Shown here: piece after piece, positions 1-64,000 of the stretch
Layout of the letters: every line of letters starts with the position of its first letter
Numbering within the stretch: position 1 is the first letter of the stretch
DNA from: Mesorhizobium sp. L-2-11
GTDB taxonomy: Bacteria > Pseudomonadota > Alphaproteobacteria > Rhizobiales > Rhizobiaceae
Assembly (NCBI RefSeq): GCF_016756595.1
Contig: NZ_AP023257.1
Coordinates: forward strand, 2,186,001 to 2,250,000
Direction of reading: 5' to 3'
DNA length: 64,000 nt
Program-made: the position numbers and the translations under genes
The notes under the pieces: generated by a model
Seen by the model: only the letters and a program-made list of their open reading frames with translations
Told to the model about the DNA's origin: nothing
Database searches by the model: none

Positions 1-2
1 CT

Positions 3-464
3 GTTGTCGATGAAACCAGGATCGACACGGAAACCTTCTCCAGAACCGTCCCCAGCGCCAACCGGTTCGAGATTGAAAGCAGCAAGCTGGCCGAACAAAA
101 GAATATCGCCGCCGATGTGAAGGATTTCGCCTCGCTGATGATTAGGGATCACACCAAGGCTGGCGAGGATTTCAAGGCAGCTCTCGAACAGAGCCAGACC
201 ACTGCCTCGGTGACAGCGAGCGGCCCCGCCCTGTTGCCAAAGGATCAAGCGATGCTGGACCAGCTCAAGAACCTCGATGGCGATGAATTCCAGGCGAAAT
301 ACATCCTCCTGCAGACCGAGGCGCACAAGCAGGCGCTGGCGCTATTTTCAACCTATGCGCAGTCGGGCGAAGATCCGGCGCTGAAGGAATTCGCCAAGAA
401 GACGCTGCCGACGCTGCGGATGCACGAAGAGCGCCTAAAGGACCTTGTGGCCGCCCACAGCTAA
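3..464 (+). CDS. DUF4142 domain protein, 5' end outside window
   Basis: The frame is open from the first complete codon at 3, so the true start and any signal peptide lie upstream; a GTG at 117 is internal. The 153 visible residues are mostly helical and include RDHTKAGEDFKAAL, LDGDEFQAKYI and LRMHEERLK, the pattern of the DUF4142 ferritin-like family. Members are usually secreted or periplasmic four-helix proteins of about 170-200 aa, often stress-linked, without a defined reaction. The next gene is convergent, with a palindrome between them. The family call is by recognition of the C-terminal half only. Confidence 0.8.
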   Translation, partial: VVDETRIDTETFSRTVPSANRFEIESSKLAEQKNIAADVKDFASLMIRDHTKAGEDFKAALEQSQTTASVTASGPALLPKDQAMLDQLKNLDGDEFQAKYILLQTEAHKQALALFSTYAQSGEDPALKEFAKKTLPTLRMHEERLKDLVAAHS

Positions 465-542
465 TGCATGTCGCCCAAACGCATGCCCTCCGGCCAGACC
501 CGAGATGCGCAGCGGTTTTGGGAAACGCATAAAAGAGAGCTT

Positions 543-564
543 AAAGCGCGTCGCGACGCGCTTT
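543..564. terminator. Perfect 22-bp palindrome between convergent genes
   Basis: AAAGCGCG TCGCGA CGCGCTTT is self-complementary and extends with one mismatch to AGCT on both sides. It lies between two converging genes (stops at 464 and 580), a natural place for a bidirectional terminator. The T-run is short (3), so termination is inferred; it may instead be a dispersed rhizobial palindrome. Confidence 0.45.
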
Positions 565-579
565 GAGCTGGAACTGCTA

Positions 580-900
580 TCAGGTGTTTTTGATCTGCTC
601 GACCGCCGTCGCCAGCAGGTCGTTCATGACGCCGCGAATCTGAACATCCGACTGGGCAACGCCCGCCGCGTCGAAATCGGCGCGTATTTTGCGCAACACG
701 TCGTCGTCGCCGGCCTCCTCGAAGTCTGCGCGCACCACCTCTTTCGCATAGGCGTCGGCGTCCTCGCCTGACTTACCGAGCTTTTCGGCGGCCCATAGGC
801 CGAGCAGCTTGTTGCGGCGCGCCATGGCCCTGAACTTCGTGTCCTCGTCCATCGCAAACTTCTTTTCGAAGCCTTCCTGACGGTCTCTCATACTGCTCAT
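580..900 (-). CDS. DUF1476 protein, F1-ATPase zeta-type inhibitor
   Basis: A 106-aa, highly charged, all-helical soluble protein. The N-terminal segment MRDRQEGFEKKFAMDEDTKF and the following RRNKLLGLWAAEKLG are characteristic of DUF1476. In Paracoccus this family is the zeta subunit, which blocks ATP hydrolysis by the F1Fo-ATP synthase through its N-terminal helix. ATG at 900 has GAGG seven bases upstream; ATG at 891 is an alternative. It stands alone, away from atp genes, as is usual. The family call is strong; the inhibitory role comes from homologues. Confidence 0.85.
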   Translation of the reverse strand: MSSMRDRQEGFEKKFAMDEDTKFRAMARRNKLLGLWAAEKLGKSGEDADAYAKEVVRADFEEAGDDDVLRKIRADFDAAGVAQSDVQIRGVMNDLLATAVEQIKNT

Positions 901-1100
901 AATTTGCCTCGTTCAGGTGTGAGTCGCCGACCTTCATCCGATGGAGAAGAAGGGCGGCGGGTAGGGGCCGAACATGGCGTGCATAGATGTCATAAGCAAG
1001 ACCGGACCGTTCATTCCGCAGGGCAATCTCTTCAGCTTGGCGCTGCCCCTCACCGACCTGCCTTCCAGGGTTGGTGGTTGGCGACAGCCGGCGCAACATC

Positions 1101-1290
1101 CAATCTCCCCCCTTGCGGGGGAGATGTCCGGCAGGACAGAGGGGGGTGGGAAGGATCGCCAACTTCTGACTTGAGCCATTCCCAACCGGGATTCAGTTTG
1201 AGCGCGTGTATTGGTTAGCAGGTCGGAGGGACAGCACCCCCCTCTGCCCTGCCGGGCATCTCCCCCGCAAGGGGGGAGATCGGCAGCTTC
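1101..1290. repeat. Two inverted copies of a GC-rich palindromic element
   Basis: The stretch 901-1375 has no gene. It holds two copies of one element in opposite orientation: about 1101-1160 (ctccccccttgcgggggag then tccggcaggacagagg) and about 1229-1290, its near reverse complement. Each copy contains its own hairpin, and the pair could form a larger one. Dispersed intergenic mosaic elements of this kind are common in Rhizobiales. Confidence 0.75.
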
Positions 1291-1375
1291 GCCGACGGCC
1301 TTCGCACCGATGTGATTTGACGTTGCCGCGCCGTGACCTACTCTCGAATGGCGAGATGAGCCGAGGAGGCGAGCG

Positions 1376-1765
1376 ATGCAGTCACCTTTCAACGGGATTA
1401 GGAGCGTCACGCTGGCAGCGGCAGTGATCCTTGCCGCCGCCACCGCAGCCTACGCCCATCACGGCTGGTCGTGGACCCAGGATGGGTTTTTTGAGCTCCG
1501 GGGCAAGATCACGGCCATCTATATCGGCAATCCGCACGCCACACTGGATGTCGACGCCGAGGGAGAGGCCTGGCGGGTGGATTTGGCGCCGCCGTCCCGC
1601 ACGATCGCCGCCGGCTTCACCGAGGAGGTCGCCAAAATTGGCGACGAGGTGACTGCGATTGGCCACCGCTCGCGCGACGAGACCGAGAAGTGGATGAAAG
1701 CATCCCGCATCATCGTCAACGGCAAGACTTATGACGTCTATCCCGACCGCGTCCCTCCGGCCTGA
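1376..1765 (+). CDS. DUF6152 family exported protein
   Basis: A 129-aa protein with an N-terminal signal peptide (hydrophobic residues about 9-25, likely cleavage after AYA) leading into HHGWSW, then a small beta-rich domain (GKITAIYIGNPHATLDV, VTAIGHRS). This is the DUF6152 layout; the function is unknown, and the His-His at the mature N-terminus could bind metal (inference). GAGGAGG precedes the ATG. It is followed immediately by a membrane protein in a TGA-ATG junction, so the two are probably cotranslated. Confidence 0.8.
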   Translation: MQSPFNGIRSVTLAAAVILAAATAAYAHHGWSWTQDGFFELRGKITAIYIGNPHATLDVDAEGEAWRVDLAPPSRTIAAGFTEEVAKIGDEVTAIGHRSRDETEKWMKASRIIVNGKTYDVYPDRVPPA

Positions 1766-2230
1766 ATGGACGAGTACCTCGCCGGTATCGAGCAAGTCGC
1801 CATCGTAAGGGCACTGAAGGCCTCCTTCGTCGCCTATCCCATAGTCAATGCACTGCACATCATGTCGATCGGCGCGCTGCTGACCAGCGTCTGGCTCATG
1901 GACCTCCGGATCTTGGGCGCCTTCCGCTCGTTGCCGCAGGCGGCGTTCGTCGCGCTGCTGCGCCGCACCGCATTTGCCGCGTTCGCCGGCGCGCTGCTCA
2001 CGGGGTCGCTGCTCTTTTCCGTCAGGGCGAGCGAGTATGCCGCGATGCCGATCTTTCTCACCAAGATGACGCTCATACTCCTCGCCGGCGCTAATTTTCT
2101 CACCTTCATGCGCCTCGCAAAAGGCGGCGACGAGCCGACCGGCGGGACCGTCACCATGCTGGCTGTGCTGTCGCTGGTGCTGTGGACATCGGTGCTGTTT
2201 GCCGGGCGGTTTATTGGGTTTCTCAACTGA
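1766..2230 (+). CDS. DUF6644-like four-helix membrane protein
   Basis: 154 aa with four predicted membrane segments, near residues 20-42, 62-82, 90-110 and 128-150. The first contains ALHIMSIGALL followed by WLMDLRILGAFR, typical of DUF6644 and related DUF2214 proteins. The ATG directly abuts the stop of the DUF6152 gene, and such pairs recur in Rhizobiales, so they may form one envelope module. No catalytic motif is visible; the function is unknown. Confidence 0.7.
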   Translation: MDEYLAGIEQVAIVRALKASFVAYPIVNALHIMSIGALLTSVWLMDLRILGAFRSLPQAAFVALLRRTAFAAFAGALLTGSLLFSVRASEYAAMPIFLTKMTLILLAGANFLTFMRLAKGGDEPTGGTVTMLAVLSLVLWTSVLFAGRFIGFLN

Positions 2231-2395
2231 GCCGAGTGACGACAAGTTTAGGCGATTCAGCGATCAGTTCCATGTAGGCGGGAAGGGCGTTGCGACTGGG
2301 AGAGGTGATCTCGACGCAGAGAGAGGCGACAATTTCCGCTTGTCTTTCAAGTAAACTCGTTCTCAGATACTCCCCGGGATAGGGAGGGCGATTCA

Positions 2396-2530
2396 TTGAA
2401 TAAACTGCCGAAGAAATTCGTCGAACGAGTTGCGTCGAATCTCAAGAAATCTCAACGGATTACGCTGGCTCAGCTGGAGCGAGCTAAGAACAAGGCTACG
2501 AAAGTAGTTGCTGCCGATGTCGCGAGATAA
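2396..2530 (+). CDS. Possible 44-aa ORF or gene remnant overlapping the next gene
   Basis: A TTG-started frame reads LNKLPKKFVERVASNLKK and stops inside the next gene, whose ATG (2517) it overlaps. The segment resembles the N-terminus of a hypothetical-protein family that starts with LPKKF-type residues and is sometimes annotated nuclease-like; this is recalled, not searched. The frame also stays open upstream of 2396 without a clear ribosome site. It could be a leader ORF coupled to the binding protein or the stub of a lost gene. Confidence 0.3.
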   Translation: MNKLPKKFVERVASNLKKSQRITLAQLERAKNKATKVVAADVAR

Positions 2531-3683
2531 ACTCCGAAGGGTATTGAGAAGTTTGTGGATTGGCCACTTGCTTGGATTGGTGATGGTCGTCTTCTTTGTG
2601 GCGGCACCCCGGCTGGCGGCTGCGGAATGCCCGGATATTCCCCTGGCAGTGGCTGGCCCCATGACGGGAGATTGGGCCGTCTACGGCGAGGAAATGCGTC
2701 GTGGTGCTCAACTCGCGACAGACGACATCAATGCCAGAGGCGGGATAGGAGGATGCAAGATAGCGCTTATGGTCCTTGACGATCAAGGCGACCCGGCCAC
2801 CGCCATCGCCATTGCCAGGGCATTTGCCAGGGACATGGTCCGCTTTGTTGTTGGCCACTACAATTCAGGCGCGTCAGTTCCCGCTTCGACGATCTACGCC
2901 AAGAACAATACTTTGATGGTCAGCCCGGCATCAACAAATCCCGCGCTTACTGAATTCAAACTTTGGAATGTTGTTCGGACAGCAGGACGCGACGATGTCC
3001 AAGGGACGTTTGCAGGCGAGTACATGGCGGATCATTTTCCACAGGGGAATCTGGCCATCGTAAGTGATGGCACGCCCTATGGTGACGGCCTAGCGAACAA
3101 AGCCAGGAGGGTGCTTCGAGCAAAGGGGCACCCTGAAAAACTGGCCACTAAGATCAGGTACGATCAAGCCGATTTCGTCGACCTCATCCGCAAGATGAAA
3201 GCCGCGAAGATCGAAGTTGTCTTCTTTGCCGGGCTAGGGAGCCAGTTGGGTCCGCTTATTCGTCAAACCGACGAGGCCGGTCTGCACGCGCAATTCATCT
3301 CGGGTGACGGAGCCATGATCAAGGATCTGACTGTCCTGGCTGGGCCAGCTGTCGAAAACACCCTGATCGTGTTTTCACCCGAAGACCGGTCTAATCCAGC
3401 CGCTGCGAATGTTGTCACACGGTTTCGTTCTCAGGGTTTCGAACCCGAGGCTTATACGCTGAAGTCGTACGCCGCCGTCCAGGTGATCGCGAGGGGTATC
3501 GAGATGGCAGGCGCCCAGGCGCCAAGACTTGTCGCCGCCGCCATAAGATCAGGCAAGCCGATTTCGACCGTGCTGGGGGATCTGACGTTCGATGCGAAAG
3601 GCGACCGGCGTGAGCCAGACGTCATGATGTATGTCTGGACGAAGCAGGCGAACGGTGGCTTTTCGCTGGAGCCGATGAAATAG
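2517..3683 (+). CDS. ABC transporter substrate-binding protein, branched-chain amino acid type
   Basis: 388 aa from ATG 2517; a TTG at 2508 is less likely. The signal peptide has a hydrophobic core GLVMVVFFVAAP and likely cleavage after LAAA. The mature part is a type I periplasmic binding fold: PLAVAGPMTGDWAVYG, RGAQLATDDINARGG and LMVLDDQGDPATA, as in LivJ/LivK. It should capture an amino acid or similar small molecule in the periplasm. No permease or ATPase gene is adjacent, so it is an orphan that must share a transporter or sense ligand. The ligand cannot be predicted. Confidence 0.9.
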   Translation: MSRDKLRRVLRSLWIGHLLGLVMVVFFVAAPRLAAAECPDIPLAVAGPMTGDWAVYGEEMRRGAQLATDDINARGGIGGCKIALMVLDDQGDPATAIAIARAFARDMVRFVVGHYNSGASVPASTIYAKNNTLMVSPASTNPALTEFKLWNVVRTAGRDDVQGTFAGEYMADHFPQGNLAIVSDGTPYGDGLANKARRVLRAKGHPEKLATKIRYDQADFVDLIRKMKAAKIEVVFFAGLGSQLGPLIRQTDEAGLHAQFISGDGAMIKDLTVLAGPAVENTLIVFSPEDRSNPAAANVVTRFRSQGFEPEAYTLKSYAAVQVIARGIEMAGAQAPRLVAAAIRSGKPISTVLGDLTFDAKGDRREPDVMMYVWTKQANGGFSLEPMK

Positions 3684-3741
3684 GCAACCTTGTCAGTTCA
3701 ATTTCAGATGTGAGCGCCGCCCCTCATCTGCCTGTCGGCAC

Positions 3742-3766
3742 CTTCTCCCAGTTCCTCGGGGAGAAG
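3742..3766. repeat. Hairpin CTTCTCCC...GGGAGAAG between convergent genes
   Basis: Eight-base arms enclose a nine-base loop. The element lies between the stop of the binding protein (3683) and the stop of carB (3782) and is preceded by ctcatctgcctgtcggcacc, a common rhizobial intergenic palindrome. It probably separates the two converging transcripts. Confidence 0.55.
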
Positions 3767-3781
3767 AGAGCCAATAGCAGC

Positions 3782-7279
<3,498 letters not shown>

Positions 7280-7420
7280 ATCGAGGGTCCGTTCGGCAGG
7301 TGGCTTGCACGAAAAACCGGACGGGAAGACCCGGCCGGTTGTGCTCGCGATTCTGGTATCAGGCTAGGAGGGCCTTATAGGGAAGAGTTTTGCTTGATGT
7401 AACCCCCTAAAATGCGAGTA

Positions 7421-7521
7421 GGGGAGTAGGGCAGTAGGGCTGTAGGGCAGTGGGGGAGCGCACCTTAAAACATATTCCCCTACTCCCCTACTGCCTTATT
7501 CCCCTAATCCGCCTATTCCCC
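7421..7521. repeat. Octamer-period G-run and C-run repeat upstream of carB
   Basis: Five G-runs (7421-7424, 7429-7431, 7437-7439, 7445-7447, 7452-7456) recur every 7-8 bases as (a)gtaggg units. A complementary C-rich block (7477-7521, ttcccctactcccc) follows after about 20 bases. The G block satisfies a simple four-run G-quadruplex pattern, and the two blocks could pair as a long imperfect hairpin. The C block runs into the last codons and stop of the SH3 gene. Confidence 0.7.
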
Positions 7522-8439
7522 TAACCACTGATCCGTAATTTCGAAGCGTTCGGAAACGCCGACACGGATGATGCTCAGGCTGCCCTCGCGGGTGTAGCGG
7601 AATTCACCTGATGCATTCGAGCCGGCGGGCCGGCCGGCCTGGAATCTGATGACCCGGGTGCCGCCATCGGGCCAGGTCACGGTCACCTCGGCTTTGTCGC
7701 CTGAGCGCACAACGCCTGCCTTGCAGCTGGTCATCGGCTGGCCGACATGGCGCGCGCAAGGGATCTCGTTGCGGGCACCCAGGGCCGGCGCGGGCCTGCC
7801 TGGCGGCTGCAGCCGCGCAACGCTTTGCGCGTTGGCCGGAGGCGCCGTATTGGCGGCGCGCTTGCGGATGGGCTTGTCCGCTGCCGCGGGCGCCTGCGTC
7901 TCGCCGGCCGCAGGATTTTCGCTGGCGGCAAGCGCCAGGCGGTAGGCATCCTCGATGGCCGCCCTGCCGATAGCCTCAATGGCAGTCATCGTGGGTTCGC
8001 GACCGGTCGCATCCAGCCGCGCCGTCAGGTCCGGCGGTGGCTGATCTGCAGTTGCCGGGTTCGAGTCGCCGGCTGCCGCGGTCATGTTTTCGCCGGTCGT
8101 TTCGACGTCCGCAACGGCCGCCGGATTCTCCGGATTCAGGTAGCGCGCGGGAGCCCATCCCATCAGTTGCGGGTTGTCAATTTCTGCGACCTTGCACCAA
8201 CGATAGCCCTTGACGTCGTTGCAGCCGAGATTGTTGACGCTCGTGCCATTCGGCAGCCGAGCCTTGATCTTGCCCATCGCCGATGCCGTGGCGCGGACGT
8301 TCAGGAGATCGCCCGGAGCGAGGTCGGTCACGATGGAGACGAACGGCGCTTCCTCGGCCCTGGCCGGCAGCAGCGCCGTCAGCAAGAGAGGGGCGGCAAT
8401 CAGCAGCGTCGTCCGGAGCGTAACTGTGCGCCTCTTCAT
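7513..8439 (-). CDS. Secreted protein with bacterial SH3 domain
   Basis: 308 aa from ATG 8439; a GTG at 8484 would put 15 residues ahead of the signal peptide. The signal peptide MKRRTVTLRTTLLIAAPLLL ends at about ARA. An SH3-type domain follows (DLLNVRATASAMGKI, LPNGTSVNNLGCNDVKGYRW, MGWAPARYL), then a low-complexity Ala/Pro-rich linker. The C-terminal beta-rich domain (TVTWPDGGTRVIRFQAG, ITDQWLGE) is seen in rhizobial periplasmic SH3 proteins. A peptidoglycan or envelope role is inferred. The final codons and stop lie within a C-rich repeat. Confidence 0.75.
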   Translation of the reverse strand: MKRRTVTLRTTLLIAAPLLLTALLPARAEEAPFVSIVTDLAPGDLLNVRATASAMGKIKARLPNGTSVNNLGCNDVKGYRWCKVAEIDNPQLMGWAPARYLNPENPAAVADVETTGENMTAAAGDSNPATADQPPPDLTARLDATGREPTMTAIEAIGRAAIEDAYRLALAASENPAAGETQAPAAADKPIRKRAANTAPPANAQSVARLQPPGRPAPALGARNEIPCARHVGQPMTSCKAGVVRSGDKAEVTVTWPDGGTRVIRFQAGRPAGSNASGEFRYTREGSLSIIRVGVSERFEITDQWLGE

Positions 8440-8586
8440 TTTGCCGTGGGCGATAGGAGCATTTCCGAATGCGCGGCCAGGCACGGAATCACCACCGCAT
8501 TCCAGGACGATTTATAAGCGACGACATGGCGCTATGTAAGCTGGAAAATGCGGCTGGGGAATGGTGTTCGGTCGGCATACGCAAGC

Positions 8587-8679
8587 TCAGCCGGGCATGA
8601 GCTCGTACCTCGCTCAGCCTGATGGCATGAACGCGTTGCGTTCAGCCGGAGGCATGAGCTCGTACCTCGCTCAGCCTGA
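8587..8679. repeat. Direct repeat pair overlapping the phosphoesterase stop
   Basis: The unit gcatgagctcgtacctcgct followed by cagcctga occurs at about 8587-8622 and 8642-8679, each preceded by tcagccgg. The second copy includes the stop codon (8671-8673) of the phosphoesterase gene, so part of its 3' end derives from the repeat. The rest of 8440-8670 shows no gene. Confidence 0.75.
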
Positions 8680-9429
8680 CATAAATCCGGTGCGCAGCGC
8701 GTGGGCCCATTCCGACCGTCCCGCCTGTTCGGCCTGCCGCGCCGCCGCCTCATGGTCATAGTCGACGGCGATGGCTTCGAAGCGGTCGGGGCGGCCCGGC
8801 CCACCCAGTTCGACGATGCCATAGCGTGCATGCGGAGAGCCTTGCTCGGAGACATGCGCCGGTGGCGTGTCATCGCCATAAGCGGGGCAGCCGATGCTGC
8901 CCGGATTAAAGACCACCGGGCCGTCGGGGATACGGATCAGTTCGCTGCGGTGGCTGTGGCCACACAGCACGATGCGGCAAGCGGGATCGAGTGCGGCCAG
9001 CCGCCGCTTGATGGCGGCCAGCGGCGCGCGCACCAGGCGGCCGTCGGCCATCGTATCGATCAGGTATTTTTCGTCATGGTCGGGTCGGGCATGGAAGGCG
9101 GTCACCCCAAGCGCGATCTCCAGCGTGAGCGGCAAGGCCAACAGTGCCTCGCGCTGGACCGATGTCAGCCGTTCCTGCGCATAGCGGTCGGACGGCCACA
9201 TGGCTTCATCCGCGGTATCGCGGGCGACGCGGCGGTCGTGGTTGCCGCGCACTGTCGGCAGGGCGAGCGCTTCAAGCCGCTCCATGGTTTCGCGCGGCCA
9301 GAGCGGGCCGGAGACGCAATCGCCGAGATTGACTACAAGATCGGCGCCGCCGCGCTGCCGCAGATCGTCGAGCACGGCGTCCAGGGCGAGGATGTTGCCG
9401 TGGATATCGGCGAGAACGGCAATGCGCAT
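8671..9429 (-). CDS. Metallophosphoesterase, YfcE/MJ0936-like
   Basis: 252 aa; ATG 9429 has GGAG about eight bases upstream, and the longer upstream frame is repeat DNA. Calcineurin-type metal motifs appear in order: DIHGN (residues 8-12), GDCVSGP (about 40), GNHD (about 63), FHARPD and GHSHRSE. Such enzymes hydrolyse phosphodiesters or phosphomonoesters with two metal ions in the cytosol. The substrate is not predictable. The final residues overlap a direct repeat, so the C-terminus may differ from relatives. Confidence 0.88.
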   Translation of the reverse strand: MRIAVLADIHGNILALDAVLDDLRQRGGADLVVNLGDCVSGPLWPRETMERLEALALPTVRGNHDRRVARDTADEAMWPSDRYAQERLTSVQREALLALPLTLEIALGVTAFHARPDHDEKYLIDTMADGRLVRAPLAAIKRRLAALDPACRIVLCGHSHRSELIRIPDGPVVFNPGSIGCPAYGDDTPPAHVSEQGSPHARYGIVELGGPGRPDRFEAIAVDYDHEAAARQAEQAGRSEWAHALRTGFMSG

Positions 9430-9463
9430 GGGAAGCTCCGTTGGGTCGAATGACTGGTCGGGA

Positions 9464-9707
9464 CCTTGCAGGACTTGGGTTCCTCGCCCCCACGAAAGTG
9501 GGGGAGAGGTGGCTCGGCGAAGCCGAGACGGAGAGGGGGACTGCGCCGACCTGATTCCGAATGCTTTAGACAACTTTCCCCTGTTGTGCCACTTCGGAGG
9601 CCCCCTCTCCGACCGCGGAGCCTGTCCTCGGGCTTGCCAAAGGCAAGACCCGTGGGCGGCCACCTCTCCCCCGCTATGCGGGGGAGAGGAACCCAAGTCC
9701 TGCAAGG
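9464..9707. repeat. Inverted repeat element with 27-bp arms
   Basis: The left arm (9464-9490, ccttgcaggacttgggttcc start) and right arm (9681-9707) are reverse complements with about one mismatch. Inside are a second hairpin (gcccccacgaaagtgggggag) and GC-rich gagaggggg tracts. The right arm ends directly against the stop codon of the ArsR gene. A degenerate relative occurs near 11490-11510. No gene lies in 9430-9707. Confidence 0.8.
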
Positions 9708-10064
9708 CTATGCGCGGACTTCGATCTCGGCGGCGCCGACCGCGGGCAGTGCCGGGTCATCGACGGCTGCGGCAATGACGCTATCGAGCAGGCCCGGAAA
9801 GCGGGCATCGAGATCGTCGCGGCGCAGCGTGATCAGCCGGCTGGTGCCGACGACCTCGGTGCGGGTGACGCCGGCCTCGCGCAATTTGGCCAGGTGGTAA
9901 CTGAGATTGGTTTTTGAGCCGAGATCGAGGAACTGGCTGCAATTCAGCGGCGCGCCTTCCTTGCTGGCGAGATAGCGCACGATGGCCAGCCGGGTGGGAT
10001 CGCCGAGCACGGCAAGCACGTTCGGCAGGCTGATCTGGTCGGCGGTGGGGTGGGGCAGCGTCAT
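9708..10064 (-). CDS. ArsR-family winged-helix repressor
   Basis: 118 aa. The winged-helix core reads NVLAVLGDPTRLAIVRYLAS then LGSKTNLSYHLAKLREAGV, the ArsR/SmtB pattern. No obvious metal cysteine cluster is present (one Cys only), so it may sense something other than metal. It is divergent from an MFS transporter, with an inverted repeat just ahead of that gene, so it most likely represses the exporter and perhaps itself. Confidence 0.88.
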   Translation of the reverse strand: MTLPHPTADQISLPNVLAVLGDPTRLAIVRYLASKEGAPLNCSQFLDLGSKTNLSYHLAKLREAGVTRTEVVGTSRLITLRRDDLDARFPGLLDSVIAAAVDDPALPAVGAAEIEVRA

Positions 10065-10225
10065 GCCGGAGAACTAAGCGCAATCAGGGCCGATTTCAAC
10101 GCATCTCCTCTTGGTGGATGCAAGCAGTTTCCACCTCCTGCTCCCTTGTCCTGACAGAGAGCTGTCAGCAGGGTTCGGTTATTTTCGGGCGGCTTCATTG
10201 ACATTATCCGCCATTATGTACAATT

Positions 10226-10243
10226 GTTCAATAACCTTTGAAC
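10226..10243. promoter_or_regulatory. Candidate ArsR operator, GTTCAA-N6-TTGAAC
   Basis: A perfect six-base inverted repeat with a six-base centre lies 13 bases before the MFS start codon, in the divergent intergenic region next to the ArsR gene. Its size and position fit an ArsR-family operator overlapping the promoter or leader. Binding is inferred. Confidence 0.5.
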
Positions 10244-10256
10244 TAAGGATTTCACC

Positions 10257-11435
10257 ATGGACAAACGCCTTATCTGGCTTGCACTCGGATCATTCACGAT
10301 CGCGACCGAAGGCTTCGTCATCTCCAGCCTGCTGCCCGATATCGCGGGGGATGCCGGCATCTCGGTTCCACTCGCCGGCACGCTGATCACCGCCTTCGCG
10401 CTCGCCTATGCCCTCGGCACGCCGATCCTGGCGACGCTCACCGGCGAATGGGACCGGCGGCGCGTCATCTTGTGGACGCTGGTGTTCTTCGTGCTGGGCA
10501 ATCTGGCGGCGGCGCTCAGTTCCTCCTTCGAACTGCTGCTGATCGCGCGCATTGTCATGGCGCTGTCGTCCGGCCTGTTCGCGGCCACGGCGCAGGGGAC
10601 GGCCGTGGCGCTTGTCGATGATCATCACCGCGCCCGCGCCATTGCCGTCGTTGTCGGCGGCACTACGGTGGCGGTGGCGGTCGGCGCACCGCTCGGCGCG
10701 GTTGTCGCGACCGTTGCCGGCTGGCGCGGCACGTTCTTTGCCATCGCCGGGCTCGGCGCACTGGCCGGCGCAATCCTGTGGTACCGACTGCCGCGCGGCA
10801 TCGTCGGCACCAGGCTGCCGCTCAGGCAGCGGCTGGCCGCAACGCTTCGCCCCGGCGTGCCATCGATCCTGCTGACCACACTTTTGGCGCTCACCGGCGC
10901 CTTCACGGTCTTTGCCTTTGTCGCGCCGCTAGCCATCGAAGGCGGCGGCTTGAGCCCGATCGCGCTGCCCGGCATGCTGCTTGCGTTCGGGGTCGGCGCC
11001 GTCATCGGCAACATCGCCGGCGGGCAGGCCGCCGACCGCTTCGGCGCGACGCGCACCGTCAGCTGGTCGCTGGCGCTGAGTGCGGTCATGCTGGTGCTGC
11101 TTTCGGTCATCCCGGCATTCCTGCCGCAAAACATCGCCGGGCCGGCGCTGATGGCCATGATGGTGCCGTGGGGCATCGTCGGCTGGGCCTTTCCGCCGGC
11201 GCAGGCCAGCCGCATCATCAGGCTGGCGCCCGACGCAGCGCCCATCGTGCTGTCGCTCAACGGGTCGGCGCTCTATCTTGGCGTGGCGCTCGGCGCCGTT
11301 GTCGGCGGCGCGGTGCTTCGCTATGGCGCGCCGGCTGATCTCGGCCTGGTCGCAGCGGTGTTCCCGATCCTGGGTCTTGGCGTCATGCTGGCCGGCCACC
11401 GGGCCGCCCGGGCGGTGGCCATGCCGGCGGAGTAA
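10257..11435 (+). CDS. MFS drug/sugar exporter, DHA1 (AraJ/YdhP-like)
   Basis: 392 aa with twelve predicted membrane segments. The start reads LGSFTIATEGFVISSLLPDI, typical of AraJ/YdhP/CmlA-like DHA1 members; the loop 2-3 motif appears as LTGEWDRRRVIL. It should export a small molecule by proton antiport at the inner membrane. aggatttcacc precedes the ATG. Pairing with a divergent ArsR repressor suggests induction by its substrate, which is unknown. Confidence 0.88.
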   Translation: MDKRLIWLALGSFTIATEGFVISSLLPDIAGDAGISVPLAGTLITAFALAYALGTPILATLTGEWDRRRVILWTLVFFVLGNLAAALSSSFELLLIARIVMALSSGLFAATAQGTAVALVDDHHRARAIAVVVGGTTVAVAVGAPLGAVVATVAGWRGTFFAIAGLGALAGAILWYRLPRGIVGTRLPLRQRLAATLRPGVPSILLTTLLALTGAFTVFAFVAPLAIEGGGLSPIALPGMLLAFGVGAVIGNIAGGQAADRFGATRTVSWSLALSAVMLVLLSVIPAFLPQNIAGPALMAMMVPWGIVGWAFPPAQASRIIRLAPDAAPIVLSLNGSALYLGVALGAVVGGAVLRYGAPADLGLVAAVFPILGLGVMLAGHRAARAVAMPAE

Positions 11436-11514
11436 AGGAGCGTGGCGCTGTCCTCGTCGCGCTGCCAGGGCAAAATTCAAGCGGAGCGAGAAACCCAGGT
11501 CCTGTAACCCCACA

Positions 11515-12168
11515 CTACTTCCAGGTCCGGCGCCTCTCCATCTCGGCTTCGGACGGCTGTCGCTGGGCGAAGGATCCAGTCTTGATCTCACCGGCGCGTT
11601 CATAGCTCGCTATGATGACCCCGGTGGTCGATGCCTGTGAGCGGTTCAGCTTGAAAGCCGCCGGGATCGCGCCACTGCCAAACAGCCGCTTGCCCTTGCC
11701 CAGCACCAGCGGGAAGGTCAGCAGGCTGATCTCGTCGATCAGGTCGTTGGCGAGCAAGGTCTGGATCAGTTCGCTCGAACCCTGGATGAGCAGGTCGGGG
11801 CCGTGCTCCTGCTTGAGCTGGCGCAGTGTGGCCACGACGTCGTCGCCAAGCGATTGGCTGTTTTGCCACGACAGCGTGTCGGGCCGGTGGGTGGCCACAT
11901 ATTTGGTGACGGCGTTGAAACGGTCGGCGATCGGATCGTCTTTCTGGTACGGCCAATGCGCGGCGAAGATGTCGTAGGTCTTGCGGCCGAGGAGCAGCGC
12001 GAAGGGTTTTGCGAAGGTCTCACCAATAAAGGCGCCCGCGACGTCGTCCCAGTAATGGAACGTCCAGCCCCCGAATTCGAAGCCGCCGACCGGGTCTTCT
12101 TCCGGCCCACCGGGCGCCTGCATGACGCCGTCGAGGCTGACGAATGTCGCAGTGGTGATCTTCCTCAT
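11515..12168 (-). CDS. Dihydrofolate reductase-fold protein, RibD C-terminal type
   Basis: 217 aa, beginning RKITTATFVSLDGVMQAPGG, the hallmark of the RibD_C/YwjB/YyaP group. Further motifs are LLLGRKTYDIFAAHWP, the NADPH-binding stretch LLIQGSSELIQTLLANDLID and FPLVLGKGKRLFG. These stand-alone proteins are probable NADPH-dependent reductases; a role in folate or riboflavin synthesis is not established. The gene is transcribed alone. Confidence 0.88.
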   Translation of the reverse strand: MRKITTATFVSLDGVMQAPGGPEEDPVGGFEFGGWTFHYWDDVAGAFIGETFAKPFALLLGRKTYDIFAAHWPYQKDDPIADRFNAVTKYVATHRPDTLSWQNSQSLGDDVVATLRQLKQEHGPDLLIQGSSELIQTLLANDLIDEISLLTFPLVLGKGKRLFGSGAIPAAFKLNRSQASTTGVIIASYERAGEIKTGSFAQRQPSEAEMERRRTWK

Positions 12169-12568
12169 GGGATTCTCCCTTTTTTGTCATCCGAGCCGTT
12201 GCGGCCGGATTTCGGCCAAAGGACGTGCGAGCGGATGCCTGTCCGACAGGGTCGGAAAATTTCTGGGCTCCGGCGCATGTCGAGCGGCGAGCACGGGACG
12301 TGGCGTGCCTCACCGATGCCGGCCGCATGCGGAAGCGAGCCGTATTCGCCATCAGACGGTAGAAGCCTTCTGCGCTCGCTCGGCGTCAGCGCCGAAACGG
12401 CGCGTATCGATGCCGTCGAGCACCAGGTCAGCGCCGAGACGCTTGAAGCGTTTCATAAGGCGATGACGGGCGAAGTCTACTGCTATTTTGCCGACAGTCC
12501 TGCCGGAACCGCCGTGTTGCCGCTGCGTTTGAGATCGTGCCAGCAATTGGCGCGAGACCGAGGAGGAT
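12169..12568. other. Non-coding stretch with one weak open frame
   Basis: No convincing gene. A + strand frame from about 12350 to 12582 reads protein-like (ETARIDAVEHQVSAETLEAF, GEVYCYFADSPAG) but has no start or ribosome site and ends inside the next small gene. It could be the tail of a degraded gene. Confidence 0.3.
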
Positions 12569-12760
12569 ATGATGGGCGTTGAACAGGCACCGACAGCGAA
12601 GGGCAAGCAAGCGGCCAAGGGATTGAAGCAGTCTGCGGCGAAGGACGAACGCAAGACCGAAGCGGATACTGGACGCCCGCTCAAGAAGGGCGGGGCCCGC
12701 TTCGAGGAGCGCTCGAAAAGCTCGGACGGCAAGAGCGCCGGTACCAAGCAGAAGATCTGA
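12569..12760 (+). CDS. Small Lys/Ala-rich hypothetical protein
   Basis: 63 aa, strongly basic and hydrophilic (KGKQAAKGLKQSAAKDERK, GGARFEERSKSSDGKSAG), without hydrophobic segments and probably disordered. A strong GAGGAGG lies just before tandem ATGs at 12569 and 12572; spacing favours the second. I do not recognise a family; small basic proteins of this kind are common in Rhizobiales and may bind nucleic acid (inference). Confidence 0.55.
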   Translation: MMGVEQAPTAKGKQAAKGLKQSAAKDERKTEADTGRPLKKGGARFEERSKSSDGKSAGTKQKI

Positions 12761-12762
12761 GC

Positions 12763-12873
12763 GTGACCGACAAGTCCAAGACCAAAAAAGCGCCGCCAGG
12801 GCTCTCAGCCGCGGGGTCGTGCAGGGACCGATCCCCAGAGCCGGAGGGCCCCTTCACGCGAAAAATACTGTGA
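12763..12873 (+). CDS. Possible 36-aa basic ORF
   Basis: GTG at 12763 starts two bases after the preceding stop and gives VTDKSKTKKAPPGLSAAG up to TGA at 12871. It continues the Lys-rich character of the gene before it. There is no independent ribosome site, and the length gives little support. The rest of 12761-12963 shows nothing else. Confidence 0.2.
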   Translation: MTDKSKTKKAPPGLSAAGSCRDRSPEPEGPFTRKIL

Positions 12874-12963
12874 CTTGGCGCAACCATTGGGATAATTGTT
12901 TGTTGGGTCGGATCGGGCCATGAGATCGGCAAGATACCGATACGCGCACCCCGGGGAGTTGCC

Positions 12964-13887
12964 ATGCTCTGGAAAGGTCGTCGTCAAAGTGACAACGTCG
13001 AGGACCAACGCGGCCAGGGCGGCGGGTTCAACCTGCCGCGCGGCGGCCCCGGCCGTCTTCGCATCCCGATCGGCGGCCGCTCCGGCGGCGGAATGTCGCT
13101 GTCGACCATCATCATTCTCGTGGTTCTGTATTTCGGGCTGAAAGCCATCGGCATCGACCCGCTGCAGATCTTGGCCGGTGGCGGCTTGGGGCCGGGTGGC
13201 GGCGGTCAGATCACCGACAGTAGCGGGCAGGGCACCGGTGCGCCCGCCTCCGACGAGATGAAGCAATTCGTCTCGACGGTGCTGGCCGAGACCGAGGACA
13301 CCTGGACCGGCATTTTCCAGGCCGAGGGCCTGACCTACGAAGACCCCAAGCTGGTCTTGTTCAGCGGCCAAATCCGTTCGGCTTGCGGCTTCGCCTCTTC
13401 CGCGGCCGGCCCGTTTTACTGCCCCGGCGACCGCAAGGTCTATCTCGACACCACCTTCTTCCAGCAGCTCGACCAGCAATTCGGAGCTTCGGGCGATTTT
13501 GCCCAGGCCTATGTGATCGCGCATGAGGTCGGCCATCACGTGCAGAACCTCACCGGCATCCTGCCCAAGTTCAATCAGATGCGCCAGCAGATGGGCGAGG
13601 CCGAGGCCAACCACATGTCGGTGCAGGTCGAGCTCCAGGCGGACTGCTTCGCCGGCGTCTGGGCTCATTTCACCGGGCAGAAGGGCATTCTGGAACAGGG
13701 CGACATGGACGAGGCGCTGAACGCTGCCCAGCAGATCGGCGACGACACGATGCAGAAGAAGATGCAGGGCTATGTGGTGCCGGAAAGCTTCAACCATGGC
13801 ACCTCGCAGCAGCGTCAAACCTGGCTGGCGCGTGGCTACAAGAGCGGCAAGCTGTCGGATTGCGATACGTTCAACACCCCGATCTGA
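12964..13887 (+). CDS. ypfJ: Neutral zinc metallopeptidase, YpfJ family
   Basis: 307 aa. A basic Gly-rich N-terminus is followed by one membrane helix (MSLSTIIILVVLYFGL, about 44-60), a Gly-rich linker and a large domain with zinc motif HEVGHH at 187-192. SACGFASSAAGPFYCPGD and LQADCFAGVWA, the likely third-ligand region, complete the family signature. Homologues are inner-membrane-anchored predicted neutral zinc proteases of unknown substrate. GGGGAG precedes ATG 12964. Confidence 0.92.
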   Translation: MLWKGRRQSDNVEDQRGQGGGFNLPRGGPGRLRIPIGGRSGGGMSLSTIIILVVLYFGLKAIGIDPLQILAGGGLGPGGGGQITDSSGQGTGAPASDEMKQFVSTVLAETEDTWTGIFQAEGLTYEDPKLVLFSGQIRSACGFASSAAGPFYCPGDRKVYLDTTFFQQLDQQFGASGDFAQAYVIAHEVGHHVQNLTGILPKFNQMRQQMGEAEANHMSVQVELQADCFAGVWAHFTGQKGILEQGDMDEALNAAQQIGDDTMQKKMQGYVVPESFNHGTSQQRQTWLARGYKSGKLSDCDTFNTPI

Positions 13888-14067
13888 GGTATTTGGACTC
13901 TCGTTGAAATGGCGTTGAAAGCGGCGGCGATGCAGCCGCGCTCAGTCGACAGTTGATGTCAGGATGAAAATTCCTGGCCTGTTCCCTTATTGTTCTGTGT
14001 GGCTGACTCGCCTATAAAAGGCCCTTCCGCCTTCGGCTGCGAGGCGGCTCCAGGAGTCGATACCGTC

Positions 14068-15321
14068 ATGATCGAAGCCAAAACCGCCAGGCGGGGCCTT
14101 GCGCTTGTTTTCACCACGCTGCTGCTCGACATCACTGGCATCGGCATCATCATGCCGGTGCTGCCGGCCTATCTGCAGGAGCTGACCGGCGTCGGTGTCA
14201 GCGAAGCGGCGATCGAAGGCGGCTGGCTGTTCTTCGTCTATGCGGCCATGCAGTTCCTGTTCGCGCCGCTGGTCGGCAATCTCAGCGACCGCTTCGGACG
14301 CCGTCCGATCCTGCTGGCCTCGGTGCTGACCTTCGCCGTCGACAATCTGATCTGCGCGGTGGCCTGGTCCTATTGGGTCCTGTTCATCGGCCGGGTGCTG
14401 GCCGGCATTAGCGGCGCCAGCTATTCGACCGCATCCGCCTTTATCGCCGATGTCAGCACCGACGAGAACAGGGCGAAGAATTTCGGCCTGCTTGGCATCG
14501 CCTTCGGCGTCGGTTTCGTCATCGGCCCGGTGCTGGGCGGGTTGCTTGGCGAATTCGGGCCGCGCGTGCCGTTCTGGGGCGCGGCGGTGCTTGCTCTGAT
14601 CAACTTCATCGTCGGCTGGTTCTTCCTGCCGGAAACGCTCGAGCAGCATCACCGGCGCCGCTTCGAATGGCGCCGCGCCAATCCTCTCGGCGCCCTGAAG
14701 CAGATGCGCAATTACAAGGGGATCGGCTGGATCGGGCTGGTGTTCTTCCTGATGACGCTCGGTCACATGATGTACCCTGCCGTGTGGTCGTTCGTCGGCA
14801 GTTACCGCTACGGCTGGAGCGAGCAGCAGATCGGCTTCTCACTCGGCGTCTTCGGCCTTGGCGGGGCATTGGTGATGGGTTTTGTCCTGCCGCGCGTCAT
14901 CCCACGGCTCGGCGAATGGCGGACCGCCGCCATCGGCCTTGCTTTTACCGCGCTCGCCGCCTTCGGGTATGCCGCGGCGTGGAAGGGCTGGATGATCTAT
15001 GCGGTGATCGTGGCGACCTGTCTCGAAGCGCTGGCCGACCCGCCGCTGCGGAGCTTGGCGGCAGCCAAGGTGCCGCCCTCCGCGCAAGGCGAATTGCAAG
15101 GTGCGATGACCAGCGTGTTTTCGATCACCAGCATCATCACGCCGTTGCTTTATACGGGAATCTTCGCCTGGTTCACCGGGCCGAGCGCGCCGGTGACATT
15201 CGGCGGCGCGCCCTTCGTGCTCGGCGGCATTTTTCTTGCTTTGTCGCTGATCGCATTCGTGCTCAGGGTCGAAAGACCGGCGGCGGTGAAGGATGTCACG
15301 ACCGCGACGGTGCGAACCTGA
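14068..15321 (+). CDS. TetA-like MFS exporter, TCR/Tet family
   Basis: 417 aa from ATG 14068, preceded by AGGAG; the frame opens earlier but without a ribosome site. Twelve membrane helices are predicted. The DHA1 TetA-class start DITGIGIIMPVLPAYLQEL, the loop motif GNLSDRFGRRPIL and GRVLAGISGASYSTASAFIAD are all present. It resembles class A/G tetracycline exporters, but many environmental members do not confer resistance, so the substrate is open. Its stop lies one base from the carA stop on the other strand. Confidence 0.88.
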   Translation: MIEAKTARRGLALVFTTLLLDITGIGIIMPVLPAYLQELTGVGVSEAAIEGGWLFFVYAAMQFLFAPLVGNLSDRFGRRPILLASVLTFAVDNLICAVAWSYWVLFIGRVLAGISGASYSTASAFIADVSTDENRAKNFGLLGIAFGVGFVIGPVLGGLLGEFGPRVPFWGAAVLALINFIVGWFFLPETLEQHHRRRFEWRRANPLGALKQMRNYKGIGWIGLVFFLMTLGHMMYPAVWSFVGSYRYGWSEQQIGFSLGVFGLGGALVMGFVLPRVIPRLGEWRTAAIGLAFTALAAFGYAAAWKGWMIYAVIVATCLEALADPPLRSLAAAKVPPSAQGELQGAMTSVFSITSIITPLLYTGIFAWFTGPSAPVTFGGAPFVLGGIFLALSLIAFVLRVERPAAVKDVTTATVRT

Positions 15322-15322
15322 A

Positions 15323-16540
15323 TCAGGCGCGCTCCGCCAGTGCCAGCTCGCCGCGCTTTTCGCGGATGAGATTGACGAAGCGGCGGAACAGATAGTGCGA
15401 ATCCTGCGGGCCGGGCGAGGCCTCGGGATGGTGCTGGACCGAGAACACAGGCCTGCCGGTCAGCGTGATGCCGCAGTTCGAGCCGTCGAACAGCGAGACA
15501 TGGGTTTCTTCGACGCCGCTCGGCAATGAGTCGGCATCGACGGCAAAGCCGTGATTCATCGAGACGATCTCGACCTTGCCGGTGGTGTGATCCTTGACCG
15601 GATGATTGGCGCCGTGATGGCCCTGATGCATTTTGGCGGTCTTGCCGCCCAGCGCCAGCGCCAGCATCTGGTGGCCGAGGCAGATGCCGAAGACCGGGAT
15701 GTCGGTCTTCAGCAGGTCCTGGATGACCGGAACGGCATAGTTGCCAGTGGCTTCCGGGTCGCCGGGACCGTTGGAGAGAAAGATGCCGTCGGGCCGCATG
15801 GCGAGGATCTCCTCGGCGCCGGTGTTGGCCGGCACCACGGTGACCTTGGCGCCCAGGCCGGCAAGCAGCCGCAGTATGTTGCGCTTGACGCCGTAGTCGA
15901 TGGCGACGACATGCATGGACGGATCGGTCTGTTCGCCAAAGCCCTCGTCCCAGACCCAGGGCGTCTCGCGCCAGACCGAGGACTGGCCGGAAGTGACGTC
16001 CTTGGCCAGGTCAAGCCCGATCAGGCCGGACCAGGCGGCGGCGCGGCGCTTCAGCTCGTCGATGTCGAAAATGCCATCGGGGGCGTGCGCGATGACGGCG
16101 TTGGGCATGCCCTTTTCGCGGATCAGCGCGGTCAGCGCGCGGGTGTCGATGCCCGCAAGCGCGACGATGCCACGTTTCTTCAGCCATTGGTCAAGACCAG
16201 AAGCGGCGCGATAGCTGGACGGATTGGTGACGTCGGCCTTGAACACTGCGCCGACTGCGCCGGCGCGGGCAACCGGGTTGAGATCCTCGATGTCCTCGTC
16301 ATTGGTGCCGATATTGCCGATATGCGGAAAGGTGAAGGTGACGATCTGGCCGGCATAGGACGGGTCGGTGAGGATCTCCTGATAGCCTGTCAGCGCGGTG
16401 TTGAAGCAGACTTCGGCGACGGCGGAGCCGGTGGCGCCAAGGCCGCGGCCCTCGATGACGGTGCCGTCGGCCAGCACCAGCAAAGCGGTCGGCTTCTCGG
16501 TGGCCCAGGGCGGGGTCGACGCGGCGGTCATCGTTGCCAT
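15323..16540 (-). CDS. carA: Carbamoyl-phosphate synthase small subunit
   Basis: 405 aa. This is the glutaminase subunit that releases ammonia from glutamine for CarB. The N-terminal CPSase domain (GRGLGATGSAVAEVCFNTAL, LTDPSYAGQIVTFTFPHIGN) is followed by a class I amidotransferase domain with nucleophile Cys in FGICLGHQM and catalytic His/Glu in QHHPEASPGP. Start ATG at 16540. It is divergent from yqeY across a 277-bp gap with no other gene. The paired subunit gene carB lies at 3782-7279. Confidence 0.97.
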   Translation of the reverse strand: MATMTAASTPPWATEKPTALLVLADGTVIEGRGLGATGSAVAEVCFNTALTGYQEILTDPSYAGQIVTFTFPHIGNIGTNDEDIEDLNPVARAGAVGAVFKADVTNPSSYRAASGLDQWLKKRGIVALAGIDTRALTALIREKGMPNAVIAHAPDGIFDIDELKRRAAAWSGLIGLDLAKDVTSGQSSVWRETPWVWDEGFGEQTDPSMHVVAIDYGVKRNILRLLAGLGAKVTVVPANTGAEEILAMRPDGIFLSNGPGDPEATGNYAVPVIQDLLKTDIPVFGICLGHQMLALALGGKTAKMHQGHHGANHPVKDHTTGKVEIVSMNHGFAVDADSLPSGVEETHVSLFDGSNCGITLTGRPVFSVQHHPEASPGPQDSHYLFRRFVNLIREKRGELALAERA

Positions 16541-16817
16541 GGCGGCACTCCTAAAAGGCTGCGCCCTTCAATCGGTCCGGCGAACCATTCTGCGCAGCAA
16601 ACCGCGCGCAGCGGCGATCTCGCAGCCAGCGCGCGCAACAAAAATTCAGTTCATGCAAGGCCCAGTACATAGGGGAAGGCGCCATAGCGGTCAATAATGC
16701 GACGCCCGCAGGCGCGATTTATTTCGTCGAGCAATATCAGCGGTTTGCCGGGCGCGTCGAATTTGCCTTGGGCATTCGGCACGGCTATTGTCCGTCGCAT
16801 TCGAAGGAGAAAGCATC

Positions 16818-17267
16818 ATGCGCGGCAAAATCGCCGAATCCCTGAAGAGCGCGATGAAGGCGCAGGACAAGCGTCGGCTGCCGACATTGCGGCTGATCCA
16901 GGCGGCCATTCACGACCGCGACATCGTCAATCGCGGCGCCGGCAAGGAGCCGGCCAGCGACGACGAGATCCTGCAGATCCTGGCCAAAATGGTGAAGCAG
17001 CGCGAAGAGTCGGCCAAGGCTTTCGACGACGGCAAACGGCCAGAGCTTGCCGCGCAGGAGCGCGACGAGATGGCCATCATCCGCGATTTCCTGCCGACGC
17101 AACTGGGCCAGGCCGAGACCGAAACGGCGATCCGCGCCGCCATCGCCGAGACCGGCGCCAGCGGCGTCAAGGACATGGGCAAGGTTATGGCCGTGCTCAA
17201 GGAGAAATACGCGGGCCAGATGGATTTCTCCAAGGCGAGCGGCATCGTCAAGGGACTGCTGCAGTAG
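16818..17267 (+). CDS. GatB/YqeY domain protein
   Basis: 149 aa from ATG 16818, with AAGGAG eight bases ahead; the frame opens 30 bases earlier. The sequence MRGKIAESLKSAMKAQDKRR and LRLIQAAIHDRDI opens the all-helical YqeY domain, and DFSKASGIVKGLLQ closes it. The domain matches the tRNA-binding tail of GatB and is thought to act on aminoacyl-tRNA, but the stand-alone function is unsettled. In many Rhizobiales this gene lies between carA and dnaG; here about 6.9 kb separates it from dnaG. Confidence 0.93.
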   Translation: MRGKIAESLKSAMKAQDKRRLPTLRLIQAAIHDRDIVNRGAGKEPASDDEILQILAKMVKQREESAKAFDDGKRPELAAQERDEMAIIRDFLPTQLGQAETETAIRAAIAETGASGVKDMGKVMAVLKEKYAGQMDFSKASGIVKGLLQ

Positions 17268-17377
17268 GATTTGCCGCTGCAGCGATACTCAAAAAAAAGC
17301 CTCGAAAGAGGCGAGCGCGAGGCGCCAGCCCGGCCGGATGATCCTCAAGCGTTCTTTGGTTTCCGAGAGCGAGCAGC

Positions 17378-17777
17378 TCACACCGACAGGTTCAGTGCCA
17401 CGGCGGCGCGAATGAGCGCCTTCAACGCCTCGTCATCGATCTGGTCGCCCTCATGGATGTCGATGGCGCGCCTGGTGTTGCCTTCGAGGCTGGAGTTGAA
17501 GAGGCCAGAAAGGGTCCTCCAGCGAGGCGCCCTTGGCGAAGGTCATTTTCACCACATTCTTGTACGTCTCACCGGTGCAGATAATTCCAGCGTGTTCCCA
17601 CACCGGAACCCCTCTCCACTTCCACTCCTCGACCACTTCGGGATCGGCCTGCTTGATGAGGGTTCGGACCCGAGCGAGCATCTCGCCCCGCCAGTCGCCC
17701 AACTCGTTGATTCTCGCATCTATCGACTGAGAGGGAGTGCCTCCTCCTGCTCCTTCCTTCGAGCCGCTCTTCTTCAT
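17378..17777 (-). pseudogene. DUF1801 gene broken by a one-base insertion
   Basis: From ATG 17777 the frame reads INELGDWRGEMLARVRTLIK, EEWKWRGVPVWEHAG and KMTFAKGASLEDP, typical of DUF1801. It then leaves frame. Removing one T from the TTT run near 17509-17512 restores GLFNSSLEGNTRRAIDIHEG and a normal end at 17378. The 400-nt length is one more than a multiple of three. The family has an unknown, possibly iron- or nucleotide-related role. The shift may be a real lesion or a base-calling error in a short run. Confidence 0.8.
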
Positions 17778-17933
17778 GGCTGTTGTCGTTTGGTCATGCT
17801 TGGTCCCAGTGGCTTTGTGCACGTCGGCGTCTGGCGTCTCACGACGGCTTCGATACGATGAGCCGTTTGCCGTTCCGGCGCGGGCAACAAACTCTCGACG
17901 TCGACGAGGAACCTTCGTCGCTCCAGACCCGTT

Positions 17934-18860
17934 TTGCAACCAGGATCATACGAAAAATGGAGCTTCGATTTGGCGGCGCGTTTGTTGAACATTTTCGGCG
18001 CCGCCACCAGCGCCGGCGCCTATTCGCCAGGGCAGGAACAAGCCCCCGCGGCGTTTCGGCGGCATGGGCTCGCAGAGGCGCTCGCCAGCCGAGGCAGAAC
18101 CATCAGGGATCATGGCGATGTTGCATCGTTCCGCTGGCGGCCGGATCCTTCGCGGCCGCAGGCCATGAACCTGGAGGCCGTGCGCGGGGCCTGTGACTTG
18201 GTCGCAAGCCATGTGGCGACGGCGATTTCAGCGCAGGAGGACGTGCTTGTTTTGGGCGGCGACTGTACTGTGGAACTGGGAACGGTCGCTGGAGCGAACG
18301 CGGCCGGAGCGCGGATCGGACTCGTCTACATGGACTTCGACGCCGATCTCAACACACCTGACACGAGCGACGGCGCCTTGGACTGGACTGGTGTCGCTCA
18401 TCTGCTCGACATCCCGGGATGCGAGCCTTCGCTCGCCGGCCTCGGCCCAACGCATCCGATGCTCGTGCCTCAGCAACTCCTCTATTTCGGCGTCGAGAAC
18501 ATCACTCCGCCCGAAGCCACCGCCATCAGGGATAATGCGATCAAGGTCATATCGCGTGAGGAAGCTTTGAGTGATATCGAGGCGGCGGCGACGCGCGCGA
18601 CCGAATGGGCGGCGCGGTTTGACTGCGTGCTTATTCACTTCGATGTCGATGTGCTCTCCTTTATCGATTTTCCGATTGCTGAGAATGTGCGCCGTTGCGA
18701 CGGTCTCAAACTGGAGCAGGCCGCCTTCGTGCTAAAGCAGTTGACCGCCCTGATGCAATGGCGCGGCCTGACCGTCACAGAAGTTAATCCGGCCCATGCG
18801 CCAGACGAGCCCGCCGCGTTTGCCCGCTTGAATGAGGTGCTTGCAGACGCCCTTGGCTGA
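17934..18860 (+). CDS. Arginase/agmatinase-fold hydrolase
   Basis: 308 aa with the ureohydrolase metal motifs in order: VLGGDCTVELG, YMDFDADLNTP and IHFDVDVLSFIDFP, giving the Asp/His set for two Mn ions, although the usual GGDH is GGDC here. Such enzymes cleave guanidinium or formimino groups from arginine, agmatine or formiminoglutamate. The substrate cannot be assigned, and the GGDC variant groups with the divergent arginases of bacteria. The TTG start at 17934 is uncertain because no good ATG is near. Confidence 0.82.
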   Translation: MQPGSYEKWSFDLAARLLNIFGAATSAGAYSPGQEQAPAAFRRHGLAEALASRGRTIRDHGDVASFRWRPDPSRPQAMNLEAVRGACDLVASHVATAISAQEDVLVLGGDCTVELGTVAGANAAGARIGLVYMDFDADLNTPDTSDGALDWTGVAHLLDIPGCEPSLAGLGPTHPMLVPQQLLYFGVENITPPEATAIRDNAIKVISREEALSDIEAAATRATEWAARFDCVLIHFDVDVLSFIDFPIAENVRRCDGLKLEQAAFVLKQLTALMQWRGLTVTEVNPAHAPDEPAAFARLNEVLADALG

Positions 18861-18873
18861 TCCAAGATGCATC

Positions 18874-19377
18874 TCACAGTCGTTCGCCTGGCAATTGGCT
18901 GGCCTGCTTCACCCAGGCGGTGAACTGAGCTTCGTCGAGCTGGTCCTCATAAATGTCGAGGTAGCGCACGTCCTTGTGCTTGGACTGGCCGGGAGGAACA
19001 GGACGCAGTGAAGTGCCCCGGAAGAACGTCACTTTGACGTAGCGGGTGAAGACGTGGAACGACAGGAACCAGCCCTGGCCCTGGATGCCGTAAAACGGCG
19101 AGTTCCATTTGACGGCCTTGTGCACGCCGGGGACGGTGCGCATGATGATTGCGTCGAGGCGGCGCCCGACATCGCTTTTCCAGCCCGGCATGGCCGCGAT
19201 GTAGGCCTGCACTGGGGCGTCACCTTCGGCCTTGGCGATCTGGGGGTTGCCGCCTGCCAGGAGTGCCGGCTTCGCTTTCTTGCCGGACTGCGGCTTCGGC
19301 GTCGCCTTGCGCGGTTTGGTTGTTGTGACCCGCTCGGCGGCGACCTTCGCCGACTTCTCAGACCTGTGCTCGGCCAT
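18874..19377 (-). CDS. DUF1801 protein with Lys-rich N-terminal tail
   Basis: 167 aa from ATG 19377, preceded by GGAG. Residues 1-50 are basic and low-complexity (KPRKATPKPQSGKKAKPA). The rest is a DUF1801/YdhG-like domain: VQAYIAAMPGWKSDVGRRLD, VKWNSPFYGIQGQGWFLSFH, VKVTFFRGTSLRPVPPG. The function is unknown. It is convergent with the arginase-fold gene (13-bp gap). Together with the broken copy at 17378 it makes two DUF1801 genes within 2 kb. Confidence 0.85.
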   Translation of the reverse strand: MAEHRSEKSAKVAAERVTTTKPRKATPKPQSGKKAKPALLAGGNPQIAKAEGDAPVQAYIAAMPGWKSDVGRRLDAIIMRTVPGVHKAVKWNSPFYGIQGQGWFLSFHVFTRYVKVTFFRGTSLRPVPPGQSKHKDVRYLDIYEDQLDEAQFTAWVKQASQLPGERL

Positions 19378-19486
19378 TGTGTTCACTCCAAAACAGGTGG
19401 ACCCAATCGAAGACATTTGATTTTAGAAAGCCGCCCCTGAAGATCAACTTCGGAGATATGAGGGCGGCAGCGGAGCGATCTTCCCC

Positions 19487-20044
19487 ATGGTCGAACTCGT
19501 CAAACCGGCGCTTGAACATCTGCCGTCGTACAAGGCCGCCCTCGAGCGCGGCTGGTCGCCGGACAATGTGCGGCTGATGGAGGCGACGCGCGAGCAGCTT
19601 GCGGCCATCGACAACGACCCAACGGCCTTCCTCGCCGATCTCGACGACCCCGATGCCAAGGGTGGTCCGATCACATTGCCCGATGGGACGAAAGTGCCGC
19701 GCCTGCCGGGATTCCGGCGCTGGATCTGGGACGGCGAAGTCGCCGGATCGATCGGCCTTCGCTGGCAACGCGGCACCGCCGAGCTGCCGCCACATGTGCT
19801 CGGCCACATCGGCTATGCCGTAGTGCCATGGAAGCGGCGGCGCGGCTATGCGACAGAGGCAGTGAGGCTGATGCTCGGTGAGGCGAGGGCGCTCGGACTG
19901 CCCTTCGTCGAGATCACTGCCAAGCCGGGTAATCTCGCCTCGCGGAAGGTGGTCCTGGCCAATGGCGGACGGCTCGTCGGGCGATTCTTCGAGGATGCTG
20001 CCTATGGCGGCGCCGAAAGCCTGCGCTATCGCATCGACCTGTAG
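19487..20044 (+). CDS. GNAT-family N-acetyltransferase
   Basis: 185 aa. The acetyl-CoA-binding signature appears as VLGHIGYAVVPWKRRRGYATEAV (positions about 104-126), where RRRGYAT is motif A, followed by LPFVEITAKPGNLASRKVV. The segment before it (WIWDGEVAGSIGLRW) supplies the beta strands. The enzyme should transfer an acetyl group to an unknown amine. The start ATG at 19487 follows gatcttccc with only a weak ribosome site. Confidence 0.88.
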   Translation: MVELVKPALEHLPSYKAALERGWSPDNVRLMEATREQLAAIDNDPTAFLADLDDPDAKGGPITLPDGTKVPRLPGFRRWIWDGEVAGSIGLRWQRGTAELPPHVLGHIGYAVVPWKRRRGYATEAVRLMLGEARALGLPFVEITAKPGNLASRKVVLANGGRLVGRFFEDAAYGGAESLRYRIDL

Positions 20045-20261
20045 CGGCTGCCGATTATTCGGCAGCCAGCGCGGCATCGCGTTTCGGCCCAGATATGCGA
20101 GGCAAGCGCGACCGCCACGGCGACCAGCATGGCCATTTCGCCAACCACCGGCAGACTTCGATAGCCATAACCGGCATTGAGCATGGCTCGACGCCGCTCT
20201 AGGTTTTCTTGATCGGTTCAGCCATGCTCCGGCCGCACAAGGCCAGTATGAGAAATCCGGG
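20045..20261 (-). other. Gap with a possible membrane-protein remnant
   Basis: On the minus strand an ATG near 20186 opens MLNAGYGYRSLPVVGEMAML and a hydrophobic stretch, then goes out of phase with an ending GPKRDAALAAE and a stop near 20054. It looks like the C-terminal stub of a lost membrane protein with a frameshift. There is no ribosome site and I would not call a gene. Confidence 0.3.
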
Positions 20262-20474
20262 CTAGATGGCCGTCGTCTTCCTCCCGTAGGGGATTTTCAA
20301 CCACGCCCGCTCGTGAAAATAGTAGAGCAGCGACTTGGTGATGACCTCGGTCACTCCGATGGCCGCAGCGAGCTTGATGCTGCCTGTCACGATAAGCGAA
20401 ATGATTATCGTGTCGACCGTGCCGGTGACGCGCCAGGAAAGCGCCTTGGCGAAACTGCGCGAATGGGTATCCAT
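20262..20474 (-). CDS. DUF2061 small membrane protein
   Basis: 70 aa. SRSFAKALSWRVTGTVDTII is the DUF2061 signature, followed by LAAAIGVTEVITKSLLYYFHERAW. Two membrane segments are predicted. Members are small integral proteins of unknown function, sometimes fused to adenylylsulfate kinase or near sulfur genes; no such link is visible here. GGAGG lies ahead of ATG 20474. An IS630 element begins 55 bp upstream of its start. Confidence 0.9.
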   Translation of the reverse strand: MDTHSRSFAKALSWRVTGTVDTIIISLIVTGSIKLAAAIGVTEVITKSLLYYFHERAWLKIPYGRKTTAI

Positions 20475-20541
20475 CGACTTTCCTCCCGGCGGATTTTAAG
20501 CGAAGACGGTTGGCTGAAAAATGCTCTAGAGCGGGATGAGA

Positions 20542-21183
20542 TTACCTGCGGTCATAGCCTGAGTTTGCGAAGTAATTTGAGCACTCGAGCGGTGTGACGC
20601 GGTTGAGAATCTGGCCGATGGCGTTGCAGACCGTTTCAACGGTGCGCTTTGCGGCCTTTCGCAGCCAGTGCTTGAGCTTGGCGAAGAGCTGTTCGATCGG
20701 ATTGAGGTCAGGCGAGTATTTCGGCAGGAAGAAGAGCCTCGCGCCGGCCTTTCGGATGGCGCGACGCACGGCCTTGCCTTTGTGGCTGCCGAGATTGTCC
20801 ATCACAACGATGTCGCCCGGCTGGAGAGTGGGCACGAGAACCTTCTCGACATAGAGGAGGAACCTCTCGCCGTTGATCGGCCCGTCGATGAGCCAGGGCG
20901 CTTCGACGCGATCATGACGCAGCGCAGCCAGAAAGGTCATTGTCTTCCAGTGGCCATTGGGAACTTTGGCCTTGATCCGCTGTCCGACCGGTGCCCAACC
21001 CCTGAGCGGGGCCATGTTGGTCTTGGTCCAGGTCTCGTCGATGAACACCAGGCGGGCGGGGTCGATCCGGTCCTGATACAGAACCCATTGCCTCCGTCGG
21101 CGCGCAACATCGGGACGATCTTGCTCGGCGGCGATCAGCGTCTTTTTTTGTGAGACAGCTTCTCGGCGTGCACGAACTCCCAC
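20542..21183 (-). CDS. IS630 transposase, catalytic DDE part (orfB)
   Basis: The DDE domain of the transposase: [11 protein letters not shown] carries the first Asp, [15 protein letters not shown] the second, and [16 protein letters not shown] the Glu. It overlaps orfA by 49 bases in another frame and has no good start, so it is probably made only by ribosomal slippage as an orfAB fusion. Confidence 0.88.
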
Positions 21184-21485
21184 ACCGAGCGGTAGTCAAC
21201 CTTCAGGCCACGCTCGCCAAGTTCGGCCACAAGCCCGCGCAAGGTGAAGTCCTTCTCCCGGCAGCGCTCGACAAGCCAGTCGCGCCACGCTCCCGATATC
21301 TTCTTCGGCTTGTAGCCGCCCACTTGGCGGGGCGCCACGCTCCCCGTCTGTTCCACCCGCTTCAGCCACTCGATCGCCGCGCTGTAGCTGACGCCAAATC
21401 GAGCAGCCGCCGCGCGCCGCGAAAGCCCTTCAACCTTGACCGCCGCAACAACCCGTTCGCGCAGGTCCATTGAATATCCAACCAT
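21135..21485 (-). CDS. IS630 transposase, DNA-binding part (orfA)
   Basis: 116 aa from ATG 21485. It contains a helix-turn-helix ([20 protein letters not shown]) and a winged second domain ([20 protein letters not shown]). It ends at LSHKKRR right after an A7 run in the coding strand (tcacaaaaaaagacg, near 21145), a classic IS630 slippage site into orfB. Confidence 0.88.
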
Positions 21486-21650
21486 CAATGCTGGCCTCCT
21501 GCCCAGCAGCAAGGTTGAATCAGATCATCGCTGATTTGGGAATCCCACGACTCCCATAAATCTCATCCCGCTCTAGCCGACAGACGGCAGGGTTAGCAAA
21601 GACTAATTTTCGCGCGCCGGCTCCACGGCAATTCCGGCGCTGGGCCCGAT

Positions 21651-23315
21651 CTATCCGGCCTTCAGCCGCGAGCCGGTGAGCAGGCCGCGTTCCTCGAGCA
21701 CCGGGTAGGCCATCGAGGCGAGCAGCGAGTTGATCTGCTTCAGGTCGCGGATAGTGTCGAGATGGATGGAACTGGTCTCGACGCTCTTGGCGGTGCCGTC
21801 GCGCAGCCGCACGAAATGGCTGGCGCTGGTCTCCTTCTCGCGGTCGCGCAGCCGATCCTTTTCCAGCACCAGCTGGCGGGCGGTCTCCGGATCGCGCGAG
21901 ACCAGCACGTTGAAGGCAAGCCGCGCGTTGGCGAGCACCGAAGCGTGGAAGGCGCTAAGCTCACGCCAACCCTCGGGCGTGAACTCCAGCCCGCGCTCGA
22001 GCTTCTTTCTGACATGCACCAGCATGTTGCGCACGATGATGTCGCCGACCTGTTCGAGCTTGACGCAGGCGCCGATCAACTCCTGGCAGCGCAGTGCCTC
22101 GTCCTCGCTCAGCGGGTTCCTGGTGACCTTGGCCAGATAGAGCTTTATCGACGCATGTTTCTTGTCGACGCGGTCGTCGAGCGCGGCCAGCGCCTTGATC
22201 TTGTCGGCGTCGGCGCTCTCATAGAGCTCGATGATGCGCTTCAGCATGATCTCGACCGTCTCGCATACCCGCACCACCTCACGGGTGGCGTTGGCCAGCG
22301 CCTGGCTCGGCACATCGAGGGCGCTGTCGTTGAGCGCGGACAATTCGACGACGTCGAGCGCTTCTGCCGGTGCCGGTTTGGTGCCGAGCGCCACGATTTT
22401 TTCCGAAACGCGGTAGACGAGGCCGGCCAGTGGCAGGCCGGCAACCAGGATCAGGACGTTGAAGAGGATATGGGCGTTGACGATCTGGTCGGGCACGGTG
22501 GCGCCGAGAAAGGCGACCGGCGGCTTCAACCACAGGAACAGGATGAGCATGGCCAGCGAGCCCATGCCGCGCATCAGGAGATTGCCGACCGGTACGACAC
22601 GCACGCCCGGCTCGGCTTTGCGGGTGAGCAGCGGCGCGATGATCGACGAGCCCAGATTGACGCCGAGCACCAGCACGATGCCGAGTTCGGGCGGGATGAA
22701 GCCGCGGCCGGCGAGCGTCACCATCAAAAGGACCGCGGCAATCGAGGAATGGAACAGCCAGGTGACCAGCGCCGCCAGCAGATAGGCGGTGACCGGGTCG
22801 CCGGAAAAGTAATCGACGACGACTGGCATCAGCGTGCTCTGGCGCAGCGGCTCCGAGGCCTGACCGATCATTTCCAGCGACAGCACCAGCAGGCCGATGC
22901 CGACCAGGATGCGGCCGAACTGGCGCCAGTCGCGCCGCTCGGTGGCCATGAACATGACGGTGCCGGCGACAAGACAGACCGGCACCAGCAGCGACAGGTC
23001 GAAGGTGAGCAGTTTGACCACCAGCGCCGAGCCGATCTCGGCGCCGCGCACGGCAAGCTGGCCCGATATGCCGCTGACGATGCCGGCGCCGGCGAAGGAG
23101 CCGACCAGCAAGGTGACGGCGGTGGAGCTTTGCAGGGCGATCGCCAGGCCGCAGCCGGCCAGAACCGCCATGAAAGGATTGCGCATGGTGGCGCGCAGCT
23201 TGTGGCGCAGCACATCGCCATAGGCGCGCTCGACACCCGTCTTCACCAGGCGGGTGGCAAACAGCATCAGCGCCACCGCGCCGGCAAGATGCAGCAAAAC
23301 GACCGAACCGCTCAT
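21651..23315 (-). CDS. Na/Pi-cotransporter family protein with PhoU-like tail
   Basis: 554 aa from ATG 23315; the open frame begins 17 codons earlier. The N-terminal two-thirds holds two inverted NptA-type repeats with QSSTAVTLLVGSFAGAG and the matching FHSSIAAVLLMVTLAG, plus about nine membrane helices. After residue about 330 a soluble helical PhoU-like domain follows (VETVEIMLKRIIELYESADADK, CQELIGACVKLEQVGDIIVRN). The family carries phosphate with sodium, but rhizobial members are uncharacterised. The IS630 element sits 78 bp beyond the stop. Confidence 0.9.
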   Translation of the reverse strand: MSGSVVLLHLAGAVALMLFATRLVKTGVERAYGDVLRHKLRATMRNPFMAVLAGCGLAIALQSSTAVTLLVGSFAGAGIVSGISGQLAVRGAEIGSALVVKLLTFDLSLLVPVCLVAGTVMFMATERRDWRQFGRILVGIGLLVLSLEMIGQASEPLRQSTLMPVVVDYFSGDPVTAYLLAALVTWLFHSSIAAVLLMVTLAGRGFIPPELGIVLVLGVNLGSSIIAPLLTRKAEPGVRVVPVGNLLMRGMGSLAMLILFLWLKPPVAFLGATVPDQIVNAHILFNVLILVAGLPLAGLVYRVSEKIVALGTKPAPAEALDVVELSALNDSALDVPSQALANATREVVRVCETVEIMLKRIIELYESADADKIKALAALDDRVDKKHASIKLYLAKVTRNPLSEDEALRCQELIGACVKLEQVGDIIVRNMLVHVRKKLERGLEFTPEGWRELSAFHASVLANARLAFNVLVSRDPETARQLVLEKDRLRDREKETSASHFVRLRDGTAKSVETSSIHLDTIRDLKQINSLLASMAYPVLEERGLLTGSRLKAG

Positions 23316-23699
23316 GTCAGGCTCGCATTCCGACAGCCACCAGCGATATGGCAGCCGTGACGGCAAAGAGGCAAAAGAGGGCGAATCAAAGACATTGCAA
23401 ACGTCGATACTACTACGATTGCTTTTAGCCGGATAATAAATTTTGCCCGATTCGGCAGGCTGTTGCGCGACAGGGCGTGTCGGAAATGGCTGGATCGCAA
23501 AATGGTTGCATTGCCGGCCGGCTTCCGGATGACCGCGCGGTCAAGTGCGGGCGACAGCTTCAGGTCCGGTTTGAGTGGAGTGTTGAATTAGCTATTCTAA
23601 ATATATGAAATCATTAAAAAAACGCAATTCTCATGTTCAGTTTCGGTTCATTCTTCGGGCTCTATTGCTTGGGCATCGACAACCAGGGAGTACCCGGTG
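23316..23699. other. Intergenic region with AT-rich promoter-like segment
   Basis: No gene. The part 23575-23635 is AT-rich (gttgaattagctattctaaa then tatatgaaatcatt) and probably holds the promoter of the RcnB-like gene. The minus-strand side near 23400-23450 (ccggataataaattttg) may serve the Na/Pi gene. No operator-like palindrome was found. Confidence 0.4.
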
Positions 23700-24062
23700 A
23701 TGAAACGCATCATTCTTTCCGCAGTCGCCGTCTCGATGCTGGCTGCCACGTCGCTGCAGGGCCAGGCAGCGCCGCTGAACGCGCCGCAGTCGACCTACAG
23801 CAAGCTTGGCTGGAAGGAGCCGGACAGGCATGTCGACGTGAAGAAGCGCGTCGTGGTGAAGAAGAAAGTCGTCGTTAAGAGGAACCGCTGGCGCAACGGC
23901 CAGAAATATTCGAGCTGGAAGCGTCACCATTCGATCCGCGACTATCGCCACTATGGCCTGCGTCGTCCGGGCCGCGGCCAGGAATGGATCCGCGTCGGCA
24001 ACGACTATCTCTTGGTTAGCGTCGTCTCCGGCATCATCTTCGGCGCGATCGCCGCGCACTGA
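23700..24062 (+). CDS. RcnB-like periplasmic protein
   Basis: 120 aa from ATG 23700; GTG at 23697 is less likely. The signal peptide MKRIILSAVAVSMLAATSLQ is cleaved near QAA. The mature protein is very basic with a KKRVVVKKKVVVKRNRW tract. The C-terminal YGLRRPGRGQEWIRVGNDYL, then VSGIIFGAIA, matches the RcnB/DUF1236-like fold. RcnB modulates nickel/cobalt export in E. coli, but rhizobial relatives are numerous and mostly uncharacterised. AGGGAG precedes the start. Confidence 0.8.
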   Translation: MKRIILSAVAVSMLAATSLQGQAAPLNAPQSTYSKLGWKEPDRHVDVKKRVVVKKKVVVKRNRWRNGQKYSSWKRHHSIRDYRHYGLRRPGRGQEWIRVGNDYLLVSVVSGIIFGAIAAH

Positions 24063-24101
24063 CCGTCACAACGTCGACCGGCACTATGCCGGAATAGGAA
24101 A

Positions 24102-24130
24102 GAAGGCTGCCGCAACGGCCGCCTTCTTTT
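24102..24130 (+). terminator. Rho-independent terminator
   Basis: The hairpin GAAGGCTGCCG-CAA-CGGCCGCCTTC, with one internal mismatch, is followed by TTTT. It lies 40 bases after the RcnB-like stop and before dnaG. Confidence 0.8.
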
Positions 24131-24216
24131 GCCCTGTGAAAACCGGGTATGGTCCGCATTAGGAGTCGTCGGGTTTCGCCGGCGTGATTATATGGAGGAC
24201 AAACGAGCCGTTCCCG

Positions 24217-26208
24217 ATGCGCTTTCCACCTACCTTCCTGGACGAGATACGCGACCGCGTGCCGATTTCATCGGTAATCGGCCAGCGCGTGGCGTGGGAC
24301 AGGAAGAAGACCAACGCGCCGCGCGGCGATTATTGGGCGTGCTGTCCCTTCCATGGCGAGAAGAGCCCGTCCTTCCATTGCGAGGACAAGAAGGGCCGCT
24401 ACCATTGCTTCGGCTGCTCGGTTTCGGGCGACCACTTCAAGTTCCTCACCGAACTCGACGGAATGAGCTTTCCCGAAGCGGTCGAGAAGATCGCCGACAT
24501 GGCCGGCGTGCCGATGCCGGTTCGCGATGCCGAGGAGGAACGGCGCGAAAAGGAACGCGCCAGCCTGACCGAAATCATGGAAATGGCGACCGCCTTCTTC
24601 CAGGAGCGGCTGCAGGGACCGGAAGGCGCAAAAGCCCGCGCCTATCTGCGCGACCGCGGGCTGACGCCGGCGACGCAGCAGTCGTTCCGGCTCGGCTATG
24701 CGCCCGACAGCCGCAATGCGCTGAAGGAGCATCTTGCCGCCAAGGGCGTGCCCAAGGCCGATATCGAAGCCTGCGGGCTGGTGCGCCATGGCGACGACGT
24801 TCCGGTCTCCTACGATTGGTTCCGCGACCGCATCATGTTCCCGATCCCGGATTCCAGAGGCAAGATAATCGCCTTTGGCGGGCGGGCGCTGGCAGCCGAT
24901 GCGCTTGCCAAATACATGAATTCGCCCGACACCGAGCTCTTCCACAAGGGCAATGTGCTCTACAATTTCGCCCGTGCTCGCCAAGCACTGGGAAAGGGGG
25001 CACTGGGAAAGGGGGCGCTGGCCAAGGGCGGCACGGTCATCGCCGTCGAAGGCTATATGGACGTGATTGCGCTGGCGCAGGCCGGTTTCGAGAATGTCGT
25101 GGCGCCCCTCGGCACCGCGCTGACCGAAAACCAGCTCGAACTGCTGTGGCGGATGGCCGGCGAGCCGGTGCTGTGCTTCGATGGCGACCAGGCCGGACTG
25201 AAGGCGGCATGGCGCGCCGCCGACATGGCGCTGCCGGCGGTCCAGGCAGGCCGCTCGGTGCGCTTTGCGCTTCTGCCCGAAGGCAAGGACCCCGACGATC
25301 TGGTCAAGGCCGAAGGACCGGACGCGTTTCGCGCCGTGCTTTCCGAGGCGCGGCCGCTCGCCGACCTTTTGTGGATGCGCGAAACGGCCGGCGGCATCTT
25401 CGACACGCCGGAACGACGGGCGGAACTGGAAAAAACGCTGCGCGAACTGACCAGCCGGATTCGGGACGAGAGCTTGCGCTATCACTACCAACAGGAAATG
25501 CGCGAGCGGGTGCTAAGCTTTTTCGGCGCGCAGCGTGGGGCGCGCCAAGGCTATCCAGGGGGGCGTCAAGATGGGCGGCCCGGTGGGCGTTTTCAGGGCA
25601 AGGGCTCAGTTCCTAGCGGACAGTTCGCACGCGGCGGTAACCCCGGCGGACGCACCGCGATCACCGAAAGCCTTGGCCGCTCGGCGCTGGTCAAGCGCGG
25701 CAGCGAGGGGATGTCGGTGCGCGAGGCGACGATCATCGCAGCTCTTGTCAATCATCCGGCGCTGATCGACGAGAATTTCGCCCATGTCGAGTTCCTCGAC
25801 CTCGCCAACACCGATCTGAAGCGATTGCACACGGCGATCCTCGATGCGATGGCGCATGACATGGCCAACGACCGCAACGCGGTGATCGCGACGATCGAAC
25901 GGGCCGGCTGCGGCGAGATCTGGGCACGCGTGGTGGCGCTGATCAAACGGGCGCGGCAATGGCCAGCGCTGGAAACAGCCGGACTTGACGATGCCCGCGA
26001 CGCCTTCAGCCAGGCGCTCCACTTGCAGCGCAGCGCGCGCACCTTACATAAGGAGCTGAAACAGGCAGAAGCGGCGCTCGCCAGCGATCCCACGGACGAA
26101 AATTACCGGCATCTCGTCGAGATCCAGGCGCAATTCCGTGATGTGCAAGCAACGGAAGCGCTGATTGAAGGGTTCGGCGTGTCGTCGGGCCGGGCTGGGC
26201 GGGTGTAG
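24217..26208 (+). CDS. dnaG: DNA primase
   Basis: 663 aa from ATG 24217; an upstream GTG at 24184 would add 11 residues. DnaG lays down RNA primers at the replication fork with the replicative helicase. A CHC2 zinc finger (CCPFHGEKSPSFHCED, YHCFGCS) is followed by the RNA polymerase core and a Toprim domain (VIAVEGYMDVIALAQ, LCFDGDQAGLKA). The C-terminal helicase-binding domain begins near residue 470 after a Gly/Arg-rich linker. Between core motifs FARARQ and VIAVEGYMD sits an unusual AL(G/A)KG triplet repeat. It is upstream of rpoD, an ancient arrangement. Confidence 0.97.
   Translation: MRFPPTFLDEIRDRVPISSVIGQRVAWDRKKTNAPRGDYWACCPFHGEKSPSFHCEDKKGRYHCFGCSVSGDHFKFLTELDGMSFPEAVEKIADMAGVPMPVRDAEEERREKERASLTEIMEMATAFFQERLQGPEGAKARAYLRDRGLTPATQQSFRLGYAPDSRNALKEHLAAKGVPKADIEACGLVRHGDDVPVSYDWFRDRIMFPIPDSRGKIIAFGGRALAADALAKYMNSPDTELFHKGNVLYNFARARQALGKGALGKGALAKGGTVIAVEGYMDVIALAQAGFENVVAPLGTALTENQLELLWRMAGEPVLCFDGDQAGLKAAWRAADMALPAVQAGRSVRFALLPEGKDPDDLVKAEGPDAFRAVLSEARPLADLLWMRETAGGIFDTPERRAELEKTLRELTSRIRDESLRYHYQQEMRERVLSFFGAQRGARQGYPGGRQDGRPGGRFQGKGSVPSGQFARGGNPGGRTAITESLGRSALVKRGSEGMSVREATIIAALVNHPALIDENFAHVEFLDLANTDLKRLHTAILDAMAHDMANDRNAVIATIERAGCGEIWARVVALIKRARQWPALETAGLDDARDAFSQALHLQRSARTLHKELKQAEAALASDPTDENYRHLVEIQAQFRDVQATEALIEGFGVSSGRAGRV
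24985..25029 (+). repeat. Three 15-bp tandem units inside dnaG
   Basis: gcactgggaaagggg occurs twice exactly (24985-24999, 25000-25014), then as gcgctggccaagggc. In frame they encode ALGKG-ALGKG-ALAKG just before the Toprim motif. Slippage at this array changes length by whole codons. Confidence 0.85.
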
Positions 26209-26283
26209 GTCGAAGCTTACGAAGAGTGAAAGTGCAGACCGTGCTTGCACGCCGAATCAGCCGCGGCGCTTCAAGTCGGGTAA

Positions 26284-26310
26284 ATGATTCGCTTTTTTCA
26301 TGCGAATCAT
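26284..26310. promoter_or_regulatory. Perfect inverted repeat in the dnaG-rpoD gap
   Basis: ATGATTCGC-N9-GCGAATCAT, with a T-rich centre, is 75 bp past the dnaG stop and about 280 bp before rpoD. It could be a protein-binding site or a weak hairpin terminator; the T-run sits in the loop rather than after the stem, which favours a binding site. Confidence 0.45.
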
Positions 26311-26536
26311 GCGAGAGGCGCTTGACCTTCTGGCAGAATGACGGAATCAGGACGATTCGAAACGTTAACCCGCGCCGGCGTCGACGGAAATGCAGCGATG
26401 TGAGGTACCGGTCACTGGACAGGCAGCCAGCCTGCCACAGATACCAGGGTTAATCTGGACTTAATGAGAGATGCAGTTACTGGCCCGGGGAAACGCGTTC
26501 TAGCGCGAGCGCATCTGATTTAACCGGTACGGCAGC

Positions 26537-26568
26537 TTACGCGGCTAGATACTTATGCGGCTAGATAC
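26537..26568 (+). repeat. 16-bp tandem repeat in the rpoD leader
   Basis: ttacgcggctagatac and ttatgcggctagatac follow each other directly, differing by one base, and end 24 bases before the rpoD ATG. They lie in the probable untranslated leader or core promoter. The remainder of 26209-26592 holds no gene. Confidence 0.7.
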
Positions 26569-26592
26569 CTGGCCGCTTGGAGAAAATAAAGA

Positions 26593-28614
<2,022 letters not shown>

Positions 28615-28639
28615 TGCCGGATGACGAATAAGCAATTTA

Positions 28640-28662
28640 AAGGGCGCTGCGGCGCCCTTTTT
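28640..28662 (+). terminator. Rho-independent terminator of rpoD
   Basis: AAAGGGCGC-TGC-GGCGCCC followed by TTTTT, 25 bases after the rpoD stop: a compact GC hairpin with a U-tract. Confidence 0.88.
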
Positions 28663-28821
28663 CGATCGTGCCGCAGAGATGGTCCCGCGACGTGCGGTTG
28701 TTGTTGCAGCATACCGGCTGTGGGAGGATAATCGCGTGTCGGATGCATTTTCTGGGCGACAAACCCGGATGCCCGCCCCGGCAGTGACGCCGCGCTCCGA
28801 GGCCTCCGGAGGGAGGTGTAC

Positions 28822-29115
28822 ATGACAACCTATATCGTGCTGATCAACTGGACTGAGCAGGGCGCCAGAAATGTGCGCGAGTCGCCGAAGCGGCTCGATG
28901 CCGCCAAGAAGCTGCTGGGAGACATGGGCGGCTCGTTCAAGGCTTTTTATCTCACCATGGGCGAATGCGATATGGTGGCGGTCGTCGAAGCGCCTGACGA
29001 TGCGGTGCTCGCTCGTTTCTCGCTGATGCTGGCGACAGCCGGCAACGTGAGGACGCGGACGCTCAAGGCGTTCCCGGAATTGGCCTATCGCGAAATCATC
29101 GCCTCGCTCGGGTGA
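28822..29115 (+). CDS. GYD-domain protein
   Basis: 97 aa from ATG 28822, with GGGAGG ahead. [20 protein letters not shown] and [20 protein letters not shown] are the GYD-domain signature, a ferredoxin-like alpha/beta fold. The family is widespread and of unknown function; relatives have been linked to small-molecule binding. It is probably a single-gene unit. Confidence 0.9.
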
Positions 29116-29186
29116 GGCGTTGCGGCTCGCGCAAGCTGCCGGAGATCCGACGGTCAGGCGCCGCTCGACGGCGCCCGGCCAATCCG

Positions 29187-29234
29187 CCCAAAGGTGGCTG
29201 GCCCCAAAGGCGGCTGGTCCGAAGGTGGCTGGCC
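29187..29234 (+). repeat. Three imperfect 16-bp tandem units
   Basis: cccaaaggtggctggc, cccaaaggcggctggt and ccgaaggtggctggcc follow each other between the GYD and DCC genes. No function is evident; it is likely replication slippage. Confidence 0.6.
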
Positions 29235-29302
29235 GAAATGTTGCGGGGCGAGGGTATTTCCCGGATAGTCAGCGCCGCACTTCAGCTCGCGTCTCGAGAC
29301 CC

Positions 29303-29683
29303 ATGCCCAAGCCTCTGCTGACCATCTGGTACAATACACGTTGTCCGGTTTGCGATGCCGGCATCGTCAGGCAGAAGCGGCGGCTGGTCGAGGCGATCAA
29401 GGCCGGGCGGATTGCGTTTCGCGACATCAATGCCGAACCGGCGGCGCTGGCCGGATACGGCGTGTCGCTGGACGACATCCGCCGCCGGCTGCACGCAATC
29501 GATGCGGACGGCAAGCTGCTGGTCGGCGCCGACGTTGCAATTGCCGTCTGGCTGAGAACGCCGGGCGAGGGCTGGCTGGCAGCGCTGTTCGGCAACCGCG
29601 CCGTCCTGCCGCTGACGCGCTATGCCTATGATCGCTTCGCCGATCTTCTCCATGCCTGGAATCGGCGCAAGGGCCGCTGGTAA
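29303..29683 (+). CDS. DCC-family thiol-disulfide oxidoreductase-like protein
   Basis: 126 aa from ATG 29303; the frame opens 61 codons earlier through repeat DNA. It has the DUF393 signature: WYNTRCPVCDAGIVRQK with a CPVC dithiol, DINAEPAALAGYGVSLDDI and a downstream hydrophobic segment LFGNRAVLPLTRYAYDRFA. The name comes from the conserved D-x-x-C-x-x-C motif; here the D is replaced by N. Redox activity is inferred from the CxxC. Confidence 0.87.
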   Translation: MPKPLLTIWYNTRCPVCDAGIVRQKRRLVEAIKAGRIAFRDINAEPAALAGYGVSLDDIRRRLHAIDADGKLLVGADVAIAVWLRTPGEGWLAALFGNRAVLPLTRYAYDRFADLLHAWNRRKGRW

Positions 29684-29821
29684 GCGGCACAGAAATCCTG
29701 TTCGTCAATGGCCCGGGCTGCCCCGGGATGCGGCCCTTGCCCGTTTGTCTAACGACCGCTAGTGAAATCATCCTGAATCACGCTATGTGATACAGGATGA
29801 TTGCCGTTGGAGGGCGCGCCC

Positions 29822-30112
29822 ATGTCTTTTCTGAAACGTCTTTTCGGCGGCGGCGGTGACGCGGGCGAGCCAAAGAGTGCTGCACCGGCAAAGCAGATCG
29901 AGCACAAGGGATTTTTGATCAGCGCCACGCCGTACAAGGCGGAGGGCCAATACCAGACCTGCGGCGTGGTTTCGAAGGAGATCGACGGCGTGGTGAAGGA
30001 GCACAAATTCATCCGCGCCGATCGTTTCGCCGGGCTCGACGACGCTGTCGACATCTCGATCAAAAAGGGCATTCAGCTGGTCGACGAGCAGGGCGAGAAG
30101 ATGTTCGGGTGA
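29822..30112 (+). CDS. HlyU family protein
   Basis: 96 aa from ATG 29822, with TTGGAGGG ahead. The N-terminus MSFLKRLFGGGGD is amphipathic, then the HlyU core follows: IEHKGFLISATPYKAEGQYQ, GVVSKEIDGVVKEHKFIRAD, DISIKKGIQLVDEQGE. The Pfam HlyU family is distinct from the Vibrio ArsR-type HlyU; it is a small alphaproteobacterial domain of unclear function. A terminator hairpin follows. Confidence 0.85.
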   Translation: MSFLKRLFGGGGDAGEPKSAAPAKQIEHKGFLISATPYKAEGQYQTCGVVSKEIDGVVKEHKFIRADRFAGLDDAVDISIKKGIQLVDEQGEKMFG

Positions 30113-30152
30113 GATCCGTTCGGTTTCCGTCGCATCTTCCGTAAAGACGATC

Positions 30153-30184
30153 AAGGCAAGCGCCCTGTCGGGCGCCTGCCTTTG
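30153..30184. terminator. Bidirectional hairpin between hlyU-like gene and azoR
   Basis: AAGGCA-AGCGCCC-TGTC-GGGCGCC-TGCCTT has a long stem with A-rich and T-rich flanks, between two convergent genes (stops at 30112 and 30211). Confidence 0.75.
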
Positions 30185-30210
30185 ATTTCAAGTTACCGAC
30201 GGCTGGTGGC

Positions 30211-30849
30211 CTACGCCGCCGCCGCCTGTTTGCTTTCGGTCGATGTCACCACCGCATCCACCGTGGCTGATGCCTTGGCCAGGGCGGCAGTGACCGCATC
30301 CGGCCCCATGCCGACGCCTTCGATGCGGATGACTTCGACGTCGGTCATGCCGATGAAGCCAAGCACGCTGCGCAGGTAAGGGATGGCGTGATCCATCTGC
30401 ACGGCAGCGCCTTCCGAATAGATGCCGCCCGAGGCGAGGACGACGTAGACCTTCTTGCCGGTGACGAGGCCTTTCGGACCACTCTCGCCATAAGCGAAAG
30501 TCTTGCCGGAACGGGCGACGTGATCGACCCAGGATTTCAGCGTCGACGAAATGCCGAAATTGATGAAGCCGGTGGCCAGGATGATGGTGTCGGCCGCAAA
30601 CAGTTCGTCCACCACGGCATCCGAAACACCGACGACCTCGGCCTGGCGCTGGGTGCGGGCCTCGGCTGGCGTATAGATGCCGGCCGAATAGTCTGGATCG
30701 ATATGCGGCAGCGGGTTTGCCACGAGATCGCGAACGACCAGCTTGGCCGAAGGATCGGCGGCAAGCAGCTTTTCTGCAAGTTCAGTGGCGATGCGGGTCG
30801 AATGCGAGGCAGCGCCCCGCGGGCTCGAGGTGACGAGTAGGATGGACAT
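30211..30849 (-). CDS. azoR: FMN-dependent NADH-azoreductase
   Basis: 212 aa from ATG 30849; an upstream in-frame start is 57 bases earlier. It is flavodoxin-like, with an FMN phosphate loop at the N-terminus (SILLVTSSPRGAASHSTRIA), LPHIDPDYSAG, and the flavin-contact stretch ATGFINFGISSTLKSWVDHV then VYVVLASGGIYSEG. AzoR reduces azo dyes and quinones with NADH in the cytosol. It is divergent from a LysR regulator, the usual arrangement for regulator and target. Confidence 0.92.
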   Translation of the reverse strand: MSILLVTSSPRGAASHSTRIATELAEKLLAADPSAKLVVRDLVANPLPHIDPDYSAGIYTPAEARTQRQAEVVGVSDAVVDELFAADTIILATGFINFGISSTLKSWVDHVARSGKTFAYGESGPKGLVTGKKVYVVLASGGIYSEGAAVQMDHAIPYLRSVLGFIGMTDVEVIRIEGVGMGPDAVTAALAKASATVDAVVTSTESKQAAAA

Positions 30850-30958
30850 GGCGGGTCTCCAGGGTTGGAATGATCTGTCCCGACCTATATGGACTTGCTG
30901 ACCCATTTGAAAAACCGGTATATTTTATGTATGTTCCATCTAAATAGTGGATAGAACG

Positions 30959-31906
30959 ATGCAACCAAACCCGACGCTCGATCAGCTTCAGATTCTTGTC
31001 ACCGTCGCCGACACCGGCAGTTTCTCTGCCGCCGGCCGCAAGCTCAACCGAGCGCAGTCGGTCATCAGCTACGCTATCGCCAATCTCGAGGCACAGCTTG
31101 GGCTGAAACTGTTCGAGCGCGAGGGCACGCGCGAGCCGCATCTGACCGATGTCGGCCGGGCGACGCTGGAAGATGCGCGGCGCATGGTCGGCGTATTGCA
31201 GCGCATCCGCTCTCGCGTCGACAGCCACAAGCAAGGCCTGGAGGCTGAAGTCGCGCTGTCGGTCGATGCGACGCTGCCTTCTACCGTGCTGGTGCGCGTG
31301 TTGAAGGCGTTCGAGGCGCAATTTCCAACCGTGATGCTGCGCCTGCATATCGGTACCCTCGGGCTGATCCCGGATCATGTCGTCAATGGACATGCCGATC
31401 TCGGTATTGGTGGCCTGCTGGGCGAGGTCGACGTGCATCTTGTGCGCATTGGCTTCATGTCGATGGTGCCGGCGGCCGCGCCAAGCCATCCGCTGGCGCT
31501 GCTTCCCAAGCCGGTGCCGCTGGAGGAGGTGCGCGAACACATCCAACTTGTCGTCAGCGACCAGTCCGAGCGCACCAAAGGGCGCGACTACGGCGTCTAT
31601 GCCTACCGCACCTGGCGACTTACGGATATGCGAACCAAGCATGCGCTGATGCGCGAAGGGTTGGGATGGGGCGGACTGCCGCGATGGTTGATTGCTGACG
31701 ATGTGGCCAACGGCCGGCTGGTGGAGCTCGATCTGGAGCCGTATCGCGAAGTCCGCTCGCCGCTTTATGCCATGCACCGCCCCGACCGCAGCCCGAAGCC
31801 GGCTGCGGCCTGGCTGATCGACCAGTTCAAGCGCCAGCTTGGCTGTTTCAACGAGTTCGAACCGAACCAGGCGCCTGAGGAGACAGCCCATCAATCAGCG
31901 CCATGA
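30959..31906 (+). CDS. LysR-type regulator, probable activator of azoR
   Basis: 315 aa. The N-terminal HTH reads LDQLQILVTVADTGSFSAAG and VISYAIANLEAQLGLKLFER, followed by a LysR substrate-binding domain (LIPDHVVNGHADLGIGG, RLTDMRTKHALMREGLGWGG). The 109-bp gap to divergent azoR should hold the shared binding site; no clear T-N11-A palindrome was fixed. Its 3' end overlaps the convergent TetR gene by 59 bp. Confidence 0.9.
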   Translation: MQPNPTLDQLQILVTVADTGSFSAAGRKLNRAQSVISYAIANLEAQLGLKLFEREGTREPHLTDVGRATLEDARRMVGVLQRIRSRVDSHKQGLEAEVALSVDATLPSTVLVRVLKAFEAQFPTVMLRLHIGTLGLIPDHVVNGHADLGIGGLLGEVDVHLVRIGFMSMVPAAAPSHPLALLPKPVPLEEVREHIQLVVSDQSERTKGRDYGVYAYRTWRLTDMRTKHALMREGLGWGGLPRWLIADDVANGRLVELDLEPYREVRSPLYAMHRPDRSPKPAAAWLIDQFKRQLGCFNEFEPNQAPEETAHQSAP

Positions 31907-32465
31907 GAACGGCGCGATAGTCTGCGGCTGAAGCGCCGGCCTCGATAGCGAGCGCCGCGCGGTCGAAGGCTGCGGCAAGAAGCGCGGTCAGCGCCTCCAC
32001 CGGCAATCTCATCATCGATTGCGAGCGCATCGCGGCGACGAGACCCTCGCGCAGCGAGCGGTTGCCGTGGCGGTTGTCGATTTCGTCCATGGCGGCGCGG
32101 CCGAGCACGGCCGGTCCGTCGAGCAGCAGGAGCCGGGTGCGGCCGGGTGCGCGCATGGCGGCAAGATAGGCATCCGAGCCGGCGATCAGGGCGTCGCGGG
32201 CAAACAGCGAGGGCGGCGAGGCGCGCTCGATCTCTTCAGCTACCGCCGCAGCCTCCTGCTCGACCACGGCGGCGAACAGCGCCTGCTTGTCGGCAAAGTG
32301 ATGATAGAGCGCGCCGCGCGTGACGCCGGCCGTAGCCACGATCTCGGGCGTGCCAGTCTCCGAATAGGACTTTTCGGTGAACAGTTTTCGCGCCGCTGAT
32401 ATCAGGTCGGCGCGCGTCGCTTCGGTACGATCGCGGTTGGAGCGGCGCGCAGATTCCTGTTGCAT
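31848..32465 (-). CDS. TetR-family repressor
   Basis: 205 aa. The HTH is [25 protein letters not shown] (positions about 34-58), where [20 protein letters not shown] is the TetR hallmark. The C-terminal helical domain would bind the inducer. Two matching 17-bp palindromes lie between this gene and the divergent VOC gene, so it probably represses both. The 3' end overlaps the LysR gene tail on the other strand. Confidence 0.92.
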
Positions 32466-32511
32466 ACATGCAGCCTGTATGTTAGTGGATATTTACATGC
32501 AGACTGTATGT
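32466..32511. promoter_or_regulatory. Twin TetR operators, ACATGCAG-N-CTGTATGT
   Basis: Two near-identical imperfect palindromes: 32466-32482 (ACATGCAGCCTGTATGT) and 32495-32511 (ACATGCAGACTGTATGT), 29 bp centre to centre. The first abuts the TetR start codon and the second is 21 bp before the VOC start, so occupancy would block both promoters. Confidence 0.75.
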
Positions 32512-32532
32512 TATTTGACGGGAGAAGGAAAG

Positions 32533-32955
32533 ATGAAGACGACAAGCTATTACCCGGTGCTGATGACCGGCGACGTTGCCGGCACAAAAGCCTTCTATGT
32601 CGCGCATTTCAGCTTCAAGCCGCTGTTCGAGAGCGACTGGTACGTGCATCTGCAATCCACCGAGGATCGCCGCGTCAATCTCGGCATCGTCCAAGGCGAC
32701 CACGAGACGATTCCTGAGGAGGGGCGTGGCCGTACCTCCGGCCTGCTGATCAATTTCGAGGTCAAGAACCCGGATGCGGTCTACGAGCGGGTCGTAGCCG
32801 CTGGCCTGCCGATCCTGCGAACGCTGCGCGACGAACCCTTCGGTCAGCGCCATTTCATCACCAAGGATCCCAATGGCGTGCTGATCGACGTGATCAAGCC
32901 GATCCCGCCGAGCGCCGAGTTTCTGGAGCAGTTTGTTGAAGGCGCGGCGGCCTGA
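32533..32955 (+). CDS. VOC (glyoxalase/bleomycin resistance) superfamily protein
   Basis: 140 aa from ATG 32533, preceded by GGAGAAGG. Two beta-alpha-beta-beta-beta halves are visible: [20 protein letters not shown] then [19 protein letters not shown], and [19 protein letters not shown] then [20 protein letters not shown]. Members bind a metal or a hydrophobic ligand; the reaction is unknown. It is controlled with the divergent TetR gene through twin operators, which suggests a response to a toxic or xenobiotic compound. Confidence 0.87.
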
Positions 32956-33065
32956 GCGCGACAGGCTGGCGGGAACTGTCTGTAGATATCACCTGAAGGC
33001 TTCAGCCGCATGGCCGGTCGTGTCTTTGCGGTCTATGCTGAGGGCTCATCAGCCTGAGCCACTCC

Positions 33066-33977
33066 ATGCGTGAAATCTGCCTTGTCCGCGCACCCTCAAA
33101 CCTTGGCCTGCGCCCGCTGAGGCCGGGTCATATTCCGGGGACGTGGCGTGCGCCTCAGGCATTGACCGAAGCCGGCTTGATCGAGACGCTTTCGCCCCTC
33201 AAAGTGGTTGATCTCGATCGGCCTGCCTATAGCACGGAGCCGCAGCCGGGCACCCGGCTGCGCAACGGCAACGCGATACGCAGCTTCAATCTCGAACTTG
33301 CCGAAGTCGTTGCCGGCGCACTGGGACAAGGCGAGTTCCCGCTGGTGGTCGGCGGCGACTGCGCGGTCCTGCTTGGCGCACTGGCTGGCGCACGGCGATC
33401 CGGTCCGCTGGCGCTGGTCCATGTCGACGGCCACAGCGATTTCCGCCATCCGGGCAACTACGACATTAACGCTTCACTTGGCTCGGCCGCCGGCATGGAC
33501 CTTGCGCTCGCCACCGGACGCGGCGAGCCGTTGCTGACCGACTGGCCCGATATCCGAGGCCCCCTTGTTGCGGACGAACAGGTGATTCAGATCGGCGAAC
33601 GCGAGAACCGCGACCGCGACTTTGCCTGGCCGGACATCAATTCGACTGCAATGACGCTGATCGATGTCTTTGCCGTGCGAGAGCTTGGCGCGGCAAAGGT
33701 TTTGGAAAAGACCTGGAACACGCTGGCGCGAACCGGCTGGCCCTATTGGGTGCATTTCGATGTCGATGCGCTCGACCAGACGGTGATGCCGGCGGTGGAT
33801 TCACCAGGCAGTCCCGGCATCGATCCCGACGATCTCGTCGCCATCCTCGCGGCGCTGGTGGCGGATCCGCGCTGTACCGGAATGGACATGACCATTTTCG
33901 ATCCGGACCTCGATCCGACTGGCGAGTTGGCAGTGCTGCTGGTTTCGCTGCTTGGCCAGATCTTTGCACCGCGATAA
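33066..33977 (+). CDS. Arginase-family hydrolase
   Basis: 303 aa. Metal motifs in order: VVGGDCAVLLGAL, VHVDGHSDF and HFDVDALDQTVMPAVDSPG, a full set for a two-Mn centre with the usual DxH replaced by DGHSD. The N-terminus CLVRAPSNLGLRPLRPGHIP is typical of rhizobial arginase-like proteins. It hydrolyses an unknown guanidino or amidino substrate. It differs strongly from the copy at 17934-18860 and is not a recent duplicate. Confidence 0.88.
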   Translation: MREICLVRAPSNLGLRPLRPGHIPGTWRAPQALTEAGLIETLSPLKVVDLDRPAYSTEPQPGTRLRNGNAIRSFNLELAEVVAGALGQGEFPLVVGGDCAVLLGALAGARRSGPLALVHVDGHSDFRHPGNYDINASLGSAAGMDLALATGRGEPLLTDWPDIRGPLVADEQVIQIGERENRDRDFAWPDINSTAMTLIDVFAVRELGAAKVLEKTWNTLARTGWPYWVHFDVDALDQTVMPAVDSPGSPGIDPDDLVAILAALVADPRCTGMDMTIFDPDLDPTGELAVLLVSLLGQIFAPR

Positions 33978-33980
33978 AGG

Positions 33981-34931
33981 TCAGCTTCGCGCCACCGGCA
34001 TCACCGTGACCTGAGCAATGCCGGAGCGGCGCACCACCGTGCACAGTGTTTCGCGGCCGATGCGCTCGGCATCGAGCAGGCGCACCAGATCGTCGACGCC
34101 GGTGACCGGGCGGCCGTCGATGGCGGCGATGATGTCGCCCTCTTTCAGGCCTGCTCTCGCCGCCGGACTGTTCGCCTCGACGCTGCGCAGGCGCACCGCC
34201 GTGCTGCTCGACACTTGCGACAAAAGGGCGGCGCGACGCGGCAGGTTTGTCGTATCGGCGGAGACACCGATGAAGGCGCGGCGGACGCGGCCGAAGCGGA
34301 TGATCTCGGAAATGACGAAATTGGCGGTGTTGGAGGCAACCGCGAAGGCGATGCCTTGCGCGCCATGGATCATGGCGGTGTTGACGCCGATGACCTCGCC
34401 CGCCGACGACACCAGCGGTCCGCCGGAATTGCCGGGGTTGAGCGCTGCGTCGGTCTGGATGACGTCGTCGATCAGCCGGCCGGTGGAGGCGCGCATCGAG
34501 CGGCCGAGCGCCGAGACAACGCCTGATGTGACGGTCCATTCGAAGCCGAGCGGGTTGCCGATGGCAATGGCGATCTGGCCACGCCGCAGGCGCTTGGAAT
34601 CGCCGAGCGGCGCGATATCGGCAAAGCTGCCGTCGGCACGCACCAGCGCGATGTCGGTGTCGGGGTCGCGGCCGAGAACACGGCCTTCTCTGGAGATGCC
34701 GTCCGGCATCGTGACACGGACGCTGCGAGCATCGCCGACGACGTGGAAGTTGGTGACGACCAGCCCATCCGGTGTGATGACGAAGCCGGAGCCTTGGCCG
34801 CCGCCGGCGCTACCGATGCGCTCGATGCGGCAGACGGCGGGACCGATGCGGTCCACGGCATCGGCGACCGTTGCCGAATAATCGTCGAGCAGCGCATCGT
34901 CGAATTGTAATTGCTGGGCTGGGAGGGACAT
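33981..34931 (-). CDS. S1C serine protease with PDZ domain, HtrA-like
   Basis: 316 aa with no signal peptide, so probably cytosolic. The trypsin fold holds catalytic His in VVTNFHVVG (about 63), Asp in DPDTDIALVR (about 93) and Ser in LNPGNSGGPLVS (about 170), all intact. A single PDZ domain follows (SVEANSPAARAGLKEGDIIA, DGRPVTGVDDLVRLL). HtrA proteases degrade misfolded proteins as trimers. It is divergent from a related protein that has lost all three catalytic residues. Confidence 0.93.
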   Translation of the reverse strand: MSLPAQQLQFDDALLDDYSATVADAVDRIGPAVCRIERIGSAGGGQGSGFVITPDGLVVTNFHVVGDARSVRVTMPDGISREGRVLGRDPDTDIALVRADGSFADIAPLGDSKRLRRGQIAIAIGNPLGFEWTVTSGVVSALGRSMRASTGRLIDDVIQTDAALNPGNSGGPLVSSAGEVIGVNTAMIHGAQGIAFAVASNTANFVISEIIRFGRVRRAFIGVSADTTNLPRRAALLSQVSSSTAVRLRSVEANSPAARAGLKEGDIIAAIDGRPVTGVDDLVRLLDAERIGRETLCTVVRRSGIAQVTVMPVARS

Positions 34932-35107
34932 GGCAGGGCTCCGTATCTTTTAGAGCAAGATGAAGGATGCCTATATGTGCGCAGCGGCCGGATCGGCCGC
35001 GACCTGACCAGATGGCCAGTCCAAACGCCCAACTAGCCGTCAGGCGAGTACCCGCCGACGCGGTGCCGAGCGATATCTGGGGTATGAAAAAAACCCAGGA
35101 GACCAAA

Positions 35108-35980
35108 ATGAGCGACTTCAATCTGAGCGCATTTTCCGACGCCATCGCCGATATCGCCGCCGCAGCGGCGCCGGCGACGGCGAGCTTCGCCACGCATCAG
35201 CATCGCACCGCGACCGCCTTCCATTGGCGCGACGGCTATTTTGTCGCTGCCGAGGAGGCGGTGGAGGCCGGCGAGGCGATCGAGCTGACGCTTTCTTCGG
35301 GCGACAAGGTGAAGGCTGAGCTGGTCGGCCGCGATCCATCCACCGGGACCGCCCTTCTCAAGCCGACCGGCGCGCCGGACGTGCCGCCGCTGACCAAGGC
35401 AGGCACGGCGCGGCCGGGCCATCTGGCCATTGCCGTCGGCAATAGCGACGGAGCGTCGCTCGCTGCATTCGGCACGGTTGGCGAGGTCGGTCCGGCCTGG
35501 CGCTCGATGCGCGGCGGTACAATCGACCGGCGCATCAATCTGGCCGTCAATGCCGGCGGCCGTTTCGAGGGCGGCCCGGTGCTCGACGCCAAGGGCGCAC
35601 TGATCGGCATGCTTTTGTTCGGCCCGCGCCGGCGGGCGCTGGTCATGCCTTACGAGACGATCGAACGGGCGGTGGCGACGCTGCGCGAGAAGGGCCATGT
35701 CGCGCGCGGCTATCTCGGCGCCGGCCTGCATCCAATCCGCAACGGCGACACGCATGGCGCCATGGTGATGAGCCTCGACGACAATGGCCCGGCGAAGGCG
35801 GCCGGCCTGCATCTTGGCGACATCATCGCGTCGTGGGACGGCGAGGCCGTGCATGGTCCGCGCGACCTGATCCGCAGGCTCGGGCCGGACAGCGCCGGCG
35901 CGTCGGTGACGCTCGGCGTGGTGCGCGGCGGCGAACGGCGCGACGTCGCGCTGACCATCGGCGAAAAGCCGCTGAACTGA
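35108..35980 (+). CDS. HtrA-like pseudoprotease with PDZ domain
   Basis: 290 aa from ATG 35108, with AGGAGACC ahead. It aligns end to end with the divergent protease but lacks the triad: the His segment reads DGYFVAAEEAVEAG, the Asp segment GRDPSTGTALLKP, and the Ser segment VNAGGRFEGGPVLDAKG. Fold glycines (LAIAVGNSDG, GMLLFGPRRRALVMPYE) and the PDZ domain (DNGPAKAAGLHLGDIIASWD) are kept. It probably acts as a binding or regulatory subunit. It is followed nine bases later by a LuxR-type regulator. Confidence 0.85.
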   Translation: MSDFNLSAFSDAIADIAAAAAPATASFATHQHRTATAFHWRDGYFVAAEEAVEAGEAIELTLSSGDKVKAELVGRDPSTGTALLKPTGAPDVPPLTKAGTARPGHLAIAVGNSDGASLAAFGTVGEVGPAWRSMRGGTIDRRINLAVNAGGRFEGGPVLDAKGALIGMLLFGPRRRALVMPYETIERAVATLREKGHVARGYLGAGLHPIRNGDTHGAMVMSLDDNGPAKAAGLHLGDIIASWDGEAVHGPRDLIRRLGPDSAGASVTLGVVRGGERRDVALTIGEKPLN

Positions 35981-35988
35981 GAAGATCG

Positions 35989-36639
35989 ATGGCAAGTCAC
36001 GGGATCACGGGGCGGCGGCTGACGGTGCTGATCGCGCTCGATGACGTCGTGCGCGCCGAGCACCTGTCCACCGCCTTTGCCGCGACCGGCGATCTGCTGC
36101 CGATCGTGGCCGATAGCAGCAATAGCGCCGACAGAGCGGATGTCGCGGTTGTCGATGAGAATAGTCTGGAACGAGGGGGCATCGAGGGCGGGGCTACCGA
36201 TACAGCGATACCTCGGGTGCTTCTGTCGCAACGAGCAAGCCGGCAGCGGCCGGCCGATACCGTGTTTGCCGTGCTGCCGGCGGCAGCGGACGATCTGCTG
36301 ATCGCTGCCGCCGCGCGACTGGCGGCGGCTGGCTATCGGATCTCGGGCGAGGGCCGCCCCTTATCCGATCGACATGACGATTTCGCCTTTCATGACGACG
36401 ACCTCTCCGACGAGGAGCCGGTCGACGAGAGCGCCGGCCGGCCGGCGCTTTCGCCGCGCGAGAGCGAAGTGCTGGCGCTTTTGGCCGAGGGCGCGCCCAA
36501 CAAGGTGATTGCGCGGCGCCTGAACATTTCCGTGCATACGGCCAAGTTCCACGTCGCGGCGATCCTGATCAAGCTTGGTGCGGCCAACCGCACCGACGCG
36601 ATCGCCATCGCCATGCGCCAAGGCCTGGTGCTGGTCTGA
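35989..36639 (+). CDS. LuxR-type HTH regulator with degenerate receiver-like domain
   Basis: 216 aa from ATG 35989, nine bases after the pseudoprotease stop, so cotranscribed. The C-terminal LuxR/NarL HTH is PALSPRESEVLALLAEGAPN then KVIARRLNISVHTAKFHVAA. The N-terminal part (TVLIALDDVVRAEHLSTAFA) resembles a receiver, but no clear phospho-Asp sits in the usual place, so it may be regulated without phosphorylation. It could link the pseudoprotease to gene control. Confidence 0.83.
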   Translation: MASHGITGRRLTVLIALDDVVRAEHLSTAFAATGDLLPIVADSSNSADRADVAVVDENSLERGGIEGGATDTAIPRVLLSQRASRQRPADTVFAVLPAAADDLLIAAAARLAAAGYRISGEGRPLSDRHDDFAFHDDDLSDEEPVDESAGRPALSPRESEVLALLAEGAPNKVIARRLNISVHTAKFHVAAILIKLGAANRTDAIAIAMRQGLVLV

Positions 36640-36645
36640 CGGGGA

Positions 36646-37035
36646 CTACAAAGCCGGTTCGATATCCGTCAGCCGGAAATCGTCGCTCTTGAACAGCAGT
36701 GGCATGGCTTCGAGACGGGCCGTGGCATAGGCGATGCAGTCGCCGAAATTTAAGGCGGCCGGATGCCGGCCTTTGCCATAGCGCAGGAAGGCCTGACGGG
36801 CCACAGCGGCATGGTCGGCCGTAAAAGGGATCGTCTCGATCGATGCGGTGCGCAAAAAGGCTTCGAAGCGGTCGACGATCTGGTCTTGCCAGCGGCCGAC
36901 CAGCACCATCGTCGTCTCAAGCAGGGTCGGTGCCGCGAGCAGCCGCCTTTCAGCCTGAGCGATCGCCAGCACCAAACGATCATAGCCTGGTTCCGTGCGC
37001 AAAATAGCGACGAGGGCAGAGGAGTCGATGATCAT
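36646..37035 (-). CDS. vapC: VapC-type PIN-domain toxin
   Basis: 129 aa. PIN acidic residues: first Asp in MIIDSSALVAIL (position 4), Glu in LLETTMVLVGRW (about 40), and the C-terminal Asp pair in ALNFGDCIAYATA and LFKSDDFRLTDI. The enzyme would be a Mg-dependent RNase that cleaves tRNA or rRNA when free of antitoxin. Its start overlaps vapB by four bases. It converges with the LuxR gene (6-bp gap). Confidence 0.92.
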   Translation of the reverse strand: MIIDSSALVAILRTEPGYDRLVLAIAQAERRLLAAPTLLETTMVLVGRWQDQIVDRFEAFLRTASIETIPFTADHAAVARQAFLRYGKGRHPAALNFGDCIAYATARLEAMPLLFKSDDFRLTDIEPAL

Positions 37036-37298
37036 CGCGTCGGGATTCCAAGTTCGTCATAGCCGAGGATTTCGTCTTCGGTCATCGCATCTTGGCGTTT
37101 CGGTATCTGTGCGGCTGTTTCGGCGATTGCCATCAGGCGCTGAAAAAGGTCGTCGGCCTCGTCGCGCGGCACAAGCCGCTCGCGCGCAACTTCGCGCTCG
37201 AGGCTTTGACGGATCGCTTCCGTCACCGACACGCGACGACGGCGGGCAAGTTCCCGCGCCAATTGCTCGACTTCGGTGTTCTTGATCGACAGGGCCAT
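37032..37298 (-). CDS. vapB: VapB-type antitoxin
   Basis: 88 aa. The N-terminus ALSIKNTEVEQLARELARRR then VSVTEAIRQSLEREVARERL is the ribbon-helix-helix form of the PSK/VapB family. The acidic C-terminus (MTEDEILGYDELGIPTR) should wrap the toxin. It binds its own promoter with VapC as co-repressor; an inverted repeat lies three bases ahead of the start. Confidence 0.9.
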   Translation of the reverse strand: MALSIKNTEVEQLARELARRRRVSVTEAIRQSLEREVARERLVPRDEADDLFQRLMAIAETAAQIPKRQDAMTEDEILGYDELGIPTR

Positions 37299-37300
37299 TC

Positions 37301-37328
37301 TATATTCAACCTCTTTTTACAGAATATA
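37301..37328. promoter_or_regulatory. Inverted repeat upstream of vapB
   Basis: TATATTC-N14-GAATATA lies directly before the vapB start codon, in the AT-rich promoter. It fits a VapBC autoregulation site. Confidence 0.5.
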
Positions 37329-37463
37329 TACTGCTTCGCCGTTGAGTCCATAGATTCGTGGCGGCTCCGCAGCGTCACCATCTCTCGATGCTCCCCGCTC
37401 TTGTATCCGGCGACGGCGCGGGCAAGGATCGCGACCAACAGAATTGCAAGGGAGACGCAAAAC

Positions 37464-38330
<867 letters not shown>

Positions 38331-38355
38331 GGATGCCTGGAGCCGGAAACAAAAC

Positions 38356-38382
38356 CCCGCCGGCGAGGGGGTACCGGCGGGG
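38356..38382 (-). terminator. Strong GC hairpin with T-tract on the minus strand
   Basis: CCCCGCCGG-N9-CCGGCGGGG, preceded on the + strand by AAAA, so a minus-strand transcript ends in TTTT. It probably terminates the OmpA-like gene, although about 210 bases past its stop, and also faces the SDR end. A second hairpin, GTCCCG-N7-CGGGAC, follows at 38389-38407. Confidence 0.65.
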
Positions 38383-38560
38383 CTCATGTGTCCCGCTGGA
38401 GTCGGGACAGGGCAGGGAAGCCCTAGCCAGAATCTGGGGTGGATGACCTCGCGATTCAATGCCTGGTTAATCGCGACTTACATTCTCCTTCAACCTCGGC
38501 TCATTGCCGGAAATCGCCCATCCCGGTGAAACCGGAGTGGGCAACGTCTTCCCGCATAGA

Positions 38561-38588
38561 TTCCAGAAACCAGTTCAGGTTTCTGGAA
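38561..38588. repeat. Perfect 11-bp hairpin next to the OmpA-like stop
   Basis: TTCCAGAAACC-AGTTCA-GGTTTCTGGAA lies seven bases after the stop at 38596 in the direction of transcription. There is no T-tract. It may protect the mRNA 3' end or be part of the termination zone. Confidence 0.6.
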
Positions 38589-38595
38589 CTGCGAG

Positions 38596-40785
38596 TTAAT
38601 TCGCGCTGGCGACCGGCGCCACCAGCGAGGTGATGCGGCGGATGGCGACGCGACGGTTCTCGCGCTCAGGCTCCGACGTGTCGACCTTGAGGTACTCCTC
38701 GCCATAGCCCTGTGTCGTCAGGTTCTCCGGCGGGATGCTGAAGGCGTTGGTCAGGGCTTCGGCGACCGCCTCCGCGCGACGGTCGGACAGGGCGAGGTTC
38801 GCCTCCGGCCTGCCGACGGCGTCGGTATGGCCCTCGATCAGGAAGGTTTCCGCCGGGTTCTTCTCCAGCAGCTTCTCCATGGCGCTGGCGACGCCTTCCA
38901 GTTTCTGCACCTCGGTCTCGGGGATCGAGGCTGAACCGAATTCGAAGTTCAGCGTGTCGAGGTCGATGCGGCGGGCGATGTCGCGCACGCGGGCCGAGCG
39001 CTTGACCTCGTCGATCGAGTAGAGGCGCTGCACCCTCTCCACCGGCGGCTGTTCGAGGAAGGCATAGTAGTCGTCCGGATCCTCGACCTCCTCGGAATCG
39101 AGAATGTACTCCTCGCGCGGAATGTCGATCCGAATCGGCGGCAGGTCGTCGCCCGGATCGCGCCAGTCGCCATCGTCCTCATAGTACCGCTCATCGACAT
39201 AGCTCAGCACATATTCGCGACCATCGGGCGCAATGCGTGAACGCTGGACGACATCGCCGTAGCGGTTGCGGATGGTGACGATCTGGATTCCATTGTCACG
39301 CTCGACGATTTCCCGGGTGCGATTGCCCGACAGTTCCTCGTAGTAGACATTCCGCGCGCCACGGCGCATGCGCGGGGTATCGTCGCTTTCCACGATCGTC
39401 TGGTTGTTGAACTGGAGGATAACGCGGTCTCCGAGTTCCCTGACGACGTCGACCCCTCGCGGGCGTGGACGGCGGCGAATGTCCTCGACCTCGGGCACAC
39501 GCTCGACGCGTCTGCCTTTTTCCTCGGTCGCCCGAACCATCCTCTCAAGCTTGATCGCCTGCTGGGCCGTCCTGTCGTCGGTGGGCGGCGGTCCCGGGTC
39601 GATCGGAGCCGGCTTCGGGGCTTCCGCCTGTTCGCCGTTCTGCTGGGTGGGCTGACCACCCGCGTCCTGGCCGACCGTCTCTTGCGTGTCCCTGCCGCCC
39701 TTGCGCTTGCGCCTAGCGTCCTTCTGGCTGTCGAACACGGGAGCCTCGCCTTGTGCCGGACCTTCGCCTTCGGCAGGCGCGGCCTGTTCGCGCTCGGCGG
39801 GCTGCTCGCCGGTTGAGGGCTGCTCTCCCGTCACCGGCTGTTCGTCGGCAGGCTTCTTGCCACGTTCCCTGGCCTGATCCCGGGGCTTGTCGCCCTCAGC
39901 GGGAGCCGTTTGCTGGTCGGTCGGAAGCGGCTCGGCCTGCTCGCCGGCTTGCTTCCTGGCTGGCTGTTCGGCCGGTGCGGCTTCCTGCTGCTGCTCCCGC
40001 TCGCGCTTCTTTCTGCGCGGTTCGGGCTGTTCGTCGCTGGCAGGTGCGGCCTGCTCGGCGGGTTTCTCGGCCGGTGCAGCTTCCTCTTGCTGCTCCCGCT
40101 CCCGCTTCTTTCTGCGCGGTTCGGGCTGTTCGTCGCTGGCAGGTGCGGCCTGCTCGGCGGGCCGTTCGGCCGGTGCGGCTTCCTGCTGCTGCTCCCGCTC
40201 GCGCTTCTTTCTACGCGGTTCGGGCTGTTCGTCGCTGGCAGGTGCGGCCTGCTCGGCGGGCCGTTCGGCCGGCGCGGCTTCCTCCTGCTGTTGGCGGTCG
40301 CGCTTCTTTCTGCGCGGTTCGGGCTGTTCGTCGCTGGCAGGTGCGGCCTGCTCGGCGGGCCGTTCGGCCGGCGCGGCTTCCTGCTGCTGCTCCCGCTCCC
40401 GCTTCTTTCTGCGCGGTTCGGGCTGTTCGTCGCTGGCAGGTGCGGCCCGCTCGGCGGGTGCGGCTTCTTGTTGTTGCTGCTCGCGCTTCTTCCTGCGCTG
40501 GCCGCCCTGCTGCTCCTCACCGGAAGGCGCGGCCTGTTCCGCGGGCGCCGATTCAGCCTGCCGCTCGCGCTTCTTGCGAGGCTTCTGCTCCGGTTCCGCT
40601 TGCGGTGGGCAGCCTTCCGCCGCTTCGCCTTCGGGGCAATTCGATTGCACGGGGATCAACGGCGTGGCGGTACTCTGCGGTGGGTCGAACGCGGCGCTGC
40701 CCTGCAACGGGAATGCGCCCAACGGCGCGGACGCCATCAGCAGGCCAAGTGCCGTGCCTGCCAGAATCCGTGGTTGGCGTTTCAT
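38596..40785 (-). CDS. OmpA-family outer-membrane protein with long charged repeat region
   Basis: 729 aa from ATG 40785, with AAGGAGG ahead. Signal peptide about 1-25. Residues 60-330 are low-complexity, Gln/Glu/Lys/Arg/Pro-rich, including five 33-aa repeats at 115-279 (APASDEQPEPRRKKREREQQ core). A middle domain (about 430-560) contains RPRPRGVDVVRELGDRVILQ. The C-terminal OmpA/MotB peptidoglycan-binding domain has FLIEGHTDAVGRPEANLALS and DRRAEAV. It probably anchors the outer membrane to peptidoglycan, the repeats spanning the periplasm. Confidence 0.85.
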   Translation of the reverse strand: MKRQPRILAGTALGLLMASAPLGAFPLQGSAAFDPPQSTATPLIPVQSNCPEGEAAEGCPPQAEPEQKPRKKRERQAESAPAEQAAPSGEEQQGGQRRKKREQQQQEAAPAERAAPASDEQPEPRRKKREREQQQEAAPAERPAEQAAPASDEQPEPRRKKRDRQQQEEAAPAERPAEQAAPASDEQPEPRRKKREREQQQEAAPAERPAEQAAPASDEQPEPRRKKREREQQEEAAPAEKPAEQAAPASDEQPEPRRKKREREQQQEAAPAEQPARKQAGEQAEPLPTDQQTAPAEGDKPRDQARERGKKPADEQPVTGEQPSTGEQPAEREQAAPAEGEGPAQGEAPVFDSQKDARRKRKGGRDTQETVGQDAGGQPTQQNGEQAEAPKPAPIDPGPPPTDDRTAQQAIKLERMVRATEEKGRRVERVPEVEDIRRRPRPRGVDVVRELGDRVILQFNNQTIVESDDTPRMRRGARNVYYEELSGNRTREIVERDNGIQIVTIRNRYGDVVQRSRIAPDGREYVLSYVDERYYEDDGDWRDPGDDLPPIRIDIPREEYILDSEEVEDPDDYYAFLEQPPVERVQRLYSIDEVKRSARVRDIARRIDLDTLNFEFGSASIPETEVQKLEGVASAMEKLLEKNPAETFLIEGHTDAVGRPEANLALSDRRAEAVAEALTNAFSIPPENLTTQGYGEEYLKVDTSEPERENRRVAIRRITSLVAPVASAN
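39949..40443 (-). repeat. Five tandem 99-bp units coding 33-aa repeats
   Basis: Units correspond to residues 115-147, 148-180, 181-213, 214-246 and 247-279, nearly identical at the DNA level. A sixth, degenerate unit lies at residues 82-114 (40444-40542). High similarity allows in-frame expansion or loss by recombination. Confidence 0.9.
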
Positions 40786-40996
40786 CAAAAATCCTCCTTT
40801 GGCGTCCCATCCCGGCCCAAACTGTTCATCAACCGGATTGGTTCCGGTTAGTGGGCATTAACGGCTACGAAGGGCAATTGGCCGGCGTTTTGAAGGCGAC
40901 TTCGTGTTATTCCTATGGTGCCGGCCTATGGCGCTGGCCGGGTCTGCGTCTGTTGCGGTGCTTGACCTTCACCCGGCCAGGGGCCACATCCCGTCG

Positions 40997-41443
40997 ATGG
41001 AAACGCCGTTCTGGAAAACCAAGGCGCTCGAGGCGATGACCCCGGCCGAGTGGGAATCGCTTTGTGACGGCTGCGGCAAATGCTGCCTGTCGAAACTCGA
41101 GGACGAAGACACCGGCGCGATTTACTGGACGAGCGTCGGCTGCCGGCTGTTCGACGCCGAAACTTGTCGCTGTTCCGATTATGCCAACCGGTTGGCACGC
41201 GTCCCGGACTGCGTCGGGCTGACGCCGCAGAATGTGCGCACCATCAGTTGGCTGCCCAAGACCTGCGCCTACCGGCTGGTCGCCGAGGGCCACGATCTCT
41301 ACTGGTGGCATAGGCTGGTGTCAGGCAGTGCCGAGACGGTGCATGAGGCCGGCATCTCCATGCGCGGCCGGGTCAGCGCCAGCGAGACCGATCTTGCCGA
41401 GCCGGACGACTATTTCGAGCACATGCTGGACGACGAGCCCTAG
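40997..41443 (+). CDS. YcgN/UPF0260 cysteine-cluster protein
   Basis: 148 aa from ATG 40997; the frame opens earlier. A Cys cluster begins with [15 protein letters not shown] and continues with [19 protein letters not shown], then [16 protein letters not shown]. This is the UPF0260 signature. The conserved cysteines probably bind a metal such as zinc or an Fe-S centre; the function is unknown. Confidence 0.92.
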
Positions 41444-41685
41444 CGACGGGCCTTCAGGACCCGGAACCGGCTGCCCGACAGCGCGTTTTCCACCAAAATG
41501 GTTCAGAACCGACCGGATTGTCCAGAACCGGAAAGCCGAGAAGACTGCGCAAACATGAACCCGAAATGAACGGCCGGTTCGTAAAAAGTTCAGATACGCA
41601 AGCGCATTCTCCTCGCCATCGGTTCGACCAAGACATGATTGGTTCGATCAAAGGCGGGCGGAAGCCCTGAACAAGGAGAGAAGAC

Positions 41686-42048
41686 ATGTTCAACACGATC
41701 AAGACGGCGGCCCTTTCAGCGCTTATCGGCCTCGGCACGCTTGCCGCCATTCCCGCCACAGCCCATGCAGACAGCATCTATCTCGGCTTCGGCAACGATT
41801 ATGATCCGCGCGTCGGCGTCTATACCGGCGATGACGATGGTTATTACCGCGAACGCCGCCGCGAACGCGACTGGCGCCGGTCCTGCTCGCCAAACCGCGC
41901 CCTCGGCAAGGCAGAGCGCATGGGTCTGCGCCGCGCCCGTATCGTCGACGTCAGCCGCCGCACCGTCAAAGTAGCGGGCCGCCAGTACGGCGACCGCGTG
42001 CTGGTCGTGTTTGCCAACGAGCGCGGCTGCCCGGTCCTTTACCGGTAA
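41686..42048 (+). CDS. Small secreted protein of unknown function
   Basis: 120 aa with AAGGAGAG before the ATG. The signal peptide (MFNTIKTAALSALIGLGTLA) is cleaved after about AHA. The mature part has an Arg-rich stretch (ERRRERDWRRS) and a C-terminal beta domain (RRTVKVAGRQYGDRVLVVFA) with two Cys (SCSPNR, GCPVL) that may form a disulfide. Similar short exported proteins occur in Mesorhizobium without known function. A terminator follows. Confidence 0.75.
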   Translation: MFNTIKTAALSALIGLGTLAAIPATAHADSIYLGFGNDYDPRVGVYTGDDDGYYRERRRERDWRRSCSPNRALGKAERMGLRRARIVDVSRRTVKVAGRQYGDRVLVVFANERGCPVLYR

Positions 42049-42078
42049 ATGTTCATCCACCGGCAAGGGTGCGGCTCG

Positions 42079-42114
42079 AAAAAACCCGGAGGATCGGTCC
42101 TCCGGGGTTTTTTT
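42079..42114. terminator. Bidirectional rho-independent terminator
   Basis: AAAAAACCCGGAGGA-TCGG-TCCTCCGGGGTTTTTTT has a long stem with A- and T-tracts on either side, between the convergent secreted-protein and SIMPL genes. Confidence 0.9.
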
Positions 42115-42167
42115 CATGCAGCAAAGTCAATGGTGCCGCAACAGGGCCGAACCACTTCAGATGGCGG

Positions 42168-42878
42168 TCACTTCAACTCGAAAGTGACGGTGACCTGCAC
42201 CGTGTAGGAATTCTCGCCAGCCTGCACCGGAACCGATTCGCGGGCCGCATCAAAGGCCTTGGCGTTCATCGGTATCGGCGGCGGCGGGACATTCTGGTCG
42301 GTGATTTCCAGCACCCGCCCGATGCTGACGCCGGCGGCTTCGGCCAGCGTCCTGGCTTTGGCCATGGCGTCGGCGACCGCCTTCTTGCGGGCTTCGGTGA
42401 GAGTTGCCGTTGGATCCTCGTTGGAGAACGAGATGCCGCCGCCCTGGTTGACGCCGAGCGATACCGCCCTGTCGAGAATCTCGCCTGTCTTGTCGATGTC
42501 GCGGATGCGCACCGAAAGCGTGTTGGCCACCTGGTAGGCGATGAGTTCGGCCTCCTGGCTGCCGTCCGGCTTGTTGGTATAATTGTAGCGCGGGCTGATC
42601 TGGATGCCGGCTGTCTGCAGGTCGCGCTCCTTGATGCCGGCCGACTTCATTGCGGCGATCACCGAAGCCATGGCGTCGTTGTTGGCATCGAGCGCGGCTC
42701 GCGCGGTCTTGGCCTCGCGCATGACGCTGAGCGTCAGCAGCGCCAGATCGGGGGCCGCGGTCGCTTCGCCTTCGCCAGTGACGACGATGCGGGGCGGCGG
42801 CGGCGAATCGGCGGCGCCGGCGATCGCCGGAAACGCGATTGCGGCGGCGAGCGCCAAGGGCAAAAGATGTCTGGTCAT
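42168..42878 (-). CDS. SIMPL-domain (DUF541) periplasmic protein
   Basis: 236 aa. The signal peptide is cleaved after AGA. The SIMPL/DUF541 domain includes RIVVTGEGEATAAPDLALLT, LQTAGIQISPRYNYTNKPDG, LDRAVSLGVNQGGGISFSNE and KARTLAEAAGVSIGRVLEI. The E. coli member YggE affects oxidative stress; BP26 of Brucella is a channel-forming relative and immunodominant antigen. The exact role here is unknown. Confidence 0.9.
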   Translation of the reverse strand: MTRHLLPLALAAAIAFPAIAGAADSPPPPRIVVTGEGEATAAPDLALLTLSVMREAKTARAALDANNDAMASVIAAMKSAGIKERDLQTAGIQISPRYNYTNKPDGSQEAELIAYQVANTLSVRIRDIDKTGEILDRAVSLGVNQGGGISFSNEDPTATLTEARKKAVADAMAKARTLAEAAGVSIGRVLEITDQNVPPPPIPMNAKAFDAARESVPVQAGENSYTVQVTVTFELK

Positions 42879-42981
42879 AAAAAAACTCCTCGGTCTGCGA
42901 TCCAGTCGCGCCTGTCGACTACCGCATCAGCCCAAGAATCGGAATCGATTTCGGGAAGCACGCTGCGTAGATTCAAAAGCG

Positions 42982-43025
42982 TTAGAGCGTATTTTTCGCG
43001 TCTAAGTGGACGCATGTCGCTCTAA
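42982..43025. repeat. Nested inverted repeat upstream of the tRNA
   Basis: The outer arms TTAGAGCG and CGCTCTAA enclose an inner GCGTC...GACGC pair. It is a frequent rhizobial palindrome type. The rest of 42879-43117 shows no gene. Confidence 0.6.
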
Positions 43026-43117
43026 TGCCTGAATATGGGCTGATTTGGACGATTTCGGCCAGCCCATCCGGAAAGCCTTGTGCGATTCGGGGAAAAACAT
43101 TAATCCAGCCGCGTGTG

Positions 43118-43193
43118 GGGCCTGTAGCTCAATGGTTAGAGCCGGCGGCTCATAACCGCTTGGTTGGGGGTTCGAGTCCCTCCGGGCCCACCA
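43118..43193 (+). tRNA. tRNA with CAU anticodon, probably tRNA-Ile2 (lysidine type)
   Basis: 76 nt including encoded CCA. The acceptor stem GGGCCTG pairs with CGGGCCC (one G-U). The D-loop is AGCTCAATGGTTAGAGC, the anticodon loop CTCATAA, and the T-arm GGTTCGAGTCC. The run TTAGAGC-GGCGG-CTCATAA-CCGCTTGGT closely follows E. coli ileX, which favours isoleucine (AUA) after lysidine modification over elongator Met. It lacks initiator features. Its 3' end serves as the attachment site for the islands that follow. Confidence 0.93.
43179..43193 (+). other. att core in the tRNA 3' end
   Basis: CCTCCGGGCCCACCA recurs exactly at 61633-61647 and with one mismatch (T for C) at 52754-52768. It is the left boundary of island A and keeps the tRNA intact after integration. 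Confidence 0.8.
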
Positions 43194-43374
43194 GCTTATT
43201 ATATATCAGTACGTTACGCTTAATTCTTCGAGATTGAATTGAGCGTTGTTGGGATAAGTTCGTGAGTTTTGAATGAAATGATTTTGGGGCCTCTTCGTCA
43301 ATGTTCTCCGTCTTGTTGATGGCACCTGTCACACGTAGCTCAAGCCTCCGGATTTCGAAAGGCCCCTCAGAGAT

Positions 43375-43415
43375 GCGTGCGGTGATCGGCGGCAACGACG
43401 TGCGAATAGGCGGGT
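43375..43415. repeat. Left-end conserved block of island A
   Basis: The block cggcggcaacgacgtgcgaa with flanks starts 182 bases after the tRNA att core. A copy with about three mismatches in 41 starts 181 bases after the second att core (52949-52989). Weaker similarity extends over about 250 bases on both islands. Confidence 0.75.
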
Positions 43416-43598
43416 CTTGTGACCCCGAAGCGGACTCTCAATTCGTAAAACGCGTGCGGCCGCTTTGCGCCCGATCTCGGCCGTTGCGGTCAACTTTGTG
43501 TTGCCTGAAAGCGGCCATTGCCGTCGGCGGGCTGGACGTCGCCGCTGTGCTAACAAAGCAGACACACACGACGGACATGAACCAACAATCAGCAGGAG

Positions 43599-44561
43599 CT
43601 AGATGGCCTGCGGCACGTAGTCGCTCGCCTCGATCGGCATCACAGTCCTTAATAGCTCGACCGATTTCTTTACCCCTTCGAGCCGGGACAACATGACATC
43701 CTCGTGTTCGATCGAGAGCCAGCCGTCATAGCCGGCCATTCGCAGCCGGTAGCAGAAGGAGCGCCACCACTCCTCGCCGTGTCAGAAGCCCAGGGTGATA
43801 TAGCTCCACGAACGTGCCGGAATGTCCATCAGCGAACCGTTCTCCAGGAGGCTGGTCGTCGCCTGCTTCGGAGCGTTGAGGAACGTGTCCTTGGCATGAA
43901 CGTGGAAGATCGCGTCTCCCAGTGCATCGACTGCCGCGACCGGATCGGCGCCCATCCAGAACAGATGGCTTGGATCGAGATTTGCCCCCACGACCGGGCC
44001 GATCTCGGCGCGCAGGCGAAGCAGCGACGGCACGTTGTAGACCAACTGGTTGCCGTGCAGCTCGATGGCGAGTTGATCGACGCCACTCGCCTTCGCCAGC
44101 TTCGCAAGTCCATGCCAGTACGGCAGGAGCACGTCTTCCCACTGCCATCTCAGGATGGTCTGCGTCTCCGGCGGCCACGACGATACGATCCAGTTCGGCG
44201 TCTTCTCGCCCGGTGCGCCGCTTGGCAGTCCAGACATGAGGCAGACCTTCTTCACGCCAATTTCGCCGGCAATGCGGATCGTCTCCTCGAGGCAGGCAGA
44301 CTGGGTGCCGCCCGAAACGGGATGCAGCTGATTGCCGTTGGCGTTGAGTGCGACGATCTCCAATCCACGGCTGGCGAAGGCCTTCAAGAAAGCCGTTCGG
44401 GCTTGAGGACCGGCCTTCATCCGTTCGAGATCGAAGTGCGGCGCCGAGGACCAATTACCTGTATTGACTTCAACACCGTCCAGGCCGAGTTCGGCAGCAA
44501 CGTCGAGGACTTCCTCGAAGCTCAATTGTGCGAGGGAGTCGGATACAAACCCCAATTTCAT
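43599..44561 (-). pseudogene. Sugar phosphate isomerase/epimerase with in-frame TGA
   Basis: A TIM-barrel (IolE/xylose-isomerase-like) protein starting MKLGFVSDSLAQLSFEEVLD. It has metal-ligand segments LAIELHGNQLVYN, VGANLDPSHLFWMG and IFHVHAKDT. Reading stops at TGA (43782-43784) after SYITLGF, but the same frame continues HGEEWWRSFCYRLRMAGYDG and WLSIEHEDVML to a normal stop at 43599, 320 codons in all. Relatives usually have Gly at the stop position. The 259-aa product would lack the last barrel elements. It is the final gene of the sugar cluster. Confidence 0.85.
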
Positions 44562-44563
44562 TG

Positions 44564-44899
44564 CTAGTCCCTCGTTTGCCTGGCCTTCAGAACTTCTCGC
44601 TGGAAAAATCTGCGAAGTTCCGCGTAGTTCTGGAAGCCGAGCGCTGCCGCGAAGCGCGTCACCGAACTCGGCGAAACGTCAAGAAGGCCAGCCACTCGGC
44701 GGCCGTTGCTCATTGCTATCTCGGCTGGGTGCTCCAGCGCGAAACGGGTTATGCGCATGCTCACTTTCGACAGAGTGGTGGGGTTGCTCAGCACCCACCG
44801 TATCAGCGCCGCCATGTCCTCGGGCGGATCGCACGCGACCGACGCGTTTCCGGGCTCGGGGGCACGTCGCGATTCGGATGTTGCGGCGAGGCTCCTCAT
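44564..44899 (-). CDS. RpiR-type HTH protein lacking the SIS domain
   Basis: 111 aa. The RpiR N-terminal HTH_6 domain is complete: TTLSKVSMRITRFALEHPAE then GLLDVSPSSVTRFAAALGFQ and NYAELRRFFQREV. Normal RpiR proteins continue about 170 residues with a sugar-binding SIS domain, absent here. It overlaps the dehydrogenase gene by four bases (ATGA) and lies two bases from the isomerase gene. It could still bind DNA but would not sense a sugar phosphate. Confidence 0.8.
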   Translation of the reverse strand: MRSLAATSESRRAPEPGNASVACDPPEDMAALIRWVLSNPTTLSKVSMRITRFALEHPAEIAMSNGRRVAGLLDVSPSSVTRFAAALGFQNYAELRRFFQREVLKARQTRD

Positions 44900-45918
44900 C
44901 GATGCATCCGCCTTTGGTACAGGGCGGGCTTGGCTTCCAAAACGACATTCACACGCCCGCCCGTTGCGAGCGCCTCGACGCCTGCTTCCGCGACCAGCGC
45001 GGCGCAGTAGCCATCCCAGGCGTCGGCCGCCACGGCGTGGAACACACCTGACCGGACGAATTCCAGGAACGCTCTATTCTGGAGCCTGTAGGCCTCGGCG
45101 AAACGCGGCCGCCAGTCAGTGGCATAGCGTTCGAGCGACTGCATGGACAGATTGTAGCGGGCGTGTATCGGTCCGTTGAGGAAGACTGACCCCTTCTCGC
45201 CGACCAGCTCGCCCCGCACGTCGTAGCCATAGGCGGCGTTGTTATTGATCTCGATGTTGACGAGCTGGCCGGTCGTCGTTTCGAGCACCATGAAAACTGG
45301 CGCACCCGTCTTCGACGCGTCCACGACGGAGGGCTGGAAGACGGAGATCGACCGGTAGTCGGAGCCGAGCACGAAGCGCGCGACGTCGAATTCGTGCGGA
45401 GCCGAGTTGGTGATCGCCATTTGGCCGGTAAAGTTCGCCGGCGCTTCGACGTTGCGGTGGAAGTTGTGCATCATGATCGCCCGCCCGAGCGCCCCGTCGT
45501 CGAGCGCGGATTTCATCTCGGCGTAGGACGGGTCGAAGCGGCGCATGAAGCCGAGCTGAACAAACTGTCGCCCGCACGAGGTCTCGGTCTTGATCACGTC
45601 GAGACACTCCCTGGCGCTTTGCGACAATGGCTTCTCGCACAGCGCGGGCTTGCCAGCTTCGATCGCAGCGAGCGACAGGGGAGCGTGGGTTTCGTCCGGG
45701 CTCGCGATCAGCACGGCGTCGACATCGCTCCGCCTGATGGTATCGAGGGAATCGGTTGCGACATCGACCGCACCGAAGTCGTCAGCGACCTTCCGTGCGC
45801 GTTCCAGCGATGCGTCGCAGATCACCTGCAGCTTCGCGCCCGGCAGGCTCTCGGCGACAATCCGGGCATGGTCGGCGCCCATTACACCTGCGCCGATGAT
45901 CGCCAGCCTGATCGACAT
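44896..45918 (-). CDS. Gfo/Idh/MocA-family oxidoreductase, inositol dehydrogenase-like
   Basis: 340 aa from ATG 45918, with GAGG seven bases ahead. The N-terminal Rossmann motif is IRLAIIGAGVMGADHARIVA; the sugar-binding EKP motif is ALCEKPLSQSA; the catalytic-region stretch is MRRFDPSYAEMK and SAPHEFDVARFVLG. These enzymes oxidise a sugar or inositol with NAD. Next to a sugar ABC transporter and a TIM-barrel isomerase, it suggests a polyol or sugar catabolic module; the specific sugar is not predictable. Confidence 0.9.
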   Translation of the reverse strand: MSIRLAIIGAGVMGADHARIVAESLPGAKLQVICDASLERARKVADDFGAVDVATDSLDTIRRSDVDAVLIASPDETHAPLSLAAIEAGKPALCEKPLSQSARECLDVIKTETSCGRQFVQLGFMRRFDPSYAEMKSALDDGALGRAIMMHNFHRNVEAPANFTGQMAITNSAPHEFDVARFVLGSDYRSISVFQPSVVDASKTGAPVFMVLETTTGQLVNIEINNNAAYGYDVRGELVGEKGSVFLNGPIHARYNLSMQSLERYATDWRPRFAEAYRLQNRAFLEFVRSGVFHAVAADAWDGYCAALVAEAGVEALATGGRVNVVLEAKPALYQRRMHR

Positions 45919-45928
45919 CTGCAATCCT

Positions 45929-46508
45929 CTATTTCTTGAGCGCCCACTGCCGGAGCGATTGATCTCCGTAGGCTGCGAGCACGACGATGATCCCCAGGAA
46001 GAGCAGGAACCACTGCGGCGCCACGCCCATCACCACGAGGTAGGACTGAATCGACGAGAGAACGAAGGCGCCGAGCAGTGCCCCGACGAGCGAGATCCGC
46101 CCTCCAGCCAGCAGGCACCCGCCCAGGACGCAGGATGCAATCGCCTGCAGCTCCATGAGCCTTCCCATCGAGCCATCGGCGAAGCCGAGCTTGCCCGCTT
46201 CCAGCGTTCCGGCGAAGGCGGCGAGCGCGCCGCAGATGACAAAGGCGGAAAGCTTGACGCGACCGACACGGACCCCGCGCGAATGGGCGCTGTCTGCCGA
46301 CCCACCTACGGCAAGCAGCCGGTTCCCGAAAGGCATCGCGGTGAGTACCACGGTCAAAAGGACCAGAAGCAGGATCAGCCAGTAGAGCGCGGTGTTGAAG
46401 CCGAGGAACTCGCCGCCGCCGAGGATCTCGAAACTCCGGCCCTTGCGCGCCGCATAAGGAATGGAGAAGGAAAACCCCTCGGTCAGCGCGATGGCAATGC
46501 CGCGAAAG
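45929..46508 (-). pseudogene. 3' part of sugar ABC permease, split by IS256
   Basis: This half supplies the last membrane helices of a RbsC/FrcC-type permease: RGIAIALTEGFSFSIPYAAR, FNTALYWLILLLVLLTVVLT and LMELQAIASCVLGGCLLAGG. The other half is at 47940-48342. Removing the IS and one target copy gives an unbroken 975-nt, 324-aa frame, so the gene was functional until the insertion. Confidence 0.92.
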
Positions 46509-47939
46509 GATAGTGTTCTGAAGGTTCTGCAAAAAGCTCTGGAGAGAGAACAGCCCTTACTCTGAGGCGAGGGGCGGCCATGGCACGCTGGTGACGTTGC
46601 GATCACCGATTCCCGTGGAAGGGTAAGTGCCATGACCAAGCGAGAGGTTAGACTGAGCAGAGGCGAGTTGAAAGCGTTGCTGTTGTCGGATGAGGACGGC
46701 TTCCGCAGAGTTTTGCAGACTGTGGTGCAGGAGGCTTTGGAAGCCGAGATGACGGAGGCGATCGGGGCCGAGAAAGGCGAGCGGACGACGGAGCGGGTTG
46801 GTTACCGGTCCGGCTATTACGAACGCAAGCTTGTGACGCGGGTTGGCGTGCTGGAACTTCGGGTTCCGCAAGATCGGGCCGGCCGGTTCTCGACGGAGTT
46901 GTTTGAGCGTTACCAGCGCTCGGAGAAGGCACTGGTATCGGCGCTGGTCGAGATGTACGTGCAAGGCGTGTCGACGCGCAAGGTGAAGGCGATCACCGAG
47001 GATCTGTGCGGCCATTCCTTCTCGGCCTCGACGGTAAGCCAGGCGACGGCGCGGCTGGATGAGGCGCTGAAGGCGTTCTTTGAGCAGCGGCTTGCCGAAC
47101 CTTACCCGTACCTCATTCTGGACGCGCGCTACGAGCGGGCGCGCGAGGCCGGCGTGATCGCCAGCCAGGCCGTCTTGGTGGCGATCGGCGTCGACTGGGA
47201 AGGCCGGCGCCAGGTGCTCGGTGTCGAGCTGGCCAACCGTGAAAGCCATTCGAGCTGGCGCGCGTTCGTGGCAGGGCTCAAGCAGCGCGGGCTCGCCGGC
47301 GTCGAGTTTGTCGTCTCCGACGACCATCCGGGGCTCAGGGCAGCGATCCGCGAAGTCCTGCCCGAGGCAGTCTGGCAGCGCTGTTACGTGCACTTCCTCA
47401 GAAACGCGCTCGATTATGTGCCGCGCAAGGTCGATGACGACTGCCTGATGGAGCTCAGATGGTTCTATGACCGGCGCGACCTCGCCGAGGTCAAGCGCGA
47501 CCTGGCGCAGTGGATCGCCAAATGGCAGGCCAAATACCCGAAGCTGGTGGATTGGGTGGAGAACAACATCGAGGAGACGCTGAGCTTCTATCGGCTGCCG
47601 CTGCCGCATCACAAGCACATGAAGTCGACGAACATGCTGGAGCGGCTGAACCAGGAGATCAAGCGGCGCACCCTGGTCGTTCGCATCTTCCCCAACCCGC
47701 AGAGCTGTTTGCGGCTGGTTCGGGCATTGGCGGTGGAGATCCACGAGAACTGGCTCGAGGCGACCCGCTACCTCAACATGGATCATCTGCGCGAGCACAA
47801 GAAGGAGAACCTGAGGGCACTGGCCGCCTGACGCGGCCGCCATGTCCGCCGCTCCGCTAAACACGGGGGCTGCGCGGCGGACACGCCAACGTCACCGCTG
47901 AATGCCACGCCATTTTTGCAGAACTTGACGCACACAACT
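46509..47939 (+). mobile_element. IS256-family insertion sequence
   Basis: 1431 bp flanked by the 8-bp duplication cgcgaaag (46501-46508 and 47940-47947). Imperfect terminal inverted repeats share the inner GTTCTGCAAAAA. It carries one Mutator-type transposase on the opposite strand to the interrupted permease. The perfect duplication indicates direct insertion at this site with no later rearrangement. Confidence 0.93.
46632..47831 (+). CDS. IS256-family (Mutator) transposase
   Basis: 399 aa. The catalytic triad segments are YPYLILDARYERAREAG (Asp), FVVSDDHPGLRAAI (Asp) and NMLERLNQEIKRRT (Glu), with the conserved CYVHFLRNALDYVP between them. The start follows gaagggtaagtgcc, a weak ribosome site. 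It is full length, so probably active. Confidence 0.95.
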   Translation: MTKREVRLSRGELKALLLSDEDGFRRVLQTVVQEALEAEMTEAIGAEKGERTTERVGYRSGYYERKLVTRVGVLELRVPQDRAGRFSTELFERYQRSEKALVSALVEMYVQGVSTRKVKAITEDLCGHSFSASTVSQATARLDEALKAFFEQRLAEPYPYLILDARYERAREAGVIASQAVLVAIGVDWEGRRQVLGVELANRESHSSWRAFVAGLKQRGLAGVEFVVSDDHPGLRAAIREVLPEAVWQRCYVHFLRNALDYVPRKVDDDCLMELRWFYDRRDLAEVKRDLAQWIAKWQAKYPKLVDWVENNIEETLSFYRLPLPHHKHMKSTNMLERLNQEIKRRTLVVRIFPNPQSCLRLVRALAVEIHENWLEATRYLNMDHLREHKKENLRALAA

Positions 47940-48342
47940 CGCGAAAGATCATCAGCGTGCCAAGCGTGATGATCAGCGAGGGCGTACCGGTTCGGGTGAC
48001 AAGCAGCCCGTTAAGCGAACCTATTGCCGCGCCGACGGCTGCGGCCGCTACGGCCGCGGCGGCAGGGTCGACCCGGGCCGCGAGCCACAGATAGACCAGC
48101 GCGCCCATGCCGAAGGTCGAGCCGACGGAAATGTCGATCTCGCCGGTGCCGATAACCAGCGCAACGCCGAGCGTCATCAGGCCGAGCGTAGCGGTCACCT
48201 GGAGGATCGTGCCGAAATTGTAGATGTTCGCCCACCGCCCGTCGGACGTGGTCGAAAAGAATGCGACCAGTGCGACGGCGATCAACAGGATGCCGATCTC
48301 GGCATGCCGCCTCACCAGCGGTTTTATCGCGGCAAGGCTCAT
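47940..48342 (-). pseudogene. 5' part of sugar ABC permease, split by IS256
   Basis: This half encodes MSLAAIKPLVRRHAEIGILL, the first helices, GVALVIGTGEIDISVGSTFG (the RbsC-type signature) and SLIITLGTLMIF up to the insertion. Its start overlaps the ATPase stop by four bases. A truncated 160-aa product running into the IS could be made but would not form a permease. Confidence 0.92.
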
Positions 48343-49118
48343 GAGAGTGCTTCCCGCCTCTCGACGACGCGGCCGCCCTGACGGATGACCTCCTCGAGCT
48401 GTTCGGCCGTCATCTTGCTGGTCGAGGCATCCTCGATCTTCTCGCCGTTCTCCATGATGACGATGCGGTCGGCGAGCTTGTGCACCTGGAAGATGTCGTG
48501 AGTGATGTAAATCACGAGCAAGCCCTGCTTCTTGAGCTGCACGGCAAGTTCGTTGACGTGCTCGCGTTCGCGTACTGAAAGATGGTTGGTCGGCTCGTCC
48601 ATGATGACGACCCGATTCCTGAACTCGACCGCGCGGCCGATCTTGACCGACTGGCGTTCACCGCCCGACAGGCGTTCGACTTCATCGTCGGCGGAGACGT
48701 TGTCGCGGAGTCCGAACTGACGGATCACGCGTGTCGACTTGTCGCGCATCGTCGCGAAATCGAGAAATGGAATGCCGAGGATGCGCCGGACCGGCTCTCG
48801 GCCGAGGTAGAAGTTTCGCGCGATCGAGAGGTTGTCGCACAGGCCCACCGACTGCTGGATCGTCTCGATGCCTTGATCGATTGAGAGCTTGGGATGGAAC
48901 TTCTCGACGCGCTGTCCGTCGAAATAGACCTCGCCCGAAGTCGGGGTATGCATGCCGCACAGTACGCGGATCAGGGTCGTCTTTCCCGCGCCGTTGTCGC
49001 CGACCAATCCGACGAGTTCGCCTGCATGGAAATCGACCGATACGCTCTTGAGCGCATGGAAAGCGCCGAAGTAAAGGTCGAGATTCTTGACCTGGATGAG
49101 GGGATGACCGTTTGTCAT
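48339..49118 (-). CDS. Sugar ABC transporter ATPase, single-domain FrcA-like
   Basis: 259 aa from ATG 49118, with GGGAG ahead; a TTG at 49139 overlaps the previous stop. Walker A is GLVGDNGAGKTTLIRV, signature RLSGGERQSVKIG, Walker B RVVIMDEPTNHLS, and the H-loop YITHD. Ribose-type ATPases are usually double (about 500 aa); a single module of this length matches FrcA of the rhizobial fructose system. It powers uptake with the two permease genes on either side. Confidence 0.92.
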   Translation of the reverse strand: MTNGHPLIQVKNLDLYFGAFHALKSVSVDFHAGELVGLVGDNGAGKTTLIRVLCGMHTPTSGEVYFDGQRVEKFHPKLSIDQGIETIQQSVGLCDNLSIARNFYLGREPVRRILGIPFLDFATMRDKSTRVIRQFGLRDNVSADDEVERLSGGERQSVKIGRAVEFRNRVVIMDEPTNHLSVREREHVNELAVQLKKQGLLVIYITHDIFQVHKLADRIVIMENGEKIEDASTSKMTAEQLEEVIRQGGRVVERREALS

Positions 49119-49135
49119 GCGAGCCTGCTCCCGCG

Positions 49136-50098
49136 TCAAACGCTGTGCCCGAGGCGGCGGGCCAGGAGCTGGTTGAAGATGACCGCTACGATGAGCACGA
49201 CGCCGACGAAGGTGATGTACCAGGAGGACGGCGCCCCGAGCGCTATAAGTTCGTAACGGAAGCTCACGACGATGAAGGCGCCGAGCACGGCGCCCACGAG
49301 AGAACCACGTCCGCCGGTGAGCAGACAGCCGCCTATCACCGCAGCGGAAATGGCCTCCAGCTCCATCAGCTCGCCCAATGTGACGTGCGTCTGCGGTCGG
49401 TCACACAAGGTCAAGACGCCGGCAAATCCCGCGAGCAGCGCGCAGAGAACGAAGGCCGTAACCTTCACCCGATTGCTGCGAACCCCACGAGATTCCGCGC
49501 TTTCCTTGCTGCCGCCCGTCGCCAGCAATTGGTTGCCGAAAGGCGTGACCCAGAGCAGCAGATTGAGCGCGAGGCCGACAGCGATCAGCCAGAAGATGGC
49601 CGCCTCGATGCCGAAAAGCTCGCCTCCCAGCAGCCGGGTCACCGGATGATTGCGGGCATCCTCGGAGAAATTGTGCACCGAGCCGCCTGTCCAGACATAG
49701 ATGATGCCGCGGGCGGTAAAGAGACCGCCAAGCGTGACAATCATCGAGGGCAACTGTCCTTTCACCACCGCGATCGCCTGGACAAGTCCCGCGAGAGCGG
49801 CGATGACAAGTGCCGCCAGCAGCGACCCGGGCACGCCAAGCGTTGGCTCCAGCGTAATGAAGGCGACTCCGGTCAGGCCGTAGACCGAGCCGACCGACAG
49901 ATCAATCTCCTTGCACATGATCACCAGTGCTTGCCCCATCGCCACGAACCCGAGGATCGCGGTGAACTGAACGACGTTGGCGATGGTCTGCCTGGTCCAC
50001 CAGCCCGAGACGTCGATCATCGTGAACGCGGCAAGCATGATCACCACGCCGATGATGGCGCCGAGGCCCTGGGTGTGAGTAAGCTGTTTGACAGTCAT
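49136..50098 (-). CDS. Sugar ABC transporter permease, RbsC/FrcC type
   Basis: 320 aa from ATG 50098. About nine membrane helices; GQALVIMCKEIDLSVGSVYG is the family signature, repeated in weaker form at MELEAISAAVIGGCLLTGG. It is intact, unlike the second permease gene downstream. Two different permease subunits suggest a heterodimeric channel, so the IS in the partner probably disables uptake unless this one can homodimerise. Confidence 0.92.
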   Translation of the reverse strand: MTVKQLTHTQGLGAIIGVVIMLAAFTMIDVSGWWTRQTIANVVQFTAILGFVAMGQALVIMCKEIDLSVGSVYGLTGVAFITLEPTLGVPGSLLAALVIAALAGLVQAIAVVKGQLPSMIVTLGGLFTARGIIYVWTGGSVHNFSEDARNHPVTRLLGGELFGIEAAIFWLIAVGLALNLLLWVTPFGNQLLATGGSKESAESRGVRSNRVKVTAFVLCALLAGFAGVLTLCDRPQTHVTLGELMELEAISAAVIGGCLLTGGRGSLVGAVLGAFIVVSFRYELIALGAPSSWYITFVGVVLIVAVIFNQLLARRLGHSV

Positions 50099-50193
50099 TG
50101 CAGAGCGCCAGAATGGAGGCTCAAGCCTCGCTAAGGAGAGCGGGACAGCCGAGCTCCCTCGTTGCTCGACCGTCCCGCCTCGGGAGGAACGCC

Positions 50194-51222
50194 TCACCAG
50201 GTGTTCTGCTCGTCGTAGGCCTTGTCGCCGAACACGCCACGGACCAGCGTGGCCCAGTTGTCGGCGTTGTCCTTGTTGATGATGACCGGCCCGGTCAGGA
50301 TGTCCGACTGCGGCGCATAGCCGAACTCCTTGTTCCAGTAGAGCCATTCCATCGGCGCGTAGCCCTGCAGCCAGAAGCCCTGGCTGTTGGTCGCGAGAAG
50401 ATGGCCGGCGCGAACGCCCTCGATAGAAACCGGCCCTTCGTCGACGGTCAGCACTGTCACGCCCTTGCCATCGACGTCGGGGTCGAGACCCATGTCCTTG
50501 GCGACGCCCCAAGCCCAGGGCGATGACCAGCCGGCAACGGTGAAGACGTAGTTCGTGTCGGTGTTGGCCTGCAGGAACGACTGCAACGTATTGCGGGCAG
50601 TCGCGGGCTCGGCGCCGATGAAAAGCTCATCGACCTTGGCGCCCGCCTTTTCCATCGCGTCCCTCATCCCGGCACACCGGGCCTTGAGACCCTGGTGGGC
50701 GGAGTCGTGGCTGGCGCAAACGACACGCGTCGGCTTCGGGATTTCACCAGCCTCGACTTTGGCGAGCGCGTATTCGCCGAGCTTCTTGCCCGTCAGATAT
50801 TCGTCGCCGCCGACATAGGTCAGGTAGGGAATGCGCTCGCCGTCGGGACGCGCATCCGGAATGTTGAAGGCAACCACCGGAATACCGGCGTCGATCGCCT
50901 TGCGCAGCGGACCCTCGAAAGCATCGGAACTCACGATCGGAACGGCGATGCCGTCAGGACCGGTCGAGATTGCTTGCTCGAGAAGACGGACATGCTCCTG
51001 GACCGAGTAGTTGTTGGTCGAGATGTACTCGGTCTTGACGTTCGGATACTTCTTCTCGAACTCCTCCATCGACTTCGTCAGCCAGCCCATGTTCGGGTCG
51101 TTGGATCCGATATGGGAAACCATCACGAAGCGGTACTGCTTCTGGTCCTGGGCGACCGCCACGCTGCTGAGCGCCGTGGCAGCCAAAAGGGTGGTGGCAA
51201 GCACCTTACACGTAAGCTTCAT
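50194..51222 (-). CDS. Periplasmic sugar-binding protein, RbsB type
   Basis: 342 aa from ATG 51222, with GGAGGAG ahead. The signal peptide MKLTCKVLATTLLAATALSS is cleaved near AVA. The type I periplasmic binding fold shows FVMVSHIGSNDPNMGWLTKS, GPDGIAVPIVSSDAFEG and VVAFNIPDARPDGERIPYLT. It is the first gene of the transporter operon, as expected for the most abundant subunit. The ligand is unknown. Confidence 0.92.
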   Translation of the reverse strand: MKLTCKVLATTLLAATALSSVAVAQDQKQYRFVMVSHIGSNDPNMGWLTKSMEEFEKKYPNVKTEYISTNNYSVQEHVRLLEQAISTGPDGIAVPIVSSDAFEGPLRKAIDAGIPVVAFNIPDARPDGERIPYLTYVGGDEYLTGKKLGEYALAKVEAGEIPKPTRVVCASHDSAHQGLKARCAGMRDAMEKAGAKVDELFIGAEPATARNTLQSFLQANTDTNYVFTVAGWSSPWAWGVAKDMGLDPDVDGKGVTVLTVDEGPVSIEGVRAGHLLATNSQGFWLQGYAPMEWLYWNKEFGYAPQSDILTGPVIINKDNADNWATLVRGVFGDKAYDEQNTW

Positions 51223-51431
51223 TGGATTCTCCTCCGCAAGCTCCTCCAGGAGCAACGCTATTATTTGGATTGAAATCGCATCACTCAAGGACATCAATGA
51301 TGCATTTGTGATGTAATATACCTCATTAATCGCGAGGCGACGTGGAGGAACGCAAACGCCTTGTATGATAAGCCTTTACAGGCGCGGTGGCGCTAGCGGA
51401 TGATGTCGTAGACATCACGATCGGAGGCGAA

Positions 51432-52457
51432 ATGACGATTCGAAGGGCGTCGGGAACTTGGAAGGGGCCAACCGTACGCGAAATCGCGGAGCTCGCGACT
51501 GTGGGACCTGCCACGGTCGATCGCGTCCTCAACAACCGCCACGGCGTTCGGGAAAAGACGCGGCAGCGCGTGCTTGGCGCGCTCGACAAGCTGTCGCAGG
51601 AACGGTCGGAAATCGAGTCGCCGCTGTCGGTGCGCCTGTTTTGCGAGTCCGGCGAGACCTTCAATGCCGCGATGGCCGCGGCGGCGGCCGAGGTCAACCG
51701 GTCGGTTCCCGGCGCCTCGATCGAGGCGCACTACGTGACGACGAGCCAGCTTGAGCCAGGCGTATTCGGCCGCCGGATCGAACACGACGGAAGCGAAGCC
51801 GACGGCGTCGTCGTCGTGGCGCGGGAGCATCCAGCGATCAATCGGGCCATACGCAAACTGCGCTCGGTCGGGATGCCCGTCGTGTGCCTCACGACGGACC
51901 TGCCGAGCTCTCGGCGGAGCACCTATGTCGGCAACGATCAGTATGCGGCCGGCAGCGTCGCGGCCCTGCTGATCGGGAACGGTTTGCCGAAGGAGCGAAA
52001 CAACATCCTGATCGTGATGAGCGTGCCGTTTCGGTGCCAGCAGGAGCGGGAGATGGGTTTCCGCAGGGTTCTGCGCTCGGATTTCCCCTACCTGAAGATC
52101 GAGGAAAGGGTAATTTCGTGCGACAGGCCGGAGACCACGTGCGAGCAGCTCATCCGCTTCTTTGAGACCAACGATCATCCCGCCGCCATCTACAACGTCG
52201 CGGGCGCGAACCGCGGCGTGGCCAAGGCGCTTGAAACCGTCGGAAAAGCCGGCAAGACGGTCTTTGTGGGGCACGAACTGACGAACAACTCCCGCGCGCT
52301 GTTGGAGTCGGGCGTAATGGACTACGTCATCTCGCACGACTTCGCCGGTGAGCTAACGGCGGCCGTCAGGTGGATACGCGACAACCTCAACGGAGCGACG
52401 GCCGAACCGCCTCACTCCCAGATTCTGGTCCACACGCGTTATAATTGCGGGCTCTGA
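51432..52457 (+). CDS. LacI-family regulator of the sugar operon
   Basis: 341 aa from ATG 51432, with CGGAGG ahead. The HTH is PTVREIAELATVGPATVDRV then LNNRHGVREKTRQRVLGAL, followed by a type I periplasmic-like sugar-binding domain (STYVGNDQYAAGSVAALLIG, GKTVFVGHELTNNSRALLES). It is divergent from the binding-protein gene and most likely represses that operon until its sugar is present. The 209-bp gap between them is AT-rich with gatgcat-type half-sites, but no single operator is certain. Confidence 0.9.
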   Translation: MTIRRASGTWKGPTVREIAELATVGPATVDRVLNNRHGVREKTRQRVLGALDKLSQERSEIESPLSVRLFCESGETFNAAMAAAAAEVNRSVPGASIEAHYVTTSQLEPGVFGRRIEHDGSEADGVVVVAREHPAINRAIRKLRSVGMPVVCLTTDLPSSRRSTYVGNDQYAAGSVAALLIGNGLPKERNNILIVMSVPFRCQQEREMGFRRVLRSDFPYLKIEERVISCDRPETTCEQLIRFFETNDHPAAIYNVAGANRGVAKALETVGKAGKTVFVGHELTNNSRALLESGVMDYVISHDFAGELTAAVRWIRDNLNGATAEPPHSQILVHTRYNCGL

Positions 52458-52585
52458 GCGGCCAAAATCAAAGCTAGTCACTGCGCAGGTGTCCCCCTGT
52501 GGGTAGATCACGACGATGCGCACACCGACCTGAATGCCGGCTGTTGAAGATCCGAGGCCTGAAGCTGCCAGTCCGCTCGCGGCCG

Positions 52586-52768
52586 CAAACACGACATCTA
52601 ATGATCGGTTTGGCGAGGACGGCTCGGTGGGCGAAGGCGGCATAGACAGCTAATGTCGCCCGACGACGGTTGCGGAACCATACGGAACGATACGGGAAGG
52701 ATGTCTGATCTGTGCCCACGAAAAGGGAAATAAGATCAAGGCTTTGAGTACGTCCTCCGGGTCCACCA
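52586..52768. repeat. 183-bp right-end repeat of island A
   Basis: It matches 61465-61647 at all but a few positions (about 98% by eye) and ends in CCTCCGGGTCCACCA, a one-mismatch copy of the tRNA att core. Inside are consecutive decamers ggaaccatac, ggaacgatac and gggaaggatg (52674-52703), which look like arm-type protein-binding sites. Weak similarity extends 25 bases upstream. No gene occupies 52458-53200. Confidence 0.88.
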
Positions 52769-52948
52769 AAACAGTAAACATCAATCACTTACATCTGCTT
52801 CTTTTCAAGCAGATGTAGCAATCTCCGCCAACGTGGTAGCCTTCCAATAAAACTGGTTGGGCTCTTTCCGTCAATTTCTCCTTCTCGCAGAAAGCTCTGG
52901 ACGCACACCTAACCTAACGATGCTAACCTCGAAAGACCTCCCTACAGT

Positions 52949-52989
52949 GCATGCGGTAATCGGCGGCAACGACGTGCGAATAAGCGGGT
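52949..52989. repeat. Left-end conserved block of island B
   Basis: It corresponds to 43375-43415 of island A, 181 bases past the att core. The surrounding 52850-53095 also resembles 43285-43535, including ctctcaattcgta and a ggccgctttg...gaaagcgg inverted pair. It has no open frame and may be a recombination site or a decayed shared gene. Confidence 0.72.
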
Positions 52990-53200
52990 TTGACTCGTAC
53001 CAAGCTCTCAATTCGTAATGTGCGAACGGCCGCTTTGAGCCTCATCTCCGTCATTCACACACTCCGAGCCCCCACTGAAAGCGGACATGTTTGTCGCACC
53101 GATCTCATTGTCGGACAGAAAGTTCCAGAGCCCTACCGGTGCACCGGGTGATGATGAGAACTACGTTTGCGCCATAGCCCTCTTTTAAGGGGCTCCACCC

Positions 53201-54490
53201 CTAAGTGGCTCCGCCCCGTTTATGGGCAGTCGCCTGGGGAATCTCCAAGGTGACCGCCAGGCCACCACGGGCGGCTGTCGAAGCTGTGACCCGGCCACCA
53301 TGCTGTTCGATTGCTTGCCTTGTGATGGCCAGACCAAGTCCGAAGCCGTTTAGCGCAGCCGCATCGGTTCCGCGCGAAAACGGCTGGAAGATTCTCTCGA
53401 GTTCGGACACCGGCACGCCCGGCCCTTCATCCGTGACCGTCACACGAAGCGTCCCGTCGACAATTTGGGAGCAAATCGAAACGCGGGAGTTGTCGGGGGA
53501 ATATTTCAAGGCATTGCGAATGACGTTCTCGAAGGCGCGATAGATCAACTCCCCATCGACCTCCGCGACGAACGCGGCGGCGCGGTCGTGGGAAACGGCA
53601 ATCCCACGCGCCTGAGCCTCGAAAGTTGCGTCCTCGACGATCTCGTTAAGCAAATCCATCAGATCGAGTGTCTGTACGGCGCGATCGCCCGAGCCGGCGG
53701 TCAATCGAGCAAGCGTGAGGATCTCACCAACCAGTCCGTCGATTCGCTCGATTTCGCGATCCATGCGATCCATCATGGCCTCAAGCTTCGACGGATTCTG
53801 CCGAAGCACACCGGTTGCCGCCTGAAGCCGGGACAGCGGCGAGCGCAGCTCATGGGACACATCGTGGAACAGTCGCTGCTGGACCTCCTGGAGCTCCTGC
53901 AGGCGCGCGGCGCTGGCATCGAAGTCATGGGCCAGCGCCATCACCTCGTCCTTCCGGCCATCCATTTTGTCGCCGATGCGGACATCGAACCGGCCATGGG
54001 CAAGAGCGCTCAGACCGTGACGGAGATAGGCGACGGGGCGAATGAGATAACGGGCGAGCCAGAAGGCGGACACCGCGCTTGCGATGAGGGCGGATAGCCA
54101 TGGCACCAGCTTTGGCCAAGTCCCCGCGACGATACCGGGTTCAGGGGTGGTCGATGTTACGCGGATGCATCTGCCGTCGGCAACGACGTCACGCATCGTC
54201 TCGGTATCGATATCGCCGCAAACGCTAGCCGGACCGATTTCGGATATAGACAGTTCGACAAGCTGAGGCGCCGCCCTTGCAGCCCGCGCGAACGATTTGG
54301 CAGCCTCCTCTCCTTCTTGTGCCAACAACCGTTCTGCCACATCAAGGGCGAAAACCCGCTGCTGGCGTGCGATGTCCTGGGAGAGCGGGCCGACATCGAG
54401 CAAGGCGCTTATTGCGAACAAACCTGCGATTGAGGCTGCCATCATCAACCAGGTGATGGTGAAGAACTTCCAGAACAGGCCACGCATCAT
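53201..54490 (-). CDS. Sensor histidine kinase, CpxA-like
   Basis: 429 aa. Two membrane helices (about 10-30 and 130-150) flank a periplasmic sensor of about 100 aa with two Cys (VCGDIDT, GRCIRV). A HAMP segment follows, then the H-box RLFHDVSHELRSPLSRLQAA, N-box FENVIRNALKYSPDNS, and G-boxes VTDEGPGVP and GFGLGLAITRQAIEQHGG. It autophosphorylates in response to an envelope signal. It overlaps the regulator gene by an ATGATGA-type junction, so the two are cotranslated. Confidence 0.94.
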   Translation of the reverse strand: MMRGLFWKFFTITWLMMAASIAGLFAISALLDVGPLSQDIARQQRVFALDVAERLLAQEGEEAAKSFARAARAAPQLVELSISEIGPASVCGDIDTETMRDVVADGRCIRVTSTTPEPGIVAGTWPKLVPWLSALIASAVSAFWLARYLIRPVAYLRHGLSALAHGRFDVRIGDKMDGRKDEVMALAHDFDASAARLQELQEVQQRLFHDVSHELRSPLSRLQAATGVLRQNPSKLEAMMDRMDREIERIDGLVGEILTLARLTAGSGDRAVQTLDLMDLLNEIVEDATFEAQARGIAVSHDRAAAFVAEVDGELIYRAFENVIRNALKYSPDNSRVSICSQIVDGTLRVTVTDEGPGVPVSELERIFQPFSRGTDAAALNGFGLGLAITRQAIEQHGGRVTASTAARGGLAVTLEIPQATAHKRGGAT

Positions 54491-55176
54491 GGGTCCTGCA
54501 GGAACTGATAGCCCTGTCCCCGCACGGACTGTATCCAGGATTGGCCATCCTCCCTGCTGCCGAGCTTCTGTCTGACGCTGCTCAAATGAACGTCGATCCG
54601 CCGGTCAAAAGGCGTCAGTGGCCGTCCGAAGGCATGCTTCGATATCTCCTGCTTGGAGACGAGCTGGCCGGCATTGCGGGCAAGCACCTCGAGCAGGCTG
54701 AACTCGGTGCCTGTCAGCTCCAGATGCTCGCCGCCCCATTCCGCGGTCCGGTTTCCCGGTTGCATGACGAGCTCGCCCACCCGTATGACATCCTGCGAGA
54801 TGCCGCCACCAGAGGAGCCGACACGGCGCAATATGGCCTTCAGCCGTGCCGCGAGCTCGCCGGGCGAGCACGGCTTGGGCACATAATCGTCGGCGCCGAG
54901 ATTAAGCCCGGCGATCCGGTCCGCATCATCGCCCTTGGCCGTCAGCATCAGGACGGGCACCTGACTCAGCCGCCTGATCCGCTGGAGGACGTCGATGCCG
55001 TTCATGTGCGGCATCATGATGTCGAGGACGATGATGTCGACGGCGCTCGACGCAGCCTGGGCGATCGCGGCGCGCCCGTCCTGCGCTGTCGCGACCTCGA
55101 AACCCTCTTCGGAGAGATATTCCTTCAGGAGCGTCGTGAGATCGACGTCGTCGTCGATGAGGAGAACCTTTGCCAT
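54487..55176 (-). CDS. OmpR-family response regulator, CpxR-like
   Basis: 229 aa from ATG 55176. Receiver: acidic pocket LLIDDDVDL, phospho-Asp in IIVLDIMMPHMNG, Thr in LMLTAKGD, and Lys in DDYVPKPCSP. The C-terminal winged helix is ELTGTEFSLLEVLARNAGQL, FDRRIDVHLSSVRQKLG and IQSVRGQGYQFL. It is divergent from the efflux operon, with OmpR-type half-sites in the 150-bp gap, so it most likely activates the pump. Confidence 0.95.
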   Translation of the reverse strand: MAKVLLIDDDVDLTTLLKEYLSEEGFEVATAQDGRAAIAQAASSAVDIIVLDIMMPHMNGIDVLQRIRRLSQVPVLMLTAKGDDADRIAGLNLGADDYVPKPCSPGELAARLKAILRRVGSSGGGISQDVIRVGELVMQPGNRTAEWGGEHLELTGTEFSLLEVLARNAGQLVSKQEISKHAFGRPLTPFDRRIDVHLSSVRQKLGSREDGQSWIQSVRGQGYQFLQDP

Positions 55177-55249
55177 CCTGGAAGCCTGTCGTTCATTCAG
55201 GACACAGCCATACAAGACAAATGCCTGTCGGACAGTCGATTTTACCTAT

Positions 55250-55277
55250 CTTAACACTGGCTTGACCCTACTTAACA
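55250..55277. promoter_or_regulatory. Triple direct repeat, candidate response-regulator site
   Basis: cttaaca (55250-55256), cttgacc (55261-55267) and cttaaca (55271-55277) are spaced 11 and 10 bases, one helical turn each, as OmpR/CpxR dimers require. It lies 50 bases before the nodT-like start and about 75 from the regulator start. Confidence 0.6.
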
Positions 55278-55326
55278 TTCCGCCTGCTACGGACGTCAGA
55301 AAATCGTCGGCTGTCCGGGCAGGTCA

Positions 55327-56772
55327 ATGAAAACTGCACTCGAAAAGAAACTTCTGCCGTGCGTGTCAGTCGCACTCAGTCTGCTTCTGTCCGGCTGCGC
55401 CACATTCGCAGAGCTCCGACCGGCGGACCTCAGAATCGCGAATGTCTGGCACGCGACAGTGCCGCATGGCGGCAAGACATCCAGCCTCGTGTCGTGGTGG
55501 TCGACCTTCAACGATCCGTCGCTGACCTCTCTCATCGGCTATGCCGAGGAGGAGAACCCCAGCCTAGCTTCGGCCGCCGCCGACATCGAAAAGGCGCGCG
55601 CGACACTGGCTTCCGCACGGGCGAGCCTGTTTCCGGGGCTGGACGGCTCGGCCTCCGTCACGCGTTCCGGCACGGACGGCGATGCCTACAACCGCATTGC
55701 CGCCTCGACGACCTCGAGCGGCGGCCTGGACGCGTCGTGGGAAATCGATCTGTTCGGCAAGACGCGGCAAAAGAGCGAAGCGGCGCAGCTTCGGGTCCAT
55801 GAACAGATCGCCAACTGGCACGAGGCGCGGGTCTCTCTCGCCGCCGAAGTGGCCGACTACTATGTGCAGTACCGGGCCTGCCGGCAGCTCGAGAACGCTT
55901 ACAGCGTTGAGCTCGCCTCGCAACGGGAAACAATCCGCGCCACGGAGACGGCCGCCACCTCCGGCCTCACTTCCACCGCCGACCTGGCCTTGGCGCGAGC
56001 GAGCGCTGCCTCATCCTCCTCGACACTGACGGCGCAGCGGGCCGAATGCGAGGTCCTGGTCAAATCGCTCGCCCAGGTCACCGGCGGTGACGAGGCAAGG
56101 GTTCGCCAGTTGCTGGCCAAGGGCAAGACAGGCATCCCGACGCCGAAGAACTTCAAGCTCGCCGCTGTGCCGGCCGATGCCCTGCGGCAGCGTCCGGACA
56201 TTAGCGCGCTCGAACTGGAACTGGCCGCCTCCATTGCCGATGTCGGCGCGGCTAAAGCCGATCTCTATCCGAGCCTGAGCCTCGGCGGCTCGGTGACGAT
56301 CAGCGCTTCATCGCTGACAGGTGAATCTCTCCCCTGGTCCTTCGGCCCCGCGCTGACCATTCCCTTGCTTGACGGTGGATCACGACTGGCCGTCGTCAAG
56401 AGCACGATCGCCGACTACGACACGGCTGTCGCCAACTACAAGTCCGGGGTCCTGAGCGCGGTGGCAGAAGTCGAGACCGCGCTCGTTCGAGTCGACAGCA
56501 CCCGCAGGCGGATCGGTGACGCCAGCGGCGCGGCCCGTAACTACCGGACCTACTTCAACTCGATCGATTCGAACTGGCGGGCGGGCGGCGTCAGCCTGCT
56601 CGACCGAGAAGAAGCCCGTCGCTCGGCGCAGTCGGCGGAGATCTCGCTCATCGAAATCAGGCGCGATGCGGTCCGCTACTGGATCGCGCTCTACAAGGCG
56701 CTCGGCGGAGGCTGGGACGCTGGCGCCGCCTCGCCGCCGCAGCGCCAGACGAAGACACAAGGACTTTTCTGA
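55327..56772 (+). CDS. Outer-membrane efflux lipoprotein, NodT family
   Basis: 481 aa. The lipoprotein signal ends in LLLSGC (lipidated Cys about 21). Two tandem TolC-type alpha-helical repeats follow (YAEEENPSLASAAADIEKAR, RQRPDISALELELAASIADV). It forms the outer-membrane duct of the tripartite pump. Its stop overlaps the adaptor start by one base. Confidence 0.93.
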   Translation: MKTALEKKLLPCVSVALSLLLSGCATFAELRPADLRIANVWHATVPHGGKTSSLVSWWSTFNDPSLTSLIGYAEEENPSLASAAADIEKARATLASARASLFPGLDGSASVTRSGTDGDAYNRIAASTTSSGGLDASWEIDLFGKTRQKSEAAQLRVHEQIANWHEARVSLAAEVADYYVQYRACRQLENAYSVELASQRETIRATETAATSGLTSTADLALARASAASSSSTLTAQRAECEVLVKSLAQVTGGDEARVRQLLAKGKTGIPTPKNFKLAAVPADALRQRPDISALELELAASIADVGAAKADLYPSLSLGGSVTISASSLTGESLPWSFGPALTIPLLDGGSRLAVVKSTIADYDTAVANYKSGVLSAVAEVETALVRVDSTRRRIGDASGAARNYRTYFNSIDSNWRAGGVSLLDREEARRSAQSAEISLIEIRRDAVRYWIALYKALGGGWDAGAASPPQRQTKTQGLF

Positions 56773-57845
56773 TGCAGCCCGCCCGCCTTCTGCTTGCCCT
56801 GTTCGCCGGGGCAAACCTTGCTCTCGCCGCCACGCCCTCGCATGCGCAGCAGCAGGAAGCCGCGGCTCTGACCGTGGCCGTCGTCAAGCCGGCGGAACGC
56901 CAATGGGCGGAGACCGTGCCGGCGAGCGGCTGGCTGAAGCCCTGGCACGAGGCGATCATCGCCTCGGAGATCGGCGGTCTTCGCATCACGGATGTCCTCG
57001 TCGATGTCGGGTCGGTGGTCTCGAAGGGCCAGCCGCTCGTCCGGCTGGCGGACGAGACCGTGCTTGCGGATTTGCGCAAGGAAGAAGCGGCGCTCGAAAC
57101 GGCAAAAGCCGATCTCGCCAAGGCGAAGTCGAATGCGGACCGTGCGCGTAAGGTGCAGGGCAGCGGCGCGCTTTCGGACGAGAAAGTCACGGAATACCTG
57201 ATTGCCGAGCAGACTGCCGAAGCCAGCCTCAAATCAGCGCAAGCCACGCTGGAAAGCCAGAAGATCAAGGTCGATCAGACCACAATCGTCGCGGTCGACG
57301 ACGGACTGATCAGCTCCCGTTCCGCACAGCTCGGCGCCGTGGTTTCGTCCGGCACCGAGCTATTCCGGCTCGTGCGGCAGCAACGCGTCGAATGGCAGGC
57401 CGAGGTCTCGGCGCGCTATCTTCCGCACATTATCCAAGGCCTTGACGCTGAAATTGCGAGCCCCGGCGACAGGCGGATCGAAGGGAACGTCAGGCTGGTC
57501 GGCCCGACCGTCAGCACCGATACGGGCCGCGCTATCGTCTATGTCACACTGCCGCCGGAAGATCATCCTCCGGTCGGCATCTATGTCACCGGGCAGATCG
57601 AGTTGCAGTCGACGAGCGCCCTCACGGTGCCCGAGACGGCGCTCGTCTTCCGCGATGGCATCAACTACGTCTTCACGGTCGATGCGGATCGCCGCGCCGC
57701 GCGGGTGCGGATCGAGACCGGACGGCGCAATAGCGCGGAGGTGGAAATCCTGTCCGGCATCGATCGATCCGCCTCGGTTGTGAAGTCCGGCGGCGCCTTC
57801 CTTTCGGACAAGGCTCTGGTCCGGGTCGAGGGAGAAACACAATGA
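56772..57845 (+). CDS. RND pump periplasmic adaptor (MFP/HlyD family)
   Basis: 357 aa. The signal peptide is cleaved near SHA. A lipoyl half (GWLKPWHEAIIASEIGGLRI, VLVDVGSVVSKGQPLVRLAD), a coiled-coil hairpin (KEEAALETAKADLAKAKSNA), a second lipoyl half and a beta barrel follow. It bridges the inner-membrane pump and the NodT-like duct. ATGA overlap with the pump gene. Confidence 0.93.
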   Translation: MQPARLLLALFAGANLALAATPSHAQQQEAAALTVAVVKPAERQWAETVPASGWLKPWHEAIIASEIGGLRITDVLVDVGSVVSKGQPLVRLADETVLADLRKEEAALETAKADLAKAKSNADRARKVQGSGALSDEKVTEYLIAEQTAEASLKSAQATLESQKIKVDQTTIVAVDDGLISSRSAQLGAVVSSGTELFRLVRQQRVEWQAEVSARYLPHIIQGLDAEIASPGDRRIEGNVRLVGPTVSTDTGRAIVYVTLPPEDHPPVGIYVTGQIELQSTSALTVPETALVFRDGINYVFTVDADRRAARVRIETGRRNSAEVEILSGIDRSASVVKSGGAFLSDKALVRVEGETQ

Positions 57846-60800
57846 ACTTCTCCGCCTGGTCAATCCGCAATCCCGTTCCCTCGATTCTGCTTTTTGTCCT
57901 GCTGACCGTGGGCGGCTTGCTCGCCTTCGAGCGGCTCGCCGTCCAGAATTTTCCCGACATGGACCTGCCGACGGTGAAAATCACCGCGACGCTGGAGGGT
58001 GCTGCCCCGTCGCAACTGGAGACCGAGGTCGCCCGGAAGATCGAGGACAATCTCGCCTCGCTCAGCCTGCTCGATCACATCACCACGACCATCACCGACG
58101 GGTCCGTGTCGATCAGCGTGTCCTTCGAACTGGAGAAGGACAGCGAGGCGGCCCTCAACGAGGTCCGCAACGCCGTGGACAGCACGACGGACCTGCCGGC
58201 CGACATGGAATCGCCGAGCGTCACCAAGGTCACGGTGCAAAGCTCACCGCTGATCACCTATGCCGTCCGCTCGACCCGGCTCAACGAGACGGAGCTGTCC
58301 TGGTTCGTCGACAACGACATGACCAAGGCCCTGCTGTCCGTGTCCGGGGTCGGTGAAGTAAGCCGGATGGGGGGAATCGACCGCGAGGTGCATGTCGATC
58401 TCAACCCGCAGATCATGGGATCGCTCGGGATCACGGCCGCCACGGTCTCTTCCCGCCTGAGATCAGTCCAGGCGGACAGTTCGGGCGGCCGTGGCGAGAT
58501 CGGCGGCAACAGGCAGACGATCCGCACGCTCGGGGCCGTCGCGTCGGTCGAGGATTTGAAGGCCCTCGCGATACCGCTGCCGAACGGCAAGCTGGTGCGC
58601 CTCGACGAGATCGGCACGGTGACCGACAGCTTCGCCGACCGCTCTTCGCTTGCCTATCTCGACGGACAACCGGTGATCGGCGTCGAAATCAAGCGTTCCA
58701 ACGGCTTTTCGGATACCGGCGTCGCAGCCGCCATCCAGGCCGCGATGCAGGACTTTGCGCGCGCCAATCCCGACGCGGAAATTATCGAGGCCTACAGCAT
58801 GGTCGGGCCGATCATCGAGAACTATGACGGTTCGATGCACATGCTTTACGAGGGCGCCATCCTCGCCGTCGTCGTGGTCTGGCTGTTCTTGCGCAACTGG
58901 CGGGCAACCTTCCTGTCGGCGATAGCACTCCCCCTGTCTGTCATCCCGACCTTCCTGGCGATGTATCTCGCGGATTTCAGCCTGAACACGGTGACGCTGC
59001 TCGCGCTCTCCCTGGTGGTCGGCATCCTCGTCGACGACGCCATCGTGGAAGTCGAGAATATCGCCCGTCACCTGAACATGGGGAAATCGCCGATGGATGC
59101 GGCGTTGGAGGCTGCCGACGAGATCGGCCTTGCCGTCATCGCCACGACCTTCACACTGGTCGCCGTGTTCCTGCCGACCGCATTCATGAGCGGCATTCCC
59201 GGTCTCATCTTCCGCCAGTTTGGCGTTACGGCGGCCGTCGCTGTCCTGGCCTCCCTTCTGGTCGCGCGCCTGCTGACGCCGATGATGGCCGCCTACATGA
59301 TGAAGGCGCATCCGTCTGAAGAGAAGGACGGCCACATGATGCGCGCCTATATGGCGATCATGAAAGCCTGCCTCAGCCATCGGAAGCTGACGGTGCTTGG
59401 CGTTTGCGTCTTTCTCGGCCTGTCCCTGTCGACAATTCCCTTTTTCAAATCGGGCTTTTTGCCGGCCTCCGACGACGCGCAGACGAAAGTCACGCTGACG
59501 CTGCAACCCGGCAGCACCATCGATCAGACGGATGCGACGACGCGGCATGCCGTGGACATCATCATGAAGCTTCCGGACGTAACCCGCGTGTTCTCGTCGG
59601 TGGGAAGTGCTTCCTCGGGCGGTGGCCTGGATGCCTCGGCGACGAGCGACGTCGCCTCGGCAACCCTCGTCGTCAATCTGACGCCGATCGGCGATCGCGA
59701 CCGGAAACAATCAGAGATCGAGAACGATATCCGGCAGGCGCTTGCCGTGCTGCCGGGCGTGCGGGTCGAAGTCGGGACGGGTGGAAACGGGACGACGCTG
59801 GAAATCACGCTCGCCAGCGACGATACCGATGCCCTCGATCGGGCCGGCAGCGCGCTTGAGGAGCAGTTGCGCACCCTGGAAGCCATCGGGGCCGTCACGT
59901 CCAGCGCCTCCCTCCAGGCGCCCGAGGTCCAGATCGTACCTGATTTTACGCGAGCGGCGGCACTCGGCGTCACATCGGAAGCAATTTCCGAAGCGGTCCG
60001 CGTCGCGACCAACGGCGATTACTCCACGTCCATGGCGAAGCTAAACCTCCCGCAGCGCCAGATCTCGATCCGGGTGCGGCTCGACCCCAAAAACAGAATG
60101 ACGCTGGACGATATCGCCAACCTTCGCGTGAGCGGTACGAACGGCAATGTCGACCTTGGTTCCATCGCCGACATCCACATCGGCGGCAGCCCGGCCGAGA
60201 TCAACCGCATCGACCGCTCGCGCAACGTCACCCTGTCGGTAGAGCTCAACGGCCGCATCCTCGGTGACGTAAACCGCGAGGCCCAGGCGCTACCCGCCCT
60301 CAAGAACCTGCCGCAAGGCGTCCGGCTCGTCGAGCAAGGTGAGTTGCAGCGCAGTTCCGAACTGTTCGAAAGCTTCGGCATCGCCATGGCGATCGGCGTG
60401 TTCTGCATCTACGCCGTGCTGGTCCTGCTCTTCCACGATTTCCTGCAGCCCCTCACCATCCTCATGGCGTTGCCGCTGTCGCTCGGCGGAGCGCTTCTGC
60501 CGCTCATCGTCACCGACACGAGCTTCTCCCTGCCGGCGGTCATCGGACTGCTCATGCTGATGGGCGTGGTGACGAAGAACTCCATCTTGCTGGTCGAATA
60601 CGCCATCATGGCACGGCGTGGCGGCATGGCGCGCTTCGATGCCCTGGTGGATGCCTGCCACAAGCGGGCACGCCCGATCATCATGACCACGATCGCCATG
60701 GGATGCGGCATGCTGCCGGCGGCCTTGAGTCTCAGCGGCGGGGATGGAAGTTTCCGCCAGCCCATGGCGATCGTCGTGATCGGCGGGCTGCTGACCTCCA

Positions 60801-60928
60801 CATTCCTCAGCCTGCTCGTCATCCCGGTCATCTTCACCTTCGTCGACGACTTCCTCGAACTTCTCAAGCGGCCGTTTCGCGGGAGACAAGGGAAAAAGAC
60901 GCAACCGATGCCTGCGGAAGCTGGCTGA
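57842..60928 (+). CDS. RND multidrug efflux transporter, AcrB/HAE1 type
   Basis: 1028 aa. Helix 1 is IRNPVPSILLFVLLTVGGLL; the porter domains are PN/PC. The proton-relay pair sits in helix 4 (VVGILVDDAIVEVENIARH) and the helix 10-11 Lys/Thr region is GVVTKNSILLVEYAIMARRG. Twelve helices in two halves, typical HAE-1 length. It exports hydrophobic compounds using the proton gradient. The specific substrate is unknown. Confidence 0.95.
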   Translation: MNFSAWSIRNPVPSILLFVLLTVGGLLAFERLAVQNFPDMDLPTVKITATLEGAAPSQLETEVARKIEDNLASLSLLDHITTTITDGSVSISVSFELEKDSEAALNEVRNAVDSTTDLPADMESPSVTKVTVQSSPLITYAVRSTRLNETELSWFVDNDMTKALLSVSGVGEVSRMGGIDREVHVDLNPQIMGSLGITAATVSSRLRSVQADSSGGRGEIGGNRQTIRTLGAVASVEDLKALAIPLPNGKLVRLDEIGTVTDSFADRSSLAYLDGQPVIGVEIKRSNGFSDTGVAAAIQAAMQDFARANPDAEIIEAYSMVGPIIENYDGSMHMLYEGAILAVVVVWLFLRNWRATFLSAIALPLSVIPTFLAMYLADFSLNTVTLLALSLVVGILVDDAIVEVENIARHLNMGKSPMDAALEAADEIGLAVIATTFTLVAVFLPTAFMSGIPGLIFRQFGVTAAVAVLASLLVARLLTPMMAAYMMKAHPSEEKDGHMMRAYMAIMKACLSHRKLTVLGVCVFLGLSLSTIPFFKSGFLPASDDAQTKVTLTLQPGSTIDQTDATTRHAVDIIMKLPDVTRVFSSVGSASSGGGLDASATSDVASATLVVNLTPIGDRDRKQSEIENDIRQALAVLPGVRVEVGTGGNGTTLEITLASDDTDALDRAGSALEEQLRTLEAIGAVTSSASLQAPEVQIVPDFTRAAALGVTSEAISEAVRVATNGDYSTSMAKLNLPQRQISIRVRLDPKNRMTLDDIANLRVSGTNGNVDLGSIADIHIGGSPAEINRIDRSRNVTLSVELNGRILGDVNREAQALPALKNLPQGVRLVEQGELQRSSELFESFGIAMAIGVFCIYAVLVLLFHDFLQPLTILMALPLSLGGALLPLIVTDTSFSLPAVIGLLMLMGVVTKNSILLVEYAIMARRGGMARFDALVDACHKRARPIIMTTIAMGCGMLPAALSLSGGDGSFRQPMAIVVIGGLLTSTFLSLLVIPVIFTFVDDFLELLKRPFRGRQGKKTQPMPAEAG

Positions 60929-60933
60929 CTGGT

Positions 60934-61088
60934 TGTGCGATCGGAGGTGGCGCGGCGGGTGTGCGCCGGCCAGGTCAACGTCGATGGCGGAGCTTCGACG
61001 CGCCTTTCGGTAGCTGCGGGATGTCCGGATCGGCCGTGAGAACGGTCGGTACGGCCTTGATGATTTTCTCGAATATCGGTTGCTGTAG
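60934..61088 (+). pseudogene. C-terminal remnant of aldehyde dehydrogenase
   Basis: Three successive frames give RRVCAGQVNVDGGAS, then APFGSCGMSG, then RENGRYGLDDFLEYRLL and a stop, together the C-terminal end of an NAD-dependent aldehyde dehydrogenase (AGQVNVNG, APFGG-x-x-SG, EFLEYK-type ending). Two frameshifts and loss of the first 400 or more residues show it is dead. Confidence 0.78.
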
Positions 61089-61105
61089 CAGCCGCGGCGC
61101 AAGAT

Positions 61106-61441
61106 ATGAGCGCGATGGAATTCACGCAGGTGAAGCTGCAGGTCGAGCCGGGCGTTGCAGCGGTCACGTTAGATGGCCCGGACAGAATGAACGGCGTTAA
61201 CGCCGTCATGGAGCGTGAGTTCTAGGCAGCCATGAGGCAAGTCGACGCTGACCCGCAAGTGCGCATCGCTGTCCTGACTGGCGAGGGGCGGGCTTTCTAC
61301 GCCGGCATGGACGTGACGAAACTTGAGGCCCTTGCTGAGGCAAGCGCGGCACCGGTATCGGATGTCGCCGTCAGTTCCGGCATGGCTCGGAGGAGGTTTT
61401 CAGCCGCGCCTTCCGTCCGCTTGCTGATGACTTCAGCCTAG
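61106..61441 (+). pseudogene. Enoyl-CoA hydratase/isomerase N-terminal remnant
   Basis: From ATG 61106: VKLQVEPGVAAVTLDGPDRM then a TAG stop (61223-61225), followed in the same frame by DADPQVRIAVLTGEGRAFYA and GMDVTKLEAL, the crotonase oxyanion-hole region. The sequence then loses similarity and ends at 61441 just before the island's right-end repeat. Catalytic and C-terminal parts are missing. Confidence 0.8.
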
Positions 61442-61464
61442 AAGCTGTCCATCCGAAACCGGCC

Positions 61465-61647
61465 CAAACACGACATCTAATGATCGGTTTGGCGAGGACG
61501 GCTCGGTGGGCGAAGGCGGCATAGACAGCTAATGTCGGCCGACGACGGTTGCGGAACCATACGGAACGATACGGGAAGGATGTCTGATCTGTGCCCACGA
61601 AAAGGGAAATAAAATCAAGGCTTTGAGTACGTCCTCCGGGCCCACCA
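61465..61647. repeat. 183-bp right-end repeat of island B with perfect att core
   Basis: Nearly identical to 52586-52768 but ending in CCTCCGGGCCCACCA, exactly the tRNA 3' end (43179-43193). It contains the same decamer series near 61553-61582. Differences seen by eye include gtcgg for gtcgc and aataaaatc for aataagatc. Confidence 0.9.
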
Positions 61648-61741
61648 TTGTCGTTATTTATCAATGCTTTATAGGGTGGTTCGCCACGAGGCTCGCCAAT
61701 AGGTTCGCCAAGCATCGGCTTGCGCGTGACGAAGCCAAGCG

Positions 61742-61936
61742 CTGAACGACTACGCGGCGATTTACCGTCAGACCTATGGCGAGTCCGAAGCCGTGGCTGA
61801 ACTGATCCCGTTTATGCTGGTCGGGTTCCTGGAAGGCGACCGGGCGTTTGCCAAGGCGAGGAAGGAAGGTTTGCCACGCGCCGGCGTGCCGGCGAAGACC
61901 GGACGGCAATCAGCTTTAACATCAGACAACACTTAA
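61742..61936 (+). pseudogene. DUF2274 C-terminal fragment
   Basis: A frame without a start reads LNDYAAIYRQTYGESEAVAE and LIPFMLVGFLEGDRAFAKAR, the DUF2274 C-terminal pattern, to TAA at 61934-61936. DUF2274 genes usually follow trbI in conjugation clusters of integrative elements. Only about 60 residues remain, just outside the right att site, so it is likely debris of a lost conjugative element. Confidence 0.65.
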
Positions 61937-62252
61937 GTGAGGCATCGCTCTAGCAGCACGGCCGGCTCTTGATCCTGCCGCGCCGCCTTCGATGGGCTGC
62001 TCCACCGAATTTTACTGATCAGGCATGGCAGCCGAAGGGAGATGGCGTATTTGCGCCCGGCATCACGCGCCATTTCGAGGATACCAAGGTCAGGAGGAGG
62101 ACGGCTATGGCGAAGTAGCGGGGCGGCACCGACAGACCGTCGACATGGATTCAGGTATCGTCCGAGATATGGTTTGTTACTCCGTCCTGATGTGGCGCCG
62201 CCTGAAATCGCGCCAGAAGCAACGAACTCGATTGACCTTTGCGCGAAACGCC
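61937..62252. other. Stretch with no recognisable gene
   Basis: Open frames here are short and unlike known proteins. A segment around 62040-62120 (GDGVFAPGITRHFEDTKVRR in one frame) reads protein-like but has no start or homology that I recognise. Confidence 0.4.
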
Positions 62253-62513
62253 ATGCGTGACATCGACCTGAACCTGCTCACCGCCCTCGACGTCCTGCTC
62301 CAGCAATGCAGCGTGACAAGGGCTGCGCTCAGGCTTCGGCTCAGCACCTCCGCGATGAGCCGCACCCTGTCGCGGCTCAGGGAGGCGCTCGGCGATCCGG
62401 TCTTGGGGCCTGCACAGACGCGGCGGCAACCGGCTGGGCCTCGGTCAGAAAAGACAGCACGGCCGTGGGTAGCGCTGCGGAATTGGGCGCATAGATGCCG
62501 CAACGCGAAATAA
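62253..62513 (+). pseudogene. Truncated LysR-type regulator, HTH only
   Basis: From ATG 62253: MRDIDLNLLTALDVLLQQCS, VTRAALRLRLSTSAMSRTLS, RLREALGDPVL, a LysR HTH of the NodD/LinR-like subgroup. After GDPVL (near 62405) the similarity stops and the frame runs on into DNA shared with the antisense gene. A deletion or recombination breakpoint removed the effector domain. Confidence 0.8.
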
Positions 62514-63198
62514 GACTTCTCTTGTTGACGCGCTTCCCCAGATATTGCCAGACGGTGCGGGTGGCGTAGGGCAGATTGTTGTTTCGCCACGATATGCCCA
62601 TAGTGACGCCCCGCAGGTAACGCCGCTGGTACGTTTCGAACGGCATGAGGATCGTCTGTCCAAAGGTTGGGGCATCGCCGCGCGTCAGTTCCGTCAAAAA
62701 GATGCGCTGGTGCCGATACGCCGCGAGCCCCGTATAGCGTGAACGCTGCACGATGCCGTTTTCGGCATCTTCGATGCGCTCAAGCGAGGAAACCAGAACT
62801 TGTCCGCCATTCTCGCGCAAGTGAGCGCAGGCGCAGACGATCCGGTCAGGCCAGGACAGCGACGTGTGCCATGCCTGGTAGAATCCGAGATATGGTCTGA
62901 GTGCATGCAGGTCACCCGGAAAGGCGTCCGCCAGCGGCCCTTGGAGGGCCGTTTGTCGGCGCCGCTCGCTCAATTTGCTGCGGAAGACGCCAGGGGACAG
63001 GTCGAAATCGGCTGGTTCGAGGCCAAAAGCTGCCGCGATCGTCAGGAGGTTATGAGCGGAAGGAAGGGTTCCTGCATTGAGGTAGCGGTTGAACTGCTGC
63101 CGGTTGATACCGATGGTGCGGCACAAATCGGATACCGATCTGTGGGTGCTGCAGGCAAGTTTCAGGTTGCTGCTGAAATTGGCCCATGGCTTGCTCAT
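62377..63198 (-). CDS. Helix-turn-helix regulator (XRE-like N-terminus)
   Basis: 273 aa. The N-terminal HTH reads SVSDLCRTIGINRQQFNRYL then NAGTLPSAHNLLTIAAAFGL. The rest (about 90-250) is a conserved but uncharacterised domain (LRPYLGFYQAWHTSLSWPDR, GVTMGISWRNNNLPYATRTV) seen in rhizobial transcriptional regulators. The last 10-20 residues overlap the LysR remnant in antisense, so the C-terminus may be altered by that junction. It is divergent from the transporter gene at 63303 and is a candidate regulator for it. Confidence 0.8.
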   Translation of the reverse strand: MSKPWANFSSNLKLACSTHRSVSDLCRTIGINRQQFNRYLNAGTLPSAHNLLTIAAAFGLEPADFDLSPGVFRSKLSERRRQTALQGPLADAFPGDLHALRPYLGFYQAWHTSLSWPDRIVCACAHLRENGGQVLVSSLERIEDAENGIVQRSRYTGLAAYRHQRIFLTELTRGDAPTFGQTILMPFETYQRRYLRGVTMGISWRNNNLPYATRTVWQYLGKRVNKRSLISRCGIYAPNSAALPTAVLSFLTEAQPVAAASVQAPRPDRRAPP

Positions 63199-63302
63199 GG
63201 AGACAGTATAAACTCGCTTAAAAACGCTTCAAGCGACGAAATTGCGTTGCCGCGGCCTCTGCCTAGTATCGGCCACAAGGCTTCAGTCCAAAGGGGAACC
63301 CA

Positions 63303-64000
63303 ATGAGCGCTTCCAGCAGGTTATCGAGTCTCTCACGCCGTGATCTTCTTCAAGCGGGGGTGGCTCTGGGCCTTGTCGCAGCCGCAGGCTCACTGACGTC
63401 ACCGGCCGCGGCGCAAACGCCAGTGCGCGGCGGACAGTTGCGGCTGGGGCTCGATGGCGGCGCCTCTGCCGATACGCTCGACCCGGCCCTGGCGTCCGCC
63501 AGCGTCAATTTTGTGATCGCGCATTGCTGGGGCGATACGCTGGTCGAATCCGATCCCAAGACGGGCGCGGCGGTTCCCTCGCTGGCCGAATCCTGGTCCC
63601 CGTCGGCCGACGCCAAGGAGTGGACCTTCAAGATACGCAAAGACGTTCGTTTCCACGATGGCAAGGCATTTACTGTTACCGATGCAGTCGAGACCTTGCG
63701 CCGCCACGCCGGAAAGAAATCGCAATCGGGCGCATTCGGCCTGCTGTCCGGCATAGACCGCATCGAGGAACGGGCGGGCGACATGGTGGTGACGCTGAAA
63801 GAGGCCAACGCTGACTTGCCGCTGATATTTACCGACTATCATCTTCAGATCCAGCCGGGCGGCGGTGTGGAAAAGCCGACAGCTGCGATCGGCACTGGCC
63901 CCTACAAGCTGGTTGCGTTCGAGCCGGGCATTCGCGCCGCTTTCGAAAAAAACACCGACGACTGGCGCCAGGACCGGGGCTACGTCGACGGCGTCCTTAT
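63303..64000 (+). CDS. Peptide/nickel-type ABC substrate-binding protein, 3' end outside window
   Basis: 232 codons are visible and the frame is open at the window end. The N-terminus SSLSRRDLLQAGVALGLVAA is a twin-arginine signal, so export is by Tat, unusual for binding proteins but common in this family. The mature part shows GGQLRLGLDGGASADTLDPA, LVESDPKTGAAVPSLAESWS and WTFKIRKDVRFHDGKAFT, the SBP_bac_5 (DppA/OppA) signature. Aggggaaccca precedes the start. Permease genes are expected downstream. Confidence 0.92.
   Translation, partial: MSASSRLSSLSRRDLLQAGVALGLVAAAGSLTSPAAAQTPVRGGQLRLGLDGGASADTLDPALASASVNFVIAHCWGDTLVESDPKTGAAVPSLAESWSPSADAKEWTFKIRKDVRFHDGKAFTVTDAVETLRRHAGKKSQSGAFGLLSGIDRIEERAGDMVVTLKEANADLPLIFTDYHLQIQPGGGVEKPTAAIGTGPYKLVAFEPGIRAAFEKNTDDWRQDRGYVDGVL

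Follow-up and report, generated by a model that had tools for sequence, protein, structure and literature searches.

Stacked islands without an integrase at a CAU tRNA gene of Mesorhizobium sp. L-2-11 and their probable dependence on borrowed integrases

The locus described here lies in a window of 64,000 nucleotides of the Mesorhizobium sp. L-2-11 genome (contig NZ_AP023257.1, positions 2,186,001 to 2,250,000). It comprises a tRNA gene with the anticodon CAU, followed by an array of islands separated by copies of the last 15 bp of this gene (Table 1). A preliminary description of the window had reported three copies of this att core, one of them with a mismatch, and two islands stacked in tandem. 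The three copies are found at the positions given there and the stacking is confirmed, but the number of islands is higher. A fourth copy, overlooked because it lies outside the window, shows that the array (C1:2,229,118-2,253,260) holds at least three closed units, of 9,575, 8,879 and 5,613 bp, followed by the left end of a fourth unit. Within the 7.4-Mb genome, the array holds all four occurrences of the pattern CCTCCGGGYCCACCA, which have one orientation. Of the 146 genomes of the genus, the source genome included, 143 have a match to the tRNA itself (E <= 1e-15). Over the same 146 genomes CCTCCGGGCCCACCA yields 325 matches, a count that includes the 3' ends of the tRNA genes themselves, and at least two copies of the core are present in 93 genomes. 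As the backward-read control patterns give no match in either case, the repetition of the att core is not due to chance.

Table 1 Features of the array, in window coordinates
Feature	Position	Strand	Basis and remarks
tRNA gene, anticodon CAU (ARAGORN call: tRNA-Met)	43118..43193	+	ARAGORN; target of integration, which restores the 3' end
att core copy 1, CCTCCGGGCCCACCA	43179..43193	+	Repeat search; tRNA 3' end
Unit 1 left end, beyond homology with free-standing operon copies	43194..43596	+	403 bp
37-bp conserved motif of left-end module, unit 1	43377..43413	+	183 bp after att core
Unit 1 cargo	43597..52460	both	Pfam scan of ORFs
IS in unit 1	46509..47939	+	Mutator-family transposase at 46632-47831; 8-bp target duplication
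Unit 1 right end	52586..52768	+	183-bp repeat closing with att copy 2
att core copy 2	52754..52768	+	Repeat search; 1 mismatch (93%)
Unit 2 left end with conserved module	52769..53060	+	37-bp motif at 52951-52987
Unit 2 cargo	53201..60928	both	Pfam scan of ORFs
Unit 2 right end	61465..61647	+	98% identical to that of unit 1; closes with att copy 3
Integrase C-terminus relic, unit 3 left end	61632..61733	-	34 aa, 88% identical to the G115 integrase
att core copy 3	61633..61647	+	Repeat search; 100%
Unit 3, first part in window	61648..64000		Continues to coordinate 67260 outside the window
att core copy 4	67246..67260 (C1:2253246-2253260)		Pattern search; 3.2 kb past the window end

With regard to the cargo, unit 1 carries on the minus strand a sugar ABC transporter (periplasmic binding protein, ATPase and permeases), a GFO/IDH/MocA oxidoreductase, an RpiR-type HTH protein and a xylose-isomerase-like TIM barrel, and on the plus strand a LacI-family regulator. 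A permease gene is interrupted by the IS. Unit 2 carries a histidine kinase and a response regulator on the minus strand and an outer-membrane factor, a membrane-fusion protein and an RND pump on the plus strand; relatives of this RND operon occur in three other genomes (G140, G084 and G037) at just 72-77%. The ORFs of unit 3 correspond to LysR-type and Cro/C1-type HTH proteins, a family-5 solute-binding protein and an S15-type hydrolase. Unit 3 once bore an integrase and has since decayed: its left end preserves the C-terminus of such an enzyme as a relic. Neither this relic nor the IS of unit 1 figured in the preliminary description. As to the right border of unit 4, no additional att copy (up to 2 mismatches) occurs up to window coordinate 121,000; another integrase C-terminus relic near 111.6 kb may represent its old border.

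Units 1 and 2 have similar ends. Their 183-bp right ends are 98% identical, and their left ends resemble each other in blocks of 86 nt (73%) and 51 nt (78%), which bears out the common ends reported earlier. The 183-bp repeat does not lie within an unrelated gene family: it has just two copies in the genome, and Pfam gives no family for any of the ORFs that overlap it (52353-52643, 52474-52788 and 61371-61715). In unit 1, the right end contains repeats of the type ATACGGAA / ATACGGGAA as well as an ATCAA arm. Approximately the first 225 bp of the left end of this unit constitute a conserved module.

No integrase was found in either unit, as had been reported. None of the 45 genome matches to the tyrosine integrase family PF00589 (E <= 0.001, all listed) lies between C1:1,911,371 and C1:2,441,500, and Pfam scans of the main ORFs and of eight further small ORFs of units 1 and 2 gave no integrase, relaxase or conjugation family. 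The sole recombinase of these two units is the IS transposase of unit 1, and no conjugation family is present among the scanned ORFs of units 1-3. In other genomes, the search suggested earlier for integrase-bearing elements at the same tRNA did find intact tyrosine integrases at this tRNA end. The source genome (G000) has no match at E 1e-20 to the main family of these integrases; its best match, at 1e-9, is a distant recombinase. The stack may be immobile in this genome, since it has no intact integrase of the tRNA-site family. With a profile first built from the source genome's own integrases and then refined, no match was obtained in ORFs of at least 100 aa for any of 18 closed units of 4.7-18 kb from 16 genomes, which were selected for shortness, a selection favouring integrase-less units. 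Other recombinase types were looked for by Pfam in two foreign units, L066 (five of five ORFs of at least 150 aa) and L103 (five of eight); three of these ten proteins have no family match.

The left-end module is present at 23 of 141 surveyed att junctions, in 20 of 68 genomes; this survey includes 80 further junction regions taken from among the matches listed (to G068). Up to 9 mismatches in the 37-bp motif were allowed, with two junctions at 8 and 9, whereas the best of 140 control windows, 600-1200 bp past the junctions, still has 14. In 18 of the 23 junctions the motif lies 177-185 bp from the core. An integrase match follows none of the module-bearing junctions (1.2-3 kb examined) versus 35 of the 118 junctions devoid of the module (Fisher p = 0.001, uncorrected for relatedness); all 35 matches begin no more than 368 bp from the core. 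The module is found at tRNA-His as well as tRNA-Met and is common to unrelated cargo; the att site and the arm vary while the module is constant.

A near-identical copy elsewhere was found for unit 1 only. In another Mesorhizobium assembly, G087, an att-bounded unit of 8,136 bp matches unit 1 from att to att at 99.8% (99.85% over 3,315 bp and 99.75% over 4,829 bp), the gap between the two blocks being the IS, which is missing there. Upstream of the same tRNA, the two genomes show seven matching blocks, totalling 14,480 bp, with identities of 84-96% and a mean of 89.6%, from which four short secondary matches of 67-73% are excluded. On both outer sides of the att copies the neighbours differ, and at the left junction the two genomes have nothing in common beyond the 15-bp core. 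The junctions at the att copies are precise, and neither of the two results named in the preliminary description as refuting was obtained. As the G087 record is a metagenome-assembled genome, the strain attribution of the contig could be wrong, but the junctions lie within one contig. The operon of unit 1 also occurs free of island ends, in G145 (89-96%) and in G131 and G052 (73-80%). Homology with these copies begins at unit position 404-406 and ends at 9265-9272, where the outer genes have their stop codons. The 20 kb examined around them contain neither an att (up to 2 mismatches) nor the module nor a tRNA.

Since unit 1 is nearly unchanged in a clearly different Mesorhizobium assembly, travel by an integration enzyme borrowed from larger mobile elements is most likely. 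We infer from these comparisons that units 1 and 2 and the start of unit 4 are probably non-autonomous cargo islands served by a tyrosine integrase of the ICE/IME type. That such islands use a recombinase from elsewhere had been proposed in the preliminary description, and this reading has the best support: the att ends are precise, no integrase was found in units 1 and 2, unit 1 has its copy in G087 between other neighbours, intact tyrosine integrases occur at this tRNA end in other genomes, and the right ends resemble those behind integrase-led insertions (see below). Each island would be an ordinary operon placed between two short non-coding ends, the left one consisting of the att core, an AT-rich integrase arm and the conserved module, and the right one of arm sequences and the att core. 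The tyrosine integrase of ICEs or IMEs using this tRNA would recognise the core and the arms and integrate or excise the islands, and new islands would stack at the tRNA or at the att of a neighbour. Transfer between cells could rely on the conjugation system of a helper, either in cis, as a composite with an adjacent ICE, or in trans, as a separate circle.

The units might instead be CIMEs in the classical sense, i.e., ICEs or IMEs from which deletions removed the integrase and the transfer genes but not attL and attR, which we consider possible but doubtful. Unit 3 fits this reading because of its integrase relic, and integrase-less tandem islands are described in Dehalococcoides (PMC3146451) and Streptococcus (PMC7563491). 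The right ends may also be taken in its favour. The 40 junctions selected by an arm pattern, that of unit 2 among them, have about 90 bp of right end in common, although the paired repeats are recovered by pattern in just 20 of the 40. In G005, G008 and G038, the exact att copy met first beyond the integrase gene at the tRNA is also in this set; the right end of unit 2, to which that of unit 1 is 98% identical, resembles the type found after integrase-led insertions. These insertions extend over 248-343 kb to the next exact att copy, which may therefore be that of a different element lying behind a degraded att. The att copy that follows the integrase in G026 is of another type. In contrast, no remnant of an ICE or IME gene is found among the scanned ORFs of units 1 and 2, the cargo of unit 1 is a clean operon, and one left-end module accompanies unrelated cargo at two tRNA sites. 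Moreover, the 14-base core of the module (up to 2 mismatches) is absent from the 20 kb following four integrase-bearing tRNA ends (L115, L116, L117 and L119). Units 1 and 2 would work like CIMEs in that recognisable attL and attR flank them and no integrase, relaxase or conjugation gene was detected by Pfam in their main ORFs and several small ones; in the strict sense of the term, which implies decay from an ICE or IME and mobilization in cis, these two units are at most candidates. They do not qualify as IMEs, which have their own excision and integration, as no integrase was found in them, nor do units 1-3 qualify as ICEs or segments of a tripartite ICE, which have an integrase (IntM, IntS or IntG) and conjugation genes, as they have no intact integrase and no conjugation family among the scanned ORFs; they could conceivably belong to a larger dispersed element. 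It is conceivable, and we put it forward only tentatively, that the islands are dedicated satellite "operon cassettes" of Mesorhizobium and not decayed ICEs: any operon could be captured, in an integron-like manner, between the standard left module and right arm, and the integrases of visiting ICEs would insert, stack and excise the product at tRNA genes.

The role of the left-end module was considered separately. It is treated as non-coding because the one reading frame that is similar in most copies contains stops and frame breaks and because the ORF of unit 1, searched against 5.8 billion proteins, retrieved a single weak match, a hypothetical protein of 90 aa. It is not a promoter of the cargo in units 1 and 2, as the nearest cargo genes converge on it. 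A role as an RNA was rejected: Rfam matched just the tRNA in the four sources searched, and the consensus fold of 29 copies has 5 pairs and no compensatory change. A non-coding, non-promoter element that stays constant while att site and arm change between tRNA-Met and tRNA-His could be an oriT, by which the excised circle would be mobilized in trans by the relaxase of a conjugative element. We regard this as unlikely. Ten proteins scanned at eight module loci include no relaxase (three matched no family), the poor fold counts against it, and the near-constant distance to the core would equally suit a recombination site. The module is also present on two M. ciceri plasmids (a second query gave the same two and otherwise short partial matches); on one of them, pMc1192, it adjoins HlyD/MFS efflux genes, with no relaxase among 20 annotated genes, which led us to reject it as a plasmid oriT. 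In the source genome, near copies (up to 3 mismatches) are no more numerous than in the control, save three in the array. With regard to iOriT elements, which bring an oriT but lack a relaxase and depend on that of a helper, the module is a candidate oriT for which neither a relaxase neighbour nor a helper copy was found.

Homologous recombination of larger chromosomal segments, with the att copies as old inactive boundaries, would agree with the lack of an intact tRNA-site integrase in the source genome and with the 183 bp of homology between units 1 and 2, but is very improbable given the different sequence outside both att copies in G087 and a left junction reduced to the 15-bp core.

Several known systems resemble the islands in part. 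The CIMEs of Streptococcus, which by definition arise from ICEs or IMEs by decay and measure 1.2-13 kb in their classical form (PMC7563491, PMC5704250), are likewise described as att-bounded, free of integrase and transfer genes, arranged in tandem at one site and loaded with metabolic or adaptive cargo; units 1 and 2 differ from them by the lack of decay remnants and by a non-coding left-end module found across species and at two tRNA sites. At ssrA in Dehalococcoides, 15 islands devoid of an integration module are reported beside relatives that have it, also in tandem arrays at one RNA gene; the recombinase there is a serine recombinase, and the available text describes no conserved non-coding left module for the integrase-less class (PMC3146451). 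In Mesorhizobium, ICEs, IMEs and tripartite ICEs are reported at tRNA-Met, tRNA-Phe, guaA and other sites, with discussion of site competition and tandem integration (PMC8627217, PMC5882170, PMC9973854). These elements share with our islands the genus and integration at a tRNA-Met gene, in their case by a tyrosine integrase (IntM in the tripartite ICEs), whereas they were found through their relaxase and integrase genes, and integrase-less units like ours are not mentioned in the available text. Finally, CALINs (cassette arrays without integrase) and MITEs, termed "hitchers" (PMC11389934), are non-autonomous and have short ends recognised by an enzyme encoded elsewhere, as would be the case for our units. 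In contrast to these, the units have tRNA att cores instead of integron attC sites or transposon ends, and the closed units examined, of 4.7-18 kb, have room for a complete operon.

Such units would escape any screen for mobile elements that takes an integrase or relaxase gene as its starting point, and their conserved ends make this class of islands searchable and testable. The locus also gives concrete form to the question of what placed a clean operon between standard ends. If the integrases of ICEs do move these units, part of the accessory metabolism of rhizobia spreads as small stackable packages.

With regard to the preliminary description, which had placed two tandem integrase-less islands at a tRNA gene with anticodon CAU, the recurrence of the last 15 bases of the tRNA (the att core) at two further positions was borne out by a repeat search, and the tandem arrangement stood. 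The count of two did not, since three closed units are followed by the left end of a fourth (see table). These four core copies are the only ones in the 7.4-Mb genome (backward control, 0). No integrase was found among the ORFs of units 1 and 2 scanned against Pfam, as had been described, and the closest chromosomal PF00589 matches to the array lie at 1,910,859-1,911,371 and 2,441,500. The tRNA is named tRNA-Met from its anticodon; given the TilS determinants C4-G69 and C5-G68, it may be the isoleucine CAU tRNA. The integrase relic at about 111.6 kb has no recognisable att alongside and may be the trace of an old right border of unit 4.

Features of the array, in the numbering of the window (C1:2186001-2250000); positions above 64000 lie outside it
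Feature	Position	Description
tRNA gene, anticodon CAU	43118-43193	Integration site of the array
Unit 1 (9,575 bp)		Sugar ABC transport operon, oxidoreductase, isomerase-like protein, regulators (Pfam)
Isomerase-like gene, unit 1	43599-44561	Interrupted by an in-frame stop near 43782
IS, Mutator-family transposase	46509-47939	8-bp duplication; splits sugar permease gene of unit 1
Second att core copy	52754	One mismatch
Unit 2 (8,879 bp)		Two-component system, RND efflux operon (Pfam)
Third att core copy	61633
Unit 3 (5,613 bp)		LysR-type and Cro/C1-type HTH ORFs, family-5 solute-binding protein, S15-type hydrolase (Pfam)
Fourth att core copy	67246	Outside window
Unit 4 left end	from 67261	Outside window
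Second integrase C-terminus relic	about 111.6 kb (C1:2297597-2297701)	Broken; outside window; 34 aa at 68% identity to the G087 integrase

The sequence ATCA begins 12 or 13 bases past the core in all four left ends. Units 1, 2 and 4 also share a conserved non-coding module. The genome has three exact copies of its motif AACGACGTGCGAATR, which lie 200 bp after att copy 1, 199 bp after copy 2 and 229 bp after copy 4; a more permissive scan added five sites, each with 2-3 mismatches, versus four for the control. The module is absent from the left end of unit 3, which codes for 34 residues of an integrase C-terminus (88% identity). The 183-bp right end reported for units 1 and 2 proved to be 98% identical between them, with no match elsewhere in the genome. 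About 90 bp of right end is common to 40 junctions (core copies with their flanks) chosen by an arm pattern, which picked unit 2 but not unit 1. The consensus contains ATACGGAA / ATACGGGAA repeats, a pattern matched in 20 of the 40 rows. The set includes the first exact att copy beyond a tRNA-borne integrase gene in three genomes (G005, G008 and G038), at 248-343 kb from that gene; in G026, the att copy next after the integrase is of another type.

Across the genus, the exact 15-mer occurs in 143 of 146 genomes, our own included, with at least two copies in 93 and 325 in total (backward control, 0). We surveyed 141 junctions with at most one mismatch from 68 genomes, covering most multi-copy sites through G068, with later genomes entering only where they had been retrieved on other grounds, and single-copy tRNA sites represented by a sample. 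Several left-end types use the one core. In type 1 an integrase gene starts about 110 bp inside, and in type 2, to which the unit 3 left end belongs, an integrase ends at the core; both enzymes are Phage_integrase proteins in Pfam, with 45% identity between branches. Integrase-bearing elements at the same tRNA, for which the preliminary description had proposed a search, are found in other genomes. A match to the tyrosine integrase profile is present at 26 of 61 tRNA-proximal junctions, and 25 of the 35 matches overall lie in ORFs of at least 1.1 kb, the remainder being shorter pieces.

Of the 141 junctions, 23 (from 20 genomes) are followed by the module, and none of these 23 has an integrase match in the 1.2-3 kb of sequence covered to the right. 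In contrast, 35 of the 118 junctions without the module have one, always starting within 368 bp (p = 0.001, relatedness ignored). Among 18 closed units of 4.7-18 kb from 16 genomes, selected for shortness and including six with the module, no ORF of at least 100 aa matched an integrase. Five proteins from each of two module-bearing units of other genomes comprise regulators, hydrolases, a heat-shock protein, a transporter and oxidoreductases in Pfam; no recombinase was found among these ten, three of which match no family.

A degenerate 20-base motif matched 24 stretches in a contig database of 84,980 species: 21 from Mesorhizobium and one each from Hyphomicrobiales, Burkholderiales and Fibrobacteres MAGs. 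The latter two, and one within a Mesorhizobium gene (L161), look like chance matches. The exact att core lies at most 330 bp upstream in 10 of the 24. In two records (L144, L150) the module adjoins a tRNA-His gene with a different core and arm, and in L143 it lies beside the same kind of end, so it is not bound to one att site. In L162 and L070 it follows att-like sequences ending in ACCACCACCA or CCACCACCA, so the module class uses several integration sites. It is also present on two M. ciceri plasmids; on the 648-kb pMc1192 (L166, 12001-12049), it has a LysR gene on one side and an HlyD/MFS efflux pair on the other.

Genome G087 exhibits an att-bounded unit of 8,136 bp aligning with the full length of unit 1, at 99.85% over 3,315 bp and 99.75% over 4,829 bp, with the IS accounting for the gap. 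Upstream of the same tRNA, the chromosomes of the two genomes share seven blocks of 84-96% (14,480 bp, mean 89.6%), and the flanks beyond both att copies of unit 1 are unlike in G087. As the IS is missing from this copy, its insertion in unit 1 is probably recent, and it probably disables the sugar transporter in this strain. The isomerase-like gene of the G087 copy is a single uninterrupted ORF of 320 aa. The unit 1 operon is also found in G145 (89-96%) and in G131 and G052 (73-80%), with no tRNA, att (at most two mismatches) or module in the 20 kb covered at each. Homology to these runs from unit 1 position 404-406 to 9265-9272, and its limits are where the outer genes have their stop codons; operon and ends therefore have separate histories. 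For the unit 2 RND operon, the relatives found, in G140, G084 and G037, reach only 72-77%. The G140 locus (L277) contains two att-like sequences with two mismatches in the 17 kb covered, at 5459 (+) and 1394 (-), one of them 0.4 kb before the operon, and could possibly be an old, degraded island.

The simplest account of the array is that the integrase of a visiting ICE or IME would integrate and excise the units, acting either in cis, once stacked, or in trans; we infer both this recombination and transfer. At a threshold of E 1e-20, the integrase family was not matched in the source genome. Four of ten genomes with module-bearing junctions matched at this threshold, with a full-length integrase adjoining the tRNA in G087 and G074. 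The other six have no close helper, though in G072 a more distant Phage_integrase sits at the tRNA (L115). As to the module, it may be an accessory recombination site or, equally, an oriT, but neither a relaxase neighbour nor a helper copy was found for the latter.

Three papers already describe integrase-less tandem islands (PMC3146451, PMC7563491, PMC5704250). Among the matches listed from the open-access, as distinct from subscription, Mesorhizobium literature on mobile elements and tRNA islands, no title or abstract start describes this class. Published tripartite ICEs have an integrase, IntM, at a met-tRNA (PMC9973854, PMC5882170). One branch of the integrases has a reading frame (L137, 484-1734, minus strand) that crosses the core and continues into the tRNA, and the last residues of such an integrase are therefore encoded by its own target. 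Its C-terminus would change on insertion of another element.
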